Shown: positions 1 through 64,000 of the stretch, piece after piece | Layout: every line of letters begins with the position of its first letter | Numbering within the stretch: the first letter of the stretch is position 1 | Assembly (NCBI RefSeq): GCF_037392515.1 | Contig: NC_090282.1 | Coordinates: 33,903,054 to 33,967,053, forward strand | DNA from: Haliotis asinina | Taxonomy: Eukaryota > Mollusca > Gastropoda > Lepetellida > Haliotidae | Direction: 5' to 3' | DNA: 64,000 bases | Notes under the pieces: model-generated | What the model was told of the DNA's origin: nothing | Databases searched by the model: none | The model's input: only the letters and a program-made list of their open reading frames with translations | Program-made: the position numbers and the translations under genes

Positions 1-3000
1 ACCTTGATAGTGATGCTGCAACATCTTCTGATGAGGAATGCATAAATAGTATTGATTCATGGCCACGATTTCTTGTTGTCGATAGAAGTGATGGTACACC
101 CCTCAAAGTTAATCCTTTCGTTATTTGACGTTTTTGTCAATAGTCCGGATCCGATTCAGGTATTCTCTGATAAACTGAAGAATATAGCTAATGAAACTAT
201 ACCTAAGTCCTCTGCAACCCCACACGTTCGTAAACCATGGTTTAATGATGAATGTAAACAGGCCAGAAAGAACAGGAAGAAGGCCGAGAAGTATTTTCGG
301 CGACATCCTACAGTCCATAATTTAGACAAAGTTAAAATACTAAATGCTAAGGCTCGCCGCGCCTTCAAGCAGAATAAGCGTCAATCTTGGCGAAATTATG
401 TTTCCAAGATAAATTCCCGCACACCAATTTCAAAAGTGTGGAATATGATTCAACGAATAAAGGGTAAAGGTTGCAAATCAACTGTGCACCATCTGAAGGA
501 TGGTGACGATGTATTGACAGATAAGGGTGATATTGCCAATAAGATTGGTGTAACTCTCGCCAAACATTCGTCTTCATCAAATTACGTCCCTGAGTTTCAG
601 AAATACCAGAAACAGCAGGAGAAGAAAAAGATCAATTTTAACTCAGACAATGGTGAAGACTATAATGAACTATTTTCATTACATGAGCTATATACAGCCC
701 TTGAGCAAGCTCATGATACAGCAACAGGTTCTGATGGTATTCATTATCAACTTCTGAAACATTTACCTGAATCATGCCTGGAAACACTGCTAAATATATT
801 TGACACGATATGGACTACAGGGACCTTCCCAGATTCATGGCGTAATGCCATTGTAGTTCCCATACCATACCGGGATTATACCGATCCTTCGAATTACAGG
901 CCAATCTCTTTAATGAGTTGTGTCTGTAAAACCATGGAACGAATGGTGAACAATAGATTGACTTGGTATCTTGAAACCAATAATTTTATAACAAATATTC
1001 AATGTGGTTTCAGGAAAAATCGTAGTACCTATGACCATTTGGTACGTCTGGAATCCTTTGTCAAAAACGCTTTAGTAAATAAACAACATGCAGTATCGAT
1101 ATTCTTTGATTTGGAGAAAGCATACGATACCACTTGGAAGCATGGCATTTTAAAGGATTTACATGACTTCGGTTTAAGGGGTCGTTTGCCTCTTTTTATC
1201 TCACAATTTTTAAAAGACAGGCAGTTTCAAGTCCGAGTGGGTTCAACCCTGTCTGACCATTATAATCAGGATCAGGGTGTTCCACAAGGCAGCATTTTGT
1301 CTGTAACACTTTTTAGTATCACGATAAACAGTTTATCCAAGGTTTTAAATGATTCAGTTGATGGATCATTATTTGTAGATGATTTTAATATTTCTTGTCG
1401 AGGTAAAAATATGCATACTATCGAGCGGCAATTGCAATTGTGTTTAAACAAAATAAATAAATGGTGTCTAGAAAATGGCTTTAAATTTTCTAAATCGAAA
1501 ACTAATTGTATACACTTTTGTAGAAAATATAAGCCGCATAAGGACCCAGAACTACTTTTAAATGGTTCTCCCATCAAAGTTGTAATGGAGGCTAAGTTCT
1601 TGGGTCTAATTTTCGATTCCCACTTAACCTTTTAGCCGTATATCAAATCACTAAAAACAAAATGCTTGAAGGCACTCGATGTATTAAAAGTGGTATCCAA
1701 CTCAAAGTGGGGAGGGGATCAAGCAACTCTCCTACATTTATACAGATCACTTGTCCGTCACTTGTCACTCGATTATGGCTCCATCGTATATGGTGGAGCT
1801 TGCAAAAGCAACCTTAAACTTCTTGATTCTGTCCATCACCAAGGTCTAAGACTTTGTCTTGGGTCTTTTAGAACATCGCCTATCGACAGTCTCTACGTTG
1901 AGGCTGATGAACCATCTCTTGAGCAGCGCCGTATAAAATTAACTTTACAGTACATTACCAAATTATACTCTAATGAATCTAACCCTGCATTTAATTGTGT
2001 CTTCAATCCCCTTTATGAAGATTTATACAACAAGAAATCTTCTCTTCTCCGTCTTCTTTCTTCTCCTCCTTAGCAGTTGGTTAGGCCACAAGTTGACCTA
2101 ACATTAACTACATTTAAAAAATCAGAAACTAATGAATTACAATATAAACAGGAATATAATGAAATGAAGCATAAATATAGCAATTATACATCCTTATTTA
2201 CAGATGGGTCCAAGGACGGTGGCGCAGTAGCTTGTGCCACTGTCATTGGATCCAGAACAATATCTTCTAGATTACCAGATAATAGTTCTATTTTTACAGC
2301 TGAAGCTAACGCCATATTAACAGCTCTTAAATATATTCGAAGACACCCTAAACATAAACAATATATAATCTATTCAGACTCCCTTTCTTGTCTTCAGGCG
2401 ATTAAAACTATTTCTTGTAAACATCCACTTTTAATTGAAATTATTGAATTGTATAATGATCTTGCTACTGGCCAATACGACATCGTCTTCTGTTGGTTAC
2501 CCAGCCACGTGGGCATTTCTGGCAACACAATGGCCGATCTTGCTGCCAAGGCAACACTCAACAAATCTGTGACACCACTTCATATTCCATACTCTGATTA
2601 TAAAGCTGCAATTAGAGCGTATATCCGTGATCTGATGCAGAGGAAGTGGGACACCCAAGTGGGTATCAATAAATTACATGCAATAAAACCCTATATTGGT
2701 TATACCTACTTGGGTTGTCAGTCCAGGTTTGAAGAGGTCATCTTGCGACGATGTCGTATTGGCCATACGAGATATACTCATGAATACTTATTGAAAGGTG
2801 AGGATCCTCCGTTCTGCATCCCTTGTGATGAAATAATCACGGTCAAGCATGTTTTGCTTGACTGTGTTGAATATTCCATCACAAGGGATAACTATTTTAA
2901 ATCCCGAACTATGAAGGATCTTTTTAACAATAACAGTGGTCATTTAATTATTGCATTTTTAAAAGAATTAGATTTGTTAAATGAATTGTAAATCTATAAA

Positions 3001-3538
3001 TATTTTATGATTGGAATTTTGAATTAGTAACTAAGATTGTTCGTGGCTGTATCCTCGAGGGGGGTTAAAGTACTGTAAAATTATTGTCCTCCTGAGAGGG
3101 TACGTAAGTCCACAAACGTTCAAAGTAAATTCAAACACTCCGCTCTTTTAATCGTAGTATATGTGTTCCTTTAAATCTATGGCTATATGTGCTTAAATTG
3201 CTAGCGACTGAGGGGATGGTGTAAATCCAGCTGGGGTCCATGCAGGTAGCAAAAGTAATGTAAGTCCCCATGGTCCCTTGTATGGTGATCTACCTTCAGT
3301 TGTTAGCAATCCATAGCCCATTTTTATATTGTCTTGTTCACTATAGTTAAACTGTTTTAGATCTAATCACTAGTCTTAAATGTATATCTGTGATATATAC
3401 TAGTGTTTTTACTGTTCGTTGTCAACAGGGTTTTATTTTCTTATATTCATTCATTCTACAATGTCAGTATTACTTGTTCTCGTCACGATATGGCTGCAAG
3501 ATTGCCGATGTGACGATAAATATTAACTCACTCACTTA
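1..3538 (+). mobile_element. LINE (non-LTR retrotransposon) with RT and RNase H, internally deleted
   Basis: The element runs off the left edge. Bases 3-125 read as a piece of ORF1 (ending WPRFLVVDRSDGTPLKVNPF). From about 123 the reading jumps to the linker that normally lies between endonuclease and reverse transcriptase, so the rest of ORF1 and the whole endonuclease are missing. One frame (52-2991) then carries reverse transcriptase with GSDGIHYQLL, FDLEKAYDT, GVPQGSILS and the FVDD catalytic box, and RNase H with FTDGSKDGG, AEANAI, YSDSLSCLQ and WLPSHVGISGN. A Cys/His tail motif (CIPCDEIITVKHVLLDC) follows. Two in-frame TAG codons (1633-1635, 2071-2073) break it, and about 60 bases are missing near 2045-2075 compared with the copy at 52352-52440. 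The 3' UTR (2992-3538) ends in the ACTC tail. The RT-RNase H order fits the I/Jockey-like group; the exact clade is uncertain. Confidence 0.9.
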
Positions 3539-3544
3539 CAATCA

Positions 3545-3871
3545 CCATCAACTGAGGGGATGATGTAAATCCAGCTAGGGACCATGCAGGTAGCAGAAGT
3601 ACTGTAAGTCTCCATGGCCCCTAGTATGGTGATCTACCTTCAGTTGTTGGTGATCTATATAGCCTGTTTTTATATTGTATTGTCTGAATAGGAATATTAG
3701 TTTTAACTTTTCACGCTAGTTTTATTTCTTATTGTGATATTCTAGTTGTTTTACTGTCCTTCGTCGACAGGTTTTTATCATATACATAGATTCCTTTTTT
3801 AAGAATGCTCTCGTCACGATATGGCTGCAATACTGCCGATGTGACGTTAAATGTTAACTCACTCACTCACT
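3545..3871 (+). mobile_element. 5'-truncated LINE 3' end (or LINE-tailed SINE)
   Basis: About 327 bases repeat the last part of the preceding LINE 3' UTR, from the ACTGAGGGGATG block to the GATGTGACGTTAAATG segment and ACTCACTCACTCAC tail. It sits directly behind the first LINE tail, so two 3' ends lie in tandem. It has no coding capacity. Confidence 0.8.
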
Positions 3872-3959
3872 TGAATACAATGGCATGTGTCAAATAAGTC
3901 AGCGATCCTGACTACGCAAACATGGGATACTGAAGATCAGTAAGAATTCAAGTTCAAAC

Positions 3960-4188
3960 TGAAATCACATTATCCCATTATGTTTAACGTTTCCACCTTT
4001 TTTCTGTTTTCCGTATGTGTACGCATCGCACAAACGCAGTACCTTTATCAAAACGCGTGGGTTTGCCGATAACATACTGCAGTTGCTAGGTCGGTATGTC
4101 GCAATTTTCGCCTCATGAACAACTCCGTATAAGACACAAGCACAGTAATGGTGCTGTACAGTGTGGAGAACTGACGAGGATACATACG
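3960..4188 (+). promoter_or_regulatory. Gene A promoter block with TATA-like box
   Basis: This stretch aligns with the DNA upstream of genes B (21080-21263) and C (45780-45979). The most conserved part is AACTCCGTATAAG, with the TATA-like GTATAAG at 4127-4133, about 60 bases before the ATG. A matching TATAAG-type box at nearly the same distance in all three paralogues supports a core promoter; the transcription start would lie near 4155-4160 by the usual spacing. A CTAGGTCGGTA block further upstream is also shared. Confidence 0.55.
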
Positions 4189-7100
4189 ATGGCATCACAA
4201 TTCATTGCAGTCCTGCTCTTGGGTTTTCTGTCTCCAGTCCTTAGCACAAGTACCGGTAAATAGACATTTATTGACAGATCAGCCTGTTGATAATGCGTAG
4301 AGGTCAGGTACACATCGTTCGTCAAGAACGTGGCCATTATAATGATTATAAAGCCTTGCATTCTTTAATACAACAAAGTAGTTTGTTTTCTGTCATAATT
4401 CTAAAGATAATTAGGACGAGAAATGTCTTTTTATTGTTTCACAGTTTATGAGATTTGTGTACACTGCAGCAAAGAGACACGTCATGTGACTATTAACCTT
4501 CCAGCGCCTGTCAGGCAGCTGGGACCCTCCTAGAAATAATACCCAGTCTGTGATTATGTGTCTAGTGAGGAACTAGTCAGATGGAAACTAGGCGCTATAT
4601 ATATGAATTGTTTATTATTTATGTCGTGCCATGGATGGAACGTGGAGTTCGACTTGAGACATAAATAATTCATTTCTATTGTTCAGTTTTGTCTCAACAT
4701 TAACACCTAAGTAATATAGGAAATAATATATCGAGCAACGAAGTTGTGAATTCTAGATTCTCCCCAATTGTAATCATAGGTCTCCCATATATATCTATGG
4801 CCACTGATTATTGAAGGGTTTCGGAATGCTGTGGACTTGACTTCCACGATTAATGCAACAATGCTTTTGTGAACAAATGACATGGACAGGTTATTACCTA
4901 GCTGTGTTGTTTTTCATTCTTACAGATGCATGTTTTACGGACATTCATCTTACCGGCGCTATGATAAACATAACTTCTCCGGGATTCCCGTCGTCGTATG
5001 GCCCGTAAGACACGACGTCCAATACCTTACTATCATGACATGCCCTTTACGTGATCTTCATTACACTCGTAATCTTCAATCTTCACACACACACACACCC
5101 ACACACACACACACACACGCACGCACGCACGCACGCACGCACACGCACGCACACGCACACACACAAGATCTTCCCAAATTTTCAAATTTTACCTTATCTA
5201 TTGGTACAAGTGGCTGCAATTAGTCTGAACAGGTAATGTGATATGATATTAACCTACTAAGATTATACCTGACGAATTGATACATAGTACAAGGGCACAA
5301 GCCACAGTCATGTTGTTCATTCGAGACTCACCTGTACAAATAATACTGATTTTTAATTGCTTCAAAACGCCAAGTCTGTCTAAATGCAGTTGAAATGCCA
5401 GATAATAATACTTTCATACTAACGTAAAAAGGAAGATTTTCAAGGCAATATATCTAACGAAATAACAATAAGATTACTTTCATTTACAAAAAAAGGCAAA
5501 AAAAGCTTCAGCCATCAGGTCAAACTGAAACACTATTGATGCAATGAAAGAAAGAATATGATGAATAAGGATAAGAAAATAGATGTTCTATTTATTCACA
5601 CAGTCAATAAATGTATTTATTGCCAAACCGTTATTGAATTTCAGCAGACATTTGTCGGACTTATACCAGTATATTTGCATCCTCATCATGGTCATTTCTT
5701 TTTACGCGTTGTTTCAGTAATATATCCTGCTCTTGGAGGATTCATGCATCGTCACCGGAATATCTTGTGGGCATAAACTATTTTCAATCCTTGGATTACA
5801 CGTACCTTTGTGATCGTGACATTTTGTCCTTCTATGACGGTAAGCACACGATTTGCAAAATATCGGACTTTGTTATATGGAGAAGACTTCGTGTGAGATC
5901 ATGCTTCTGTGTTTGGGGGCAATCAATGTCACCAGAAAGCAAATATTTGTATAATAAGTATCAAATATTGGTGTATCCACCTTTAAGTTTGTGGTCATTG
6001 GTAAAACCCAGAAAAAGAACTTTTCAGTGGTGAGGTACCATGTACATTATCAAACAGCAATAAGTTCTCGTGATTCCTGTAAAACTAAAGTTTCACTCAG
6101 AGCAATACTCCATTCTTGCACATCGGGTCGACATGAGATCCGTCTATATTTTAGATGGGACTTTTTCTGACGTTGGACATAGTTATAACAAGTTGCAATT
6201 AATTTCCCCGTCTCGTCCTAACAGCCAACCAACATTTCAGACCATAACCTATACATACATTCTTCATACGTGCTCGGTTAGCCGACAGGAGGTAGTAATT
6301 ATTATAGTGTATCCTCTCGACCAAATCACAATGTAGCGATGACTGCAGCTGTAAGTAAGGGAGTTTACGATATGTATGACTCGAATGCTATTTTCATGAC
6401 CAGGACCAGATAATTCAAGTGATTTGCTGTTGGAACTCTGTGACAGTAGAGCATCTTTGGGCAGTATCCTAAGCGATGGACCCACCATGTACATCCAGTT
6501 TACTACCGGTGCTGCAACTAATGGACTATTTTTTTTGCTGAACGTCACTGACGTTGAAAGTAAGTTGACCATGAGGAGGGGCGTCACCAAAATAATTTGT
6601 GTCTCTGGTGTAACACTACAGAGGCCTCAGTTTTCACATGACGGCCAAACCAATGAATATGAGTCCGTCATCACTGTTGGTGCTTTCGGCAGATTGGTTC
6701 ACGGTTTTCATAATTTGGGGATATTTTATTCTGACTTGGTATGATAAAACAATAAGAAAGTTTATCCAGTAGTGACATTTTCAATGTAGTTTACACAAAT
6801 TGACGAACTTTATTATTGTACTGGCTTTAAAATCCAGAATCACATCAATGAACATTGCAGGATGTGACGGGAACTTAACGGCTACATCCGAGGAAGGAAA
6901 CTTCACATCCCTTAGTTTGATTCACACCACCTTTGCGTAAGTCAAACACAATGTTTTCTTTTTCTCTAATCATCCTTTTTCAGTTTCATGTTTCTCAAAC
7001 TGAATTCAAATTCATCTGTACATGGCACTGACAACCTTCAAAGGTTGACGGCAAATGCATTTTGTGAACGATGATACTAGTATATATTTTTATTTGCCTT

Positions 7101-7624
7101 GTTTGAAAAATTCCCTTTTATTTATTCTGGTTATGGTTATAAGTTGTTGCTCAATTATCCGTTATTTCAGTAATCAAAAGTGCACATGGATAATAACAAC
7201 GGAAAACGAAAATGATACTGTCAAAGTGACAATTAAGGGAAATGATACTGTCAACGTGACAAACAAAGACCAATTGTGGCACCTTTCAACTCGATGCAAG
7301 CATGATATGGTTCGTGTTTATGACGGAAACACAACTGAAGGTAAGGCAACATAATGGCATAGGTGTATTCATATCTTGTACACAGCAGCCCGATGTAGTT
7401 TACGTCTAATAACATGTTAGATTCCGGACTTACGCCAAAATGGACTTTTTGACACTCAATGTAATTTGAGTCGGACGATCGAGCCTGGTTACACTTTGCA
7501 AATTTGGCTTTGACATTAAAAGAGATTTATTTGCTTTTCTGACAAGCTACATGTACAGATTATTGTGCAGTCACAAAGGGAAATATTGTTCGGTGTGAAC
7601 AACGTAAAACGTGTATGTGTGTGC

Positions 7625-7657
<33 letters not shown>

Positions 7658-10600
7658 GAGGGGGAGAGGGGGAGAGAGAGAAATCGTAAGTAATGTATAC
7701 ATAAATATAGCTTTCATATCATATTTTCATAATTCAGCGGCCCAGTTTATTGGTGAATTGTGTTCGACCGTGAATACGACATATTACAGCTCAGGTAACA
7801 CACTGTCGGTGGTGTTTGAGAAATTGACCAGCAAGGGTGTGCAGCTGCAGTATACTGCAACAACAGGTATGTTTCCTTAACGATCCAGCGCACAGTGGTT
7901 ACCACAACTACTAGACAGAATACGCGGTCGCGGTAACGTGGTTTTGCTCTTAAAGACGTATGCTTATTTTGATTACATGTTTGTAAATCCTCTATATAAC
8001 AACATTACTACTGATACCTTCAGCTTGAAATAAGACACTAGCCTGTAGTGATACCAGTCTCTGGTTATGTCACAGAGGAAGCGATTAATTTTATCAAATA
8101 TTGCGTTGAATTCACATACGAACGTTGCATTCTGTCATCGAAAGCACGTTTCCGTGAAAACCACAATGCCGTATTCTGAAACCAGCTTTGTTACGGATAA
8201 ATGAATTTTGACATCTCTGTCAGTTTCATTTGTTTCGATGTCAAATGAGGAGACCTAATGTTAACACGACGAGATCTTTGTTACAGAAAGCGACTGTAAC
8301 AGGACATATTACATAAGTGGTCCTTATAACAATCCTGTTTATATCCAGTCACCTGGATACCCTGATTCCTATGACAGGTATGTTGAAGCAAGATAATGCA
8401 CTTCCACATAAGTGATACCACACACAAATGCTTGTCAAGGCAATTCTTCAAGGCATTTACAGGTTAAGATCATGATATTCTAAAGTAATGGGGTTATGAT
8501 AACTTTCATACGACTTTTGTCTTTGAATTCATAACCAAGCATTCATCACACCAATGGCAAAACATTATGTTATTTTCAAATCATGAGTGAGTTAACATTT
8601 AACGTCACATCGGCAATATTTCAGTCTTATCGTGACGAGAACCATTAATATCATACATAACAGTGAATGGTAAATGGAAAAAAATATGTCAACGAAGGAC
8701 AGTAAAACAACTAGATTATCACAGATAGATATTTAAAACTAATAATTAAATCTAAAACAGTTTAACTATAGAGGACGGATCACTATAAAACGGGATATAG
8801 GCCGCAAACAACTGAATTCAAATTATATTTGTTCTGTAAATGGTTCCCTTTTCTATAATATTATGTATAATGCTAGGTATAGCATGTTTACTTATATATC
8901 ATTGCACACCTCGATTGCTGTTGACTTGTCTTTATGTTGTTTCAGCGACCTGGAATGTGTCATAGTAATCATCGACCTGGGGTACATACCAAACTTGAAG
9001 CTTCACGTCGTTAATGCAGATATAGAGGGAGACTACCCACAATGCGATAATGACTCCGTAACAGTTTTTGGAGGTACGTGACTACGAGTTTTACCTTACA
9101 AAAAGTTACACACTTGAGAAGTTCACAGAACCTAACATTTGCTGTGCTCTATAACCAATACCGGTTATTGCTGGCTGACAAGGACGTCTTTCACAAAGTT
9201 GAAAGGAACGGGCCCAAATTAGGGATGTGATGCCCGTAGGCTGGTTTTCACATGTATCACTGCTTACTCCATATACTCCATCGACTGGAGAAGTTGGTCA
9301 ATTACGAGGGTCAACAAAATACCCTCCCGTTAAATGTCCTTTCTTTGTTTTCCTTTGCTTCTCATCTCTTTTGTTTTGTGTGCATGTGTGTGTGTGTGTG
9401 CGCGCGCGCGCGTGTGTGTGTGTGTGTGTGTGAATGTTTCCTGATACCTACTGGCATCACGAAATGTTTGTGATCAAAATATAAAGTATGCTCAACTATC
9501 GCGTCTTTTTTTCAACGGACCAACGAGAGTGATTAATTATTATCAGATATTAACGTTTTATAAATGCATAATAAATGTTTCTCCTATGACAAGAGTTTCT
9601 GATATTAGATCTGACTAAAAAGCATATTTTCATGTGAAATTCTCGATCTTAGGGGATCAGGGAACTTATCATCATATTGGCGAGTTTTGTGGAAATTCAT
9701 CAGTTTCTCCGGTTGGGCCCTACTATTCAAACGGAAGGACCATGAAACTCGTATTCAAATCCGACAGTCATACCAGCGGGGCGGGATTTCAAGCTATCGT
9801 TTCTCATAGTTACAGAGAAGGTAAGTTCAGAAGTGTTATAAACAAATGACAGCTCAAATTAATAGACTGACATATACAAGAGAAGGTCAGGTCTGGTGCA
9901 TTGTGATTTTTTCTTCCAAAGACTGAAGCGGCGGTGGTACATATTTTCATTGCGATTTGCATGTTCAACATTTTGTACTCTGTGCCAAACCCACACACAC
10001 CGTATCCGAACTCAACGCTGTTAGTGCCTGGTGTTCCTTGCACAGTTAGTCGATATTGACGGGTTCATGACATGCCCTGAAATGGTCGACAGGTACAGCA
10101 GGTGATTATCATCTTGTGGAACCTCTTCCAGTTCTAGAACTGTCAGATGTCTGCCCAGTCTTACAGCGCGTATCATTTGTCTGATGGCGGTATTTCTTGT
10201 ACTGACGGAGGTTCTGGCAATATTACACTATTCAAAACGTCTCGTGCTCCACTGGCATTGTGATGTGTGATTTCAAGATAACGATACTTTCAAGTCGCAT
10301 AGTATGTAAATGTATTTAATGTTTCAGTGGTACCTTACCAGTCACGGAATTGCGGACCCAGATATATCACTGCAACCACAAATCCAGAATCTATCAATTC
10401 CCCGGGATACCCTGTGCTTTCTCCAAGGTAAGTTCACACATCGTTACCTTTTCCTCTTACAATCCGATCAACAGGAGCAACCATCACTCACCAATTATTC
10501 AACAAGCTGTGTCATGCTTTTGATACTTTAAATAATGCAAAATAGGCTGTTTTGTTACGGGGGAAAGTGGGGTGAGGGGATGCCTTAAAATAGGTTCCGT

Positions 10601-13600
10601 CTGTCATTGCAGATTAGTCATTTAGGAAGTTGAATTTAAAAACCGTTCCAAATGTTTCACCAAACTTAGCACAGAAATAGAACTGTTCAACACTCTCCTT
10701 CCACTTGATTTGGCATAGTCATAACTAGTTGACATATTCATGAAGAGTATTTTGCCATTATCTGTGTATTGATGACTTTGTCGTTTCGTTGTTGAAGCAA
10801 CGCCGACTGTATCTGGGTAATAAAGGCCTCGGACCCAAAGATGATGGTGCGGATTGACGTACTTGACTCTAATATTCGAAGTCAGTACTTTCTTTACCAA
10901 ATGTTCTGCGACCGCAGTCGTGTCACTGTTCACGATGGTGAGTACTTGCTTCCATCATGAGTACAATAGAATGATTTACGCAAAAACGCACTTAAACCCT
11001 GAGGACTGTGAGGTTCTAGAAGAAAACATAAACCCAAACAACGCCGGACATGGGCGCGTCCCTCCGAATATGGTAACAACTTTATATCATGTCACATGCA
11101 TGATATCTTGTTGATATCACTATACTCATAACCTTTTCAGATACATAACATGAGGAGCATCGTACTAATGTTACCAAAATGTTACGATTTATTTCCATCC
11201 CAAATGTAATCATGCAAACCCCCTTGCCGAAGAGCTGCGCAACAGTGGCTGGAAAGTAATTGGACTCCATTTTCTAAAACCTGAGATAATACCGTGGAAG
11301 TAGCATTAATTATATATTCAGTGCGGTACGTAACTATCACACTACAATTCTTCTTATAGAGAGGTTAAATGCTATAATGTAATATTCACCTTAAGGTGCA
11401 TACATATTACAATACGGCTTCATGAAACGAAAAACATTTTTCATGTTCCACTTCTCTGAATGTTTTGCAGGACCTTCTATCTTCAATACTACTCTTCTCT
11501 CCTGGTGCGGCAGATCAAGGCCGATTCTACAGAGTAGTGGACCAACCATAACAGTCCAATACCATGCACAAGATGTAAACAATGTCAACGGCTTCAAGTT
11601 CAAATATTTTGCCACTAACGGTGAGAAGTCTTTTATGAGGACAGAGTGTATGAGTACTATGTTAAGCTGCTGTTAGCAATGTTCCAGCAATTTCAGGGTG
11701 AGGAACACCAGAAACGGGCGTCACACGCGATACCGAAGCGGCTCGACGATCTAACGCCTCAGCAACTAGGCTACGCCACCGCATATTGTAACAATAAAAT
11801 AAAAACAGCTTGTGAAACACATTAAAATGTTTCAATTAATGATACGATTGCCAACACTGAAGACACTGAGACATATCACATGGAAACTGTTTTGTTATTT
11901 CTTTTCAGAGACTGGTACATGTGGAGGTACAGTCAATATCACGACCGATAAGGAGACAAATTTAACAGTGCCATATGGACCGTAAGGAAATGTATTAACA
12001 GTTCCAATCGTAAGGTTACTGCGAGCGCGAGAAACCTAATAGTCATAAATGTATTTGGTTGTGATATACTGGAGTATGTTGACACGTCAGTTCTACTTGA
12101 ACACTTCAAAGATATGCGTCACACCCTCCAACCGTCTATAAAAAACTGAAAATAAACGTTGGACTTACGAACCAGGCTAGCTATTCTCGAAACGTTCATA
12201 GCCCTGCGAAGTTAACAATTCTTAGGGCTACGAACGTTTCGAGAATAAGGGCCCAGTTCACGCGTTGCCTGTTCTTTGGGGTACAATTGATCCATAAATT
12301 TGTTCAGTGCGTTCAAATGTCAGGGCATCGATAAAGTAATTCGTCCAGTGTGTCTGAAAACACATCGGTGTCTTTCCGTAAACTATTAAATACTCTATAC
12401 GTACTGTGGAGTATACGTCAACATGTATCCATAGAATACATCTACCAGGGCATCATTCTTAAGCTGATAGTTCGCAGTTCGCTGATGTCTTAGCCACAAT
12501 ATAGATGTTAAACTGGAACAACGCGGAAATATCAATGGTGTTTTGTTGAATTTAAATTTAAAGAAATACAATTAGAGAAACTGCAATTTCGTACGTATAG
12601 TATCAGTTAAACACTTTAACAATGTAACAGATGCATATAACACTGTATAGTTGTGGACGTGAACAATGCTGACTGTTTCGTATTCAGTTACCGAGACTGC
12701 ATCTGGACCATACATGCCCCCTCAACTACGAATATCCAGGTTACTACAAATGCAGTGAGTTGGTACACCTCTTCGTCATGCAGCGCCAATTACCTGCAAA
12801 TTTACGATGGTAAGATACATATTTTATATACACCTGTTTCTTTAAAACGAAGTTTGATGTGCAGGAGTTTTCCTTTTGGCATCAGTGAACCAATCCTTCC
12901 TATGCTGCACACATAACGAATCGAGATAATCGTCAAAATAAATGGATAATGTGGATTGTTTCTCATTATGCCGTATCACTGATAAGTGTCTTTTACGACT
13001 GCGAAAACGTGGAGTACTGATACTGTACAGAGGCTGTAATTGGCATTCCTATATCTATTAACCTGAATTCAGGTAATTACGACAACAGCACTTCAACAAC
13101 CCACGGGAAGTGGTGTGATTACGTCAACGCGGACTTCATCAGCTCTGGAAATGTCATGACCGTCAGGTTCTACTCCAGCGCAATTAACAGAGGATTACAA
13201 ATGAATCTTAAAGCTGGTCACTTCAGTGGTACGTGGGTGTCATGAATTAGTTAGTGAGCTAGGTTTCTCGCCACTTTGAACAGTATTTTGTGTGAGGCCG
13301 TAAGCAGAAGAGAATTTCAGAGATTTACAATTTATTCGGGAGGTTGGGATAATGGTAATACACCTGGAATCATAAAGAGGGGGCACTACGAGACGAACCC
13401 TAAAGGACGGAATCTGACAGTTAAAGGACGCATGTCTGTATAGTGAATTGGAAAGTAAAAAACCGGTTGGCATTGTCCTTATTAAGAATGACGATGGTGA
13501 CGTATGTATAATACGGGACAGTGATTGAGTGAATGGTGTATGTTATGCCGCTTTTAGCAATTTTCAAGCAATACCATGACTGGGGACACCGGAAATGGAC

Positions 13601-15343
13601 TTCACACACACGTGGGGAATCTAACCCGAGTCCTCGATACGGCCAGCAAACGCTTTAACCACTGGAATTACATATGCAAGAAAAATTAATATATATGTAT
13701 GTTTCAGCTTCACTGAAGAAAAGTCTATCAGCTAGTTACTTGACCGGATACATAACTTCCCCAAATTATCCATTTGATTACCCGAGGTATGTATTAGCTT
13801 ATACTACTGAAGTTGAAACGCATGAAATAAAGTATAGACGAAGGAAGAAGACTGTATATTGTAAATCAACATAAAATTTCCAGCATTGTATAAATACATG
13901 ATTTCTTCTTCCGAAGCATCTTTACACGTGTGGCCTAAGCATACGAGAAACGAATAATATTTATTTCAAAATTCTTTTAAGTCTGATAACTACGTAAGGT
14001 TTGTTTCTCAACAAGCTTCACTTGATGATGAATTTGATTCATTCAAGTAATGTCGAGTCAACATGGAAGATTGACGCAGGTTCGGGTTATCACGTGTACA
14101 TCGACGTTGTCGTCTCAAGGCTGGAATACTCTGACGGTTGTCAAAATGACTTCATGGAAGCGTTTGATGGTATGATTGATATTTACATTGCTTGAGGTTT
14201 TATGGATGTATTGCTTTTCTCGAGGGATATACGATCTGATGTACGGCCCTTTGTAGCAATGTCACTAGGGCCGGTAGGCGAGGGATAGCACTATTACAGA
14301 GAGGCGCACATCACACCGTATTAACAGAGGGAGAAGCATACAACGCATTTATCTTACCGCCATGTTGAATGTACAAACTATCATTTTGAGTGCGCAAACG
14401 ATTCAATGTAAGAAATAGTTTACATGAAACAGTGAAAGTCGGTGAAATAAATGTCTTCGTAGGGGGAAAAAACAGCTAATCGAACTATTTTGGAACTCCG
14501 ACTACTGCATCCGTCATATTATGACGTCATACGATTGTTAAGGTAAACATCGCCAGTTCTTGTTGCATGTATACAATGCATTAGCATTGCGGGCCATTTG
14601 AACAAAAACGTTATTAAAACGAGTGTATTTCTAATATTGTAGGCGGAGACGCCAATGCTCTCTCTCTGGGACGCTGGTGTGGAAGCAGTGTACCAACCAA
14701 AACAAGTTCGAGCTCTCTGATGTTCCTGAAATTCAAGTCGAATTCTCATAAAGTCGACAAAGGTTTCAAGATCTCATATTCTGCAGAGATGGACCCTATT
14801 GGTACGTTCTCACAAAAGTATACCCAATCACGCATTTGTTTACATAGCTACGGCTATATCGCGTTCATGAATAACTAGGAAACAGTTCCGACGAACATGT
14901 AAATCTGTTCATGATGAAAACACATGGCTAAAACATTTTCTTTGCTGAAATTGATTTTTTAAAAATTTGATATGACCGATTACAATTCGCAAATATATGC
15001 ACTAGCAACTTGGTAACTCCTAACCTTAGTTCTGAGTGTTGGAAACTCAAAAATATCATGATAACGATTGTTGTGTATGTTATATTTCTTCTTTCCAGAC
15101 TTTTCAACTCCCACAAGTAACGTGAGAGTGAGGGCTATAGTGGGTGCTTCAATTGGGAGTGTAAGTCTGCTATTCACCATAATAGGCGCAATATGTAGAC
15201 TGTGTGCGAGGTCATCCGCCGACAGCAGACAACCGGCTGCCAGCAGCAATACAGGCCAGAGACCTATGGACGCAATCATTCCTCCAGCAACGTACTCCAG
15301 CCCATCAACATTCAAAATGGAACATACATCAACCACATTTTGA
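4189..15343 (+). CDS. Gene A: six-CUB-domain single-pass membrane protein (cubilin-like), 20 exons
   Basis: Spliced CDS of 2532 nt (843 aa). Exons: 4189-4255, 4926-5004, 5718-5839, 6404-6559, 6861-6936, 7171-7340, 7738-7866, 8287-8377, 8946-9073, 9653-9820, 10328-10427, 10798-10937, 11471-11620, 11909-11981, 12688-12809, 13073-13228, 13708-13786, 14048-14169, 14643-14801, 15099-15343. All introns are GT-AG and the frame stays open throughout. Residues 1-20 form a signal peptide (FIAVLLLGFLSPVLS core). CUB domains end near residues 141, 266, 395, 525, 642 and 762. CUB1-5 each have four cysteines and mostly end exon b in a YDG-type motif. CUB6 keeps only the last two cysteines (GCQND, RWCGSS). 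One helix spans about 775-795, followed by a 48-residue tail ending FKMEHTSTTF. N-glycosylation sequons occur (NLT, NFT, NRT). CUB domains bind proteins or glycans outside the cell; the ligand here is unknown. Exon 12 uses an AAG acceptor. A is the most divergent of the three (exons 6, 8, 12, 15 and 16 differ in length from B and C). Confidence 0.88.
5084..5165. repeat. (AC)n/(GCAC)n microsatellite in gene A intron 2
   Basis: An uninterrupted run of AC and GCAC units about 80 bases long, just downstream of exon 2. The long reading frames across it are composition artefacts. Confidence 0.95.
7611..7680. repeat. (GT)n(GA)n microsatellite in gene A intron 6
   Basis: GT units pass into GA and G-rich units, about 60 bases before exon 7. 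Confidence 0.93.
8585..8818 (-). mobile_element. LINE 3'-end fragment in gene A intron 8
   Basis: Read on the minus strand it ends with the TCGTGACGAT.../GCCGATGTGACGTTAAATG/TTAACTCACTC tail of the LINE at 1-3538. The upstream part matches its 3' UTR (TGTCCTTCGTTGACA, AGTTGTTTTACTG). It is 5'-truncated and noncoding. Confidence 0.7.
9377..9432. repeat. (TG)n(CG)n(TG)n microsatellite in gene A intron 9
   Basis: Alternating purine-pyrimidine tract with an internal CGCGCGCGCGCG core. Such sequence can adopt Z-DNA, but no function is shown here. Confidence 0.93.
11664..11783 (-). mobile_element. tRNA-derived SINE relic in gene A intron 13
   Basis: On the minus strand this shows a degraded box A (TAGCCTAGTTG-like) at the 5' end, and the TTGCTGGAACATTGCTAAC segment that precedes the ACTC tail in better copies (compare 23152-23275). 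It is old and 3'-truncated. Confidence 0.6.
12181..12249. repeat. Short inverted repeat (hairpin) in gene A intron 14
   Basis: The arms at 12181-12204 and 12226-12249 pair with one mismatch (TATTCTCGAAACGTTC and its complement) around a 21-base loop. It looks like the ends of a small fold-back or MITE-type element. The outer ends and target duplication cannot be fixed. Confidence 0.7.
13521..13665 (-). mobile_element. tRNA-derived SINE relic in gene A intron 16
   Basis: The minus strand reads CCAGTGGTTAAAGCG (box A region), then GGACTCGGGTTAGATTCC (box B-like) and a diverged body, ending near ACTCAATCAC. It is of the same family as the copies at 11664, 15916, 23152, 34768 and 55241. Confidence 0.68.
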
Positions 15344-15492
15344 ATGTATCCTCAAAGGGATTTATAGCTAAACTGTCGGACAAAATGAAAGTTTCAATCC
15401 ATGCGGGGCTGTAGCCAAAACACCACACAAACGTTGTTTAGCCGATAACGATCTGTAGTATACAGTTATGATGATTCTCCGTGCATTTTATC

Positions 15493-15498
15493 AATAAA
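15493..15498 (+). promoter_or_regulatory. Poly(A) signal of gene A
   Basis: AATAAA lies 150 bases after the gene A stop codon and is the first canonical hexamer there. This gives a 3' UTR of about 170 bases if cleavage follows at the usual distance. Confidence 0.5.
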
Positions 15499-15915
15499 TA
15501 TGTGACATACACGATGTGCTAAAAATCTTCAATGTCCAGGCACACGAAAATGAACGGAGTGTTGTCGGCGTTTTTATGATCCGTTCGAGTTGTGGTCACA
15601 GAAAGAAGACACCCTTAATAAGGGAACATATCCACTACAAGCACCAGCGAACTCACTGGACTTTATACTCTCCCTCGCACAACCATCATTATGGAGTTAG
15701 TCGATTGTACTGTGTAAGTAATTAAAACTTGATCTGCCGGAATTGAACTGTCCCCCGATATCCATTGTCAAGGAAACAGCGGTAGGGCCGAATACCTAAC
15801 AAACGGAGTAGTGTAAGTGAGCAGACGTCGTGGCAACGCCGGTGTTGTTGTTTCAAACGCTGTGATGAACCTGGTGAGCAAATTCACAGTATACGATTAC
15901 TTGTCATCCCGCATC

Positions 15916-15999
15916 GGAGTTCAGTTTTACGCCGCTGTTGGCAATATTCCAGCAATACCACGGCGGGGTCGAGCAAACCTTTTAACCACTAGGTTCCCA
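15916..15999 (-). mobile_element. Internally deleted tRNA-derived SINE relic
   Basis: The minus strand starts ACCTAGTGGTTAAAAGG and ends with the CGTGGTATTGCTGGAATATTGCC...GGCGTAAAACTGAACTC segment. The middle, including box B, is missing. Confidence 0.6.
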
Positions 16000-16033
16000 T
16001 ATCTTCCCTACAAGCATATATAATAATGTACTA

Positions 16034-17100
16034 CTACCGTTTGTAATATTTTAGATCAGTTCCATCTACATCTGTATACCTTCTCTTACCCGACAGGTTA
16101 TTACTACCTCTATGTTCCAATCCTTTAGAAAATTTGAGATTGTAACAGTATGCCAGTGTAAGTCTTGTTTTGAAATGATTGGAGGAGTTGAGACTGTTGA
16201 TATTTTGATTGTAATTAGTTGCATGCCTGTGATAATGGAAAGAAAACGGTGACAATATATACAGCATTATGATTAAAATGACATTTTATTTGATGAGGGA
16301 TTTGCCCAGTGATATGCTGATAGTGATAAAAGGACAGTTTTCCTCATGTCTATTATGCACAGTCCATAATGCAGAAACAATATTGTGAGTGACATGCGGC
16401 ATTTATGTTTCTGGGAGTAATAAAGATCGGTGTTAACGGTTACACTTATCGGCGTTTATATGAACGGTTACACGTATGGGTGTTTTGTGTGAGCTTATTG
16501 TTACATGAAGACTCAAATCATTTGTTTATTTTCTTATAGTCCGTTGCCTTGTTTCCTGCCATATGACGACGATCTGTAAATATGGCCGTATTCAGTTTTG
16601 ATATACGGAGTTTGATATTCAGAGTTTGATATACAGAGCAATATCAGACGCAATGAAGTTATAAGCCACTGCATTTGTAGTCAGTTTTGGGTATTGCATA
16701 TTCATTACTCAGGGTATCTCAGTTATGAATGTAGTTTATGCATTGTGTGCTTTCATTTTTCTTCTGCATGCGTACCATAAAGCCTCCTGGTAGAGTTTGT
16801 ATAATAACTGAAAATAACTCCTGTATAGCTCTGAACGTTGTTCATAGGAATTCACATTTGCAGAGTCAAGTAACATGTACCCCTTATATCATGGCAGGAA
16901 CGTTTCTGACAACAATCAGGCAAGATGGTGTCAGAGAACATGAATACATAATGCGAGAGGATTTATTCACAGTGACATTCGGTTTTAAAGGAGTGAAACT
17001 ACTGTAACATGTATAAGTCATTGAGTAGGCAAGAGGTGCTGCCCCTAACACAATCTTCCCTCATGATACAGTGGAGCATACATTCGTGTCAGTATGACAT
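16034..17100. repeat. Duplicated 3' flank, gene A copy
   Basis: This noncoding DNA aligns with 40290-41150 (behind gene B) and 60310-61130 (behind gene C). Shared landmarks are CATCTACATCTGTATACCTTC...CCCGACAG, a TGTTTCTGGGAGTAATAAAGATC segment and CAATATCAGACGCAATGAAG. It shows that the duplicated unit extended well beyond the coding exons. No open frame is shared between copies, so it is not a gene. Confidence 0.65.
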
Positions 17101-20028
17101 TTTGTTCATTCGCTACAAAAAAAAGTCTATAAATTCAGTGCTGTCATTCCCTTTGACGGATGTGTTCAGTTTGTGAAATTAACGTTTCACAGAAAGAATC
17201 AGAAACTCACTTATATATAGTAGAAATCGAAAAATTGCAACTTTTACCTTAAACCATGGCGACAAACGCTGCCATTGCACAAAATCACTGCTGACTATAG
17301 ATAAATCTGTTGCATTGTATGGTATTACCTATCAAGAGGATTTACATTATTTTGCACGAACAACGAAGATGTATGCAGTGCGAAAAACAGTGTGTTCGTA
17401 ATAAATAATTTAACAGTTTATCATTTCTTACTTATATGTCAGTAAGACCATGAAACAAAACGACTCATGGAATAACTTACCCGCAGATTCAAAAAAGGCG
17501 TTTATTTAAAAAGGAGGATTTTCATCCATTTTAAAACAAAGTATTTTAAACTGGACAAGAGATAGATAATATGTCAGATGTATCAGTGGGACTAGAACGA
17601 TGCGTCCAGAATATCCATACGTGGATATTGCCCGATTACGAGCAGTTTCCTCGACCATAAAATCCAGTTAAGGCTTCTGTTCCACAGACTATAACCCTCA
17701 ACTCTGCACTTCATGGAATTTCCTTGAAAATGCAAATGCTGTTCAACATTTTTTACGTTCATTTAGGCCCGCATTAAACACTCCAAAAGAGTTCCGTTTA
17801 TCACTGACGTGATGTTACAAATATCAGACACGCTCAAATTCCAGTGGTTTTATTGACTTGATTTTGATTTGACTTGATTGATTTTCATTTACGTGTATAA
17901 CCGAAGAAATATTTATATAAACCAACAAGCAGAAGAATTAAAATATTTGAATTAAAAACGAAAAACGCAACATGGTCCCGAAAACAATTCAGTTGTCCGA
18001 AAGCTTCGTACGAATAATGCATTTTTCAAAACGTGAAGCAGCTAATTGTAGAACATTAGTCCAATGATTGCGGCATGCAGTAACCAAAGCACTACGGCGA
18101 ATATGCCAAGACTTATGAGACAAGGCGATCGATACGACCAATATGACGGCTTCACAACGTCAGTTGGCGAGCAAACTGATAAAGGCGCTGCCAGCAAACA
18201 AACCACACCCAATACCACCAAAGATCGGAAATACCAAGAGTCACAATACCCGCGTGATCTGGCAGATCCACCCCTTGGACATATTCGTGACGGCGAAACC
18301 ACCAGGACGAGGTAAACAGTCTTTTGAAGACGTGGCTGCTGCCGCTTCCGTGATATGCACTTGACCTGTACACACCGTCAACACAGACTGCAATGGGCAT
18401 AAATACTACTTACAGAAGAGAGTCGGTTCAGGTTGTTCAGACAGGATGGCAGAGTTCGGTTTATTCGAAGTAGAGGAGACGCCTCTACGTCGCGACAAAG
18501 TGCGTTAAAGAAGTTCATCAGTTCGATGGATGAGGCGTCATGGTATAAGATGGCATATGTGGCCAGAATACAAGAAGACTGGTTTTCAGCCGAGGAAGTC
18601 TGAATGCCCAGCGATACCTGAATGAATTGGAATGAAGCGTCGAAACCTTTTGTGGTTCCCTTTAAACGATAACAGCCATGTGGAATGTGTGTATCGGAAA
18701 CATACTGGAGCCTTACAACTATTGTTTAAAGTCTAAGGCCATGGCCAATTAGTTAACAAAGGGGCATTAGGGTATAGTCTGTAATAAAGAAGGTACAACT
18801 CTGCAGTCAGCTCTGACTCTGGCCTTCGTCTGCTCGAACACCACTTGGACTGCTATCTTGTTCTTCTCTGATAAGCGATTGTCTTGAGGAAAATACGATG
18901 CTTGAATGTCATCGCGAACTCTGGCTGTGCAGTCGTTTGGGTAACATCCCCAGTATGTGCTCATATCACGTCTAGACTTAACTCTGTTTTCTTTTTAAAC
19001 ATCTACCACAAAATTCCTACCACTTTCAGTATTATCAGTGTAACTAAAGTTAAGAGTCATTTAAGAGTCAGATGAGTTACTTGTGTCTAAACGAGAAGAT
19101 ATTATTACAGCAGGAACGTTTATTTATTTTATTTCAAAATAATAATTACATCAGGATCTATGAGAACAGTGCACAATTTATAAGTGAACTGATTTCCCCA
19201 ATTGTCATTAGTTCCCTTCTACTGATGGTCAGAAGTGTTTACTTCGTTTACCTTCTTATTTTGATCCAATGACTCTTTCTTAATGAACTGCGGCTAATGC
19301 AAGACCAACATTATAACGAATCTGTCGTCAAACTGCTGTTAGTTGAGTTCCTTTTGTATAATAATTCTTACATATCTTTGTGTCTATTATCTAGTCAAGC
19401 TTGTTCGGAACGCTTTCGTTTTCCTGGTAGCTTAAGTCGCTTGGTTACCAATCAACGGAAATTTTGTACAAACCAGTTGATGCATCTGTCCTTTAAGAAC
19501 AAAATGATCACGTTCTAGACAATCCAGTATCAACCACTGGGAAAAGAACCGTAAAGTCACAATGAAACCGCAGACATGAGTGCATTAACATTTCGCTTTA
19601 CCTCACAAAATCCACGAACGTTGGGACAGGTAAACTAACATGAATACAACAAACAATAATCAGTATGTCGTTATGTAATACGTATGATCACAGGAAAAGT
19701 TTGTACTGATATAAAGTACAGTTTGCAACCACCTAAACTATAAATAATGACCCCTACCCTGGCTTCTCATAAACCTGGCTAACTGACATTTCTTACCACT
19801 AGTTACCCACTGATCAACCTTTTCCCCACACCCCAGCACTCGTCATCTTGACTTCTGCCGAATTAACTCACATTACACTAATTGTCATGGTAATCACACT
19901 CATCTCATTTTGTTATCATACGCTCACCATCATTTCATTCTAGCCCATCGTGTAACCTTCTTTGATGCTTTGTTATTGTAATCGGATTACATTCTCTTGT
20001 ATACACGTGTACCCCATCATTCCCCCAT
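17101..20028. other. Intergenic DNA between genes A and B, no supported gene
   Basis: AT-rich sequence with only short chance frames, except for a small suspicious stretch at 18042-18382 listed separately. No recognisable repeat apart from simple sequence. Confidence 0.5.
18042..18382 (-). pseudogene. Possible degraded exon of a membrane protein
   Basis: On the minus strand a splice-like CCCATTGCAG is followed by an open stretch (GQVHITEAAAATSSKDCLP, PGGFAVTNMSKGWICQI). It runs through two stops into a glycine-rich hydrophobic segment (FPIFGGIGCGLFAGSAFISLL). Another frame (18302-18042) gives a second hydrophobic segment (LGIFAVVLWLLHAAIIGLMF). Two hydrophobic segments in different frames could be an old broken two-pass membrane protein, or chance. 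I do not recognise the family. Confidence 0.2.
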
Positions 20029-20116
20029 GTGCTTGAAAACGGTATAAAAACCTATACCGAGACGTCACTATTGTTGAAGTAAAGAAGCTGATCATCCATA
20101 AAGCTGTGTCATCTCT
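20029..20116 (+). repeat. Relic related to the arm of the 33399-33774 fold-back element
   Basis: CGGTATAAAAACCTATACCG, then AGACGTCAC, a TAAAGAAG block and ATCCATAAAG follow the same order as in the right arm at 33650-33720. The hairpin followed by GAAACGTC recalls the tail of Penelope-like retroelements; that family name is tentative. Confidence 0.45.
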
Positions 20117-20441
20117 GATAGAAAGTATTTACACCATGTTCACTCAGACAAAATGATCAAATACTTTGCAAGGTTTGTAGCAAACATAATTTGTTGTCAC
20201 GAGCTTGTCATAAGTTTCGGAGTGATGGCACCGATTGGTTAGGATGACTCACATAGCCCCGAATACTGGTAGCGTCCTTTTTCGACAAAGATGTATATTA
20301 AACAACTCACACAAAATCATATGTCATACTCTGTGTAGCAAACAATCGACTCTGCCTTAAGAAAAAAATCGTAACGCATGCGTTGTGTGATTGTGTCTGT
20401 GTGTTTGTTTGAGTTTATTATTTATTTTTATTTTTTATTTT

Positions 20442-20442
20442 A

Positions 20443-20504
<62 letters not shown>
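20442..20504. repeat. (TC)n(TG)n microsatellite
   Basis: About 14 TC units pass directly into about 18 TG units, between genes A and B. Confidence 0.95.
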
Positions 20505-20505
<1 letters not shown>

Positions 20506-21079
20506 TATCTATATGACTTGTGGTGGTGCCATGATTTTTGTTCCTTTCAGGGCTTCTAATGCTGTTAATAAATCTTAAGCTTTACAGATAAAATATTGGT
20601 TCTATGAGTTCTTAATTTCAGTAGATCCATGACCATATATCTCTAAAACCACACCATACGATATTGATATTTGCATGAATGACACAAGCGACACACATGT
20701 ACGTCCCGCACAATCCATGTCGACGTAACAGTAGGGATCGTCCTGGAGTGTTCCTACGTCATTCGTTTGGCTGAAAGAATAGATACTGGGTGACTGTGTC
20801 TATTTTTAAAAAAAATAAGGGTTCGTTCTGCTCATGAAACTGTCGACACTGGTAGTGACATTGTGAAATAACTATTCGTCATGGCCATAAATCTCTTACA
20901 AGCCGCTCAATCGATAAGGTGCGTTGGGTGTCTCATGTCAGTCTCAATGTTCTGAAAGCGGTTGTTGCTCTTTTCATGTACCCTGACTCAGGAAAGAAAA
21001 CTGATGCCGAAACTTTGAGCCAGGAAAGAAAATTATAAAATGAATGCGTATGTCTTTCCCCAGAAAGAATGTTTTCACT

Positions 21080-21263
21080 AACAGAAAACTGTCAAATTAC
21101 TTTTCTGTTTTCAGTACATGTACGTATCGCACGAACACAGTAATAAACCACTTGAGTTTGCTGATAACATTTGCTAGGCCGACATGGCATAGATTTCGCC
21201 CATGAACAACTCTATATAAGAGGAAAACAACTACGTGTCTTCGTGCGGCGGGTAGAGTTGACA
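21080..21263 (+). promoter_or_regulatory. Gene B promoter block with TATA box
   Basis: It aligns with the regions before genes A and C. AACTCTATATAAGAGG carries a full TATATAAG at 21213-21220, the best of the three boxes, 51 bases before the ATG. The TTTTCTGTTTTC...GTACGTATCGCAC block is shared with gene A upstream DNA. Confidence 0.6.
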
Positions 21264-24200
21264 ATGATACATACGACGGTATCACGAATCACCGTGGTCC
21301 TGCTCTTGGGTATTCTGTCTCCAGTACTTTCCACAGGTACAAGTAAGTCGACATATATTGATAGGGCAGACAGCTGACAAAACGTAGATGTCAGGGGCAC
21401 ACTGTTCATAATAGAACGTGATTATCGTAATAATTATCAACCCTTTTAATAATCATTATCGAACAGTATGATCATTAACATAACCTAAAAGTGCCTTTAT
21501 TGTATTATTCCGGAGGTATTTGGGACAAGAGAAATTATTCATTATTATGAAATTTTCGAAGTCTTATCAGGCTTGTGAACATTTCACTTTCTTTGTTTGC
21601 GGTTTAACACCTCACTCAGTAACATTCCTGCAATATGGCGATCTGTAAAATTCGTGTCTGGAAAAGAAGATCCCGTGACAGACATCCTGAACATCGCTCT
21701 GCGCAGGATGGCGTGTGTCAGCAAAGTCTGACCTCCCAATAACGTTGGTCCCTTGTTATGACTAGCTTGGTTTGACGGTGACCAATTCTATCCACTGTGT
21801 ACATTTTAAGCTCACAGCGAGCTCAGTTTTTGGATATCGACCGACAATCTCTAAGGCACCCCTAAGTCCTCCCGTCATACATATGACACACATCCACATG
21901 ACAAAATTTATCAGCTTTGTCAAACGTATCCGATAACATTACAATGAGCGCGAAGTGGTCACTGGCGAGCAAAGCAATACCATCTTACGTGCCCACGGCC
22001 AGTTACATCACCTAGCCTTTTGGATACAACTAGTCATTGATGCGAATTCCTGGGTCACCCCAGTTCTAATCATGCTTCTGCGTGCAGTAGGCATGGGTAG
22101 GTTACTGAACCAACTCAAAATGTGTCATCTTAATTTTTATTCAGATGAATGCTTTAAGGACATCCATCTTTCCAGCGTTATGGAAACCGTTACATCTCCG
22201 GGATATCCGACCTCGTATAGCAGGTGAGGCTGCAGCTGCAAACAAGTCTCAAAAGATTTCTTCTTTAATGTTTCCTTTGTTATTGGTGGCAAGGGAACCG
22301 TCTCTGTCGTCTGAGAGATAGGTACAGAGCATCTGCTCGGCACTGGTTCTGACCCCATGTGCTCTGTAAGAACCTGGAAAAGTGACACTTGCGTGTGAAA
22401 AACAGCTTGTGCAAGGCATTGTATCTTATGAAATGAAATACGGACTTACACTCAATTGTAAAATCAAATCCACAGCATCGTCAGCCTAAATTAATACGTT
22501 CTCGCCAATAAATCAGAAATAATGCAATGAATAACGATAGAAAGGCGACTTTCTTACTCACAGACTTTATGTGGAATATGCATGTTTAAATTCGATCCAC
22601 GTGTTGGCTATTTCTCCTATAACGTGTTCTTTCAGTCATGTAGCTTGCGTGTGGAGGATTCATGCATCGTCACCGGAACATCTTGTGGGCATAAACTATT
22701 ACGCATCCTTGGAAAAATCGTATTATTGTCGCACTGGCATTCTGTCCTTCTATGATGGTAAGCATACCGTTTACAAGTGTTGTAACATTGATTTTGCTTG
22801 GACTAAAGATACTGCAAGAATGTTGAAATGTAATACAGTTCTCAACAGAGACATGGACTGATCCATGTGGTAACTAAAATGATAATCTGATAGTATATCA
22901 GGTCCAGAGAAGAGATCTTGTGTGAATATATTATGATTGTTTTCGAGAAACATCAATGTCGCGAGACAAAAACAGAAATTAGTATCTAGTTAGTTTTCAT
23001 AAATCTGTCGAGGTTGTATGTTGTATGGAAGGTCTACAAAAAAGAGACATTCATGTCACGGTCACGTTTGTAACACTATGGAAGTAGACCAGGACATATG
23101 TATTCTAGTTACTTTCATGATATCTATTAAATCAGGCTGCTTGATTGAGTGAGTTTAGTTTTACGCCACTTTTAGCACTATTCCAGCAACACCTAAAAGC
23201 CACTGGAAATGGGCTTCACAAATTGTACCCATGTGAATAGTCGAACCCGGGTCTTCGGCGTGATCATGTTGCACTATTTCATAGTTTTCCCATAACAAAG
23301 TCAATTTTCTTCGAAAACACAAAATGTCTGCGAAGTATTGATATGTTCATCCTACTTAATGCGCACCAAAGAGCATCCTCCAATAGATACACTGGTTGTT
23401 AATCATGACGCAGAAAAGCATTTTTGCAGATATGAGGCACTATGGCGAACCCATTCTTTTTGAAGGTGGTACTTTGATGCATATTATCGCATAGAAACAA
23501 GCTCTAGTGATTTCTTTTACATATTTATAAATTTTTAGACCATATCCCAAACGTAGAATTTTATGCATGTATTGTTGACTCGCCGACATGATTTAATACA
23601 ATACATTCTCTCGGACAATAGTGGGTGAGTGAGTTAATCTTTACCGTCACATTGGCAATATTTCAGCCATATCGTGACGACAACATTTATCAATGAAAAG
23701 GACTATTTGTATATTTTAAAACCTGTCAACAAAGGCAAGTAAAGCAACTAGAATATCACAATTGGCATTAAAACTAGCCTGGAAAGTTAAAACTGATATC
23801 ATTATATGGACAATACAATACATAAAACAGGCTATAGAACTCCAACAACAGAAGGTACATCACCACACTAGGGACCATGGTGACTTACAGTACCTTTGCT
23901 ATCTGCATGTACCCTGGTTGGATTTACATCATCCCCTCAGCCGCTGTCGATTGTAAGACATTTTAGCCAAAATTAAAATAATAACAAAACAAAAATCCTG
24001 GTAAGTTTACATTGACTTTGAACGTTTTGGGACTTACATACCCTTTCAGGAGGACAATAATTTTACAATACTTCAACTCCCTTTGAGGTTACAGCCTCTA
24101 ACAATTCTAGTTACTAATCTAACTACCAGTCATAAAAATAGATCTATCTACAGAACATATATATTAATCAAAATTCATCAATGAAATCAATTTCTTTTTA

Positions 24201-26297
24201 AAAACAAATAATTAAATGTGTACTAACAGTGGTAAAAAGATCCTTAACAGTTTTGACATTGATGTATTGAAAATGAATAAATCAAGCAGGATCTGCTTGA
24301 CCGTGATTCTCTCATCTCAAAGGATACAAAACGAAGGATCCTCACCTTCTAATAGGTATGCATGAGTATATCGTGTATGGCCAATACGGCATCGTCGTAA
24401 AATAAACTCTTCAAATCTGGACTGACAACCCAATTAGGTGTAACCAATACAGGGTTTCACTTCATGTAATTTCTTTTTTATACCAACTTGGGTGTCTCAC
24501 TTCTTTTGCATAAGATCACGGATGTAAGATCTAATACCAGCTTTGTAATCAGAGTATGGAATAAGAAGTGGTGTCATAGATTTGTTGCGTGCTGCATCAG
24601 GAGCAATATCGGCCATTGTGTTCCGGAAATGTCAACGTGGCTGGGTAACCAACAAAAGACGATGCCGCATTGGCCAGTTGCAAGATCATTATACAATTCA
24701 ATAATTTCAATTAAAAGTGGGTGTTTGCAAGAAATATTTTAAGAGTCTGGAGGCAAGAAAGAGGGTCTGAATAGATTATATACTGTTTATGTTTAGGGTG
24801 TCTTTGAATATATTTAAGAGCCATTGATATGGCGTTAGCTTCAGCTGTGAAATTAGAACTGTTGTCCGGTATTCCAGAAGATATTGTTCTGGATCCAATG
24901 ACAGTGGCCTCGGAGAAAGGCAAACGTAGCAATGGTAGTGAATATAAATGACTGACTTCATTTCATTGCAATGCTATTTTTGTGATAAGGACCAGATAGT
25001 TCAAGTAAAATGCTGCTGCGGTTGTGTGGCAGTGTACCGAAAACAGGCAGTATCATAAGCAATGGACCCACCATGTACATAAACCTGCTCACTGGGCCTG
25101 CAACTGGTGGAATGGGCTTTCTGCTGAACGTCACTGACGTTGAAAGTGAGTATACCTTCGACAGATAAAGCTTGTTCCTGATGTAGCACTATTCGATAAT
25201 TAAACCATGAAATAAGACTCTGTCATGACATGCTTGGTTCTTTCGTCAGATTGGGTCATGGCTGCCATACTCATATTTCTTACTTATAATCTAGCATTCT
25301 ACGGTAATGTTGTTAGATATATCAGGGAGACTATATATATAGAGAGAGAAGAAACTCCATGAAAAGCCCCTGAACGTATGTCTCGGGTCGTTATGTAACC
25401 AGTGTAGCCAGTATGGTGGTAGTATTTAAGAATGAACCCGGGTTTTTTTCAACAGCTGATTAAGTTTGCTGTTGCAACAACTGAAATCCTACATGTAGAA
25501 GATAAGTTAACTATTTTGTCACTTCGGTTCAAGTCAAATAATTGGTATTAGTGTCCGTAATAGGACAGTAGATTAGTTTGAAGTCGGTATGTTTTAGTTC
25601 ACTGGCTTCTATTCACCTCGAAGATAGACTAAATTGAGCTGATAGAAACTTCTTTCACACATTCGTTTATTTTTAGAAGGAAAACATACCTTTAATTTAA
25701 AGGTATTTGCAAGTAATAGTTTTATTACTTAACCAATTGTTGGAGTGTAATTGAGGTGTGTGGAAAATGTGACATTTCGCTAATCTGTTCCCATCCGCCA
25801 TTGAAATGCTACACGCCGTTGTTTGAGTGTTTCTAGTTATTACTTCAAAACCATTTTTCACATGCATCTTTAATTCTCATGAGGGGAATATACTATGAGG
25901 TAAAATGTGTTTGCAAGTAATAGTGATAGTTTCATAATCTGAAACAAAATGTCAGGGTGTATTTGAGGTGTGTGGAAAATATGACATATCGCCGATCTGA
26001 TCTTATTCGCCATTGATGCTTGTGATGCTTGGAGTTATAAGTCCATAACTTCTTTCTTTATTGTTGATCTATTTATTTGACAAACTTGGAAAGGTGCTTA
26101 GAATGCTTTGTGACAGTGTTACACTTTGTTTTGAGGGCAGTGTGACAGTGTCAGTTAACATTTTGTTAATGCCCATCCCATTCCCCACATGCAATAAGAT
26201 ATCTGAATTAGTTATTAATGTAAACAAAAATGTATCAAAATAGATTTTTTTAAAAAGGACAGCTGATGTTATCGCGATACTTTTTCGTTCTTTAACA

Positions 26298-26347
<50 letters not shown>

Positions 26348-29300
26348 AAGGCTTCGGTATATGTACTTCTTTCTTTTATTCTTTTTCTTTGTTTCTTTCA
26401 TTCATTCACATAATTCTTACTCTTAATTCTTACTATAATTAATTCATTCATTCTTTGTAAAATTCCGACTGATACAATTAACTGGCTGAAGTTCTGTTAA
26501 ACACAGCTGAAGTTGCACTGGGAAGTCACTTTATGCGTTGGAGCATGACAAGGCACACACTAATTGGTACAAATGGTAAACAAAGCAAGCGAGTGACCTA
26601 TCCCTGTTGTAGATTATCCCTGGATATAAACAGTAATAACAGTTTCAATAACCTTTAATATTGCAGGATGTGATGGGAACCTAACGGCAACATCCCAGGA
26701 AGAAAACATCACTTCCGCTGATTTAACCACCTCCTACTATTCGTAAGTCAAACACATCGTATTGTTACCATTTCTGTTTTACGTTAGTTTTAATTGAAAC
26801 CATACTCAAACGTCAAGCTTCAATTTATCTAAACGACCAAATTCATCTTGTCAACGATGCCATCTTCACGCAGTAGCCATGCTTCCAGCCTTCTCTTTTA
26901 ATTATATTTGGTGTTTATTCTCATTTTACCACAGTCAATGAAACACTGCTACCTTATTATTCTAATGGCATCTTACGTATCTATTCGACCCACGTGTGAG
27001 GTTTATACTTTTGTTTCAGTAATCAAAAGTGCACGTGGATCATAAAAGCGCAAAACGAGAATGATACTGTCAAAGTGACCAATATTTTCTCAAAGGAAGG
27101 CGATTTGGGGGAAATTTCCTCTGAGTGCCATCATGATGTCGTTCGTGTTTATGACGGAAATACAACAGAAGGTAATGCGGTCTGGAATAGACTGGTATTT
27201 TATATGGTGACGATGATATATTTTAAAAAATCAAAACTGATAACGTTTGGTAAGATCCCTGTATCACGTTATAAGGATATTTTTAATTAGTTGGACAACC
27301 GAAATTGGATACACGTTCATTTTTGTTTTTTGTATTTTTTTTTTTTGTCATTGCATCGACACTGGATGCAAATGCATAACCAACTCATTGTACTTTAGGT
27401 GCTCCGTTTCCTGGTGAATTATGTTCAACCGTGGACGGGACATACTACAGCTCGGGTAACACACTGTCGGTGGTGTTTGAGAAACTGACCAGTGAGGGTG
27501 TACAGTTGAAGTATACAACAGTAAAAGGTACGTTAAACCAGATGCTGTAGTCACATTTAAACTATTTACTCTCCCACATGTATTCATCAGATACACTGTA
27601 GAAGTAACGTGTTTTGCGTCCTGAAACTGTAAATGAATTTGCAAAGAAGACAAGTGACAAAAGTGATCAAGTTTCTTTTCCATTGGTTAAACGGCTTTAG
27701 TACAGAGAAAGCACATACTTTTATCAAATGCGGTACTCGAAGCCAAGTAGCATCGTACTGCTACTATTCTATCAGCGACAGCATATTTTTTTCAAATCCA
27801 CAATGCCATATTCTTCAACCAACCTTATTACAGATATGATATTTTATATTTCTGACATCTCTATCACTTTTTTTCATTTTCAAATGAGAAGATCTGGTGT
27901 TAACATGTTAGCGTCTTTGTTACAGAAAGCAACTGTAACAGGACATATTACGTAGGTGACGATCCCGTTTATATTCATTCTCCTGGATACCCTGAGTCCT
28001 ATGACAGGTATGTTAAAGCGAGATAGTGTGCTCTCTCATGGTTGTTACCGGAGAGGAATGTTTGTCATGCAGATTTGGCGGCCAAGAGTTCATTTTATAC
28101 TTCTTGATAGGAAGCAAACGGGCTGGGATAAATGAATGTCAATGAATTTATGAAAAAGATCATCACACGAATTATCAGATGGTACGTTGTTATCTTAAAG
28201 CATAATATTTAGACATCTTTATTTCAAGCACAGTCACTTTTCCCATGTAAAAGTATAACAACAATGTAATGGATTTTAATGTCATGTGTATGACGATCTA
28301 TAAATGCATGGTGCAATTACTCAGGTCCTTGTCGTATTTGTGATTTCATTCTTCGATTGATGCTGACTTGTCTTTACAATCCTTCAGTAACCTGAAATGT
28401 GTAATATTCATCGTCGACACGATGGCCACACCAAACTTGAGACTTGATGTCGTCCATGCGGATATAGGAGGAGTCTACCCACAATGCGAAGGTGACTCTG
28501 TATCCCTTTATGGAGGTATGTGATCATGATCTTAACGTTACAAACAATCTTCATGCTTGTAGTTTTTAGAACTTGACATTATTGTGTCATAACCAATCAT
28601 TCATGGTTGACTAAAATGTGTTGTGAAAGGAGGCCCACATGTACAATGGGTTGGTTTAATACTGTTCAGAATTCAAGCCTACAACACTTGTTTGTACAAG
28701 CCGCCCAAAACGGACCCTAATGAGGGATGTGACATGCTACCTTCCACTTGTATCCCTAATATGTCGGTCACTCAGTGTGCCACATATTACCTCCACTGGA
28801 AAAGCTGGTCACAGCCTGTTATGTTTGTTGTTTATATGTCTGAATATTTACTCACTTTTAACATCACTGATTATTCCAGATTCCTTCCTAAAATGTTCGG
28901 CATGAACCTGTTTCCGCAGGGAACCACGATTTATCAAATATACATAACTAGATCTATAACATTTTATATTATGTTCGTTTTCTCCAATATTACATCATCT
29001 ATACTCACATAAGAATCGTAATTTTTATTCAAATAGGAAAGAAGCTCATAAATCTGATATGGGATTCTGCATATAGTGAAGCTTGGTGTTATGAATGCTT
29101 TTTGTTGCGTTTTGGAAGTCCCGAGTAAAAACACAAACAAAAGGAATCGCCAGAACGATTATACACACACATCTCGTGAATTCGAACATGCACGGATTGT
29201 CACCACCATTAATAGGTATACGACTGTGCTCATAAATGGGTTTATCACTCATTGTTCAAAATTAAAATGCCAAGCTTAACTCAAATTGCAAGAAACCAGG

Positions 29301-32300
29301 CTACCGGATGTTTGGAAGCTGGTGTGTCTGTCCCAGAGGTTGCCCGTTATTTCGACATAAACCGATTACATTGTATACAGAATCGATACAACGCCACACA
29401 GACCACACAGACACCTTCCTCATAGTAGTCGTCCTAGTGTCACCATCGCTCGACAAGTACGTCACATTACCCGTCAACACCAGCGAGATCCGCTCTTGTG
29501 AACCCCTTTACGTCTCGAAAACTTAATGATGTCATGAGTCTTGGTAGCCAATGAAATGTCTTATCTCATGTTGTTTTCCGTGCTGAAAATTACATACATA
29601 TATACTATATGCTTGACTTGCGTTACATTTGCATGTGAGTATATATTTCTCCCTTATCACATAGTTTTGTTCCTCATACGTTTCACCAAGTACGTTATCT
29701 GAATCTTAGTCTGTCGGTCCTAGGGAATAATGGACCTAATTATCCTGTTGGCAAGTTTTGTGGAAATTCATCAGTTTCTCCGGTCGGCCCCTACTACTCA
29801 GACGGAAGGACCATGAAACTGGTATTCAAGTCTAATAGCAATACTAGCGGGGCGGGATTCCAAGTTGTCGTTTCCCATTCCACACGACGAGGTAAGTTGA
29901 GAGGTATCATCAAAAGTGACGCACATCAACTAATACACTGGTACGCAAAAGAAAGCACACACCATGTGCTTTGTGACTAATTTCCAAAACAACGATACTA
30001 TATTTCGTTAAGTGTTTTGATCATGACTTACATGTATAGCATTATGTATAAATGCTGCCAAATGCCAAAACACCCCACATATCGTACCCAAATGATAAAA
30101 GGTCAAAGTCCACGTAGACGATGCAGTCGATGTTGACGTTTTCATGGCATGCTCCGAAATGGTTGACGGGTCGCAGTCGGTTCATCAGTGTGATCCAACG
30201 GTGTTGATGCTGTCAGTGAAGACGTCTCTGGCCAGTCTTGTTGATGTGTATCTTTAGCCTGGGAATGTGGCTGTTTTATCATCCTCAATTGCGATATTCC
30301 ATAGGCTTGTCCTCACTCCCCTGCTGAAATGTGTGGCACTGTGATAATAGACTAAATGTGTATATTGGCAACATGTACAAAATGTTTGGATGTCTCAATC
30401 ACAGCACTGTGTAAAGCATCTTCCCCAAATCAGGGAAGGGTTTTCTTTTATGTACTTCACTTTCTCTTGTTTTTCAAGACAGAGTTTTTCTTGCGTTGAA
30501 AGAACAGTAATAATACGTTTGGAATGTTTATACACAACATGTTCATGTTCAGTTTAAGGACTCCGTTGAATTCTTAACATTATATATATATATATTCGAG
30601 TCACATGTTTGCACTTGTATCAACGTTTCAGTGGTACCTGACCAATCAGAGAATTGTGGGCCCAGATTTATCACTGCATCCACACATCCAAAATTCCTCA
30701 GTTCCCCAGGATATCCTGTGCTTTCTTCAAGGTAAGTTCAGATGTCGTTACCTTTTCATCTTACAAAGTAATTACAACACAGTCTATTCTGCAAACGCCA
30801 TTACGCTTTGACAAAACACAACTATTCCAAGAGTACTGTGACTATTTTAATTTTGTGCACAACACTTGCATTTTCTGCATATAACTTTTGATAACTTTCT
30901 TTTTTTCACTGTGACTTTTTTCACTCTCTTTGATACTGCATGTACTGTTTTTCCAAACTGTAGCATGTTTTATCTAGATTGAGCATAGACCATAAATATG
31001 TCTATTTTAAGGTATGTTGACGCATATTTCATTGCCCAGGAAGTTGTAGAGTCTTGGACTCCGCAATTTAGAGTCCTCAATGCGTATCGGACTGCTATGA
31101 AGCTGTGATTTTCCTTATTCTTGTTTTATCAGCACCTGATTCTTGTTTTATCACAAACACAAACGTATACATCTGAAATCGTACTAGGCACTTTGTGCTG
31201 CCGTTGTATATTAACCTGCTGTACAGTTTTTCGTGTACTCGCTGTTTGTTGCAGCAACGCCGATTGTGTCTGGATAATAAAGGCCTCAGACCGAAACATG
31301 ACGGTTCGGATTGACGTAATTGATTCAGACATTCCGTATGATCCTGTTTTCGATAGACACTGCGGTCGAAATCTTGGCCTTATTTACGATGGTAGGTAAC
31401 TGTTGTCATTACTATTACGACACACGGACTTTAAACTAGCGTCCAAAAGAAACGCCGACAAATATATTTTTTTATCTAAAACAAAACTTAAGCTAAATGT
31501 GGTAACATCAAATGATTTATTGCAAAATACCAACCATTCATCAACAGTATCTAATGGATAACAACAACAAAAACAACAAAAAACGACGCAACTCGTGATC
31601 TAAGATCACATGAATGACACTGGGATGAATTATCCTATAATCGATCACCAATGCAGAATCGACATGAGAGAAGACAACTTTCTGGGCAGCACACATTGTT
31701 CAGTGCTGGGTGTGGCCACCCACGCCATTCGTTTAGCTGAGCAGCTGCCAAAGTGTTCCTCGTCAATGGCTGATTTTGGCGTTTCCGAATACGACGTACC
31801 AGGTATTGCCAAAGGTGCTCAATAGGAGACAGATCTTGCAGAGCTGGAACTTGTTTTCGTCACCAAAGCTTACTCTTCGCCACTTTCGCTGCTATCAATG
31901 TGGCACAGTCCTGGTTCATCTCGGTCTAGCACGTAACGTCATGCCCTTGAAAGGTCTATGGGCACAGAGACCATGAATGCAGAGTCGTCTTTTCACACTC
32001 AGTCTGCTGACTGGATGTCCAATACTGTTGGCTCTTAATGACGTCACAGTGACGTATCTATTTCTCAAACGCAACACAGAAAAATACCGGACCTTCAGTC
32101 TTACACTCTTTGGTCTGTCTGCAGTACTGCCAGTCTGTCGTAGACATGTGACAAGTCATCCGATTGTGGATTTGCAGCGTCTCATGGTCCTATCCACATG
32201 CTCTTGTGGCCGTCCCATCTGTAACATTCCGAATGCTCTTTCCTTTTGCTCTGGTGTTAAACAAGGCATGTTCCTGGTTGTTGTTCGATCAAAATGATGT

Positions 32301-35300
32301 AAGAGAAGAGAAAAAGCTTCGTTACCTTTCATACCCTAATTTGATATGAGTAACTTTGTGCACAGTTTCCGTTTTATTCGTGTAAATTCGTCTTTTTTAA
32401 CAAAATACGAAATGCATGTGCAAATGTTTACTGGGAATAGAAATGGTATGTTCGAGCTATGTGGTTTTTATAACAATAATGTAATGATATTGCTCTATTA
32501 CCCTGAAGGGAATTTGTTTTACATGTAACAGACACAATGAAACACACATGATACTAAAACACACACAAAAAAATAAAAACAATTATGACAAGATATACAT
32601 TAATAGGTTCCAGATATCTGACACTGATAGGTAGCTAAATGTTAGTCTGTAGAGTCATTTAAAACGGCTTCACTGACAGGGATAAAAGAACATTTTGCAC
32701 GTTTAGTTTTTAGTTTTGAGACTTGATATCCGAGGCCGGATGGCAGAAGGACATATCTCATGTTGAGGACGTGTGTTCAATCCTCTGCCACTTTGCTAGC
32801 GAGGGAGAGAACCCCTTGTGGTAGATGTCGTCTAGCCTGGGTACATGTGTCCCGGCAATCTTGCTGCTGGAGTTCCGGGTCTTGTGCAGCTTGTTCCTGT
32901 TTTGGACTGATAGGGAGCCATACCGGACCTGTATAAGGATTGTCAGGACACTTTGTATGAAGCACCTGCAGTATGAGAGCATTATCCTGATCTCCACTTG
33001 GAAAGATCTGAGCTTGCGCATAAGAAACAGTTTTCGCTAGCACTTATTATACAATGCGATGATGTTGGCGTTCCAGTTGAGCTTATTGTCTTGGATAATG
33101 CCCAGATACTCGTACTCCGTTACGCTCTCAACTACTGTACCATATACTGGCACGGGATGTAATGCCTCTGTCTTCATGCGAAAGTCTGTTGCCATCTCTC
33201 TAATTTTGGATACATTCAACCTTAGGTAGTGTCTCTCACACCAGTCTGAGAAGTCTGATATTTCTGTTCGGTAGTAGTCCTCGGTATCAGTGATTAGAGC
33301 AACAAGAGAGGCGTCATCACCGAATTTGACGAGGGAGTAGTCGGGTTGCTGAGCAGTGCAGTCATTCGTGCACGAGGTGAATAACACTGGGGACATCATA
33401 AGAGGGTAAGATTCTTTATGGATAACAACTTCTTTATTACATATGATGCGACGTTTCGGTATGGATCCTTATACCGTTGTCAAGCAAGAGTGGAGTAATA
33501 CATCACAGAACATATATCATACCTACATGTTGTTCTTACTTTATCCCTGTCAATGTATGTAAGTCTGTATATCATACCTACATGTTGTTATTACTTTATC
33601 CCTGTCCATGTATATAAGTCTGTTCTCTGATGTATTACTCCACTCTTGCTTGACAACGGTATAAGGATCCATACCGAAACGTCGCATCATATGTAATAAA
33701 GAAGTTGTTATCCATAAAGAATCTTACCCTCTTATCACTTATCAGCTTCTAATAATGCCAATCAAACAAATCAACTGGGGACATCACACAACCCTGCGGG
33801 GCGCCAGTGTTAGTAGTTAACATGGATGAGTGGACGTTATTCACTCGCACAAACTGCTGGCGTTCTTTTAGGAAGTCCTATGTCCATAAGATGCGTTTGG
33901 AGTTGACGTTTGTGTTAATAAGTTTCTGGATCAGGAGGTGCGGTTGTATAGTGTTGAAGGTGGATGAGAATAGCACACTAACGAACGAGTTTGGTCGTTC
34001 GAAGTGATTGTATACTTTGTACAGTACCGTGATCTCCGCCCCGATATGCACGGTAAGCACACCGTAAGGGGTCCGCTGTCTTTCTGATGTCCCTTCGAAG
34101 CTTTAAGATATGGGAGTATTAGTCGCTCAAAACATTTCATGGCTAGGCTGGTCAAGGCAGCAGGTCTATAGTAATTTGATAGCCTGAACTTTGTCTTCTT
34201 TGGCAGAGTTTTGACATAGTGTGAGTGTTCAGCGATTGTTGGTAGAGCTTACAGAAGACAGGAGTAAGTGGATCACTACAACACCTTTCCTTGTATTCCA
34301 TCAGGTCCGCACACTTTTAACACTGTCCACTCTTATATATATATGCTTTCTATGTTACAGGATGGTATCCTCTCCTTCTCAGTCTGTAGCGCAGCAGAAA
34401 AATCATCATCAAAGCGATTGTAAAAAGTGTTGAGTTCGTTTAGCTATTTTCAACAGACTTACAATTATTCTGATAATTTACACTAGTTTATATTTCGGTG
34501 ACGTTTCTTTTGGCCCCTAGTTTAGTACAATGTGATCAATTCTGGGGTTTATAATTACCCATACCAATTACATCATGCAGATAATTTTCACGTAGTTAAA
34601 ACTATGACATTTATATGAGAAAAACATAAATCCGATTAATACAGGACGTGGACGCCACCCTTTCGAAAATAATCTATGACATGTTGTATGACTGTCATTT
34701 TATATCTGTTGTGAAAACCGATTAGGCCACACTGCATCCATAGAAGCGCTTAACGCTAAACAACTGTAGCTACCAAAAAGCGTGAAAGCGTTTGCTCGTC
34801 ACGACGAAGTCCCCTGTTCAGTTCCTCACATAGGTACAGTGTCTGAAGCCCATTGCAGATGTTCTTCGCCTTGATATTGCTAAAAGCGGCAGTACAGCAT
34901 GTTCGCTCACTGCCTTTGAAACTAAAAGTAATTTTCATTTTCCGACTGTCTGAATGTTTTGCAGGGCCTTCGATGTTTGATAAGTTTCTCCTCTCTTGGT
35001 GCGGCAAGACATTGCCGAGTCTGCAGAGTACTGGACCTGACATAACAGTTAGATTCGTTGCGCTCGATGCACATAATGTCAGTGGCATCAAACTGAAATA
35101 TTTTGCGACGAATGGTGAGTGTATGAAATTTATTGTAACCTTGGAAATGAAAGACACTGAAATAACCAAAGATAATAATATGTTATAACACTTTGATATT
35201 CACTCAGATATATGAAACGGCCTTGTTATTGTTAATTCCTTTCAGAGCCGTGGTTCTGTGGCGGTGCAGTCCATCTCACGACGGAGAGGGAAAGAACACT

Positions 35301-38300
35301 GACAGCGTCATTTGAAAGGTAAAGCATTGTAATAATAACTTGTACTTATACCTTTAAAAATGATGAACTCACATTGTGAAGGTGAAGCTCATGTTGCGCG
35401 AAACTACTGCTACTTTACACCCGTCAAGATCCGGGTTAGAATTGATCTTTAGTAAACCATATTTGTCGTAAGGTGCGGCTAGCGGAATCGGTTGGCCGGG
35501 GTCGCCACCATATAGCTGGAATAGTGTTGACTACGGCATAAAACTAAACTCGCTTACTTAATTGAGTTTTGACTTATTGGAATATACTGACTAGTCGGGT
35601 TCACTTGAGATATTAAAAATTATGACATCTTTCACACACGAATGCCCTCTACAGAAAGTGAAAACAAGTTATGGACTTATCAGTTCCCGTGTTAGCTGCT
35701 ATCGGTCCGTAAAATTTCATATAATCCATGGTTTCTGTGACTTAATGGTATATTTTACAGTTCATAGCTTCCTTGATATGTTTGATATGTTGAACGGAAA
35801 TTGATCTGATACAACTGATTACAATACAGGAAGTTTGTTATGTCACGGTTTAGTCATGGATGTTCCTGATCCCTGGATAGCTATGAGCGTAAGCATGGCG
35901 CTGGTGTTGTTTTTATATGCAGTTGCCGAGACAGCCTTTAGGGACAGATAACGAAATGAAAGTTGTTCTGATACAAGCTGATTAATGTTAAAACTAATCA
36001 GAGTCAGTTTCTAAACGGACATACCGCGTTTTATGGAAGCATTGTTTCGCATTTGAGAAAGTTACATCTGAAAATAAATGCAATTTCATATTGTTCGTTC
36101 ACCACTGTAATTTATTCTTATGGCACTGTATAGTTATGCGTGAGAACAATATATTGCTGAATGTTTTGTAGTCACATTCTCCAAGACTGCCTTTGGACCA
36201 TACATGCCCCGACAAATACGACCATCCAGGTTCATGTTGGTGGTATAAAGTACTTGTCTTCTTCATCATGCAACGTCAGTTACCTGGAAATTTACGACGG
36301 TAAGATTCTTTCAAACGGATGTTGACTTCAAGAGTTTAAAGTTCATCTCCAGCACTAGTAGTCGACCTAATCACTGATCTGTCTGCAACTATGTCCAATA
36401 CCAACTGCCCGCCATGTGTGATTAGCAAGGAGGCACTCACTATATGTCATATTTGGGATTTCACTTTCTCAGTAAAGTACAAATTCTACTACTTTTTGGG
36501 TTGAGTCCCATCCGGGACTCGAACCCGCACCCTCAGAGTCAGGCACCTAATCGCCAGCACACAAAGTGAGCCGCCTAGCCCGCTCAGCCACCGCGACTTC
36601 CACAAAAATGAAAGTCGGACAACTGGTAGTCGAGACTGCGTACTTTGTGTACCCCTCTGATGAGTGTAAATTGGCACGGCACCGAAAGCTATGATTACAC
36701 GATGCCATTTAGAAAGTGGTCAGATACAACATATGTCATATTTGGGATTTCACTTTTTTCTTAGTAAAGTACAAACTCTAGTACATTTTTGGTTGAGTCA
36801 AGGAGGCAGTGCGGTGTTACGCAAGACAATAGTTTGGTTCTGATAGTGACTGAATACATGTATGTACGTTTATGAACGATAATTTTGTACAGTTTGTAAC
36901 TTTCGAGACCAATATGCAGTTGATAAAGACATTCCATAAACTAAAGAAAGGTAACAGAAAAACACAAAATGAATCTAACTTGTACATCAGCTCTAATTAC
37001 ACATACTCTTATCAAACGCCAATAGTAACTCATCATCACTCATACATTGTCTCATACACACACACACACATATATACATACATACATATATGTGTGTGTC
37101 TCTCTGTGTGTGTAGCGTTTTCAAAGATTACTTGTATATTTTTACCTGTATCAGGTAATTACGACAACAGTACTTCAACAACCCATGGGAGGTCGTGTGG
37201 TTACACAGACGCCGACTTCATCAGCTCAGGAAATGTCATCACCGCCAGGTTCCACTTCAACGTATCGAGCTATGGAACGTTAAGGATGGTTCTCAAGGCG
37301 GGTCACTTTAGTGGTACGTCAGTGTTCAATGCTGTTAGTGAATGAGTTAGGTTTGGCACTACTTTGAACGCTACATTAAGTCGGATTCTGAAGGATAGTG
37401 GCTTACAAAATTTAACGTGTTGATAACAAACCAGGAATAGCACAATCAGGGCATTATGGGACTCGAATTCAAGAGGGACAGATCCGCACCATTAAAATAT
37501 GCATGTCTGCATAATGAATTGCTAAGTATTAAAACAGCTGGTTTCTCCCATGTATATTGTGTCGGTGTTAGAATATGACTTTGAGAAACATTCGACGAGC
37601 AGGCCTAGGTGGCTAAATTGATGGCAAATAACAACTCATATTCTCTGACGCCAAAATATCAATGAATTTCTGTGCCACCATGTTGAAATGTAATTATACT
37701 AAGGGAAAGAGACAAAGGAACATCACTTCATCAAAATGACCTTCTGTTTATTCTCAGTTTCACCTGCAGTGCAATACAAACATTGCATGGAAATCAGCAT
37801 GTGCGTGGATATAATTACGCTTCCACCTGATTACAGATAGGATACAAAATTAATGTACGTTTATGTTTCAGCTTCACGGAAGACGACTCTTTTAGCTGGC
37901 AGATTTTATGAATACTTTGAATCCCCAAATTATCCATTCAATTACCCAAGGTATGTATTCCTGTATAGTACGCTACTGAGCATGTCCAATACACTACACC
38001 AATCGCAAAGGCGAGTAATAAAATCATTCAATCTTGCAGAGCTAATTTACATATGTGGCCTCATCGTCATATTGCTATTGTTTACTGCTATCGAATTAAT
38101 AAAATGACATCCAGTATGTCCACTTTTGTGAAGTCTTATATCCACGAAAAGTCTGTTTCTGAACAACTTCAATTTGGTGAGGAATGCATTGACCTAACTT
38201 TCGTTATTTATTCAAGTAATTTCGAATCAACTTGGACGATCGTAGGAGATGAGGGTTATCACGTTGGTATTGGAGTTGTCTTCTCAAGCCTGGAGAAATC

Positions 38301-39397
38301 TGACGGTTGTCAAAATGACTACATGGAAGCGTTTGATGGTATGATTATTGTCACATGTATGTCAGTACCTATTCATTTTCCGAAATGTTGTATGTGCAGT
38401 GATGATGGCATTTATCCTTTGTGGGGGCATTTGGAAGGCACGACTCATTTGCAGTTGGAACCTGTCCAGTTAATACAGTTGTGCATACTTCTTAATGACA
38501 CGGGTGATTGAGTTTGGGTAGACCAAACATATCCTTATCATCTACATCAAGGGTTAACGTAAGGTGTTTGTGTCTGGGTTTACAGAGGTTCATTTTTTGA
38601 ATGACCAAAATGTTTCATAGTTATCTAACGTACGTGCTTGTCAACTTGTATCATTCGCCTTATAGTTTTGAACAGGTTGCTTGCCTGTGGCTGTGAAGTA
38701 TGATTTCATCTTGGAGTTGGTTTGGGGTGATTCGAATTCGACCAAAAGGTTATTGTGTTATTGTATTTGAAATCCTCTAGGCGCAGATTCCAGTGCCCCC
38801 TCTCTTGCACGCTGGTGTGGAAGCAGTCAACCACGTATAATGGCTTCAAGCTCTGTGATGTTCGTGAAGTTCAAGTCGAATTCCCATACAGTCGACAAAG
38901 GTTTCAGGATCTTATACTCTAAGTACAGATATAACCCTGGTAAGTGTACAATTACGTATACGCATAGGTATCTACATTTCAAATATGAAACAGTTCCGAC
39001 GTACATCTAGCTGAAGCTGGCATTTAAGGATTCGATATGACTGTTTTCAACTGGAGAAATATGCGCTTGTAACTCTGAAACCATTAACCCATATCATTAG
39101 TGTGGAAACTCTAAATTTGATCAATGTTGGCCTTGAATGTGTAAACGCCTACTTCCAGAACTCCAAGACCCCACAAGCACCGACCACGAGGGACAGGGGA
39201 TTATTATTGGCGCTTCTGTGGGTGGAGTGTGCCTGCTACTTATCATAGTGGGCGTAATATGCGGAATAGTTTGGAGGTCATCCCCTATCAAAAGAGAGCC
39301 GGACACGAGCAACAAGGCGTGGAATATGGATCACAGACCTGAGGACGTTTTCACTCCTCCAACGTTCTCCAGCCAAGAAAAGTTTAATTTGGAATAA
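21264..39397 (+). CDS. Gene B: six-CUB-domain single-pass membrane protein (cubilin-like), 20 exons
   Basis: Spliced CDS of 2517 nt (838 aa). Exons: 21264-21342, 22145-22223, 22636-22757, 24990-25145, 26667-26742, 27020-27171, 27399-27527, 27926-28007, 28388-28515, 29724-29891, 30632-30731, 31255-31391, 34965-35114, 35246-35318, 36172-36299, 37155-37313, 37872-37950, 38217-38338, 38781-38939, 39159-39397. The start is moved: the ATG used in A and C is ACG here, and an ATG four codons upstream in frame takes over (MIHTTVSRITVVLLLGILS). CUB domains end near residues 145, 264, 390, 519, 639 and 759. CUB1-5 keep four cysteines; CUB6 keeps only GCQND and RWCGSS. The helix is about 774-798 (IIIGASVGGVCLLLIIVGV), with a 40-residue tail ending EKFNLE. 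Introns 3, 9, 12 and 15 carry transposon insertions; intron 12 is 3.6 kb. An AATAAA overlaps the stop and is probably not the used signal. B is closest to C. Confidence 0.88.
21598..21772 (-). mobile_element. SINE (ACCCGTGAAG family) relic in gene B intron 1
   Basis: It reads forward as TTTAACACCTCACTCAGTAAC...ATATGGCGATCTGTAAA and so on, the reverse of the element seen whole at 54968-55223. The same insertion is present in gene C intron 1 (46234-46565), so it predates the B/C split. Confidence 0.65.
23152..23275 (-). mobile_element. tRNA-derived SINE in gene B intron 3
   Basis: The minus strand has GAAGACCCGGGTTCGACT (box B region), a TGTGAAGCCCATTTCC body, GGAATAGTGCTAAAAGTGG and CGTAAAACTAAACTCACTC. 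It is one of the clearer copies of this family here; box A at the 5' end is degraded. Confidence 0.75.
23624..24915 (-). mobile_element. 5'-truncated LINE copy in gene B intron 3
   Basis: Minus-strand copy of the LINE at 1-3538. It begins within RNase H (VIGSRTISSGIPDNSSNFT, AEANAISMALKYI), continues through the C-terminal Cys motif region (DPSFCIL...GRITVK) and ends with the 3' UTR and tail. Its RNase H is broken by frameshifts and stops. It is absent from the matching intron of gene C, so it inserted after the B/C split. Confidence 0.8.
25706..26018. repeat. Diverged tandem duplication in gene B intron 4
   Basis: A unit of about 205 bases occurs twice. Shared blocks are TTTGCAAGTAATAG, GGTGTGTGGAAAATRTGACAT and CGCCATTGA (25711-25808 and 25912-26014). 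Confidence 0.65.
26302..26344. repeat. (GT)n microsatellite in gene B intron 4
   Basis: Twenty-one or so uninterrupted GT units. Confidence 0.95.
29285..29525 (+). mobile_element. Tc1-like transposase N-terminal relic in gene B intron 9
   Basis: The frame from 29287 reads ARNQATGCLEAGVSVPEVAR then YFDINRLHCIQNRYNATQTT, the helix-turn-helix DNA-binding region typical of Tc1/mariner transposases. It is followed after stops by TIARQVRHITRQHQRD, as in the second helix-turn-helix. No DDE catalytic part or terminal repeats are present, so it is a fragment. Confidence 0.7.
32590..34445 (-). mobile_element. L2/CR1-like LINE fragment nested in the Tc1-like element
   Basis: Minus-strand reading gives, in order: LNELNTFYNRFDDDFSAA, TSLAMKCFERLILPYL, FSSTFNTIQPHLLIQKLI, GAPQGCVMSPVLF, LVKFGDDASLVALITD (FGDD in place of YADD), WCERHYLRLNVSKIREM, VESVTEYEYLGIIQDNKLNW, FLRKLRSFQVE and a C-terminal LLPSGLGYQVSKLK. 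This block order is that of L2-type reverse transcriptases. It is split by the insertion at 33399-33774 and by frameshifts and stops, and it lacks the endonuclease. Confidence 0.8.
33399..33774. mobile_element. Fold-back insertion with 113-base arms, Penelope-like tail sequence
   Basis: Near-perfect inverted arms (about 33399-33511 and 33622-33734, one or two mismatches) flank a loop that holds two copies of a roughly 55-base direct repeat (CATACCTACATGTTGTT units). The insert is bounded by a perfect 12-base target duplication, CTGGGGACATCA, at 33387-33398 and 33775-33786. Each arm carries CGGTATAAGGATCCATACCG followed by AAACGTCG, which resembles the tails of Penelope-like elements. It is noncoding and looks fairly young because the arms agree so well. 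Confidence 0.8.
34768..34911 (+). mobile_element. tRNA-derived SINE relic in gene B intron 12
   Basis: GCGTTTGCTCGTCACGACGAAG, a weak box B (TGTTCAGTTCC), GTCTGAAGCCCATT and GATATTGCTAAAAGCGGC then GCTCACTG follow the family order. It sits at the same place before exon 13 as the copy at 55241-55371 in gene C. Confidence 0.65.
35418..35562 (+). mobile_element. SINE (ACCCGTGAAG family) relic in gene B intron 14
   Basis: It starts ACCCGTCAAGATCCGGGTTAG and ends GCCACCATATAGCTGGAATA...GGCATAAAACTAAACTCGC. The middle is deleted. Gene C intron 14 holds the same insertion at 55878-55992 but with different parts preserved. Confidence 0.72.
36426..36808 (-). mobile_element. tRNA-derived SINE of a second family, compound, in gene B intron 15
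   Basis: The minus strand shows box A (GCGGTGGCTGAGCGGGCTAG) and box B (GCGGGTTCGAGTCCCGG). They are followed by a tail (AAAGTAGTAGAATTTGTAC, TGAAATCCCAAATATGACAT) that occurs twice, at 36440-36508 and 36731-36795. The target duplication CAAGGAGGCA flanks the whole (36426-36435, 36799-36808). It is too altered to be a working tRNA gene. Confidence 0.72.
37054..37113. repeat. Compound AC/AT/TG/TC microsatellite in gene B intron 15
   Basis: ACACACAC, TATACATACATAC and TGTGTGTCTCTC tracts lie about 40 bases before exon 16. Confidence 0.9.
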
Positions 39398-41150
39398 AAA
39401 TCAAACAAATCATGAGCTTACCACTGACAGGGGTTCCATTTATAAAATGTCGGGAAAAAGAAAGTAGTGAACTATGCCTGGCTAAAATACTAAACATTAA
39501 CCGCATTGCAGGCACATGTATCATACATGTAGGCGGTTCTAAGTGCAGCTTCGTTAAATGGTATACGTATTTCACAACGATGACGTCCCTGAAGAAACCC
39601 CCCCCCACCACCACCACCAATTTCCAAGCACATAATAATGAATTTTGTAGGCATTGTCATAGGCTGAGTTGTCTCACATCCGACATCCTCTAAAACTGAG
39701 ATACCCACCAGTTGTACGAATGCACGCCCTGGCACCCAAATGTCCTTATAACGTTATTCGAGATGGCGAGCTTGTCACTCGGTGCAGCTGATGACAGTTC
39801 TGATTTCCGTGAAGATGGATCCTGCTCTAACAGTGTAGACAATCACATATGTATGTGCTTAACGTAATGTCAAGGCTTACCCTGTAAGTCAACCATAAAT
39901 GTTTTCAGTGAGGATTGTGATCACGGTGCCATGAAACAAATCCTTGAGATCCCTGCAATATGAAGTCTAATGATGTAGTGCTGGTTGCTGTTGTTGTTGG
40001 CCTAGGAATAGTAACACCATGTGTTCAAGAACGTCATCTCTATCACGTTAATGGTCCCGGTGTCACATAAATGCACGTCTTTGAAAGCAGCCTCACGCCA
40101 GTATATACCCCCAAACACCCATCATTACTGAGTAAGCCGAACATGCTTAGTAAAGAGCACGTTATCTGTCAGCTTTCCACAGTCCTCCCACGTTAATGTT
40201 CCTTGTATTTCTCAGAAGTACCTATACTATGAAATACATATGTATTAGGAGTGCTGTTTTGAAGGGAGATAATGTTCTGCTATGTTATTTCAGTCAAATA
40301 CTATTTACATGCGTATACTTTCTCTAACCCGACAGTTTATAGCCCCTTTATCCACTCTTTTTGAAAAATTTTAAACTGTAATAATGTATGGCTGTGAAAT
40401 TATTCGAGGAATAAGTAACTCTGCTCTTAAATTTTCAAGAAGAGATTAGACTATAGACCATTTGATTAGTATCATGTATTATGCTGCTCCTTTTGGAAAC
40501 GGTATGTGAGAATCTATACGAACATATTCTAAAATCGTTATTAGTATTTTATTCATTCAAAGTACATATGTGCAGAAACAACAGAACTGGTGTATCCTGA
40601 CATCACGCATTCTTTGCGTATGCTTCTGTGTGTGTGTGTTACAGATCAATATACTCAGTAACGATTACATGTTTCAGCGTTTTCGTGTAAGCATTTTGTT
40701 ACATAAATACCCAGATTATATGTGTATTTGTTATTGCCCGTGGTGTTGTTACTCCAGTCTCATTACAATGATCTGTAAATATGCCAACAGTCAACTACAG
40801 GGGTTGGTTTCAGGAAAATATCAGACACAATGAAGTTGTAAGCCAAAGCATTTCAAACCTTCATAGGACAGTTCAAAAACAATGAAGTATCCTTCCAGGG
40901 GGAATCGCAATTATAGCGTTTAATCATGCATGTTTTGTTGCATTCATGTTTCCTGTTTATGTGTAAGATGTTTATGACATCATCCAACTAATGGCGCTTC
41001 TGCAGCATCTGAAATAACTCCATGTATCTAGAAATTAGAGTCATTAGAAATCAAATCAACCATTTGGGGTTCTCTAAAATGTACCACCTATTTCATAACA
41101 AAATATTTTTACGACACTCAGCTATGACCTATTTATGTAGTGTCGGGCAA
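39398..41150. repeat. Duplicated 3' flank, gene B copy
   Basis: Noncoding DNA that aligns with 59642-61130 behind gene C (GCCATGAAACAAATCCTT, TGAAAGCAGCCTC, ACACCCA(T/C)CATTA) and, from about 40290, with 16034-17100 behind gene A. A CCCCCCCACCACC run lies at 39599-39615. No gene is supported. Confidence 0.65.
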
Positions 41151-43187
41151 GAGGAACATAAACAAACCTCGAGGGTACATGAGCCCATGGCCCCCTCGTG
41201 ACCAGTGGACAACTTATACTAATATCACTGTAACAGCGAGACCTAGTAAATACATGTCTCAGATTCATTATATTGCTCATCTGGTCTGGTTGAATTAACA
41301 GATGCCTGCCTGGTGTGTTGGCTTATTTCCTGCACTAATTCCTGCATGTTCAACATGGTGTTAAAAATGAATAATTTAATTATCATTTTGGAAATGTATG
41401 ACAATATGACTGTGATATATGTAATACCCTATAGAATTCTTCTACATATGAAAGTGATACAAATACTGCTTGAATGTTGCTACGCTTTTGCTACCGTTTA
41501 TTGGTATGTGTAAACAGAAAATGCAAGCAAAGATGATTTCAGATGCTATTAAACTCTTTTCCACAATACCATTGATACGTTTTATTTGTTTTAATTCATG
41601 CAAATCAGCAGAACATTTTTAAAACAGTGAATTGGCATTGTTTTACAATTTTATGCACTCTACAAGAGACTTTCCTTGTTATCAAAGGTGACAGTGGTGA
41701 GTTTAAATGGTTTGTCTTTGTCTCAATGCAGAATAATGTTTCAGCCTTTGTTTTGAACATCTAGATCGCTGTGATTGGTTTATATCGGCGTGGTTGAAAA
41801 TAGGACAATTTAGCGCTTCTCAAAATGCATTTCATTTAAATATGAATGCTTTTGAGAATTGTCTGTCGTGGTTTGCATAAAGCTGTCTAACATATCTTTG
41901 ACAGACAGACATACAAAGAGTTTGTTTGCGTAATATCGGCCTAGTAGCCTATAATACTGTTAACAGGATATATAATCGATGTACAGAGGTCAGCTGGATT
42001 CAGCTTGAAATACATTATGCAGAAATAAAGCAGAAAAAATAAATACCTGACTAGTTTTATTTGAAGATCGATTCTAAGGTTAATGAACCTCTATACACGT
42101 TTCGAAGTTGTACTAAATATTTTTCACGAACACATTCGCAGTATTTCTCGTATCCAGCTTTCAAGGCATTACTACAGTGTACAAAATTATAGGCTGCTGT
42201 GGGGATATGTTTTAAGCATCTAAATTTGTTTATCTTCATACTGATATTTGAAAATCGGAATTTGCAGTACGTTTCTATTAAGTGTATGCTTTTGAATTCA
42301 GTGATATACGGTTCCAGCTTAAGGTCATATTTGAATTGTGAATAGTGTCAGAAAAACGTTGAGCTGCAAATATCATGATGTCAAGTCTGGAAGGCTATAT
42401 CTTTGATACGTTGTTGGAAGGTTGTGATGAATGAATACATGTGAAAATACGTTTTGGAATAAAACAGATCTTACACTTGACACCCAACTATTTTTGCCCA
42501 TATCGTCATAGGTTTTGAGCATCTAATAACACTGTATAGGATAACGTTGTTGATTCATGTGTAGCAGAAACTTAGTTACTTTGATATCGCTATAGATATA
42601 CATTGGATAACACCCGAGTTCACCGAGGATAGCCTGGTTAGAGGCAAAACTACGTCACCTGAATCCTTTCAGTTGAATTTGACTATAAGTGTTACCAAAT
42701 TTCAGCTCCGTAGAGTAGTATCGTTGCTATCTTCCTACAGAAGTAATCCGTGCCGTAGAGTATTTTATTTCCTGTTTGTTTGTTTTTTCTTATTTTTTTC
42801 TAAATGTAGAAAGACATGCTTTCTTTGCGTGTTTTAAACGCTTTTCTCCATATTAATCTTGAAGATAACACGATACCGAGAGTTACAACCACTATAGGCT
42901 GATCACCGATGAACCATTTCTCCGATTTCGCCAGAATTCAACCATTTCGATGTGATATGTGACATTTTTAAGTTCAATTTCAGTCCCCATATGAACGGAA
43001 TGACTCCAGGAGCCTTCGCTGTCGTTGAAGGCCAATAATGCTACTGGCAAAAGGAACGACGTAATCGGCCAAAATTATCAGCAGTAGATCTTATATATCC
43101 TGAGAAATGAACACTCCACAGTTGCAAGACTTATGCACTTCAGTGGCAAATTCATTCATTCAAACGGGACATGGGATACATCCTTGA
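41151..43187. other. Intergenic DNA between genes B and C, no supported gene
   Basis: AT-rich sequence. The few frames of 60-66 codons show no domain and no relation to the neighbours, and I see no repeat that I recognise. Confidence 0.5.
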
Positions 43188-43976
43188 GAGTGAGTGAGTT
43201 ATAATTCACGTCACATCGGCACTATTTCATCCGAGAACAAACAAGATTATAAAGAATGATATTATGTATAAGTACAGTAAAATAACTAGAGTTATTAATT
43301 AAATGATAATTAATGATTAATGATAAATGATTAAATGATCCTTCATTGTTTTGATATTAAAATATTTCTCCCTTGTGATGGCAAAATACAGTCAAGCAAG
43401 ACATGGCTGACGGTGATTTCTTTATCACAAGGGATACAAAACGGACGATCCTCACCTTTAATTAAGTATATATTCATGTCTATATCTAGTATGGCCACTG
43501 CGACATCGTCGCATTACGACCTCTTCATATCTGGACTGACAACCCAAGTAGGTGTAACCCATATAGGGTTTTATAGCATGTAATTTATTGATACCGTCTA
43601 CATCAGATCACGGATAGAAGATCTAACTGAAGCTTTATAATCTGAATATGGAATCAGAAGAGTTGTCACATGCTTGTTAAATGCTGCCTTAGCAGCAAGA
43701 TCCGTCATTGTGTTCCCAGAGATTCCTATAATACTGGGTACCCAACAAAAGACGATGTCACACTGGCTAGTAGCAAGATCATTATATAACTCAATAATTT
43801 CAATTAAATGAGGATGTTTCCAAGACAGGTTTTTAATAGCCTAAAGACATGAAAGAGAGTCAGGAAAGATTATATATTGTTTATGTGTAGGATGTCTTTG
43901 AAAGTATTTGAGAGCTGTTAGTTTTGCGTTTGCTTCAGCTGTGAAAACAGAGATATTTTGGATCCAATGACACATG
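43188..43976 (-). mobile_element. 5'-truncated, decayed LINE copy
   Basis: Minus-strand relative of the LINE at 1-3538. It starts inside RNase H near the ATAAACAATATATAATC and TGTGACATCGTCTTTTGTTGG blocks, continues through CCGTCATTGTGTTCCCAG-type sequence, and ends with a short TGCCGATGTGACGTGAATTA segment and ACTCACTCACTC tail. Most of the 3' UTR is deleted. Confidence 0.72.
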
Positions 43977-44049
43977 GCTCATGAACTACTTCATGAGAGA
44001 TATCACACGCTACTCTTCTTGAATTACCAATATTTGAATTAGAAGGGTA

Positions 44050-44500
44050 ACTTTCCATGACATCCACGTTGCACTAACACATATAATAAATGTCCACAAA
44101 TTCAAATGCTTTATTAAAGTCAATGAGTCAGCAGTAGAAATGACCTTTTGTTTTACCCAAATGTTTGGAACACAATGCCTGTAGGGTAAATAAATGATAG
44201 GTAGTAGAATATTGGGGACGGAATCCTGTTTGGCTTTTGACTTAATTCGTTAAATTCAATCCATTCAATCCAGTCGCGTCTCAGTTATTATCATTGTTGT
44301 AAAGACTTCACATATTATTTAATAAATAATAAAGAATATTTACAAGTGAAATTACTCTGTAATTTGATGGATCTGTCTTTTCTTAAGTATAGGTAATGTC
44401 ATATCTCTTCACTATCGCATGATAGTTCCTAAGTTATTCATAAAGTTATGAGGGCATGATTTCTTTTGGCATCTACTGTATTTCCGTATTTTACAAAACG
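44050..44500 (-). mobile_element. Reverse transcriptase fragment of another LINE
   Basis: In shifting minus-strand frames I read QTGFRPQYSTT-like sequence, FTLQALCSKHLGKTKGHFYC, then LIDFNKAFEFVD, which matches the F-D-x-x-K-A-F-D box of reverse transcriptase. It differs from both the RNase-H LINE and the L2-like LINE and is heavily broken. Confidence 0.55.
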
Positions 44501-45059
44501 TATTTGGGCCAGAATCCAGAACGTGTCAAGTAAATCAATCAGACTAGAAGGTAGTGAATGGCTTATCCATGACTGTGATGACACATGACACATCTCTGGA
44601 GACCTTTTTTGTTCCTGCGGTTCCGTATGCGGGGTTATTGGTGATTACATGACTGTACTTTTGTATATGTCTCATTTAAGGACTGTAAAAGCATGTTCAT
44701 ACTTATAAAACTCAAGAAATTTCATAGACATTTGATTCATTAGAAAGCACAAACATTAATTTCTGCGTCAGTTCTGGTGTTTATTAAAAAGTAAAAACCA
44801 GAGAAAATGAAAAAGAATAAACGGAAGAATCGCTACGAGAAAATATGAAAGGATATCTGAAAACCAGTGACGACACCAGATGCTGGCAAAATCTCTACGG
44901 AAATTAGAATAAAGCACTCGTTTACTGTTAGATATTCAAAATAGTACACTTTAGTGACTGTCAAATTGATTTTTCTGATGACATTCACAACATCACCCGA
45001 ACACAACCACTCTGAGAACCAACATGCAAAATGTGTTGCATAAATTTGCTCTACTGCCA

Positions 45060-45620
45060 ACTCTTGTAATCATTCCTCTGACACAACGGGTCCTAACATC
45101 CCATTCTGGATGATAGTTTTCGTCCATGGAGGATAATGCCCCAGAAAGAGTTGTTAACGAACTTGTTTAGATCTAAAACTTCACTAGTGGACTGGATCAC
45201 TTGATCTTAATCCCACTGAACATGTTTGAGACATTATTGGCTATCGTGTTTATGGCATCCATGTTCATCCTCAGGCTCGTGGATGACCTGGACCAGGCGT
45301 TACCGAGAGAATGGTAGAACATCCCACAACATCCCACTGTAAAGGCTCATTTCGTCAATGCAAAGACGTGTAGAAGTTCATCATGGTCTTACGCATCACT
45401 GAACTCTGCTTCCCTGTCTATAACTGAATGTTTGGTCCATCAATGCAGCACATTTTGTACGACTGTTTCAAGGGTACATGCTTTTGTTGATTTCTAAGTC
45501 TGTCTTTGGTCAATACCATTTCAATTCATTTTGTTAATCACGTGTACACGTTTCACTTTTCTATGGCATTATTCCATGCTTTGCAATTTCAATGAATGAA
45601 AATGTATTCAATCTGAGACT
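45060..45620 (+). mobile_element. Tc1-like transposase C-terminal relic upstream of gene C
   Basis: Short pieces in shifting frames read LDLNPTEHVWDIIGYRVYG, HVHPQARG, LDQALPREW, NIPQHPTVKAHF. The DLNPxEHxWD motif holds the last catalytic acidic residue of Tc1/mariner transposases. Terminal repeats were not found. It ends about 350 bases before the gene C start. Confidence 0.65.
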
Positions 45621-45779
45621 ACACATTTGTGTTGCTGAATTTCTTGTGAAGAGTATGTATGAAAGACATAAACGACACATGACAGAAGTTATGTCGCCAT
45701 AAGAGCATCGGCTGTCTTCACGTCCTCATGCCTAACGTGTTAGGCTAAATAAATAGAAATGTCACCCCACTGCATGTCA

Positions 45780-45979
45780 TTCAATATTTATTTTTCTGCT
45801 CATAACAGTTTCGACATTTGGAAAAAGATTGTGAAATAATGAATTGCACTAACATAGTACCCTCATAAATAACGTGACATACCACAGTTGCTAGGTCGAT
45901 AAGGCACAGGCACAACTCTACATAAGAGGAAAACACCCCTTTGTGCGCCATACGGCGGGCAGAGCTGAGGATACATACA
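45780..45979 (+). promoter_or_regulatory. Gene C promoter block with TATA-like box
   Basis: CACAGTTGCTAGGTCGATAA and AACTCTACATAAGAGGAAAAC match the upstream DNA of genes A and B. The TATA-like TACATAAG lies at 45919-45926, 61 bases before the ATG, the same distance as in gene A. Confidence 0.55.
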
Positions 45980-48900
45980 ATGGCATCACAAATCACTGCG
46001 GTCCTGCTCTTGGGGATTCTGTATCCAGTACTTTCCACAAATACAGGTAACTAGATGTATTACTGACACATCAGTCTGTTGATAATGCATAGATGTCAGA
46101 GTGACATTGTACGTAGTAACACTCAATAATCATTATCAAACCATATGGTCGTTAATAAAACCAAGTTCTATATTCATAAGGTATTTGATACAAGAGGAAT
46201 CAACACTTATTTTTAATTCTGAATTCTCAAGGTTAGTTGTTTAACGCCGCACTCAGTAACAGGAAAGGATAGGACAGGATATTTATATAACGCGCATATC
46301 CTTGCAACTGGTGCATGCTCAATGCGCTTGTATTTGTTTCCCTGCATCTTTGGATGCCACTCTCAACGTCACATTGTATTATCAAGCTCAACTCCCTGGG
46401 GAGTATGCAACTCTATGGCGGTCTGTAAATAACTGAGTCTAGAAAAAACAATCCAGGAATAAAGTTCATAAACATCACTCAAATTAGATACGATGACCGG
46501 CAGTAAAAACGTGAACGCGTCTGACCACCGCATCCCATTGGCCGCCTCTCATGATACGCTTTGACGAAGACCAATTCTTTCCGCTGTGTACAAGTCGAAA
46601 TCGAGTTCAGTATATGGAGATACGAGTATAACAAGCGGTATCTTCCCTAGGTCTCCATACCTGCTGTGTATACCTCAGCTCATACATGTGACAGAAATTC
46701 ACGAAAGGAAATTTATCAGCTTCATCAATAGTCTACGATAACATTCTATGGGGCACCGAGAGGCCAATTGTCTCATAGCGATGCTACCGTCTGTGTCCAG
46801 TTGCATCAGCTTGCCTTTTGGATACAAAGAGTCATTGATGCGAGTCACACCCGTTATTATCATGTTCCTGTGTCTAACAGCCAACGATGGATTGTTGAAC
46901 CAACCGAAAAATGTGTTTTCTTTACAGGTGATTGCTTCACGGACATCCATCTTTCCGGTGATACGAAAACCGTAACATCTCCAGGATTCCTAAAGTCGTA
47001 TAGCAGGTGAGACGCCATATTCGATAACGAAGAGCGTAAATTGTGTTTCCCAGGAATCACTGCCTAGACGAACCCTCCAAGAACTTTCCGAAGAGTATGA
47101 AGGCTCCCCAACACTGACGTCTTCTGCATTACCCAGATTGTCAGAAGGGCTGTGCTCCCTGTGGAGAACCCGCTCTCAAACTATAGTAAGAGCATCAGGC
47201 CCATCGTCAGTCCAAATGAAACATCAGTAAATAAGAAATAATGTAATGAATAATGATGGTACGTAGGGTTTTTTTATTCACATAATTCCATTCAGGAGAC
47301 CTTTAGATGGACGTAATGCTCTTTATTTTTATCGACGATTTTTTTTCCTATAACGTGTTAGTTTAGGTCATAAAATGCATATTGAGTTAGGACGCGTGTT
47401 ACCTCCCTTTGACCACATTTTCACTTTGTATGTAACACCTATAACAGAACAGAGTTACCTCCTCTGAAACGGCGCTGCAATCGCCTCTGCTTAGGGGACA
47501 GACGTGCACACTTGCACTGCTTAGAACTTGAGAAACAATCTCTCCCAGTAGTATTATTGGGGTGACGTCTTCAAATATACACTGTATCTCAATTTCCTCA
47601 CTTAAGGGACAATATACTGTATTCATACTTACGTGTTCATATTTGTATATGCATAGCAATATGTAATATTTCACGTGTTCGACTTAACAAGTGTTCGACT
47701 TAACAAGTGAGATTATCTCCTTTTTGTGACCCATGGCATATTAGTCTACTGATTCAGTGTTGCATGTTCTCTCAGTCTAGAAGAATAAATGCCAGTTTTT
47801 ATTACAATGCATGTCTTGGCAATTATTGTTAGATTATTTAAGTGTTGTTTCAGTCATCAAACGTGCGGGTGGAAAATTCATGCATCATCATCGGAATATC
47901 TTGTGGGCATAAATTATTATGCATCCTTGGAAAAGACGTATTATTGTCAAAGTGGTCTTCTGTCCTTCTATGATGGTAAGCATGCTGCTTGAAAATGTGT
48001 TAACACTAGGGGTCCTTGGGCTTCGGCTGAATATACTGCAATGCTAGTAAAGAGGTCTCAATAGAGACGGGGGCTGATCCCTGTGGGAACTAAACTGGTA
48101 AGCTAATAAAATATGAGGTCAAGAAAAGTGAGTAGAAAAGCTATAGATGAACTGAAGTTACGACACCATACTAGTGACCATGGGTACTTTTGCTTCCTGC
48201 ATGAGCCCTAGCTGGATATTCACCATCCCCTCAGCTGTTAGCAATTTAGACACATCTAGCCAGGCATTACAAATAGATATGCTACGACTGAAAAAGTGGA
48301 AAGTGGTCCAGAAAAGTGATTTTGTGTAATCATATCATGATTATTGTTTTCTGGAAATAGCAAAAAAAACCCCATCAACAAGTATCCATTTCATGTTCAT
48401 AAATCTGTCAAGGTTAGTCATGCATCGAAGGTTTCCACAGGAGAGACATTAATATGTCAAGGTTTTTAACAAATGTAAGAAAACTAGAGACCAGGGCACA
48501 TATCTTCTCGGTCTGTTATACTATCTATTAAATCAGATTGATTGAATTTTACGTTAAAAAGTAACCTCCTTACTATTTCACAGATTTATCATTACAAAGC
48601 CAAAAAAAAAACGAAAAAATTGTCTGACAAAATATTAGTGTTGACTCCACCTAAAATTTACATTAGTCGCCAAAGACTACTGGTTTAGTGGTGTGCATAT
48701 TTATAAATTAAATCTTCGTGAGCGGGTAATGTTTATCTGCTATAGTGCCACGACCCATGACACAAATAAAAGGGCCTTCAACACATTCACTTTTTCTGGA
48801 GAAGAGTACTCGCATTTTCGGGGTGACAGAGTCAAAGTTTCAACTACTCCGCTATCGGAATGATTTCATCAACTCAAGGACAGACAGTTCAATAACAATG

Positions 48901-51900
48901 TTTTAACGATACATACCCATTTACCTCAAGCACATCTGTTGACAACAAAACACGGGAAGAATGGTGACGCAATTTCATGATAGAAGCTCCCATTAGTTTG
49001 AATACTGAACAGACGCCCCAGTATTTACCGTCCAATAGATTGACTCTGTCAGAACAAATTGTCATATTCTTTGTCGATTACGCTAAAACGCAGAAATGCA
49101 TTTTTGTAGAGACGAGGGACACATTTTTTATGCACATAATCGAATACTAACTCTGGTGATTTATTTCGTCTTCTTAGGCCATGTCATTTTACATATGTTA
49201 GCTCACCGACGCTATTTATTACTAAATATATAGTGGCGGCTGTTAGTTGGCCAAACTGCAATTTTATTTTCATGACAAGGACCAGATGATTCAAGTAAGA
49301 GGCTGCTGTGGCTGTGTGAAAATGAACCAACAATAGGCAGTATCATAAGCAACGGACCGACCATGTATGTAGAGTTTCTTGCCGGTCCAACAACTCGTGA
49401 AATAGGTTTTCTGCTGAACATTACTGACGCTGAAAGTAAGTATACCACGAGCAGACATAGACCTCGAGGTCATGAACCATCGAGTGCTTACAGCATATTG
49501 TTTAACTTCTCCCTTATTTTAGGGATAAATTCACAAATACATTGTACATTCGATGATAAATCTACTAAGGGCGAATGCAGATATATGCTGTAACAAAAGT
49601 CTCAATGTTCGTTACTATAAATCACGAACTTCCACGTTCCACTGGCCTCGTATTCCAGTGATATTTAGAATCACATCAATGAACATTGCAGGATGTGATG
49701 GGAACTTAACGGCAACATCACAGGAAGGAAACTTCACATCGCTTAGTTTGACCAACTCCTTTTATTCGTAAGTCAAACGCATTTGTATTACGACCATTTC
49801 AGTTGTGTATTAGTTATTATTGAAACTCTACTCAAACGTCAAGACACAATTTATCTAAAAGACAAAATTCATTTGATCAAAGATGACATCTTCAGGCAGT
49901 AGGCATGTTTGCAACCTTCTGTTTTACTCATATTTGTTTATCCTCGTTATACCACATTCAATAATACGTTGCTACGTAATTATTCTAATGAGTTTCTTAT
50001 CTACTCGCCGCACCTGTGATGCTCATACTTTTGTTTCAGTAATCAAAAGTGCACGTGGATTATAAAAGCGCAAAACGAGAATGATGCTGTCAAAGTGACC
50101 AATATATTCTCAAGGGAAGACGCCTATGGGGAAATTTCCTCTGAGTGCCATCATGATGTCGTTCGTGTTTATGACGGAAATACAACAGAAGGTAATGCGG
50201 TCTGGAATAGACTGGTATTTTATATGGTGATGATATTTTTTTAAAAAATCAAAACTGTTTACATTTGGTCAGATCCCTGTATCACGTTATATGGATATTT
50301 ATTTTTAATTCGTTGGACAACCGAGATTGGATATACTTTCAGATTTTATTTTTGTTTTTTTTTGTAATTGTATCGACACTGCATGCAAATGCATAACCAA
50401 CTCATTATACTTTAGGTGCTCCGTTTCCTGGTGAATTATGTTCAACCGTGGATCGTACATACTACAGCTCGGGCAACACACTGTCAGTGGTGTTTGAGAG
50501 CTTGACCAGTGAGGGTGTACAGTTGAAGTATACAGCAATACCAGGTACGTTAAATCAGATGTTGTAGCCATATTTAAGCTATCCAACCTACAACAACTAT
50601 TCCGTAGATACACTGTAGAAGCAACGTAGCTTTCGCCCTGAAATGTAAATGAATTTGCGTAAAAGTTCAAAAGCCAAAAGTAATCCTTTTCTTACACCAT
50701 AGGTAAAACGGTTGTGTTACTGAGAAAAGCACACTTTTATCAACTATTGAGTTCGAATCCACATACGCGCTAGTATTCTTTCAACGAAAACCTGGGTGGT
50801 TTTTTTTTTCAAATCCACGTTGCCTTATTCTTAAACCAACTTTTATACAGATGTTAATTTTGACATCTGTCAGGTTCGTTTTTGCGTCCTCAAATGAGGA
50901 GATCTGATGTTGACATCATGATGTCTTTGTTACAGAAAGCGACTGTAACCGGACGTATTACATAATTAACGATCCTGTTTACATCCAGTCACCTGGATTC
51001 CCTGATCCTTATGACAGGTATATTGAAGCGAGATTGAGGAATTCTTCCATGCAGATTCGGTGTTCATTTCATATTTCTTGAGTAAAAGGAAACGGGTTGG
51101 GATAAATGTGGTACATGTCAACGAATTTATCCAAAATCATCACATGAATGACCAAACAGTGTATTGTTGTTTTCAAAAGCATATATTAATGTTCAGACAG
51201 TATTATTTGAAGCACAGACAGTTTCCCGTTTTGAAAATAATACAATGGTATTATGAATTATGATTTCAAGCAAGACTACGTACGTGTATGCTTCGGTTAC
51301 GCAAATCCTGGCATTTTCACTAATTTGTGCATGTGTGATTTCACACTGTTACTGCTCTTGAGTTTTCTATATATTGCTTCAGTGACCTGAAATGTGTCAT
51401 ATTCATATTTGACCTGAGGATCTTCCCGAACTTGAGACTTGATGTCATTAACGCAGATATAGAGGGAGACTACCCACAGTGTGATAATGACTCTGTAAGC
51501 CTTTTTGGAGGTACGTGATCATTAACGTTACAAACTGTGTACATGTTTGTAGGTTTTAGGACCTGACATGATTGTATTATAACTAGTTATTCATGGTTGA
51601 TCAGGATGTGTCGTACACTTAACCCAGCCCATTGAACGTCTGGGCTCTTTTCACCAAGCACTCGTAGCGCAAAGGATGACATAACTCGATATTCTAATTC
51701 AACTAAATATGTAGCACGTGTTCTGATTGGTCAGTGCTATAAATTTCCGACCGTACAGTCAGCATAAAACGGTCGCAATTTGAAAACCGATTCATCAAAA
51801 CCTTTGAATGTATCCATACACTTTTTGGGTGACGCTGTTTTTCAGTGCATTGCCATTTGCAGAAACCCTAGATCAATTAACTCCCTTTACCCCCCAAAAA

Positions 51901-54900
51901 CTGGATGGAAACTGCATTAAAAAAAGACAAAACAGTATCATGAACTTGAACATAGATTTACTAATCTGCACATCTATCAAAGTTGTAAATGAGATCAAGT
52001 TTCTGGGTCTTATTTTTTACCGCCACTAGACGTCATTAAATCTCTCGGGGCTAAAAACCTGAAGACACTCGGACAATTGATCAAACTTGATCATGACTCC
52101 ATTGTATATGATGGATCGTGTAAAAGCAACCATTCACTATTAGATTATATCCATCACCAAGGTCCACGACTTGGATCTTTAAGAACTTCTGCTGACAGTC
52201 TCTACGTCGAGGCAAATGATCCATCTCTTACACATAGACATGTAAACATATCTTCACAATATACTACAAACCTATACTCTGACGAATCTAACCCTGCATT
52301 TAAGTGTGTCTTCGATCCCTCTAGGAGGAGTTATACAGTAAGAAACCTTGACTTCTCCCACTTCTAGGGCTGAGAATTGGACCATGTATTTCTGCTGCCG
52401 GTATTGTGTTGGAGAATATATCTCCTTCCCGTCTTCTTTCTTCTTCTTCTCCATTTTAGTAACTCAAGTTGTTAGTCGCTGTATCCTCAAGGGGGGTTAA
52501 ATACTGTAAAAGTGTTCTCCTCCTTAGAAGATACGTAAGTACCAACATTCACAGTAAATTTAAACCCTCCACCTTTTAATAGATCATATGTGTCAATTTA
52601 ATGTCTGGCTGGATTTGTCAAAATTGCTAACAGATGGTTGGATAGTGTAAATGCCGTTAGGGCCAATGCAGGAAGCAAATGTACTGTAACTCCTCATGAT
52701 CCCAAGTTGTTGGTGATCTATAGCAATTATTTTGTATTATTCTCTATGATAATATTGTTTTATGATTACCTGTTAGTTTTACATTCTCTGTGATACTCCA
52801 GTATTTTACTGTTCTTCGCCTGAGGTTTGTTTTCAATTTATAAAAGTATTCATGATAACTGATTGTTATCGTTACGATATGTCTGAAATATTGCCGATGT
52901 GACGGTGAATATTCACTCACTCACTCATATATACTTAGGACAAGAGCAGCGATGTTTTTGCTTTTGGAAACGGGACACTGGTTGTACACACCAAAATAAT
53001 AGACCCTAATTGGGGATGTGGCAAGATGTTTTTAACGCATCTCTTATGTGTAGGTCGCCGTGGATGCATATATCACATCCACTGAAAAAAGGTGGTACAT
53101 TACAAGGGTCACAGCGTGACCTTTCACATTGGTTACTTTTGTTTCTGTGCCTCAATGTTGACTGATACCTAGTGTCATCATTGCTTATTATTGATCCATT
53201 CTTGAAAGCTTCGACATGGAATCTGTTTCGCCAGAACACCGTGATAGATGAAATATTCCTATGTGTCAATATTTTGTCTGTTTCTCCATTACTGTCTATA
53301 TATTTCTCCTATATATTATAGTTTTGTTCCTCGTAACTTTCACTGGGTAGGTTGATGTTATGTGAATGTGAGTCTGTCGTTCCTAGGATATAATGGAAGT
53401 TACCGTCCTATTGGCCAGTTTTGTGGAAATTCATCAGTGTCTCCGGTCGGTCCCTACTACTCAAATGGAAGAAGCATGAAACTGGTATTCAAGTCCAATA
53501 GCAATACCAACGGGACAGGCTTCCAAGTTGTTGTTTCTCATAGTAACAGAGAAGGTAACTTCAGAAGTATCACCATAAAATGGCACGCTTCAGCCGATAA
53601 ACTGATGTGCAAAAGAGGTCAAATATGATGCTTAGGGCGATTCTGTCAATGTTGACGGGCTATGTTTTGGGCAACATGTACAATATTCAGATGTCACAAC
53701 GCCAGCACTTAACACTTATCTCCTATTTTAATATATTCCCTAACACCAGGGGCGTAGGGGCGCATTTTCTTTCACATGCATCAGTTTCTATGGCTTCTAT
53801 TTGTTGTCAGTGTTGAAAGAACAATAACCGTAAGTTCCAAATGTTAATGTACCGTCCGTTTTCAAGTTGAGAACTTTTCTCATTTTTCCGATTACAACGA
53901 TATACGTAATTCACATGATATGTGCTTGTATTATTGTCTCAGTGGTACCTTACCAATCAGAGAATTGTGGACCCAGATATCTCACGGCAACCACAAATCC
54001 AGAATTTATCAGTTCCCCAGGATACCCCGTGCGTACTCCAATGTAAGTTCAGATTTCGTTACCCTTTCATTTTAATGTATTACTCCAGTTTTTCTGCAAA
54101 CCAAATTTTGCTTTGACACACCACAACTATTCGAACCTAACTGTGGCTATATTAATTTTGTGCACAACACTTGCATATTCTGCGCATAACCTCTGGATAA
54201 GTGTCTTTTTCGTTGGCCATCATTTTGCACTCTCTTTACAACCTCATGCAATGCTTTTCCAAAATGTACCATGTTATATCTAGATAGAGCACGAGCTATA
54301 TAGATGCTTACTATAACGCATGTTGTCGCACATTTCCATTATCCGGGATGCATTAAAAGCTTAGTTTTCCATGCGTACCAGAATGCTATGAATCTGTGAT
54401 TTTCCTGATTCGTGTTTTATCAGCACCACAGCCGATCTTTTGAGTCTTAACAAAGTAAACCCAAACATACATCTGAAATCTTACTAGGTACTTTGTGCTG
54501 CCATTAAATATGAACCTGCAAGACAGTGGTTCGTTTACTCGATCTTTGTTGCAGCAACGCCGACTGTATCTGGATAATAAAGGCCTCAGACCCAAACATG
54601 ACGGTTCAGATTGACGTAATTGACTCAGATATTCCAACTCATCCTCTTATACATATATATTGCGGACAGAATCGCGGCTTTCTTTACGATGGTAGGTACC
54701 GGTTGTCCTCATTAGTTTGATACACGGACTTTCTAGAACAATGTGAACATTTCCTCTACCTTCCCATAACAGCCACGTAACTCAAATAGGTTCCAAGTAG
54801 CTACAACTTTCTCAGACCCTGAGATTTATATGAAGAAACCATAAATCCAAATAAAGCAGGACATGGGTGCCCCATTGTCAAATATAATTCATGACGGTAC

Positions 54901-57900
54901 ATGACCATGCGTGTTATTTGTTGTCATAACAGTTCACCAAAAGAAACGTGTGCCACTAAACACATGTGAGTGAGCGAGTTTAGTTTTACGCCACACTCAG
55001 CAATATTCCAGCTATATGGTGGCGGTCTGTAAATAATCGATTCTGGACCAGACAACCCAGTGATCAACAACATGAGCATCAATCAGCACAACCGGGAACC
55101 GATGACATGTGTCAGCGAGTCTGACCACCCGATCCCGTTAGTCGCCTCTTACGACAAGCATAGTCGCCGTGTATGGCAAGCATGGGTTGCTGAAGGCCTA
55201 TTCTACCCCGGACCTTCACGGGTCACTAAACACATGTATCTACAGAAGCGTCGAAGCGTTTGCTTGTCACCCGAGTTCGATTCATTTATTGGTACAATGT
55301 GTGAAGCCCATTTCCCCCAGTAATATTCCTGGAATATTGCTAAAAGCGGTGGAAAAGCATGCTCACTCACTGTTTTATACCGAGAATTCATTTTCATTTT
55401 CCAACTGTCTGAATGTTTTGCAGGGCCTTCGATGTTTGATACGTTACTCCTCTCTTGGTGCGGCAAGACATTGCCGAGTCTGCAGAGTACTGGACCTGAC
55501 ATAACAGTTAGATTCAAAGCGCGCGATGCACGTAATATGACTGGCCTCAAACTGAAATATTTTGCGACGAATGGTGAGTGTGTTATTTTTTTCTGAGAAT
55601 TAAAACTTGACATAATTACACATATAATATGAGTCATAGCATTGGTGTAAATATTCACTTAGAAGCTGAACTGTTAATTCCTTTCAGAGCCGTGGAGCTG
55701 TGGAGGTGCAGTCGATCTCACGACGGAGAGGGAAAGAACTCTGACAGCGCCATTTGAAAGGTAAAGACATGTAATAATACTCTATTCTTATACCTTTAAT
55801 GATGATGAACTCATATTGTAAAGGTGAACCTGATATTGCGTGACAATATTGCTCACTATATAGAGCTTGAGTTTTGACACCCGTGAAGATCCGGGTTAGA
55901 ATTGATCTTCAACATGTGGTGACTTATGGGATCGATTCCCAACTGCGCAGATCGATGCCCGTGATGTTGATCACAGGGGTATAAAGCTAAAGTCAGCAGA
56001 GTTTTCACCTACTGTAATATATTGACACGTCGAGTTTACGTGACACTTTAAAAATAATGACATCTGTTACATAAGACTACCCTCTACAGACATTGAAAAT
56101 ATGTGATGGACTAATGAGTCACATCACGTGTCAGGTGATGTTCGGGATATTATTGATCCTTAAAATTAATTTCCATCTATTCTATGACGTGATAATATAT
56201 ATTGTAGAGCTCATAGTTTCCACGATGTGTTAGCCTCACCGTTAGTAGAAAATGTGACAGCCAGGCGAACGGAAATTGTGATCTGATAAAGTTTGCTTAG
56301 AATGCAATTTGAACCAAAACAATACAAGATCCAGTCACGCCACGTTGACTTGTGATGCGTGACGTTTGATTAAATTCGGCGTTTGATTACAACCGATTAC
56401 AACCGAAATAGTGGGAAAGACTGATATATATTTGTCAGTTTAGCATTGTAACTGAACAACGGACTGCTGAATGTTTTGTAGATTAATTACCCAAGACTGC
56501 CTTTGGACCATACATGCCCCGACAAATACGAACATAAAGGTTGATGTGGATCGTATAAAGTTCTTGTTTCCTCCATCATGCAACGTCAGTTACCTGGAAA
56601 TTTACGACGGTAAGATACATATTTCGTGTACAGCGATTTTGGCCATAAAGAGTTTACAATTTGTCCCCAGCAATAATATCATCACCTCATCTTAAACGTA
56701 GTATCATTGTAATTCTAGCAATTCCTGAATAGGCAGGCTAAATTTGCCTACAGATGAAGGGACGATATAAATCCAGGTAAGGTCCATGCAGGTAGCACAG
56801 ATAGTCCCCATGGTCCCTGGTATGGTGATCTACCTTCAGTTATAGCCCGTTTTCATATATGCATATAGCATCGTCTTTTATAATTAAGCTGTTTTAGATT
56901 TAAATGACTAGCTTTAAATTTATGTCTGTGATAATCATTTTTTTGCTGACCTTCATTGACAGGTGTTTATAATTTAATTTCATGCATAATCATCATGAAT
57001 CTATACCTTTTTTTAGTCACGGGGGTATGGCTGAAATATTGCCGATGTAAGTCTTAACTCATTGTCAGTTTCTACAAGACAATGGACAAGTGAATCTGAC
57101 TTGTACTTCAGCTTTAATTACACATTAACTCGAAATTTAGACGAAAGAAGTTAAAAGTCAATGTTAACTCGTCATCAGTCAGATTTGTTTCAGTAGTATT
57201 GAAAGTACTCTCTCTGTGACTTTTGAAAACGCGACTAATGAAACATATATCACCTATAACTGTAAACGAAGTTGGTGTTTGCACTTCTACTTATGATTCC
57301 CTGTATTTAGGTAATTACGACAACAGTACTTCGACAACCCATGGAAAGTCGTGTGGGGACTCCAACACCGACTTCATCAGCTCCGGAAATGTCATCACCG
57401 TCAGGTTCCACTTCAACGTATCTAACAGAGGAATGTTAAGGATGGTTCTTAAGGCGGGTCACTTTAGTGGTACGTCAGTGTTCAATGCCATGAGTTTGTG
57501 AATACGTTAGGTTTGGTACTACTTTGAACAATATGTTCAGTCAGATTATGAAGGATGGCGAATACAGAAAAAAATAGATCTTCAGAAAGATGTTGATAAC
57601 AAGCAGGAATATCATAATCTGAGTATTTTGGGACTTGAATTCAAGGGGATCAATCCTTTCAGTTAAAAAACGCATCTCTGCATAGTGAATGGCTTAGTAT
57701 ACAAGTATACATCTAGATACTGATTACAGATAACATGCAAAATTAATCTTCTTATATGTTTCAGCTTCACGGACGACGAGTCTTGCAGCTAGTACAGCTT
57801 ATCAAGCCATTACTTCCCCGAATTATCCTTTTAATTACCCGAGGTATACAGTCTAGTACAGTACCCTCGAATGAGGTCAAAAAGACTACTAAATCTGCAA

Positions 57901-59641
57901 TATTCTATGCTAATCGCAATGCCAAGTTATAACATGATAGTTATCGTTTAAGTGTGTGGCTTCATTAGAGAAACGAGAAAACTAATAAAATATATTGGGT
58001 ATTGATCACTGTCATCGACAGCCATAATGTCTACTTTTTTGAAGTCATATAATCCATGTGAAGTTTGCTTCTGAAACATGTGCGTTTGGTGAGGAATTCG
58101 ATGACCAAATTTGCCTTACTTCATTCAAGTAATGTCGAGTCAACATGGACGATTGAGGGAGATGAAGGTTATTACGTTGGTATCGTAGTTATCTTCTCAA
58201 GCCTGGAGAAATCCGGTGGTTGTCAAAAAGACTACATGGAAGCGTTTGATGGTATGATTAATGTTCACATCTATTTACTTTACTGTCACGAGTCACGATG
58301 ATGCAGTGATGATGATATAATTACTCTTTTTTGTGGGTATTTTAAAAAGCAAGATTCACTTGACTTGGTGTGGCTTCCTGTGTATTTAATACAGTTATGG
58401 GTACTTTTAAAACACATCAACGATTAAAGTATGGGTTTTCCAGAGGATACAGTGTACCATTCTCAGCACTGACCAAATGCCATATTATCTAAGGCACGTT
58501 TTATCACTCATGTCATCATCCCTAGTCAGGAAGGTGTGGGTAGCCTGTGGCTGTGTCAGTTGTGAGTACTTGTAGTAGGTTTGGGGTGATTCCAATCATC
58601 TGGATCAGTGACCAAACCATTATTGTGTAATTGTAATTCGAATCCTGTAGGCGCAGACTCCGGTGCCCCCTCTCTTGGACGCTGGTGTGGAAGCAGTCAA
58701 CCACGTATAATGGCTTCAAGCTCTGTGATGTTACTGAAATTCAAGTCGAATTCCCATACAGTCGACAAAGGTTTCTGGATGGAATATGCTATGTACAAAT
58801 ATCATACTAGTAAGTGCACAGTTGCTTTACACTTACATAACCTAATTCATGAATATGAAATAGCTCCGACGTGCATCCAAGACTGAGTGTTTTCGTGAGA
58901 ATCTGTACGATCGTATGCTAAAAGTGTTGTTGGCATTCGATAAAGGCTAATGCCCTGCAATTGCATGACATTGCATCAAAGGTAATTAAAGCTACAAATT
59001 TGAACAGTTAACATGTGCTGAAACAACAAAATTGTTATTATTAAATGAAGTAAAAGAGAGCCTTCGGTATGTATGTTTCTGAGAGTATTAAAAGTCAGTG
59101 TACACATTAACGTTCATATGTTTCAGTGTTTTAAGTGATCAGTTTCTTACATAAGGACTGAAATTATTTGTTGATTTTCTTATTGTCAATGATGTTGTTA
59201 CTCCAGTCACATGACAAAAATGTGTAAATATTTCCCCAGGCACAGCGGTTTATTGATATCGAGGACACTATCAGACACATAGAAGTCAATTCATTTCAAG
59301 TTGCATACGACGGATCGTTTTCAACTGGGGAAAACGTGTATCTCTGTATCTCTGTATCTCTGTAACTATTTACCCTTTACAGTGGAAACACAAAATATGT
59401 TGAATGTTTGACATGTACGTGTAAATACCTATTTCCAGAATTGCAAGACATCACAAGCAGCGGGAGACTGGGGGTCATCATTGGAGCTTCCGTAGGAGGT
59501 GTTTGCCTGTTACTTGTCATAGTAGGGGCTATATGCGGAATTGTTCGCCGTCAAAGACAGCCGGGCGCAAGCAACAAGATGTGGACAATTCCCGCGGCAA
59601 GTCCAGAAACGTTTAACTTGGAATCTAAGTCCATTAGTTAA
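45980..59641 (+). CDS. Gene C: six-CUB-domain single-pass membrane protein (cubilin-like), 20 exons
   Basis: Spliced CDS of 2469 nt (822 aa). Exons: 45980-46046, 46928-47006, 47854-47975, 49280-49435, 49692-49767, 50040-50191, 50416-50544, 50936-51017, 51383-51510, 53387-53554, 53943-54042, 54555-54691, 55424-55573, 55688-55760, 56482-56609, 57311-57469, 57765-57843, 58130-58251, 58651-58809, 59439-59641. Signal peptide MASQITAVLLLGILYPVLS. CUB domains end near residues 141, 260, 386, 515, 635 and 755. CUB1-5 have four cysteines each; CUB6 has only the last two. The helix is about 768-791 (VIIGASVGGVCLLLVIVGA) and the tail is short (31 aa), ending ETFNLESKSIS. Exon lengths equal those of gene B except exons 1 and 20. 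Introns 1, 3, 9, 12, 14 and 15 contain SINE or LINE insertions, and intron 19 contains a copy of the gene's own 3' flank. The acceptor of exon 4 is AAG. Function is inferred only as extracellular binding at the cell surface. Confidence 0.88.
46234..46565 (-). mobile_element. SINE (ACCCGTGAAG family) in gene C intron 1, interrupted
   Basis: TTTAACGCCGCACTCAGTAAC and CTATGGCGGTCTGTAAATAA, then CTGACCACCGCATCCCATTG and GCCGCCTCTCATGATA, match the reverse of the 54968-55223 element. It is the orthologue of the gene B copy at 21598-21772. An unrelated block of about 145 bases (46261-46405, starting AGGAAAGGATAGGACAGGAT) interrupts it. Confidence 0.65.
46261..46405. mobile_element. Unclassified insertion inside the intron 1 SINE of gene C
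   Basis: The block splits the SINE and is missing from the gene B copy. It contains ATAACGCGCATATCC and TGGTGCATGCTCAATGCGC. No coding sequence, no clear inverted ends and no sure target duplication are seen. It is probably a dispersed repeat. Confidence 0.45.
48140..48262 (-). mobile_element. LINE 3' UTR fragment in gene C intron 3
   Basis: The reverse of GACTGAGGGGATGGTGTAAAT, GCTGGGGTCCATGCAGG and CCCATGGTCCC, as found in the LINE 3' UTR at 3200-3320. It lacks the ACTC tail. Gene B intron 3 does not have it at this place. Confidence 0.65.
51895..52928 (+). mobile_element. Internally deleted LINE copy in gene C intron 9
   Basis: It begins at the end of reverse transcriptase (IKVVNEIKFLGLIF) and continues with DHDSIVYDGSCKSNHSLLDY, SLRTSADSLYVEANDPSLT and NPAFKCVFDP. 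It keeps a segment (LLGLRIGPCISAAGIVLENI) that is missing from the copy at 1-3538. It then jumps straight to the 3' UTR (CTGTATCCTCAAGGGGGGTT), so RNase H is deleted. It ends in CACTCACTCACTC. Confidence 0.8.
54968..55223 (-). mobile_element. Whole SINE (ACCCGTGAAG family) with 14-base target duplication, gene C intron 12
   Basis: On the minus strand the element starts ACCCGTGAAGGTCCGGGG and ends GGAATATTGCTGAGTGTGGC, then GTAAAACTAAACTCGCTC. The target duplication CACTAAACACATGT is perfect (54954-54967 and 55224-55237). Gene B lacks it, so it is a recent insertion specific to gene C. It is a 256-base noncoding element and the best copy of its family in the window. Confidence 0.85.
55241..55371 (+). 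mobile_element. tRNA-derived SINE in gene C intron 12
   Basis: GCGTTTGCTTGTCACCCGAG, TTCGATTC (box B), ACAATGTGTGAAGCCCATTT and TGGAATATTGCTAAAAGCGG, then GCTCACTCACTG. It is the orthologue of the gene B copy at 34768-34911. Confidence 0.72.
55878..55992 (+). mobile_element. SINE (ACCCGTGAAG family) relic in gene C intron 14
   Basis: It starts ACCCGTGAAGATCCGGGTTA and keeps GATCGATTCCCAACTGCGCA and GATGTTGATCACA. The 3' part is nearly gone. It is the same insertion as 35418-35562 in gene B. Confidence 0.7.
56750..57055 (+). mobile_element. LINE 3' end (or LINE-tailed SINE) in gene C intron 15
   Basis: It begins GATGAAGGGACGATATAAATC, at the same point as the copy at 3545-3871, and keeps CCATGCAGGTAGCA, TGGTATGGTGATCTACC and TGAAATATTGCCGATGTAAG. 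The tail is decayed. Confidence 0.7.
58896..59313. repeat. Copy of the gene C 3' flank inside intron 19
   Basis: About 418 bases repeat 60533-61046 in the same orientation with few differences (CGTGAGAATCTGTACG...TTGCATACGACGGAT). In gene B intron 19 the flanking bases are joined without it, so the block was added in gene C. The source lies downstream of exon 20, so the two copies are direct repeats flanking the transmembrane exon. Confidence 0.85.
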
Positions 59642-60938
59642 TATACGTACATCTGAATTTTTATATAAAATATCTGGAAAAAGAAAGTATCAATGTATGC
59701 CTGCTGGCCAAAAATAGTGTTCAGCGATACAGGAACAGGGACAATACGTATAGATAACAGATCATGTCCTAGAAGAAATCTCCAATTTCCAATTCTCACA
59801 ACATTGAACTGAGTTTTGTAAACGTGATCGTAAGTTGAGTTGGCACACACCTGACATCCAAAGCACAAATGGACGCCCTGATTCACAACTGTCGTTTTGA
59901 CGTCTGACTCTGTAAACTAACCGTAAGCGTTGTCAGTGGTCACGATGCCATGAAACAAATCCTTTACATTCAACCAATATGCAGCCTGATTCTCGATGAT
60001 TCAAGGATGAACCAAGGTAATGGTGCGACATATATTCCGTCACTATATGAGTGAACGTCTCTGAAAGCAGCCTCGACCCAATACCTCCCCGAGAACACCC
60101 ACCATTATTGTGTAAGTCGCACATGTTTTATTAGTTAACAGCACTTCAGCTGCCAGCTTTGTACTGTTCCCATCGTTGATATTTTTATGGTTGTCAGAAA
60201 TGCCTATAAATGACATAAATGCTGCGACAGAAGCATGTGCGTGTGCCTGTCATCCCTTATAAGCATATTATAAGCATATTTTATGCCAAATAACGTTATG
60301 CTAATGTTTGTAATATTTTAGTCAAATCCCATCTACATGCTTATACTTTAACTAATCCGGCACTTGATCCATTTTTTAATTTGCACTTGTGGTAATTTGT
60401 CAATGTTTATTCCAGTGTGAAATTATTCTAGGAATAAATTGACTGAGGCTAAAATGTTCCACTAGGAAACGAAACTATTGGGGGGACGAATTTAACTAAA
60501 ATCATGTCTGTCATTTTGGAAAGGAATGTAAACGTGAGAATCTGTACGGTCGTATGCTAAAAGTGTTGTTAGCATTCGATAAAGGCTAATGCCCTGCAGT
60601 TGCATGACATTGCATCAAAGCTACAAATCTGAATAGGTAACATGTGCTGAAACAACAAAATTGTTATTATTAAATGAAGTAAAAGAGAGCTTTCGGTATG
60701 TATGTCTCTGAGAGTATTAAAAATCAGTGTACACATTAAGTTTCATATGTTTCAGTGTTTTGAGTGATCAGTTTCTTACATAAGGACTGAAATTATTTGT
60801 TGATTTTCTTATTGTCAATGATGTTGTTACTCCAGTCACATGACAAAAATGTGTAAATATTTCCCCAGGTACAGGGGTTTATTGATATCGAGGACACAAT
60901 GATGTTGTTACTCCAGTCATGACAAAAATGTGTAAATA

Positions 60939-60970
<32 letters not shown>

Positions 60971-61640
60971 GGCACAAGGGTTTATTGATATCGAGGATAA
61001 TATCAGACACATAGAAGTCAATTCATTTCAAGTTGCATACGGCGGATTAAGGCTTGGTCATTCAGTGTCAATATACTGACCATGCAGGAATGGTCATCCC
61101 TAACACAATCCTGCCTCGTGGTATATTGTATTGTCGAATAAAAATGTAGCAGTGATGTGCCATTTGCATTTTAACATCAAGAACAATACACTTGTATTGT
61201 AATTTTATTATCATTTCTCAAATGGTCGTCAATATGAAGACATGGACTCCTCTGAATGCATTTCAAGAACTTTGTGTCAATATGACTACGAAATACGCAT
61301 TTCCCTGGAACAATGTATCCCCAGATACGACAAAAGCGGATACAGTAGGATCTTTGAACGAATTATTTCCAACATCGATGACTATGGAAACTCTTTTGGC
61401 CTGGAATAAGGCTCGACAAAGAGTCAAATGAATCACCCGGACTAGACAGGCGCAATTTGAATGTTCATGAGCCTGATAGACACGTCTGAAGACCATTCTT
61501 GTTCCTGTGATTCCATATGCGAGGGTACAACTGATTACATCTGTACATGTTCCATGTATTGGACCTCAGTTTTGTACTCCCAGAAACCACAAACGTTAAT
61601 CAAACAATTTCTTCGTCTACTGAAGTAAACGGTGTACTTT
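59642..61640. repeat. Duplicated 3' flank, gene C copy, with poly-C run
   Basis: It aligns with 39398-41150 behind gene B, and its right part (61430-61640) aligns with 44590-44800. A run of 29 C lies at 60941-60969, and the sequence on its left (ATGATGTTGTTACTCCAGTC) is locally duplicated (60818 and 60899). The reading frame at 61192-61431 shows no domain and no counterpart. Confidence 0.65.
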
Positions 61641-63068
61641 AAACAGTCCAAACAGTTAAATTGATAACTTAAGTCCAGGTTAAGGTCATTACACACATCT
61701 GACACATCATTATGTCCAATGCTATGATTTCTGTTTGTCTGTTCATTCTATGTAATTTATTTGTGATTGTTTGTATTACTGGAGAGGTATACAATTAGTA
61801 TAAGTCTTTTACTTACCAATCTACGGAAATTTGTCTTCAACCAAACATTTCTCTGCCCCTTCAGTGGAAATTAACGCAGACTAAAACTATTCATACCAGC
61901 ATTTCCAGCTATTCATAAAACAAGCATTGTTTCATTAACAATCCAGTTTGTTGCGGAAGATGATGAATACACTAAACCTTAATTTATATGTAATTAGATC
62001 ACAGTTAGTACTTGAAAAAGTTTGCACTTATGAATGGCATATTAGATGTTTGCTCCAATCATGTGTAGACTCACTCACTCAAAATATAAATTAAAATAGT
62101 TGGCAATTAATTTATGTACAAATTGAGGTCCCCCCCCCAGTTTCCTGATGTCTAAGCAGGTAAGATGTCTTGGATGTTTGACCTAGTTGTGACTATTTAG
62201 ACAGAGATATTGAACTGACATTGACATATTCCAGAATATTGTGGTCATTTGGCTAAAATCCTCTCTAGTCCATTTATGTACTGGCATATATTATTTAGGG
62301 CACGATGGGGACAAATATATTGGATGAGACATGTATACACTTGCGAACCACTAACAATAGGAGTCAATAAGTGTTATTCTGACGTAACAGGATGTGAAGC
62401 AGCAACAATTGTTGATTGTCTGAGTGAAAATATGAAGGAGTGAACGTGTGATTTTCAGCTGATTTTCCATCTGCAAGCTTGACTCCTTTACACAGACAAC
62501 ATAATTACGAAGGTACTTGAGTTCACATGACCTATAAACGAATTTGTAGCGACACGGTCCGTAAGCGGTAGAGAAAACACTATATAAGAAATATAAATGG
62601 GTCACTGAAAGTCAGCGGTGACATCATTTCTGTGAATGAGGTTTATCATCATTATCATCATTTTCAGTTGACATCGAATGAAATAACACAAAATGCAATC
62701 ACGGGATTGCTCGGTTCATTCGGTTGAATGACAAGAGGTAGAATAAACCATCATAACACACGCTTTGATTGATTTGCATATGGGCATAACACTACATGGG
62801 AGTTTCTCAAATGTTTGTTGAGTCTAATGTTAATTCTAATGTCCCATTGAATTTGGAAAGGATTACCTGCTAGAGCAATTTGTTATTAAGCTTTGTCCGT
62901 ATGTAATGCCGACAACAGGCAGATGTTCGTGTTCATTGATTATAAAGCTTCAGACTTCAAATCAAAGTACAAACAGAAACAAATGTTAAATGGACACATA
63001 TTTATGTTGATCTACAAATCTGAACAAAGCAACATTGTTCTAAGTACACTGTGTTTCTATAAGCATGT
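61641..63068. other. Intergenic DNA between convergent genes C and D, no supported gene
   Basis: AT-rich sequence with a nine-C run at 62131-62139. Gene D transcription would end somewhere in this stretch; no poly(A) signal can be chosen with confidence. Confidence 0.45.
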
Positions 63069-63829
63069 TCATATCTTGTTTAACAGTTTATCATTGTCAG
63101 GAGTCGAGGGCGTGTCGAGGGTGCCACCTGGAGCTTTGACACTCACAGAGCTCCTGTTATTTTTACCCTCATTGATACCGGCTCGTTTCGAGGCACATTT
63201 GCAGATTGCTGTCGGAAGACCAAATAGTAGTGCCACTCCCGCTATACTTCCCACAATTATTAAGGCAACTTTCGGGAAGCTGGTATCTGTATCTGTAGTG
63301 ATAAACAAAGGCACTTGCGTTAACATAGGTCTTAAGATGAGTAACAATTAATATGTTTCGTTACTGCATAGTAATACATAAATGAAAATAATTAAATAGT
63401 TGTAACTGTAGTAAATATTAACCCTAGGAAACCTGTAAGACTAGATATCGATTGGTTCATAAAACGAGTGAAATTGTATCTGCAATTCAAAATATTCATA
63501 TCACTTGTTCTAAGGTAAACAAACTTAAAAAGGATCGAAACTGACAGTATCACCCAAGCCCGATTTTTGTTATTCAACAAAGAACATGTATTAATCTGAA
63601 CGATTCTTATTTTACTCTGCTTTGACGTGGCTACACATATTAGTAAAAACAAAACGTATTCAAAGCTTACCAACATCTTTGTAATGTGCCGTGTACAAGA
63701 TGCGGAATCCACTGCCGGATGTATGTGAATTCGTTCTGAATATCAGGAACATGAAAGAGCCCGAACTAGTTTTATTTGGTTGAGATTCTCCACACCAGCG
63801 CCCAAGAGAGGCTGCACTGGAATCAGAGC
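63069..63829 (-). CDS. Gene D (3' part): last CUB half and transmembrane exon of a fourth paralogue
   Basis: Two exons on the minus strand. The exon 63829-63671 (159 nt, the same length as exon 19 of A, B and C) encodes SDSSAASLGRWCGESQPNKT and HTSGSGFRILYTAHYKDV, the C-terminal half of the membrane-proximal CUB domain. The exon 63292-63069 encodes TDTSFPKVALIIVGSIAGVA, a transmembrane helix and a 40-odd-residue tail ending NDKLLNKI. Both junctions are GT-AG in phase 1, as in the other genes. The helix and tail differ clearly from A, B and C, so D is an older or faster relative. The rest of the gene lies beyond the right edge, and the gene points toward gene C, tail to tail. Confidence 0.85.
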
Positions 63830-64000
63830 CTGCAGATACAGAACCACACGACACAGATTAGGTCAAATGCTCAACAATGTTATAAATGTACAATATCCAT
63901 AAAATTAAATTTATTTAATACATACACACAAACACATACACAACGGGAGATAGTGGGACAAAGCGTGTGCAGCAAGGAAGCATTACGATTCAGAAATTCA

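What the first reader, a model, noticed from the sequence alone, without database searches (positions are those of the whole stretch)
4189..63829. A cluster of paralogous six-CUB membrane receptors, three in tandem and one inverted
Seen: A, B and C each have 20 exons of matching phase, a signal peptide, six CUB domains, one helix and a short tail; D shares the last two exons on the other strand. Known: CUB domains are extracellular binding modules (cubilin, tolloid, spermadhesins). CUB-only type I membrane proteins in a tandem array are unusual. Inference: an expanding family for recognition at the cell surface (self/non-self, gamete, microbe or nutrient binding). The ligand is unknown and nothing in the sequence settles it.
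Basis: partly seen in the sequence, partly recalled or inferred. Interest (0 to 1): 0.8.

Follow-up and report, generated by a model that had tools for sequence, protein, structure and literature searches.

The report
Tandem six-CUB membrane receptors, marine snail
A mollusc, probably a marine snail, carries about a dozen side-by-side copies of a gene for a cell-surface protein built from CUB binding modules and a membrane anchor; it looks like an expanded set of surface recognition proteins, but what they bind is unknown.

Summary
A, B and C can each be modelled as an intact 20-exon gene (843, 838, 822 aa) with the same intron phases, which also emerge without imposing them. Each encodes a hydrophobic N-terminus, six CUB domains, one helix and a short tail. 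D is a fourth paralogue on the other strand. The window holds only its last two exons, and its model has five CUBs, CUB1 not being found.

The window is a slice of something larger. Exon searches of the whole genome find 12 genes of this type in about 0.39 Mb, plus further related or truncated CUB copies nearby. In the copies examined each CUB position forms its own clade, so whole genes were duplicated.

The organism is a mollusc, probably a vetigastropod.

Most likely function: a germline set of surface recognition or adhesion receptors; the ligand is untested. Selection on A, B and C is mainly purifying (dN/dS 0.51-0.63); a raised ratio in CUB3 of three recent copies is only suggestive. I rate it a new variant of a known kind: clustered single-pass membrane proteins, as in snail GRC/PTC2, with a different architecture.

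The parts
4189..15343 (+). Gene A: 20-exon model, 843 aa; hydrophobic N-terminus (signal peptide), six CUB domains, one helix, short tail
   Evidence: exon model, control; Pfam CUB x6
21264..39397 (+). Gene B: 20-exon model, 838 aa; same architecture
   Evidence: Pfam CUB x6
45980..59641 (+). Gene C: 20-exon model, 822 aa; same architecture
   Evidence: Pfam CUB x6
63671..63829 (-). Gene D exon 19 (second part of its last CUB)
   Evidence: exon-19 genome search
63069..63292 (-). Gene D exon 20 (membrane helix and tail); the rest of D lies beyond the window end
   Evidence: five CUBs in the D model
4189..4255 (+). Exon 1 of A (signal peptide); counterparts B 21264-21342, C 45980-46046
15099..15343 (+). 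Exon 20 of A (helix and tail); counterparts B 39159-39397, C 59439-59641

Best explanation
A, B, C and D belong to an array of about 12 paralogous genes on one chromosome of a mollusc, probably a vetigastropod snail. The four genes modelled in full (A, B, C, E) encode a signal peptide, six CUB domains, one helix and a short tail; D has five CUBs; the other genes are known from exon matches only. The copies examined arose by duplication of whole genes (shown). I infer that the CUB rod is a multivalent surface-binding arm, that paralogues differ in what they bind, and that the array is a germline repertoire of surface recognition or adhesion receptors, most likely at the animal-microbe or mucosal interface. 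The six tails read share no evident motif, so signalling would need a partner or would not occur. The recognition role is inference.
For: Architecture. Twelve exon-10 places, all on C3 between 33.722 and 34.100 Mb. CUB1 exon 3 at 11 of those 12 genes. An exon-19 place at each of the 12. Each of the six CUB positions is a clade (support 0.86-1.0; 45 domains of nine copies). dN/dS 0.51-0.63 among A, B and C shows constraint. In three recent copies (L029, L030, L032) CUB3 exons 9-10 have dN/dS 1.35 against 0.22-0.47 in CUB4-6, Fisher p 0.0045: (post hoc). A calcium-site triad (Glu, Asp, Asp; recalled) is complete in some domains of some copies and altered in others. Works-like precedent: clusters of single-pass membrane genes controlling parasite resistance in another snail (PMC7494358, PMC4361660, passages seen).
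Against: No ligand, expression or polymorphism data. Overall selection is purifying, without the strong positive selection expected of an arms-race receptor. In A versus C, CUB3 is the most conserved segment (dN/dS 0.25), opposite to the recent trio. I see no immune signalling motif in the tails (read by eye; motif knowledge recalled). Nothing in the sequence favours immunity over adhesion, uptake or gamete binding.
Confidence: 0.42

Rival explanations
1. Cubilin-like uptake receptors: the CUB rods capture dietary or carrier proteins at gut or kidney epithelium and are taken up.
For: The best solved-structure match of the A/B/C profile is a cubilin fragment (3kq4_B, E 7.7e-50). Cubilin binds ligands through CUB domains (PMC5368703 passage). 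D's tail contains a D-x-x-x-L-L string (motif recalled).
Against: Cubilin has EGF domains and 27 CUBs (passage), whereas these have six CUBs and their own helix. I see no tail motif shared between the six copies read. A separate run of CUB exons that looks like a cubilin gene sits on C10 (identity inferred). The cubilin match may only reflect multi-CUB content.
Confidence: 0.2
2. Cell-cell adhesion or developmental co-receptors, with paralogues giving cell-type labels.
For: Neuropilins and NETO2 are CUB-bearing membrane proteins among the 31 solved-structure matches. Purifying selection fits a housekeeping or developmental role.
Against: No domain other than CUB types passes a Pfam cut-off in A-E. 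Twelve copies, some recent, are unusual for a developmental receptor (judgement).
Confidence: 0.2
3. Gamete-recognition proteins.
For: CUB domains occur in the sea-urchin egg bindin receptor and in an ascidian sperm protease whose CUB1 binds the egg coat (PMC9265791 passages). The genome carries egg lysin matches.
Against: Abalone recognition as described uses lysin and its receptor VERL (passage), not CUB arrays. dN/dS of 0.51-0.63 is low for fertilisation proteins (recalled).
Confidence: 0.12
4. Tandem duplication without specialised role (drift and dosage), with many copies on the way to becoming pseudogenes.
For: Truncated exon 16-19 runs lie between full genes (L031). One exon-19 copy has an internal stop (C3:33738424-33738573). 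Several splice sites of the D model score poorly and its CUB5 has lost two cysteines.
Against: A, B, C and E are open over 20 exons, and dN/dS among A, B and C is below 1.
Confidence: 0.06

Closest known systems
Cubilin (intrinsic factor-cobalamin receptor)
   Same: Serial CUB domains; best sequence match among solved structures (3kq4_B)
   Different: Cubilin has eight EGF domains and 27 CUBs (PMC5368703 passage) and, as recalled, no helix of its own; A, B and C have six CUBs, a helix and a tail
GRC and PTC2 single-pass membrane gene clusters of Biomphalaria glabrata
   Same: Gastropod; clusters of single-pass membrane proteins with a large extracellular part (passages)
   Different: 'CUB' has 0 occurrences in the main text of either paper or of PMC10875847 on B. 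sudanica. Most GRC single-pass genes carry fibronectin III domains; the PTC2 genes have no known domain. Those clusters are polymorphic and linked to resistance; this one is untested.
Neuropilins / NETO proteins
   Same: CUB-bearing membrane proteins, matched by profile
   Different: They carry other domains beside two CUBs (recalled); none passed a cut-off in A, B, C, D or E
Egg bindin receptor 1 of sea urchin
   Same: Repeated CUB domains in a surface recognition protein (passage)
   Different: ADAMTS-family protein with thrombospondin repeats; neither found in A-E
Nematode M02D8.5-like CUB proteins (Pfam PF23061, PF23062)
   Same: Multi-CUB protein (from the model names); E reaches 30.4 bits against a cut-off of 30 with PF23061
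   Different: The A, B, C and D matches to these models stay below the cut-offs

Membership tests
CUB domain (Pfam PF00431) | Profile match above the curated cut-off | tested here: met
   A, B, C and E six stretches each, D five; 229.8-281.1 bits against 21.4
CUB domain (Pfam PF00431) | Four conserved cysteines in two disulfides (recalled) | tested here: inconclusive
   Four Cys in 35 of the 36 CUB1-5 domains examined (D CUB5 has two); CUB6 has only two in 9 of 9
Calcium-binding CUB (cbCUB) | Glu-Asp-Asp calcium triad (recalled) | tested here: inconclusive
   Complete in A CUB3; Z CUB1, 5, 6; L029, L030 and L032 CUB5 and 6. Not complete in any domain of B, C, D or E examined; CUB6 of A-E reads Glu-Asp-Asn. 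Columns rest on one MAFFT alignment
Cubilin | EGF domains plus 27 CUBs | tested here: not met
   Six CUBs (five in D), no EGF match in A-E
Cubilin | No helix of its own; membrane partner amnionless (recalled) | tested here: not met
   Hydrophobic helix in exon 20 of A, B and C; partner not tested
Neuropilin / NETO | CUB pair with coagulation-factor, MAM or LDL-A domains (recalled) | tested here: not met
   Only CUB-type models pass a cut-off in A-E
Tolloid / astacin, C1r/C1s/MASP proteases | Protease domain | tested here: not met
   No protease match in A-E
GRC/PTC2-type snail membrane clusters | Clustered single-pass membrane genes | tested here: met
   12 gene copies in 0.39 Mb; helix measured in A, B and C and read by eye in D, E and Z
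GRC/PTC2-type snail membrane clusters | Hyperdiverse haplotypes linked to parasite resistance | not testable with these tools
   One unnamed assembly only
GRC/PTC2-type snail membrane clusters | Sequence homology to GRC/PTC2 proteins | not tested
   Sequences not held; 'CUB' has 0 occurrences in the papers' main texts

The most novel reading that the evidence does not exclude
The array is a hyperdiverse recognition complex of vetigastropods: a germline repertoire of CUB rods whose members differ in which modules keep a calcium-dependent binding site, reshuffled by gene conversion between neighbours, with CUB3 as the variable contact domain. It would serve microbe, parasite or self recognition, as GRC/PTC2 do in Biomphalaria but built from CUB modules.
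Probability: 0.18. Interest if true: 0.75.

Novelty: new variant of a known kind. Interest (0 to 1): 0.42.

Why it matters
Molluscs lack antibodies, and their surface recognition repertoires are mostly described as lectin, C1q and Ig or fibrinogen families (recalled). An array of about 12 CUB-only membrane receptors would add a new scaffold to that list. It would also give a defined locus for tests of copy-number variation, disease association and ligand binding, in a group that may include farmed abalone.

Tried and rejected
Chance or artefact: rejected. Three colinear 20-exon models with the same phases (found again without the constraint) and Pfam E-values below 1e-76 are not chance.

Exon shuffling as the origin of the copies: rejected for the nine copies examined (three of them partial): each CUB position is a clade holding only that position.

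Pervasive positive selection: not seen. dN/dS is 0.51-0.63 for A/B/C. For the recent trio one search gives 0.37, 0.46 and 0.48, but the two values that involve L030 include a wrongly assigned exon 8; only 0.46 (L029-L032) is clean. Exon 8 was left out. The CUB3 signal there was found after looking, is one of four domains compared, and pairs of three copies are not independent.

Gene conversion: B-C synonymous divergence differs among the six CUBs (p 0.0014; with the tail 1.4e-6), while A-B (p 0.81) and A-C (p 0.70) do not. Suggestive, not proof.

Literature: ten searches. Listed of found: 20 of 409; 20 of 912; 15 of 58; 42, 3 of 286,840 (too broad); 15 of 44; 58, 10 of 138 (about myosin); 8 of 110; 4 of 4; 73, 8 of 25 (about Biomphalaria clusters); 12 of 19. 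No listed title or abstract start describes a CUB-only membrane gene array. Most papers found were not listed, and the library is open access only, so absence in print is not shown. Passages were seen of PMC9265791, PMC5368703, PMC11797021 (CUB only in passing), PMC7494358, PMC10875847 and PMC4361660; no paper was read whole.

Species identity: no COX1 match in the assembly, so haemocyanin, lysin and myosin were used.

Structure prediction and fold search were not run: the tool takes proteins read letter for letter from the DNA, and these are spliced across 20 exons.

A genome search with the exon-20 helix did not complete.

Full report
What is in the window. Translated segments of the A, B and C regions align in the same order along the + strand. 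A splice-site search guided by these alignments gives 20 exons for each gene. Joined, they give proteins of 843, 838 and 822 aa from ATG to stop with no internal stop. GT-AG sites were required and the phase pattern was imposed. As a control, sites chosen without the phase constraint, within 30 bases of the modelled ends, give the same phase for 57 of 57 donors and 55 of 57 acceptors, and the very same site for 56 donors and 55 acceptors. The pattern is 1, then (2,1,1) six times without the last, so each CUB is encoded by three exons with phase-1 borders, a symmetrical unit. Identity is 61% (A-B), 64% (A-C) and 76% (B-C). Pfam finds six CUB stretches in each of A, B and C and no other model above its cut-off. 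The most hydrophobic 21 residues lie in exon 20, the next at the N-terminus. In six exons the site chosen to keep equal lengths across copies was not the top-scoring one (A exons 10 and 18, B 3 and 18, C 5 and 19), and A has a further in-frame ATG at 4096; transcripts are needed.

Gene D and beyond. D lies on the minus strand. Exons 20 and 19 are at 63069-63292 and 63671-63829, and exons 18 to 5 run into L009-L010. A signal-peptide exon can be joined in phase to exon 5. No convincing CUB1 exon was found in between with queries from A, B, C, E and Z, only short matches at E above 0.1. Pfam finds five CUBs in the model. Some D splice sites score poorly. The next gene, E, on the same strand, is a complete 20-exon model of 801 aa with six CUBs. 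Z, upstream of the window, was modelled except exons 1 and 7. The imposed phase pattern also applies to D, E and Z.

How it grew. A tree of 45 CUB domains from nine copies (five for CUB1, five for CUB2, eight for CUB3, nine each for CUB4-6) puts each position in its own clade, support 0.86 to 1.0. These genes were therefore duplicated whole. B and C are closest, then A; D and E group near them; Z and the trio L029, L030, L032 form another branch. Synonymous divergence between B and C differs among CUBs (p 0.0014), while that of A-B and A-C does not; exchange between B and C is a plausible cause.

Selection. dN/dS is 0.51 (B-C), 0.63 (A-B) and 0.52 (A-C), so the proteins are constrained. In the trio, CUB3 exons 9-10 have 24 nonsynonymous and 5.5 synonymous changes (ratio 1.35) against ratios of 0.47, 0.22 and 0.22 for CUB4, 5 and 6; Fisher p 0.0045 for CUB3 versus the rest. 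This was found after looking, and I ran no test of the ratio against 1. In A-C the same domain is the most conserved (0.25).

Binding-site clues. The calcium triad of CUB domains (Glu, Asp, Asp; recalled) is complete in A CUB3, in Z CUB1, 5 and 6, and in CUB5 and CUB6 of the trio. It is incomplete in every domain examined of B, C, D and E; CUB6 of A-E reads Glu-Asp-Asn. CUB6 has only two cysteines in 9 of 9 copies. A has 19, B 14 and C 14 N-glycosylation sequons. By eye, the tails of A, B, C, D, E and Z share no motif.

The organism. Sixteen molluscan haemocyanin domains lie in two runs of eight on C2. Six egg-lysin matches lie on C14. A muscle myosin exon is closest to 3i5f, then 2ec6 and 2os8, among solved structures; that these are squid and scallop is recalled. 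Two 8-unit haemocyanin genes and egg lysin together point to a vetigastropod such as an abalone or top snail (recalled knowledge of where these occur). C1q gives 50 matches.

What it works like. The anatomy fits a surface binding rod. The nearest functional precedent I can cite is the GRC and PTC2 clusters of single-pass membrane genes in Biomphalaria (passages of PMC7494358 and PMC4361660), which affect schistosome resistance. 'CUB' has no occurrence in those two main texts, so this is likeness, not membership. A cubilin fragment is the best solved-structure match, but cubilin's EGF domains and 27 CUBs and its lack of a helix (recalled) are not met. Shown: gene models, domains, array, mode of growth in the copies examined, mollusc origin. 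Inferred: surface display, ligand binding, recognition role.

Noticed in passing
G000:C5:72.1-73.9 Mb: Many myosin-head exons lie in a row (125 matches genome-wide, 65 of 339 candidates scored). Two read out are near identical (L038, L040), and the one searched is muscle-type. This suggests a tandem array of muscle myosin heavy chain genes; molluscs are usually described as having one such gene with alternative exons (recalled).
   Followed up: partly
G000:C2:41.78-42.49 Mb: Another cluster of CUB exons with a different exon layout (profile positions 1 to about 62-86 in one exon), several copies on both strands.
   Followed up: no
G000:C2:63.76-64.09 Mb, C3:35.9-37.2 Mb and C1:26-48 kb: Further distant relatives of the six-CUB family, found by exon queries; on C2 and C3 the profile positions matched suggest the same three exons per CUB.
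   Followed up: partly
G000:C10:35.03-35.07 Mb: Dense run of CUB exons over about 46 kb on the minus strand, probably a cubilin gene (identity inferred).
   Followed up: no
L031 (C3:33805001-33813000): Two runs with only exons 16-19, lying between full-length genes of the array: truncated copies or very short genes.
   Followed up: partly
window 46-2991: Remains of a non-LTR retrotransposon (type inferred): reverse transcriptase and RNase H frames; inverted-repeat partners of 2236-3871 near 23.6-24.9 kb and 43.5-44.0 kb.
   Followed up: partly
window 33398-33735: Near-perfect inverted repeat (115-base arms, 99%) around a duplicated 55-base unit, inside B intron 12, next to a weak reverse-transcriptase match at 33037-33465 minus (21.3 bits, below the 29.6 cut-off); possibly a small transposon.
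   Followed up: no
window 58971-59270 and 60600-60899: A 300-base direct repeat, 94% identical, one copy in the last intron of C and one downstream of C.
   Followed up: no
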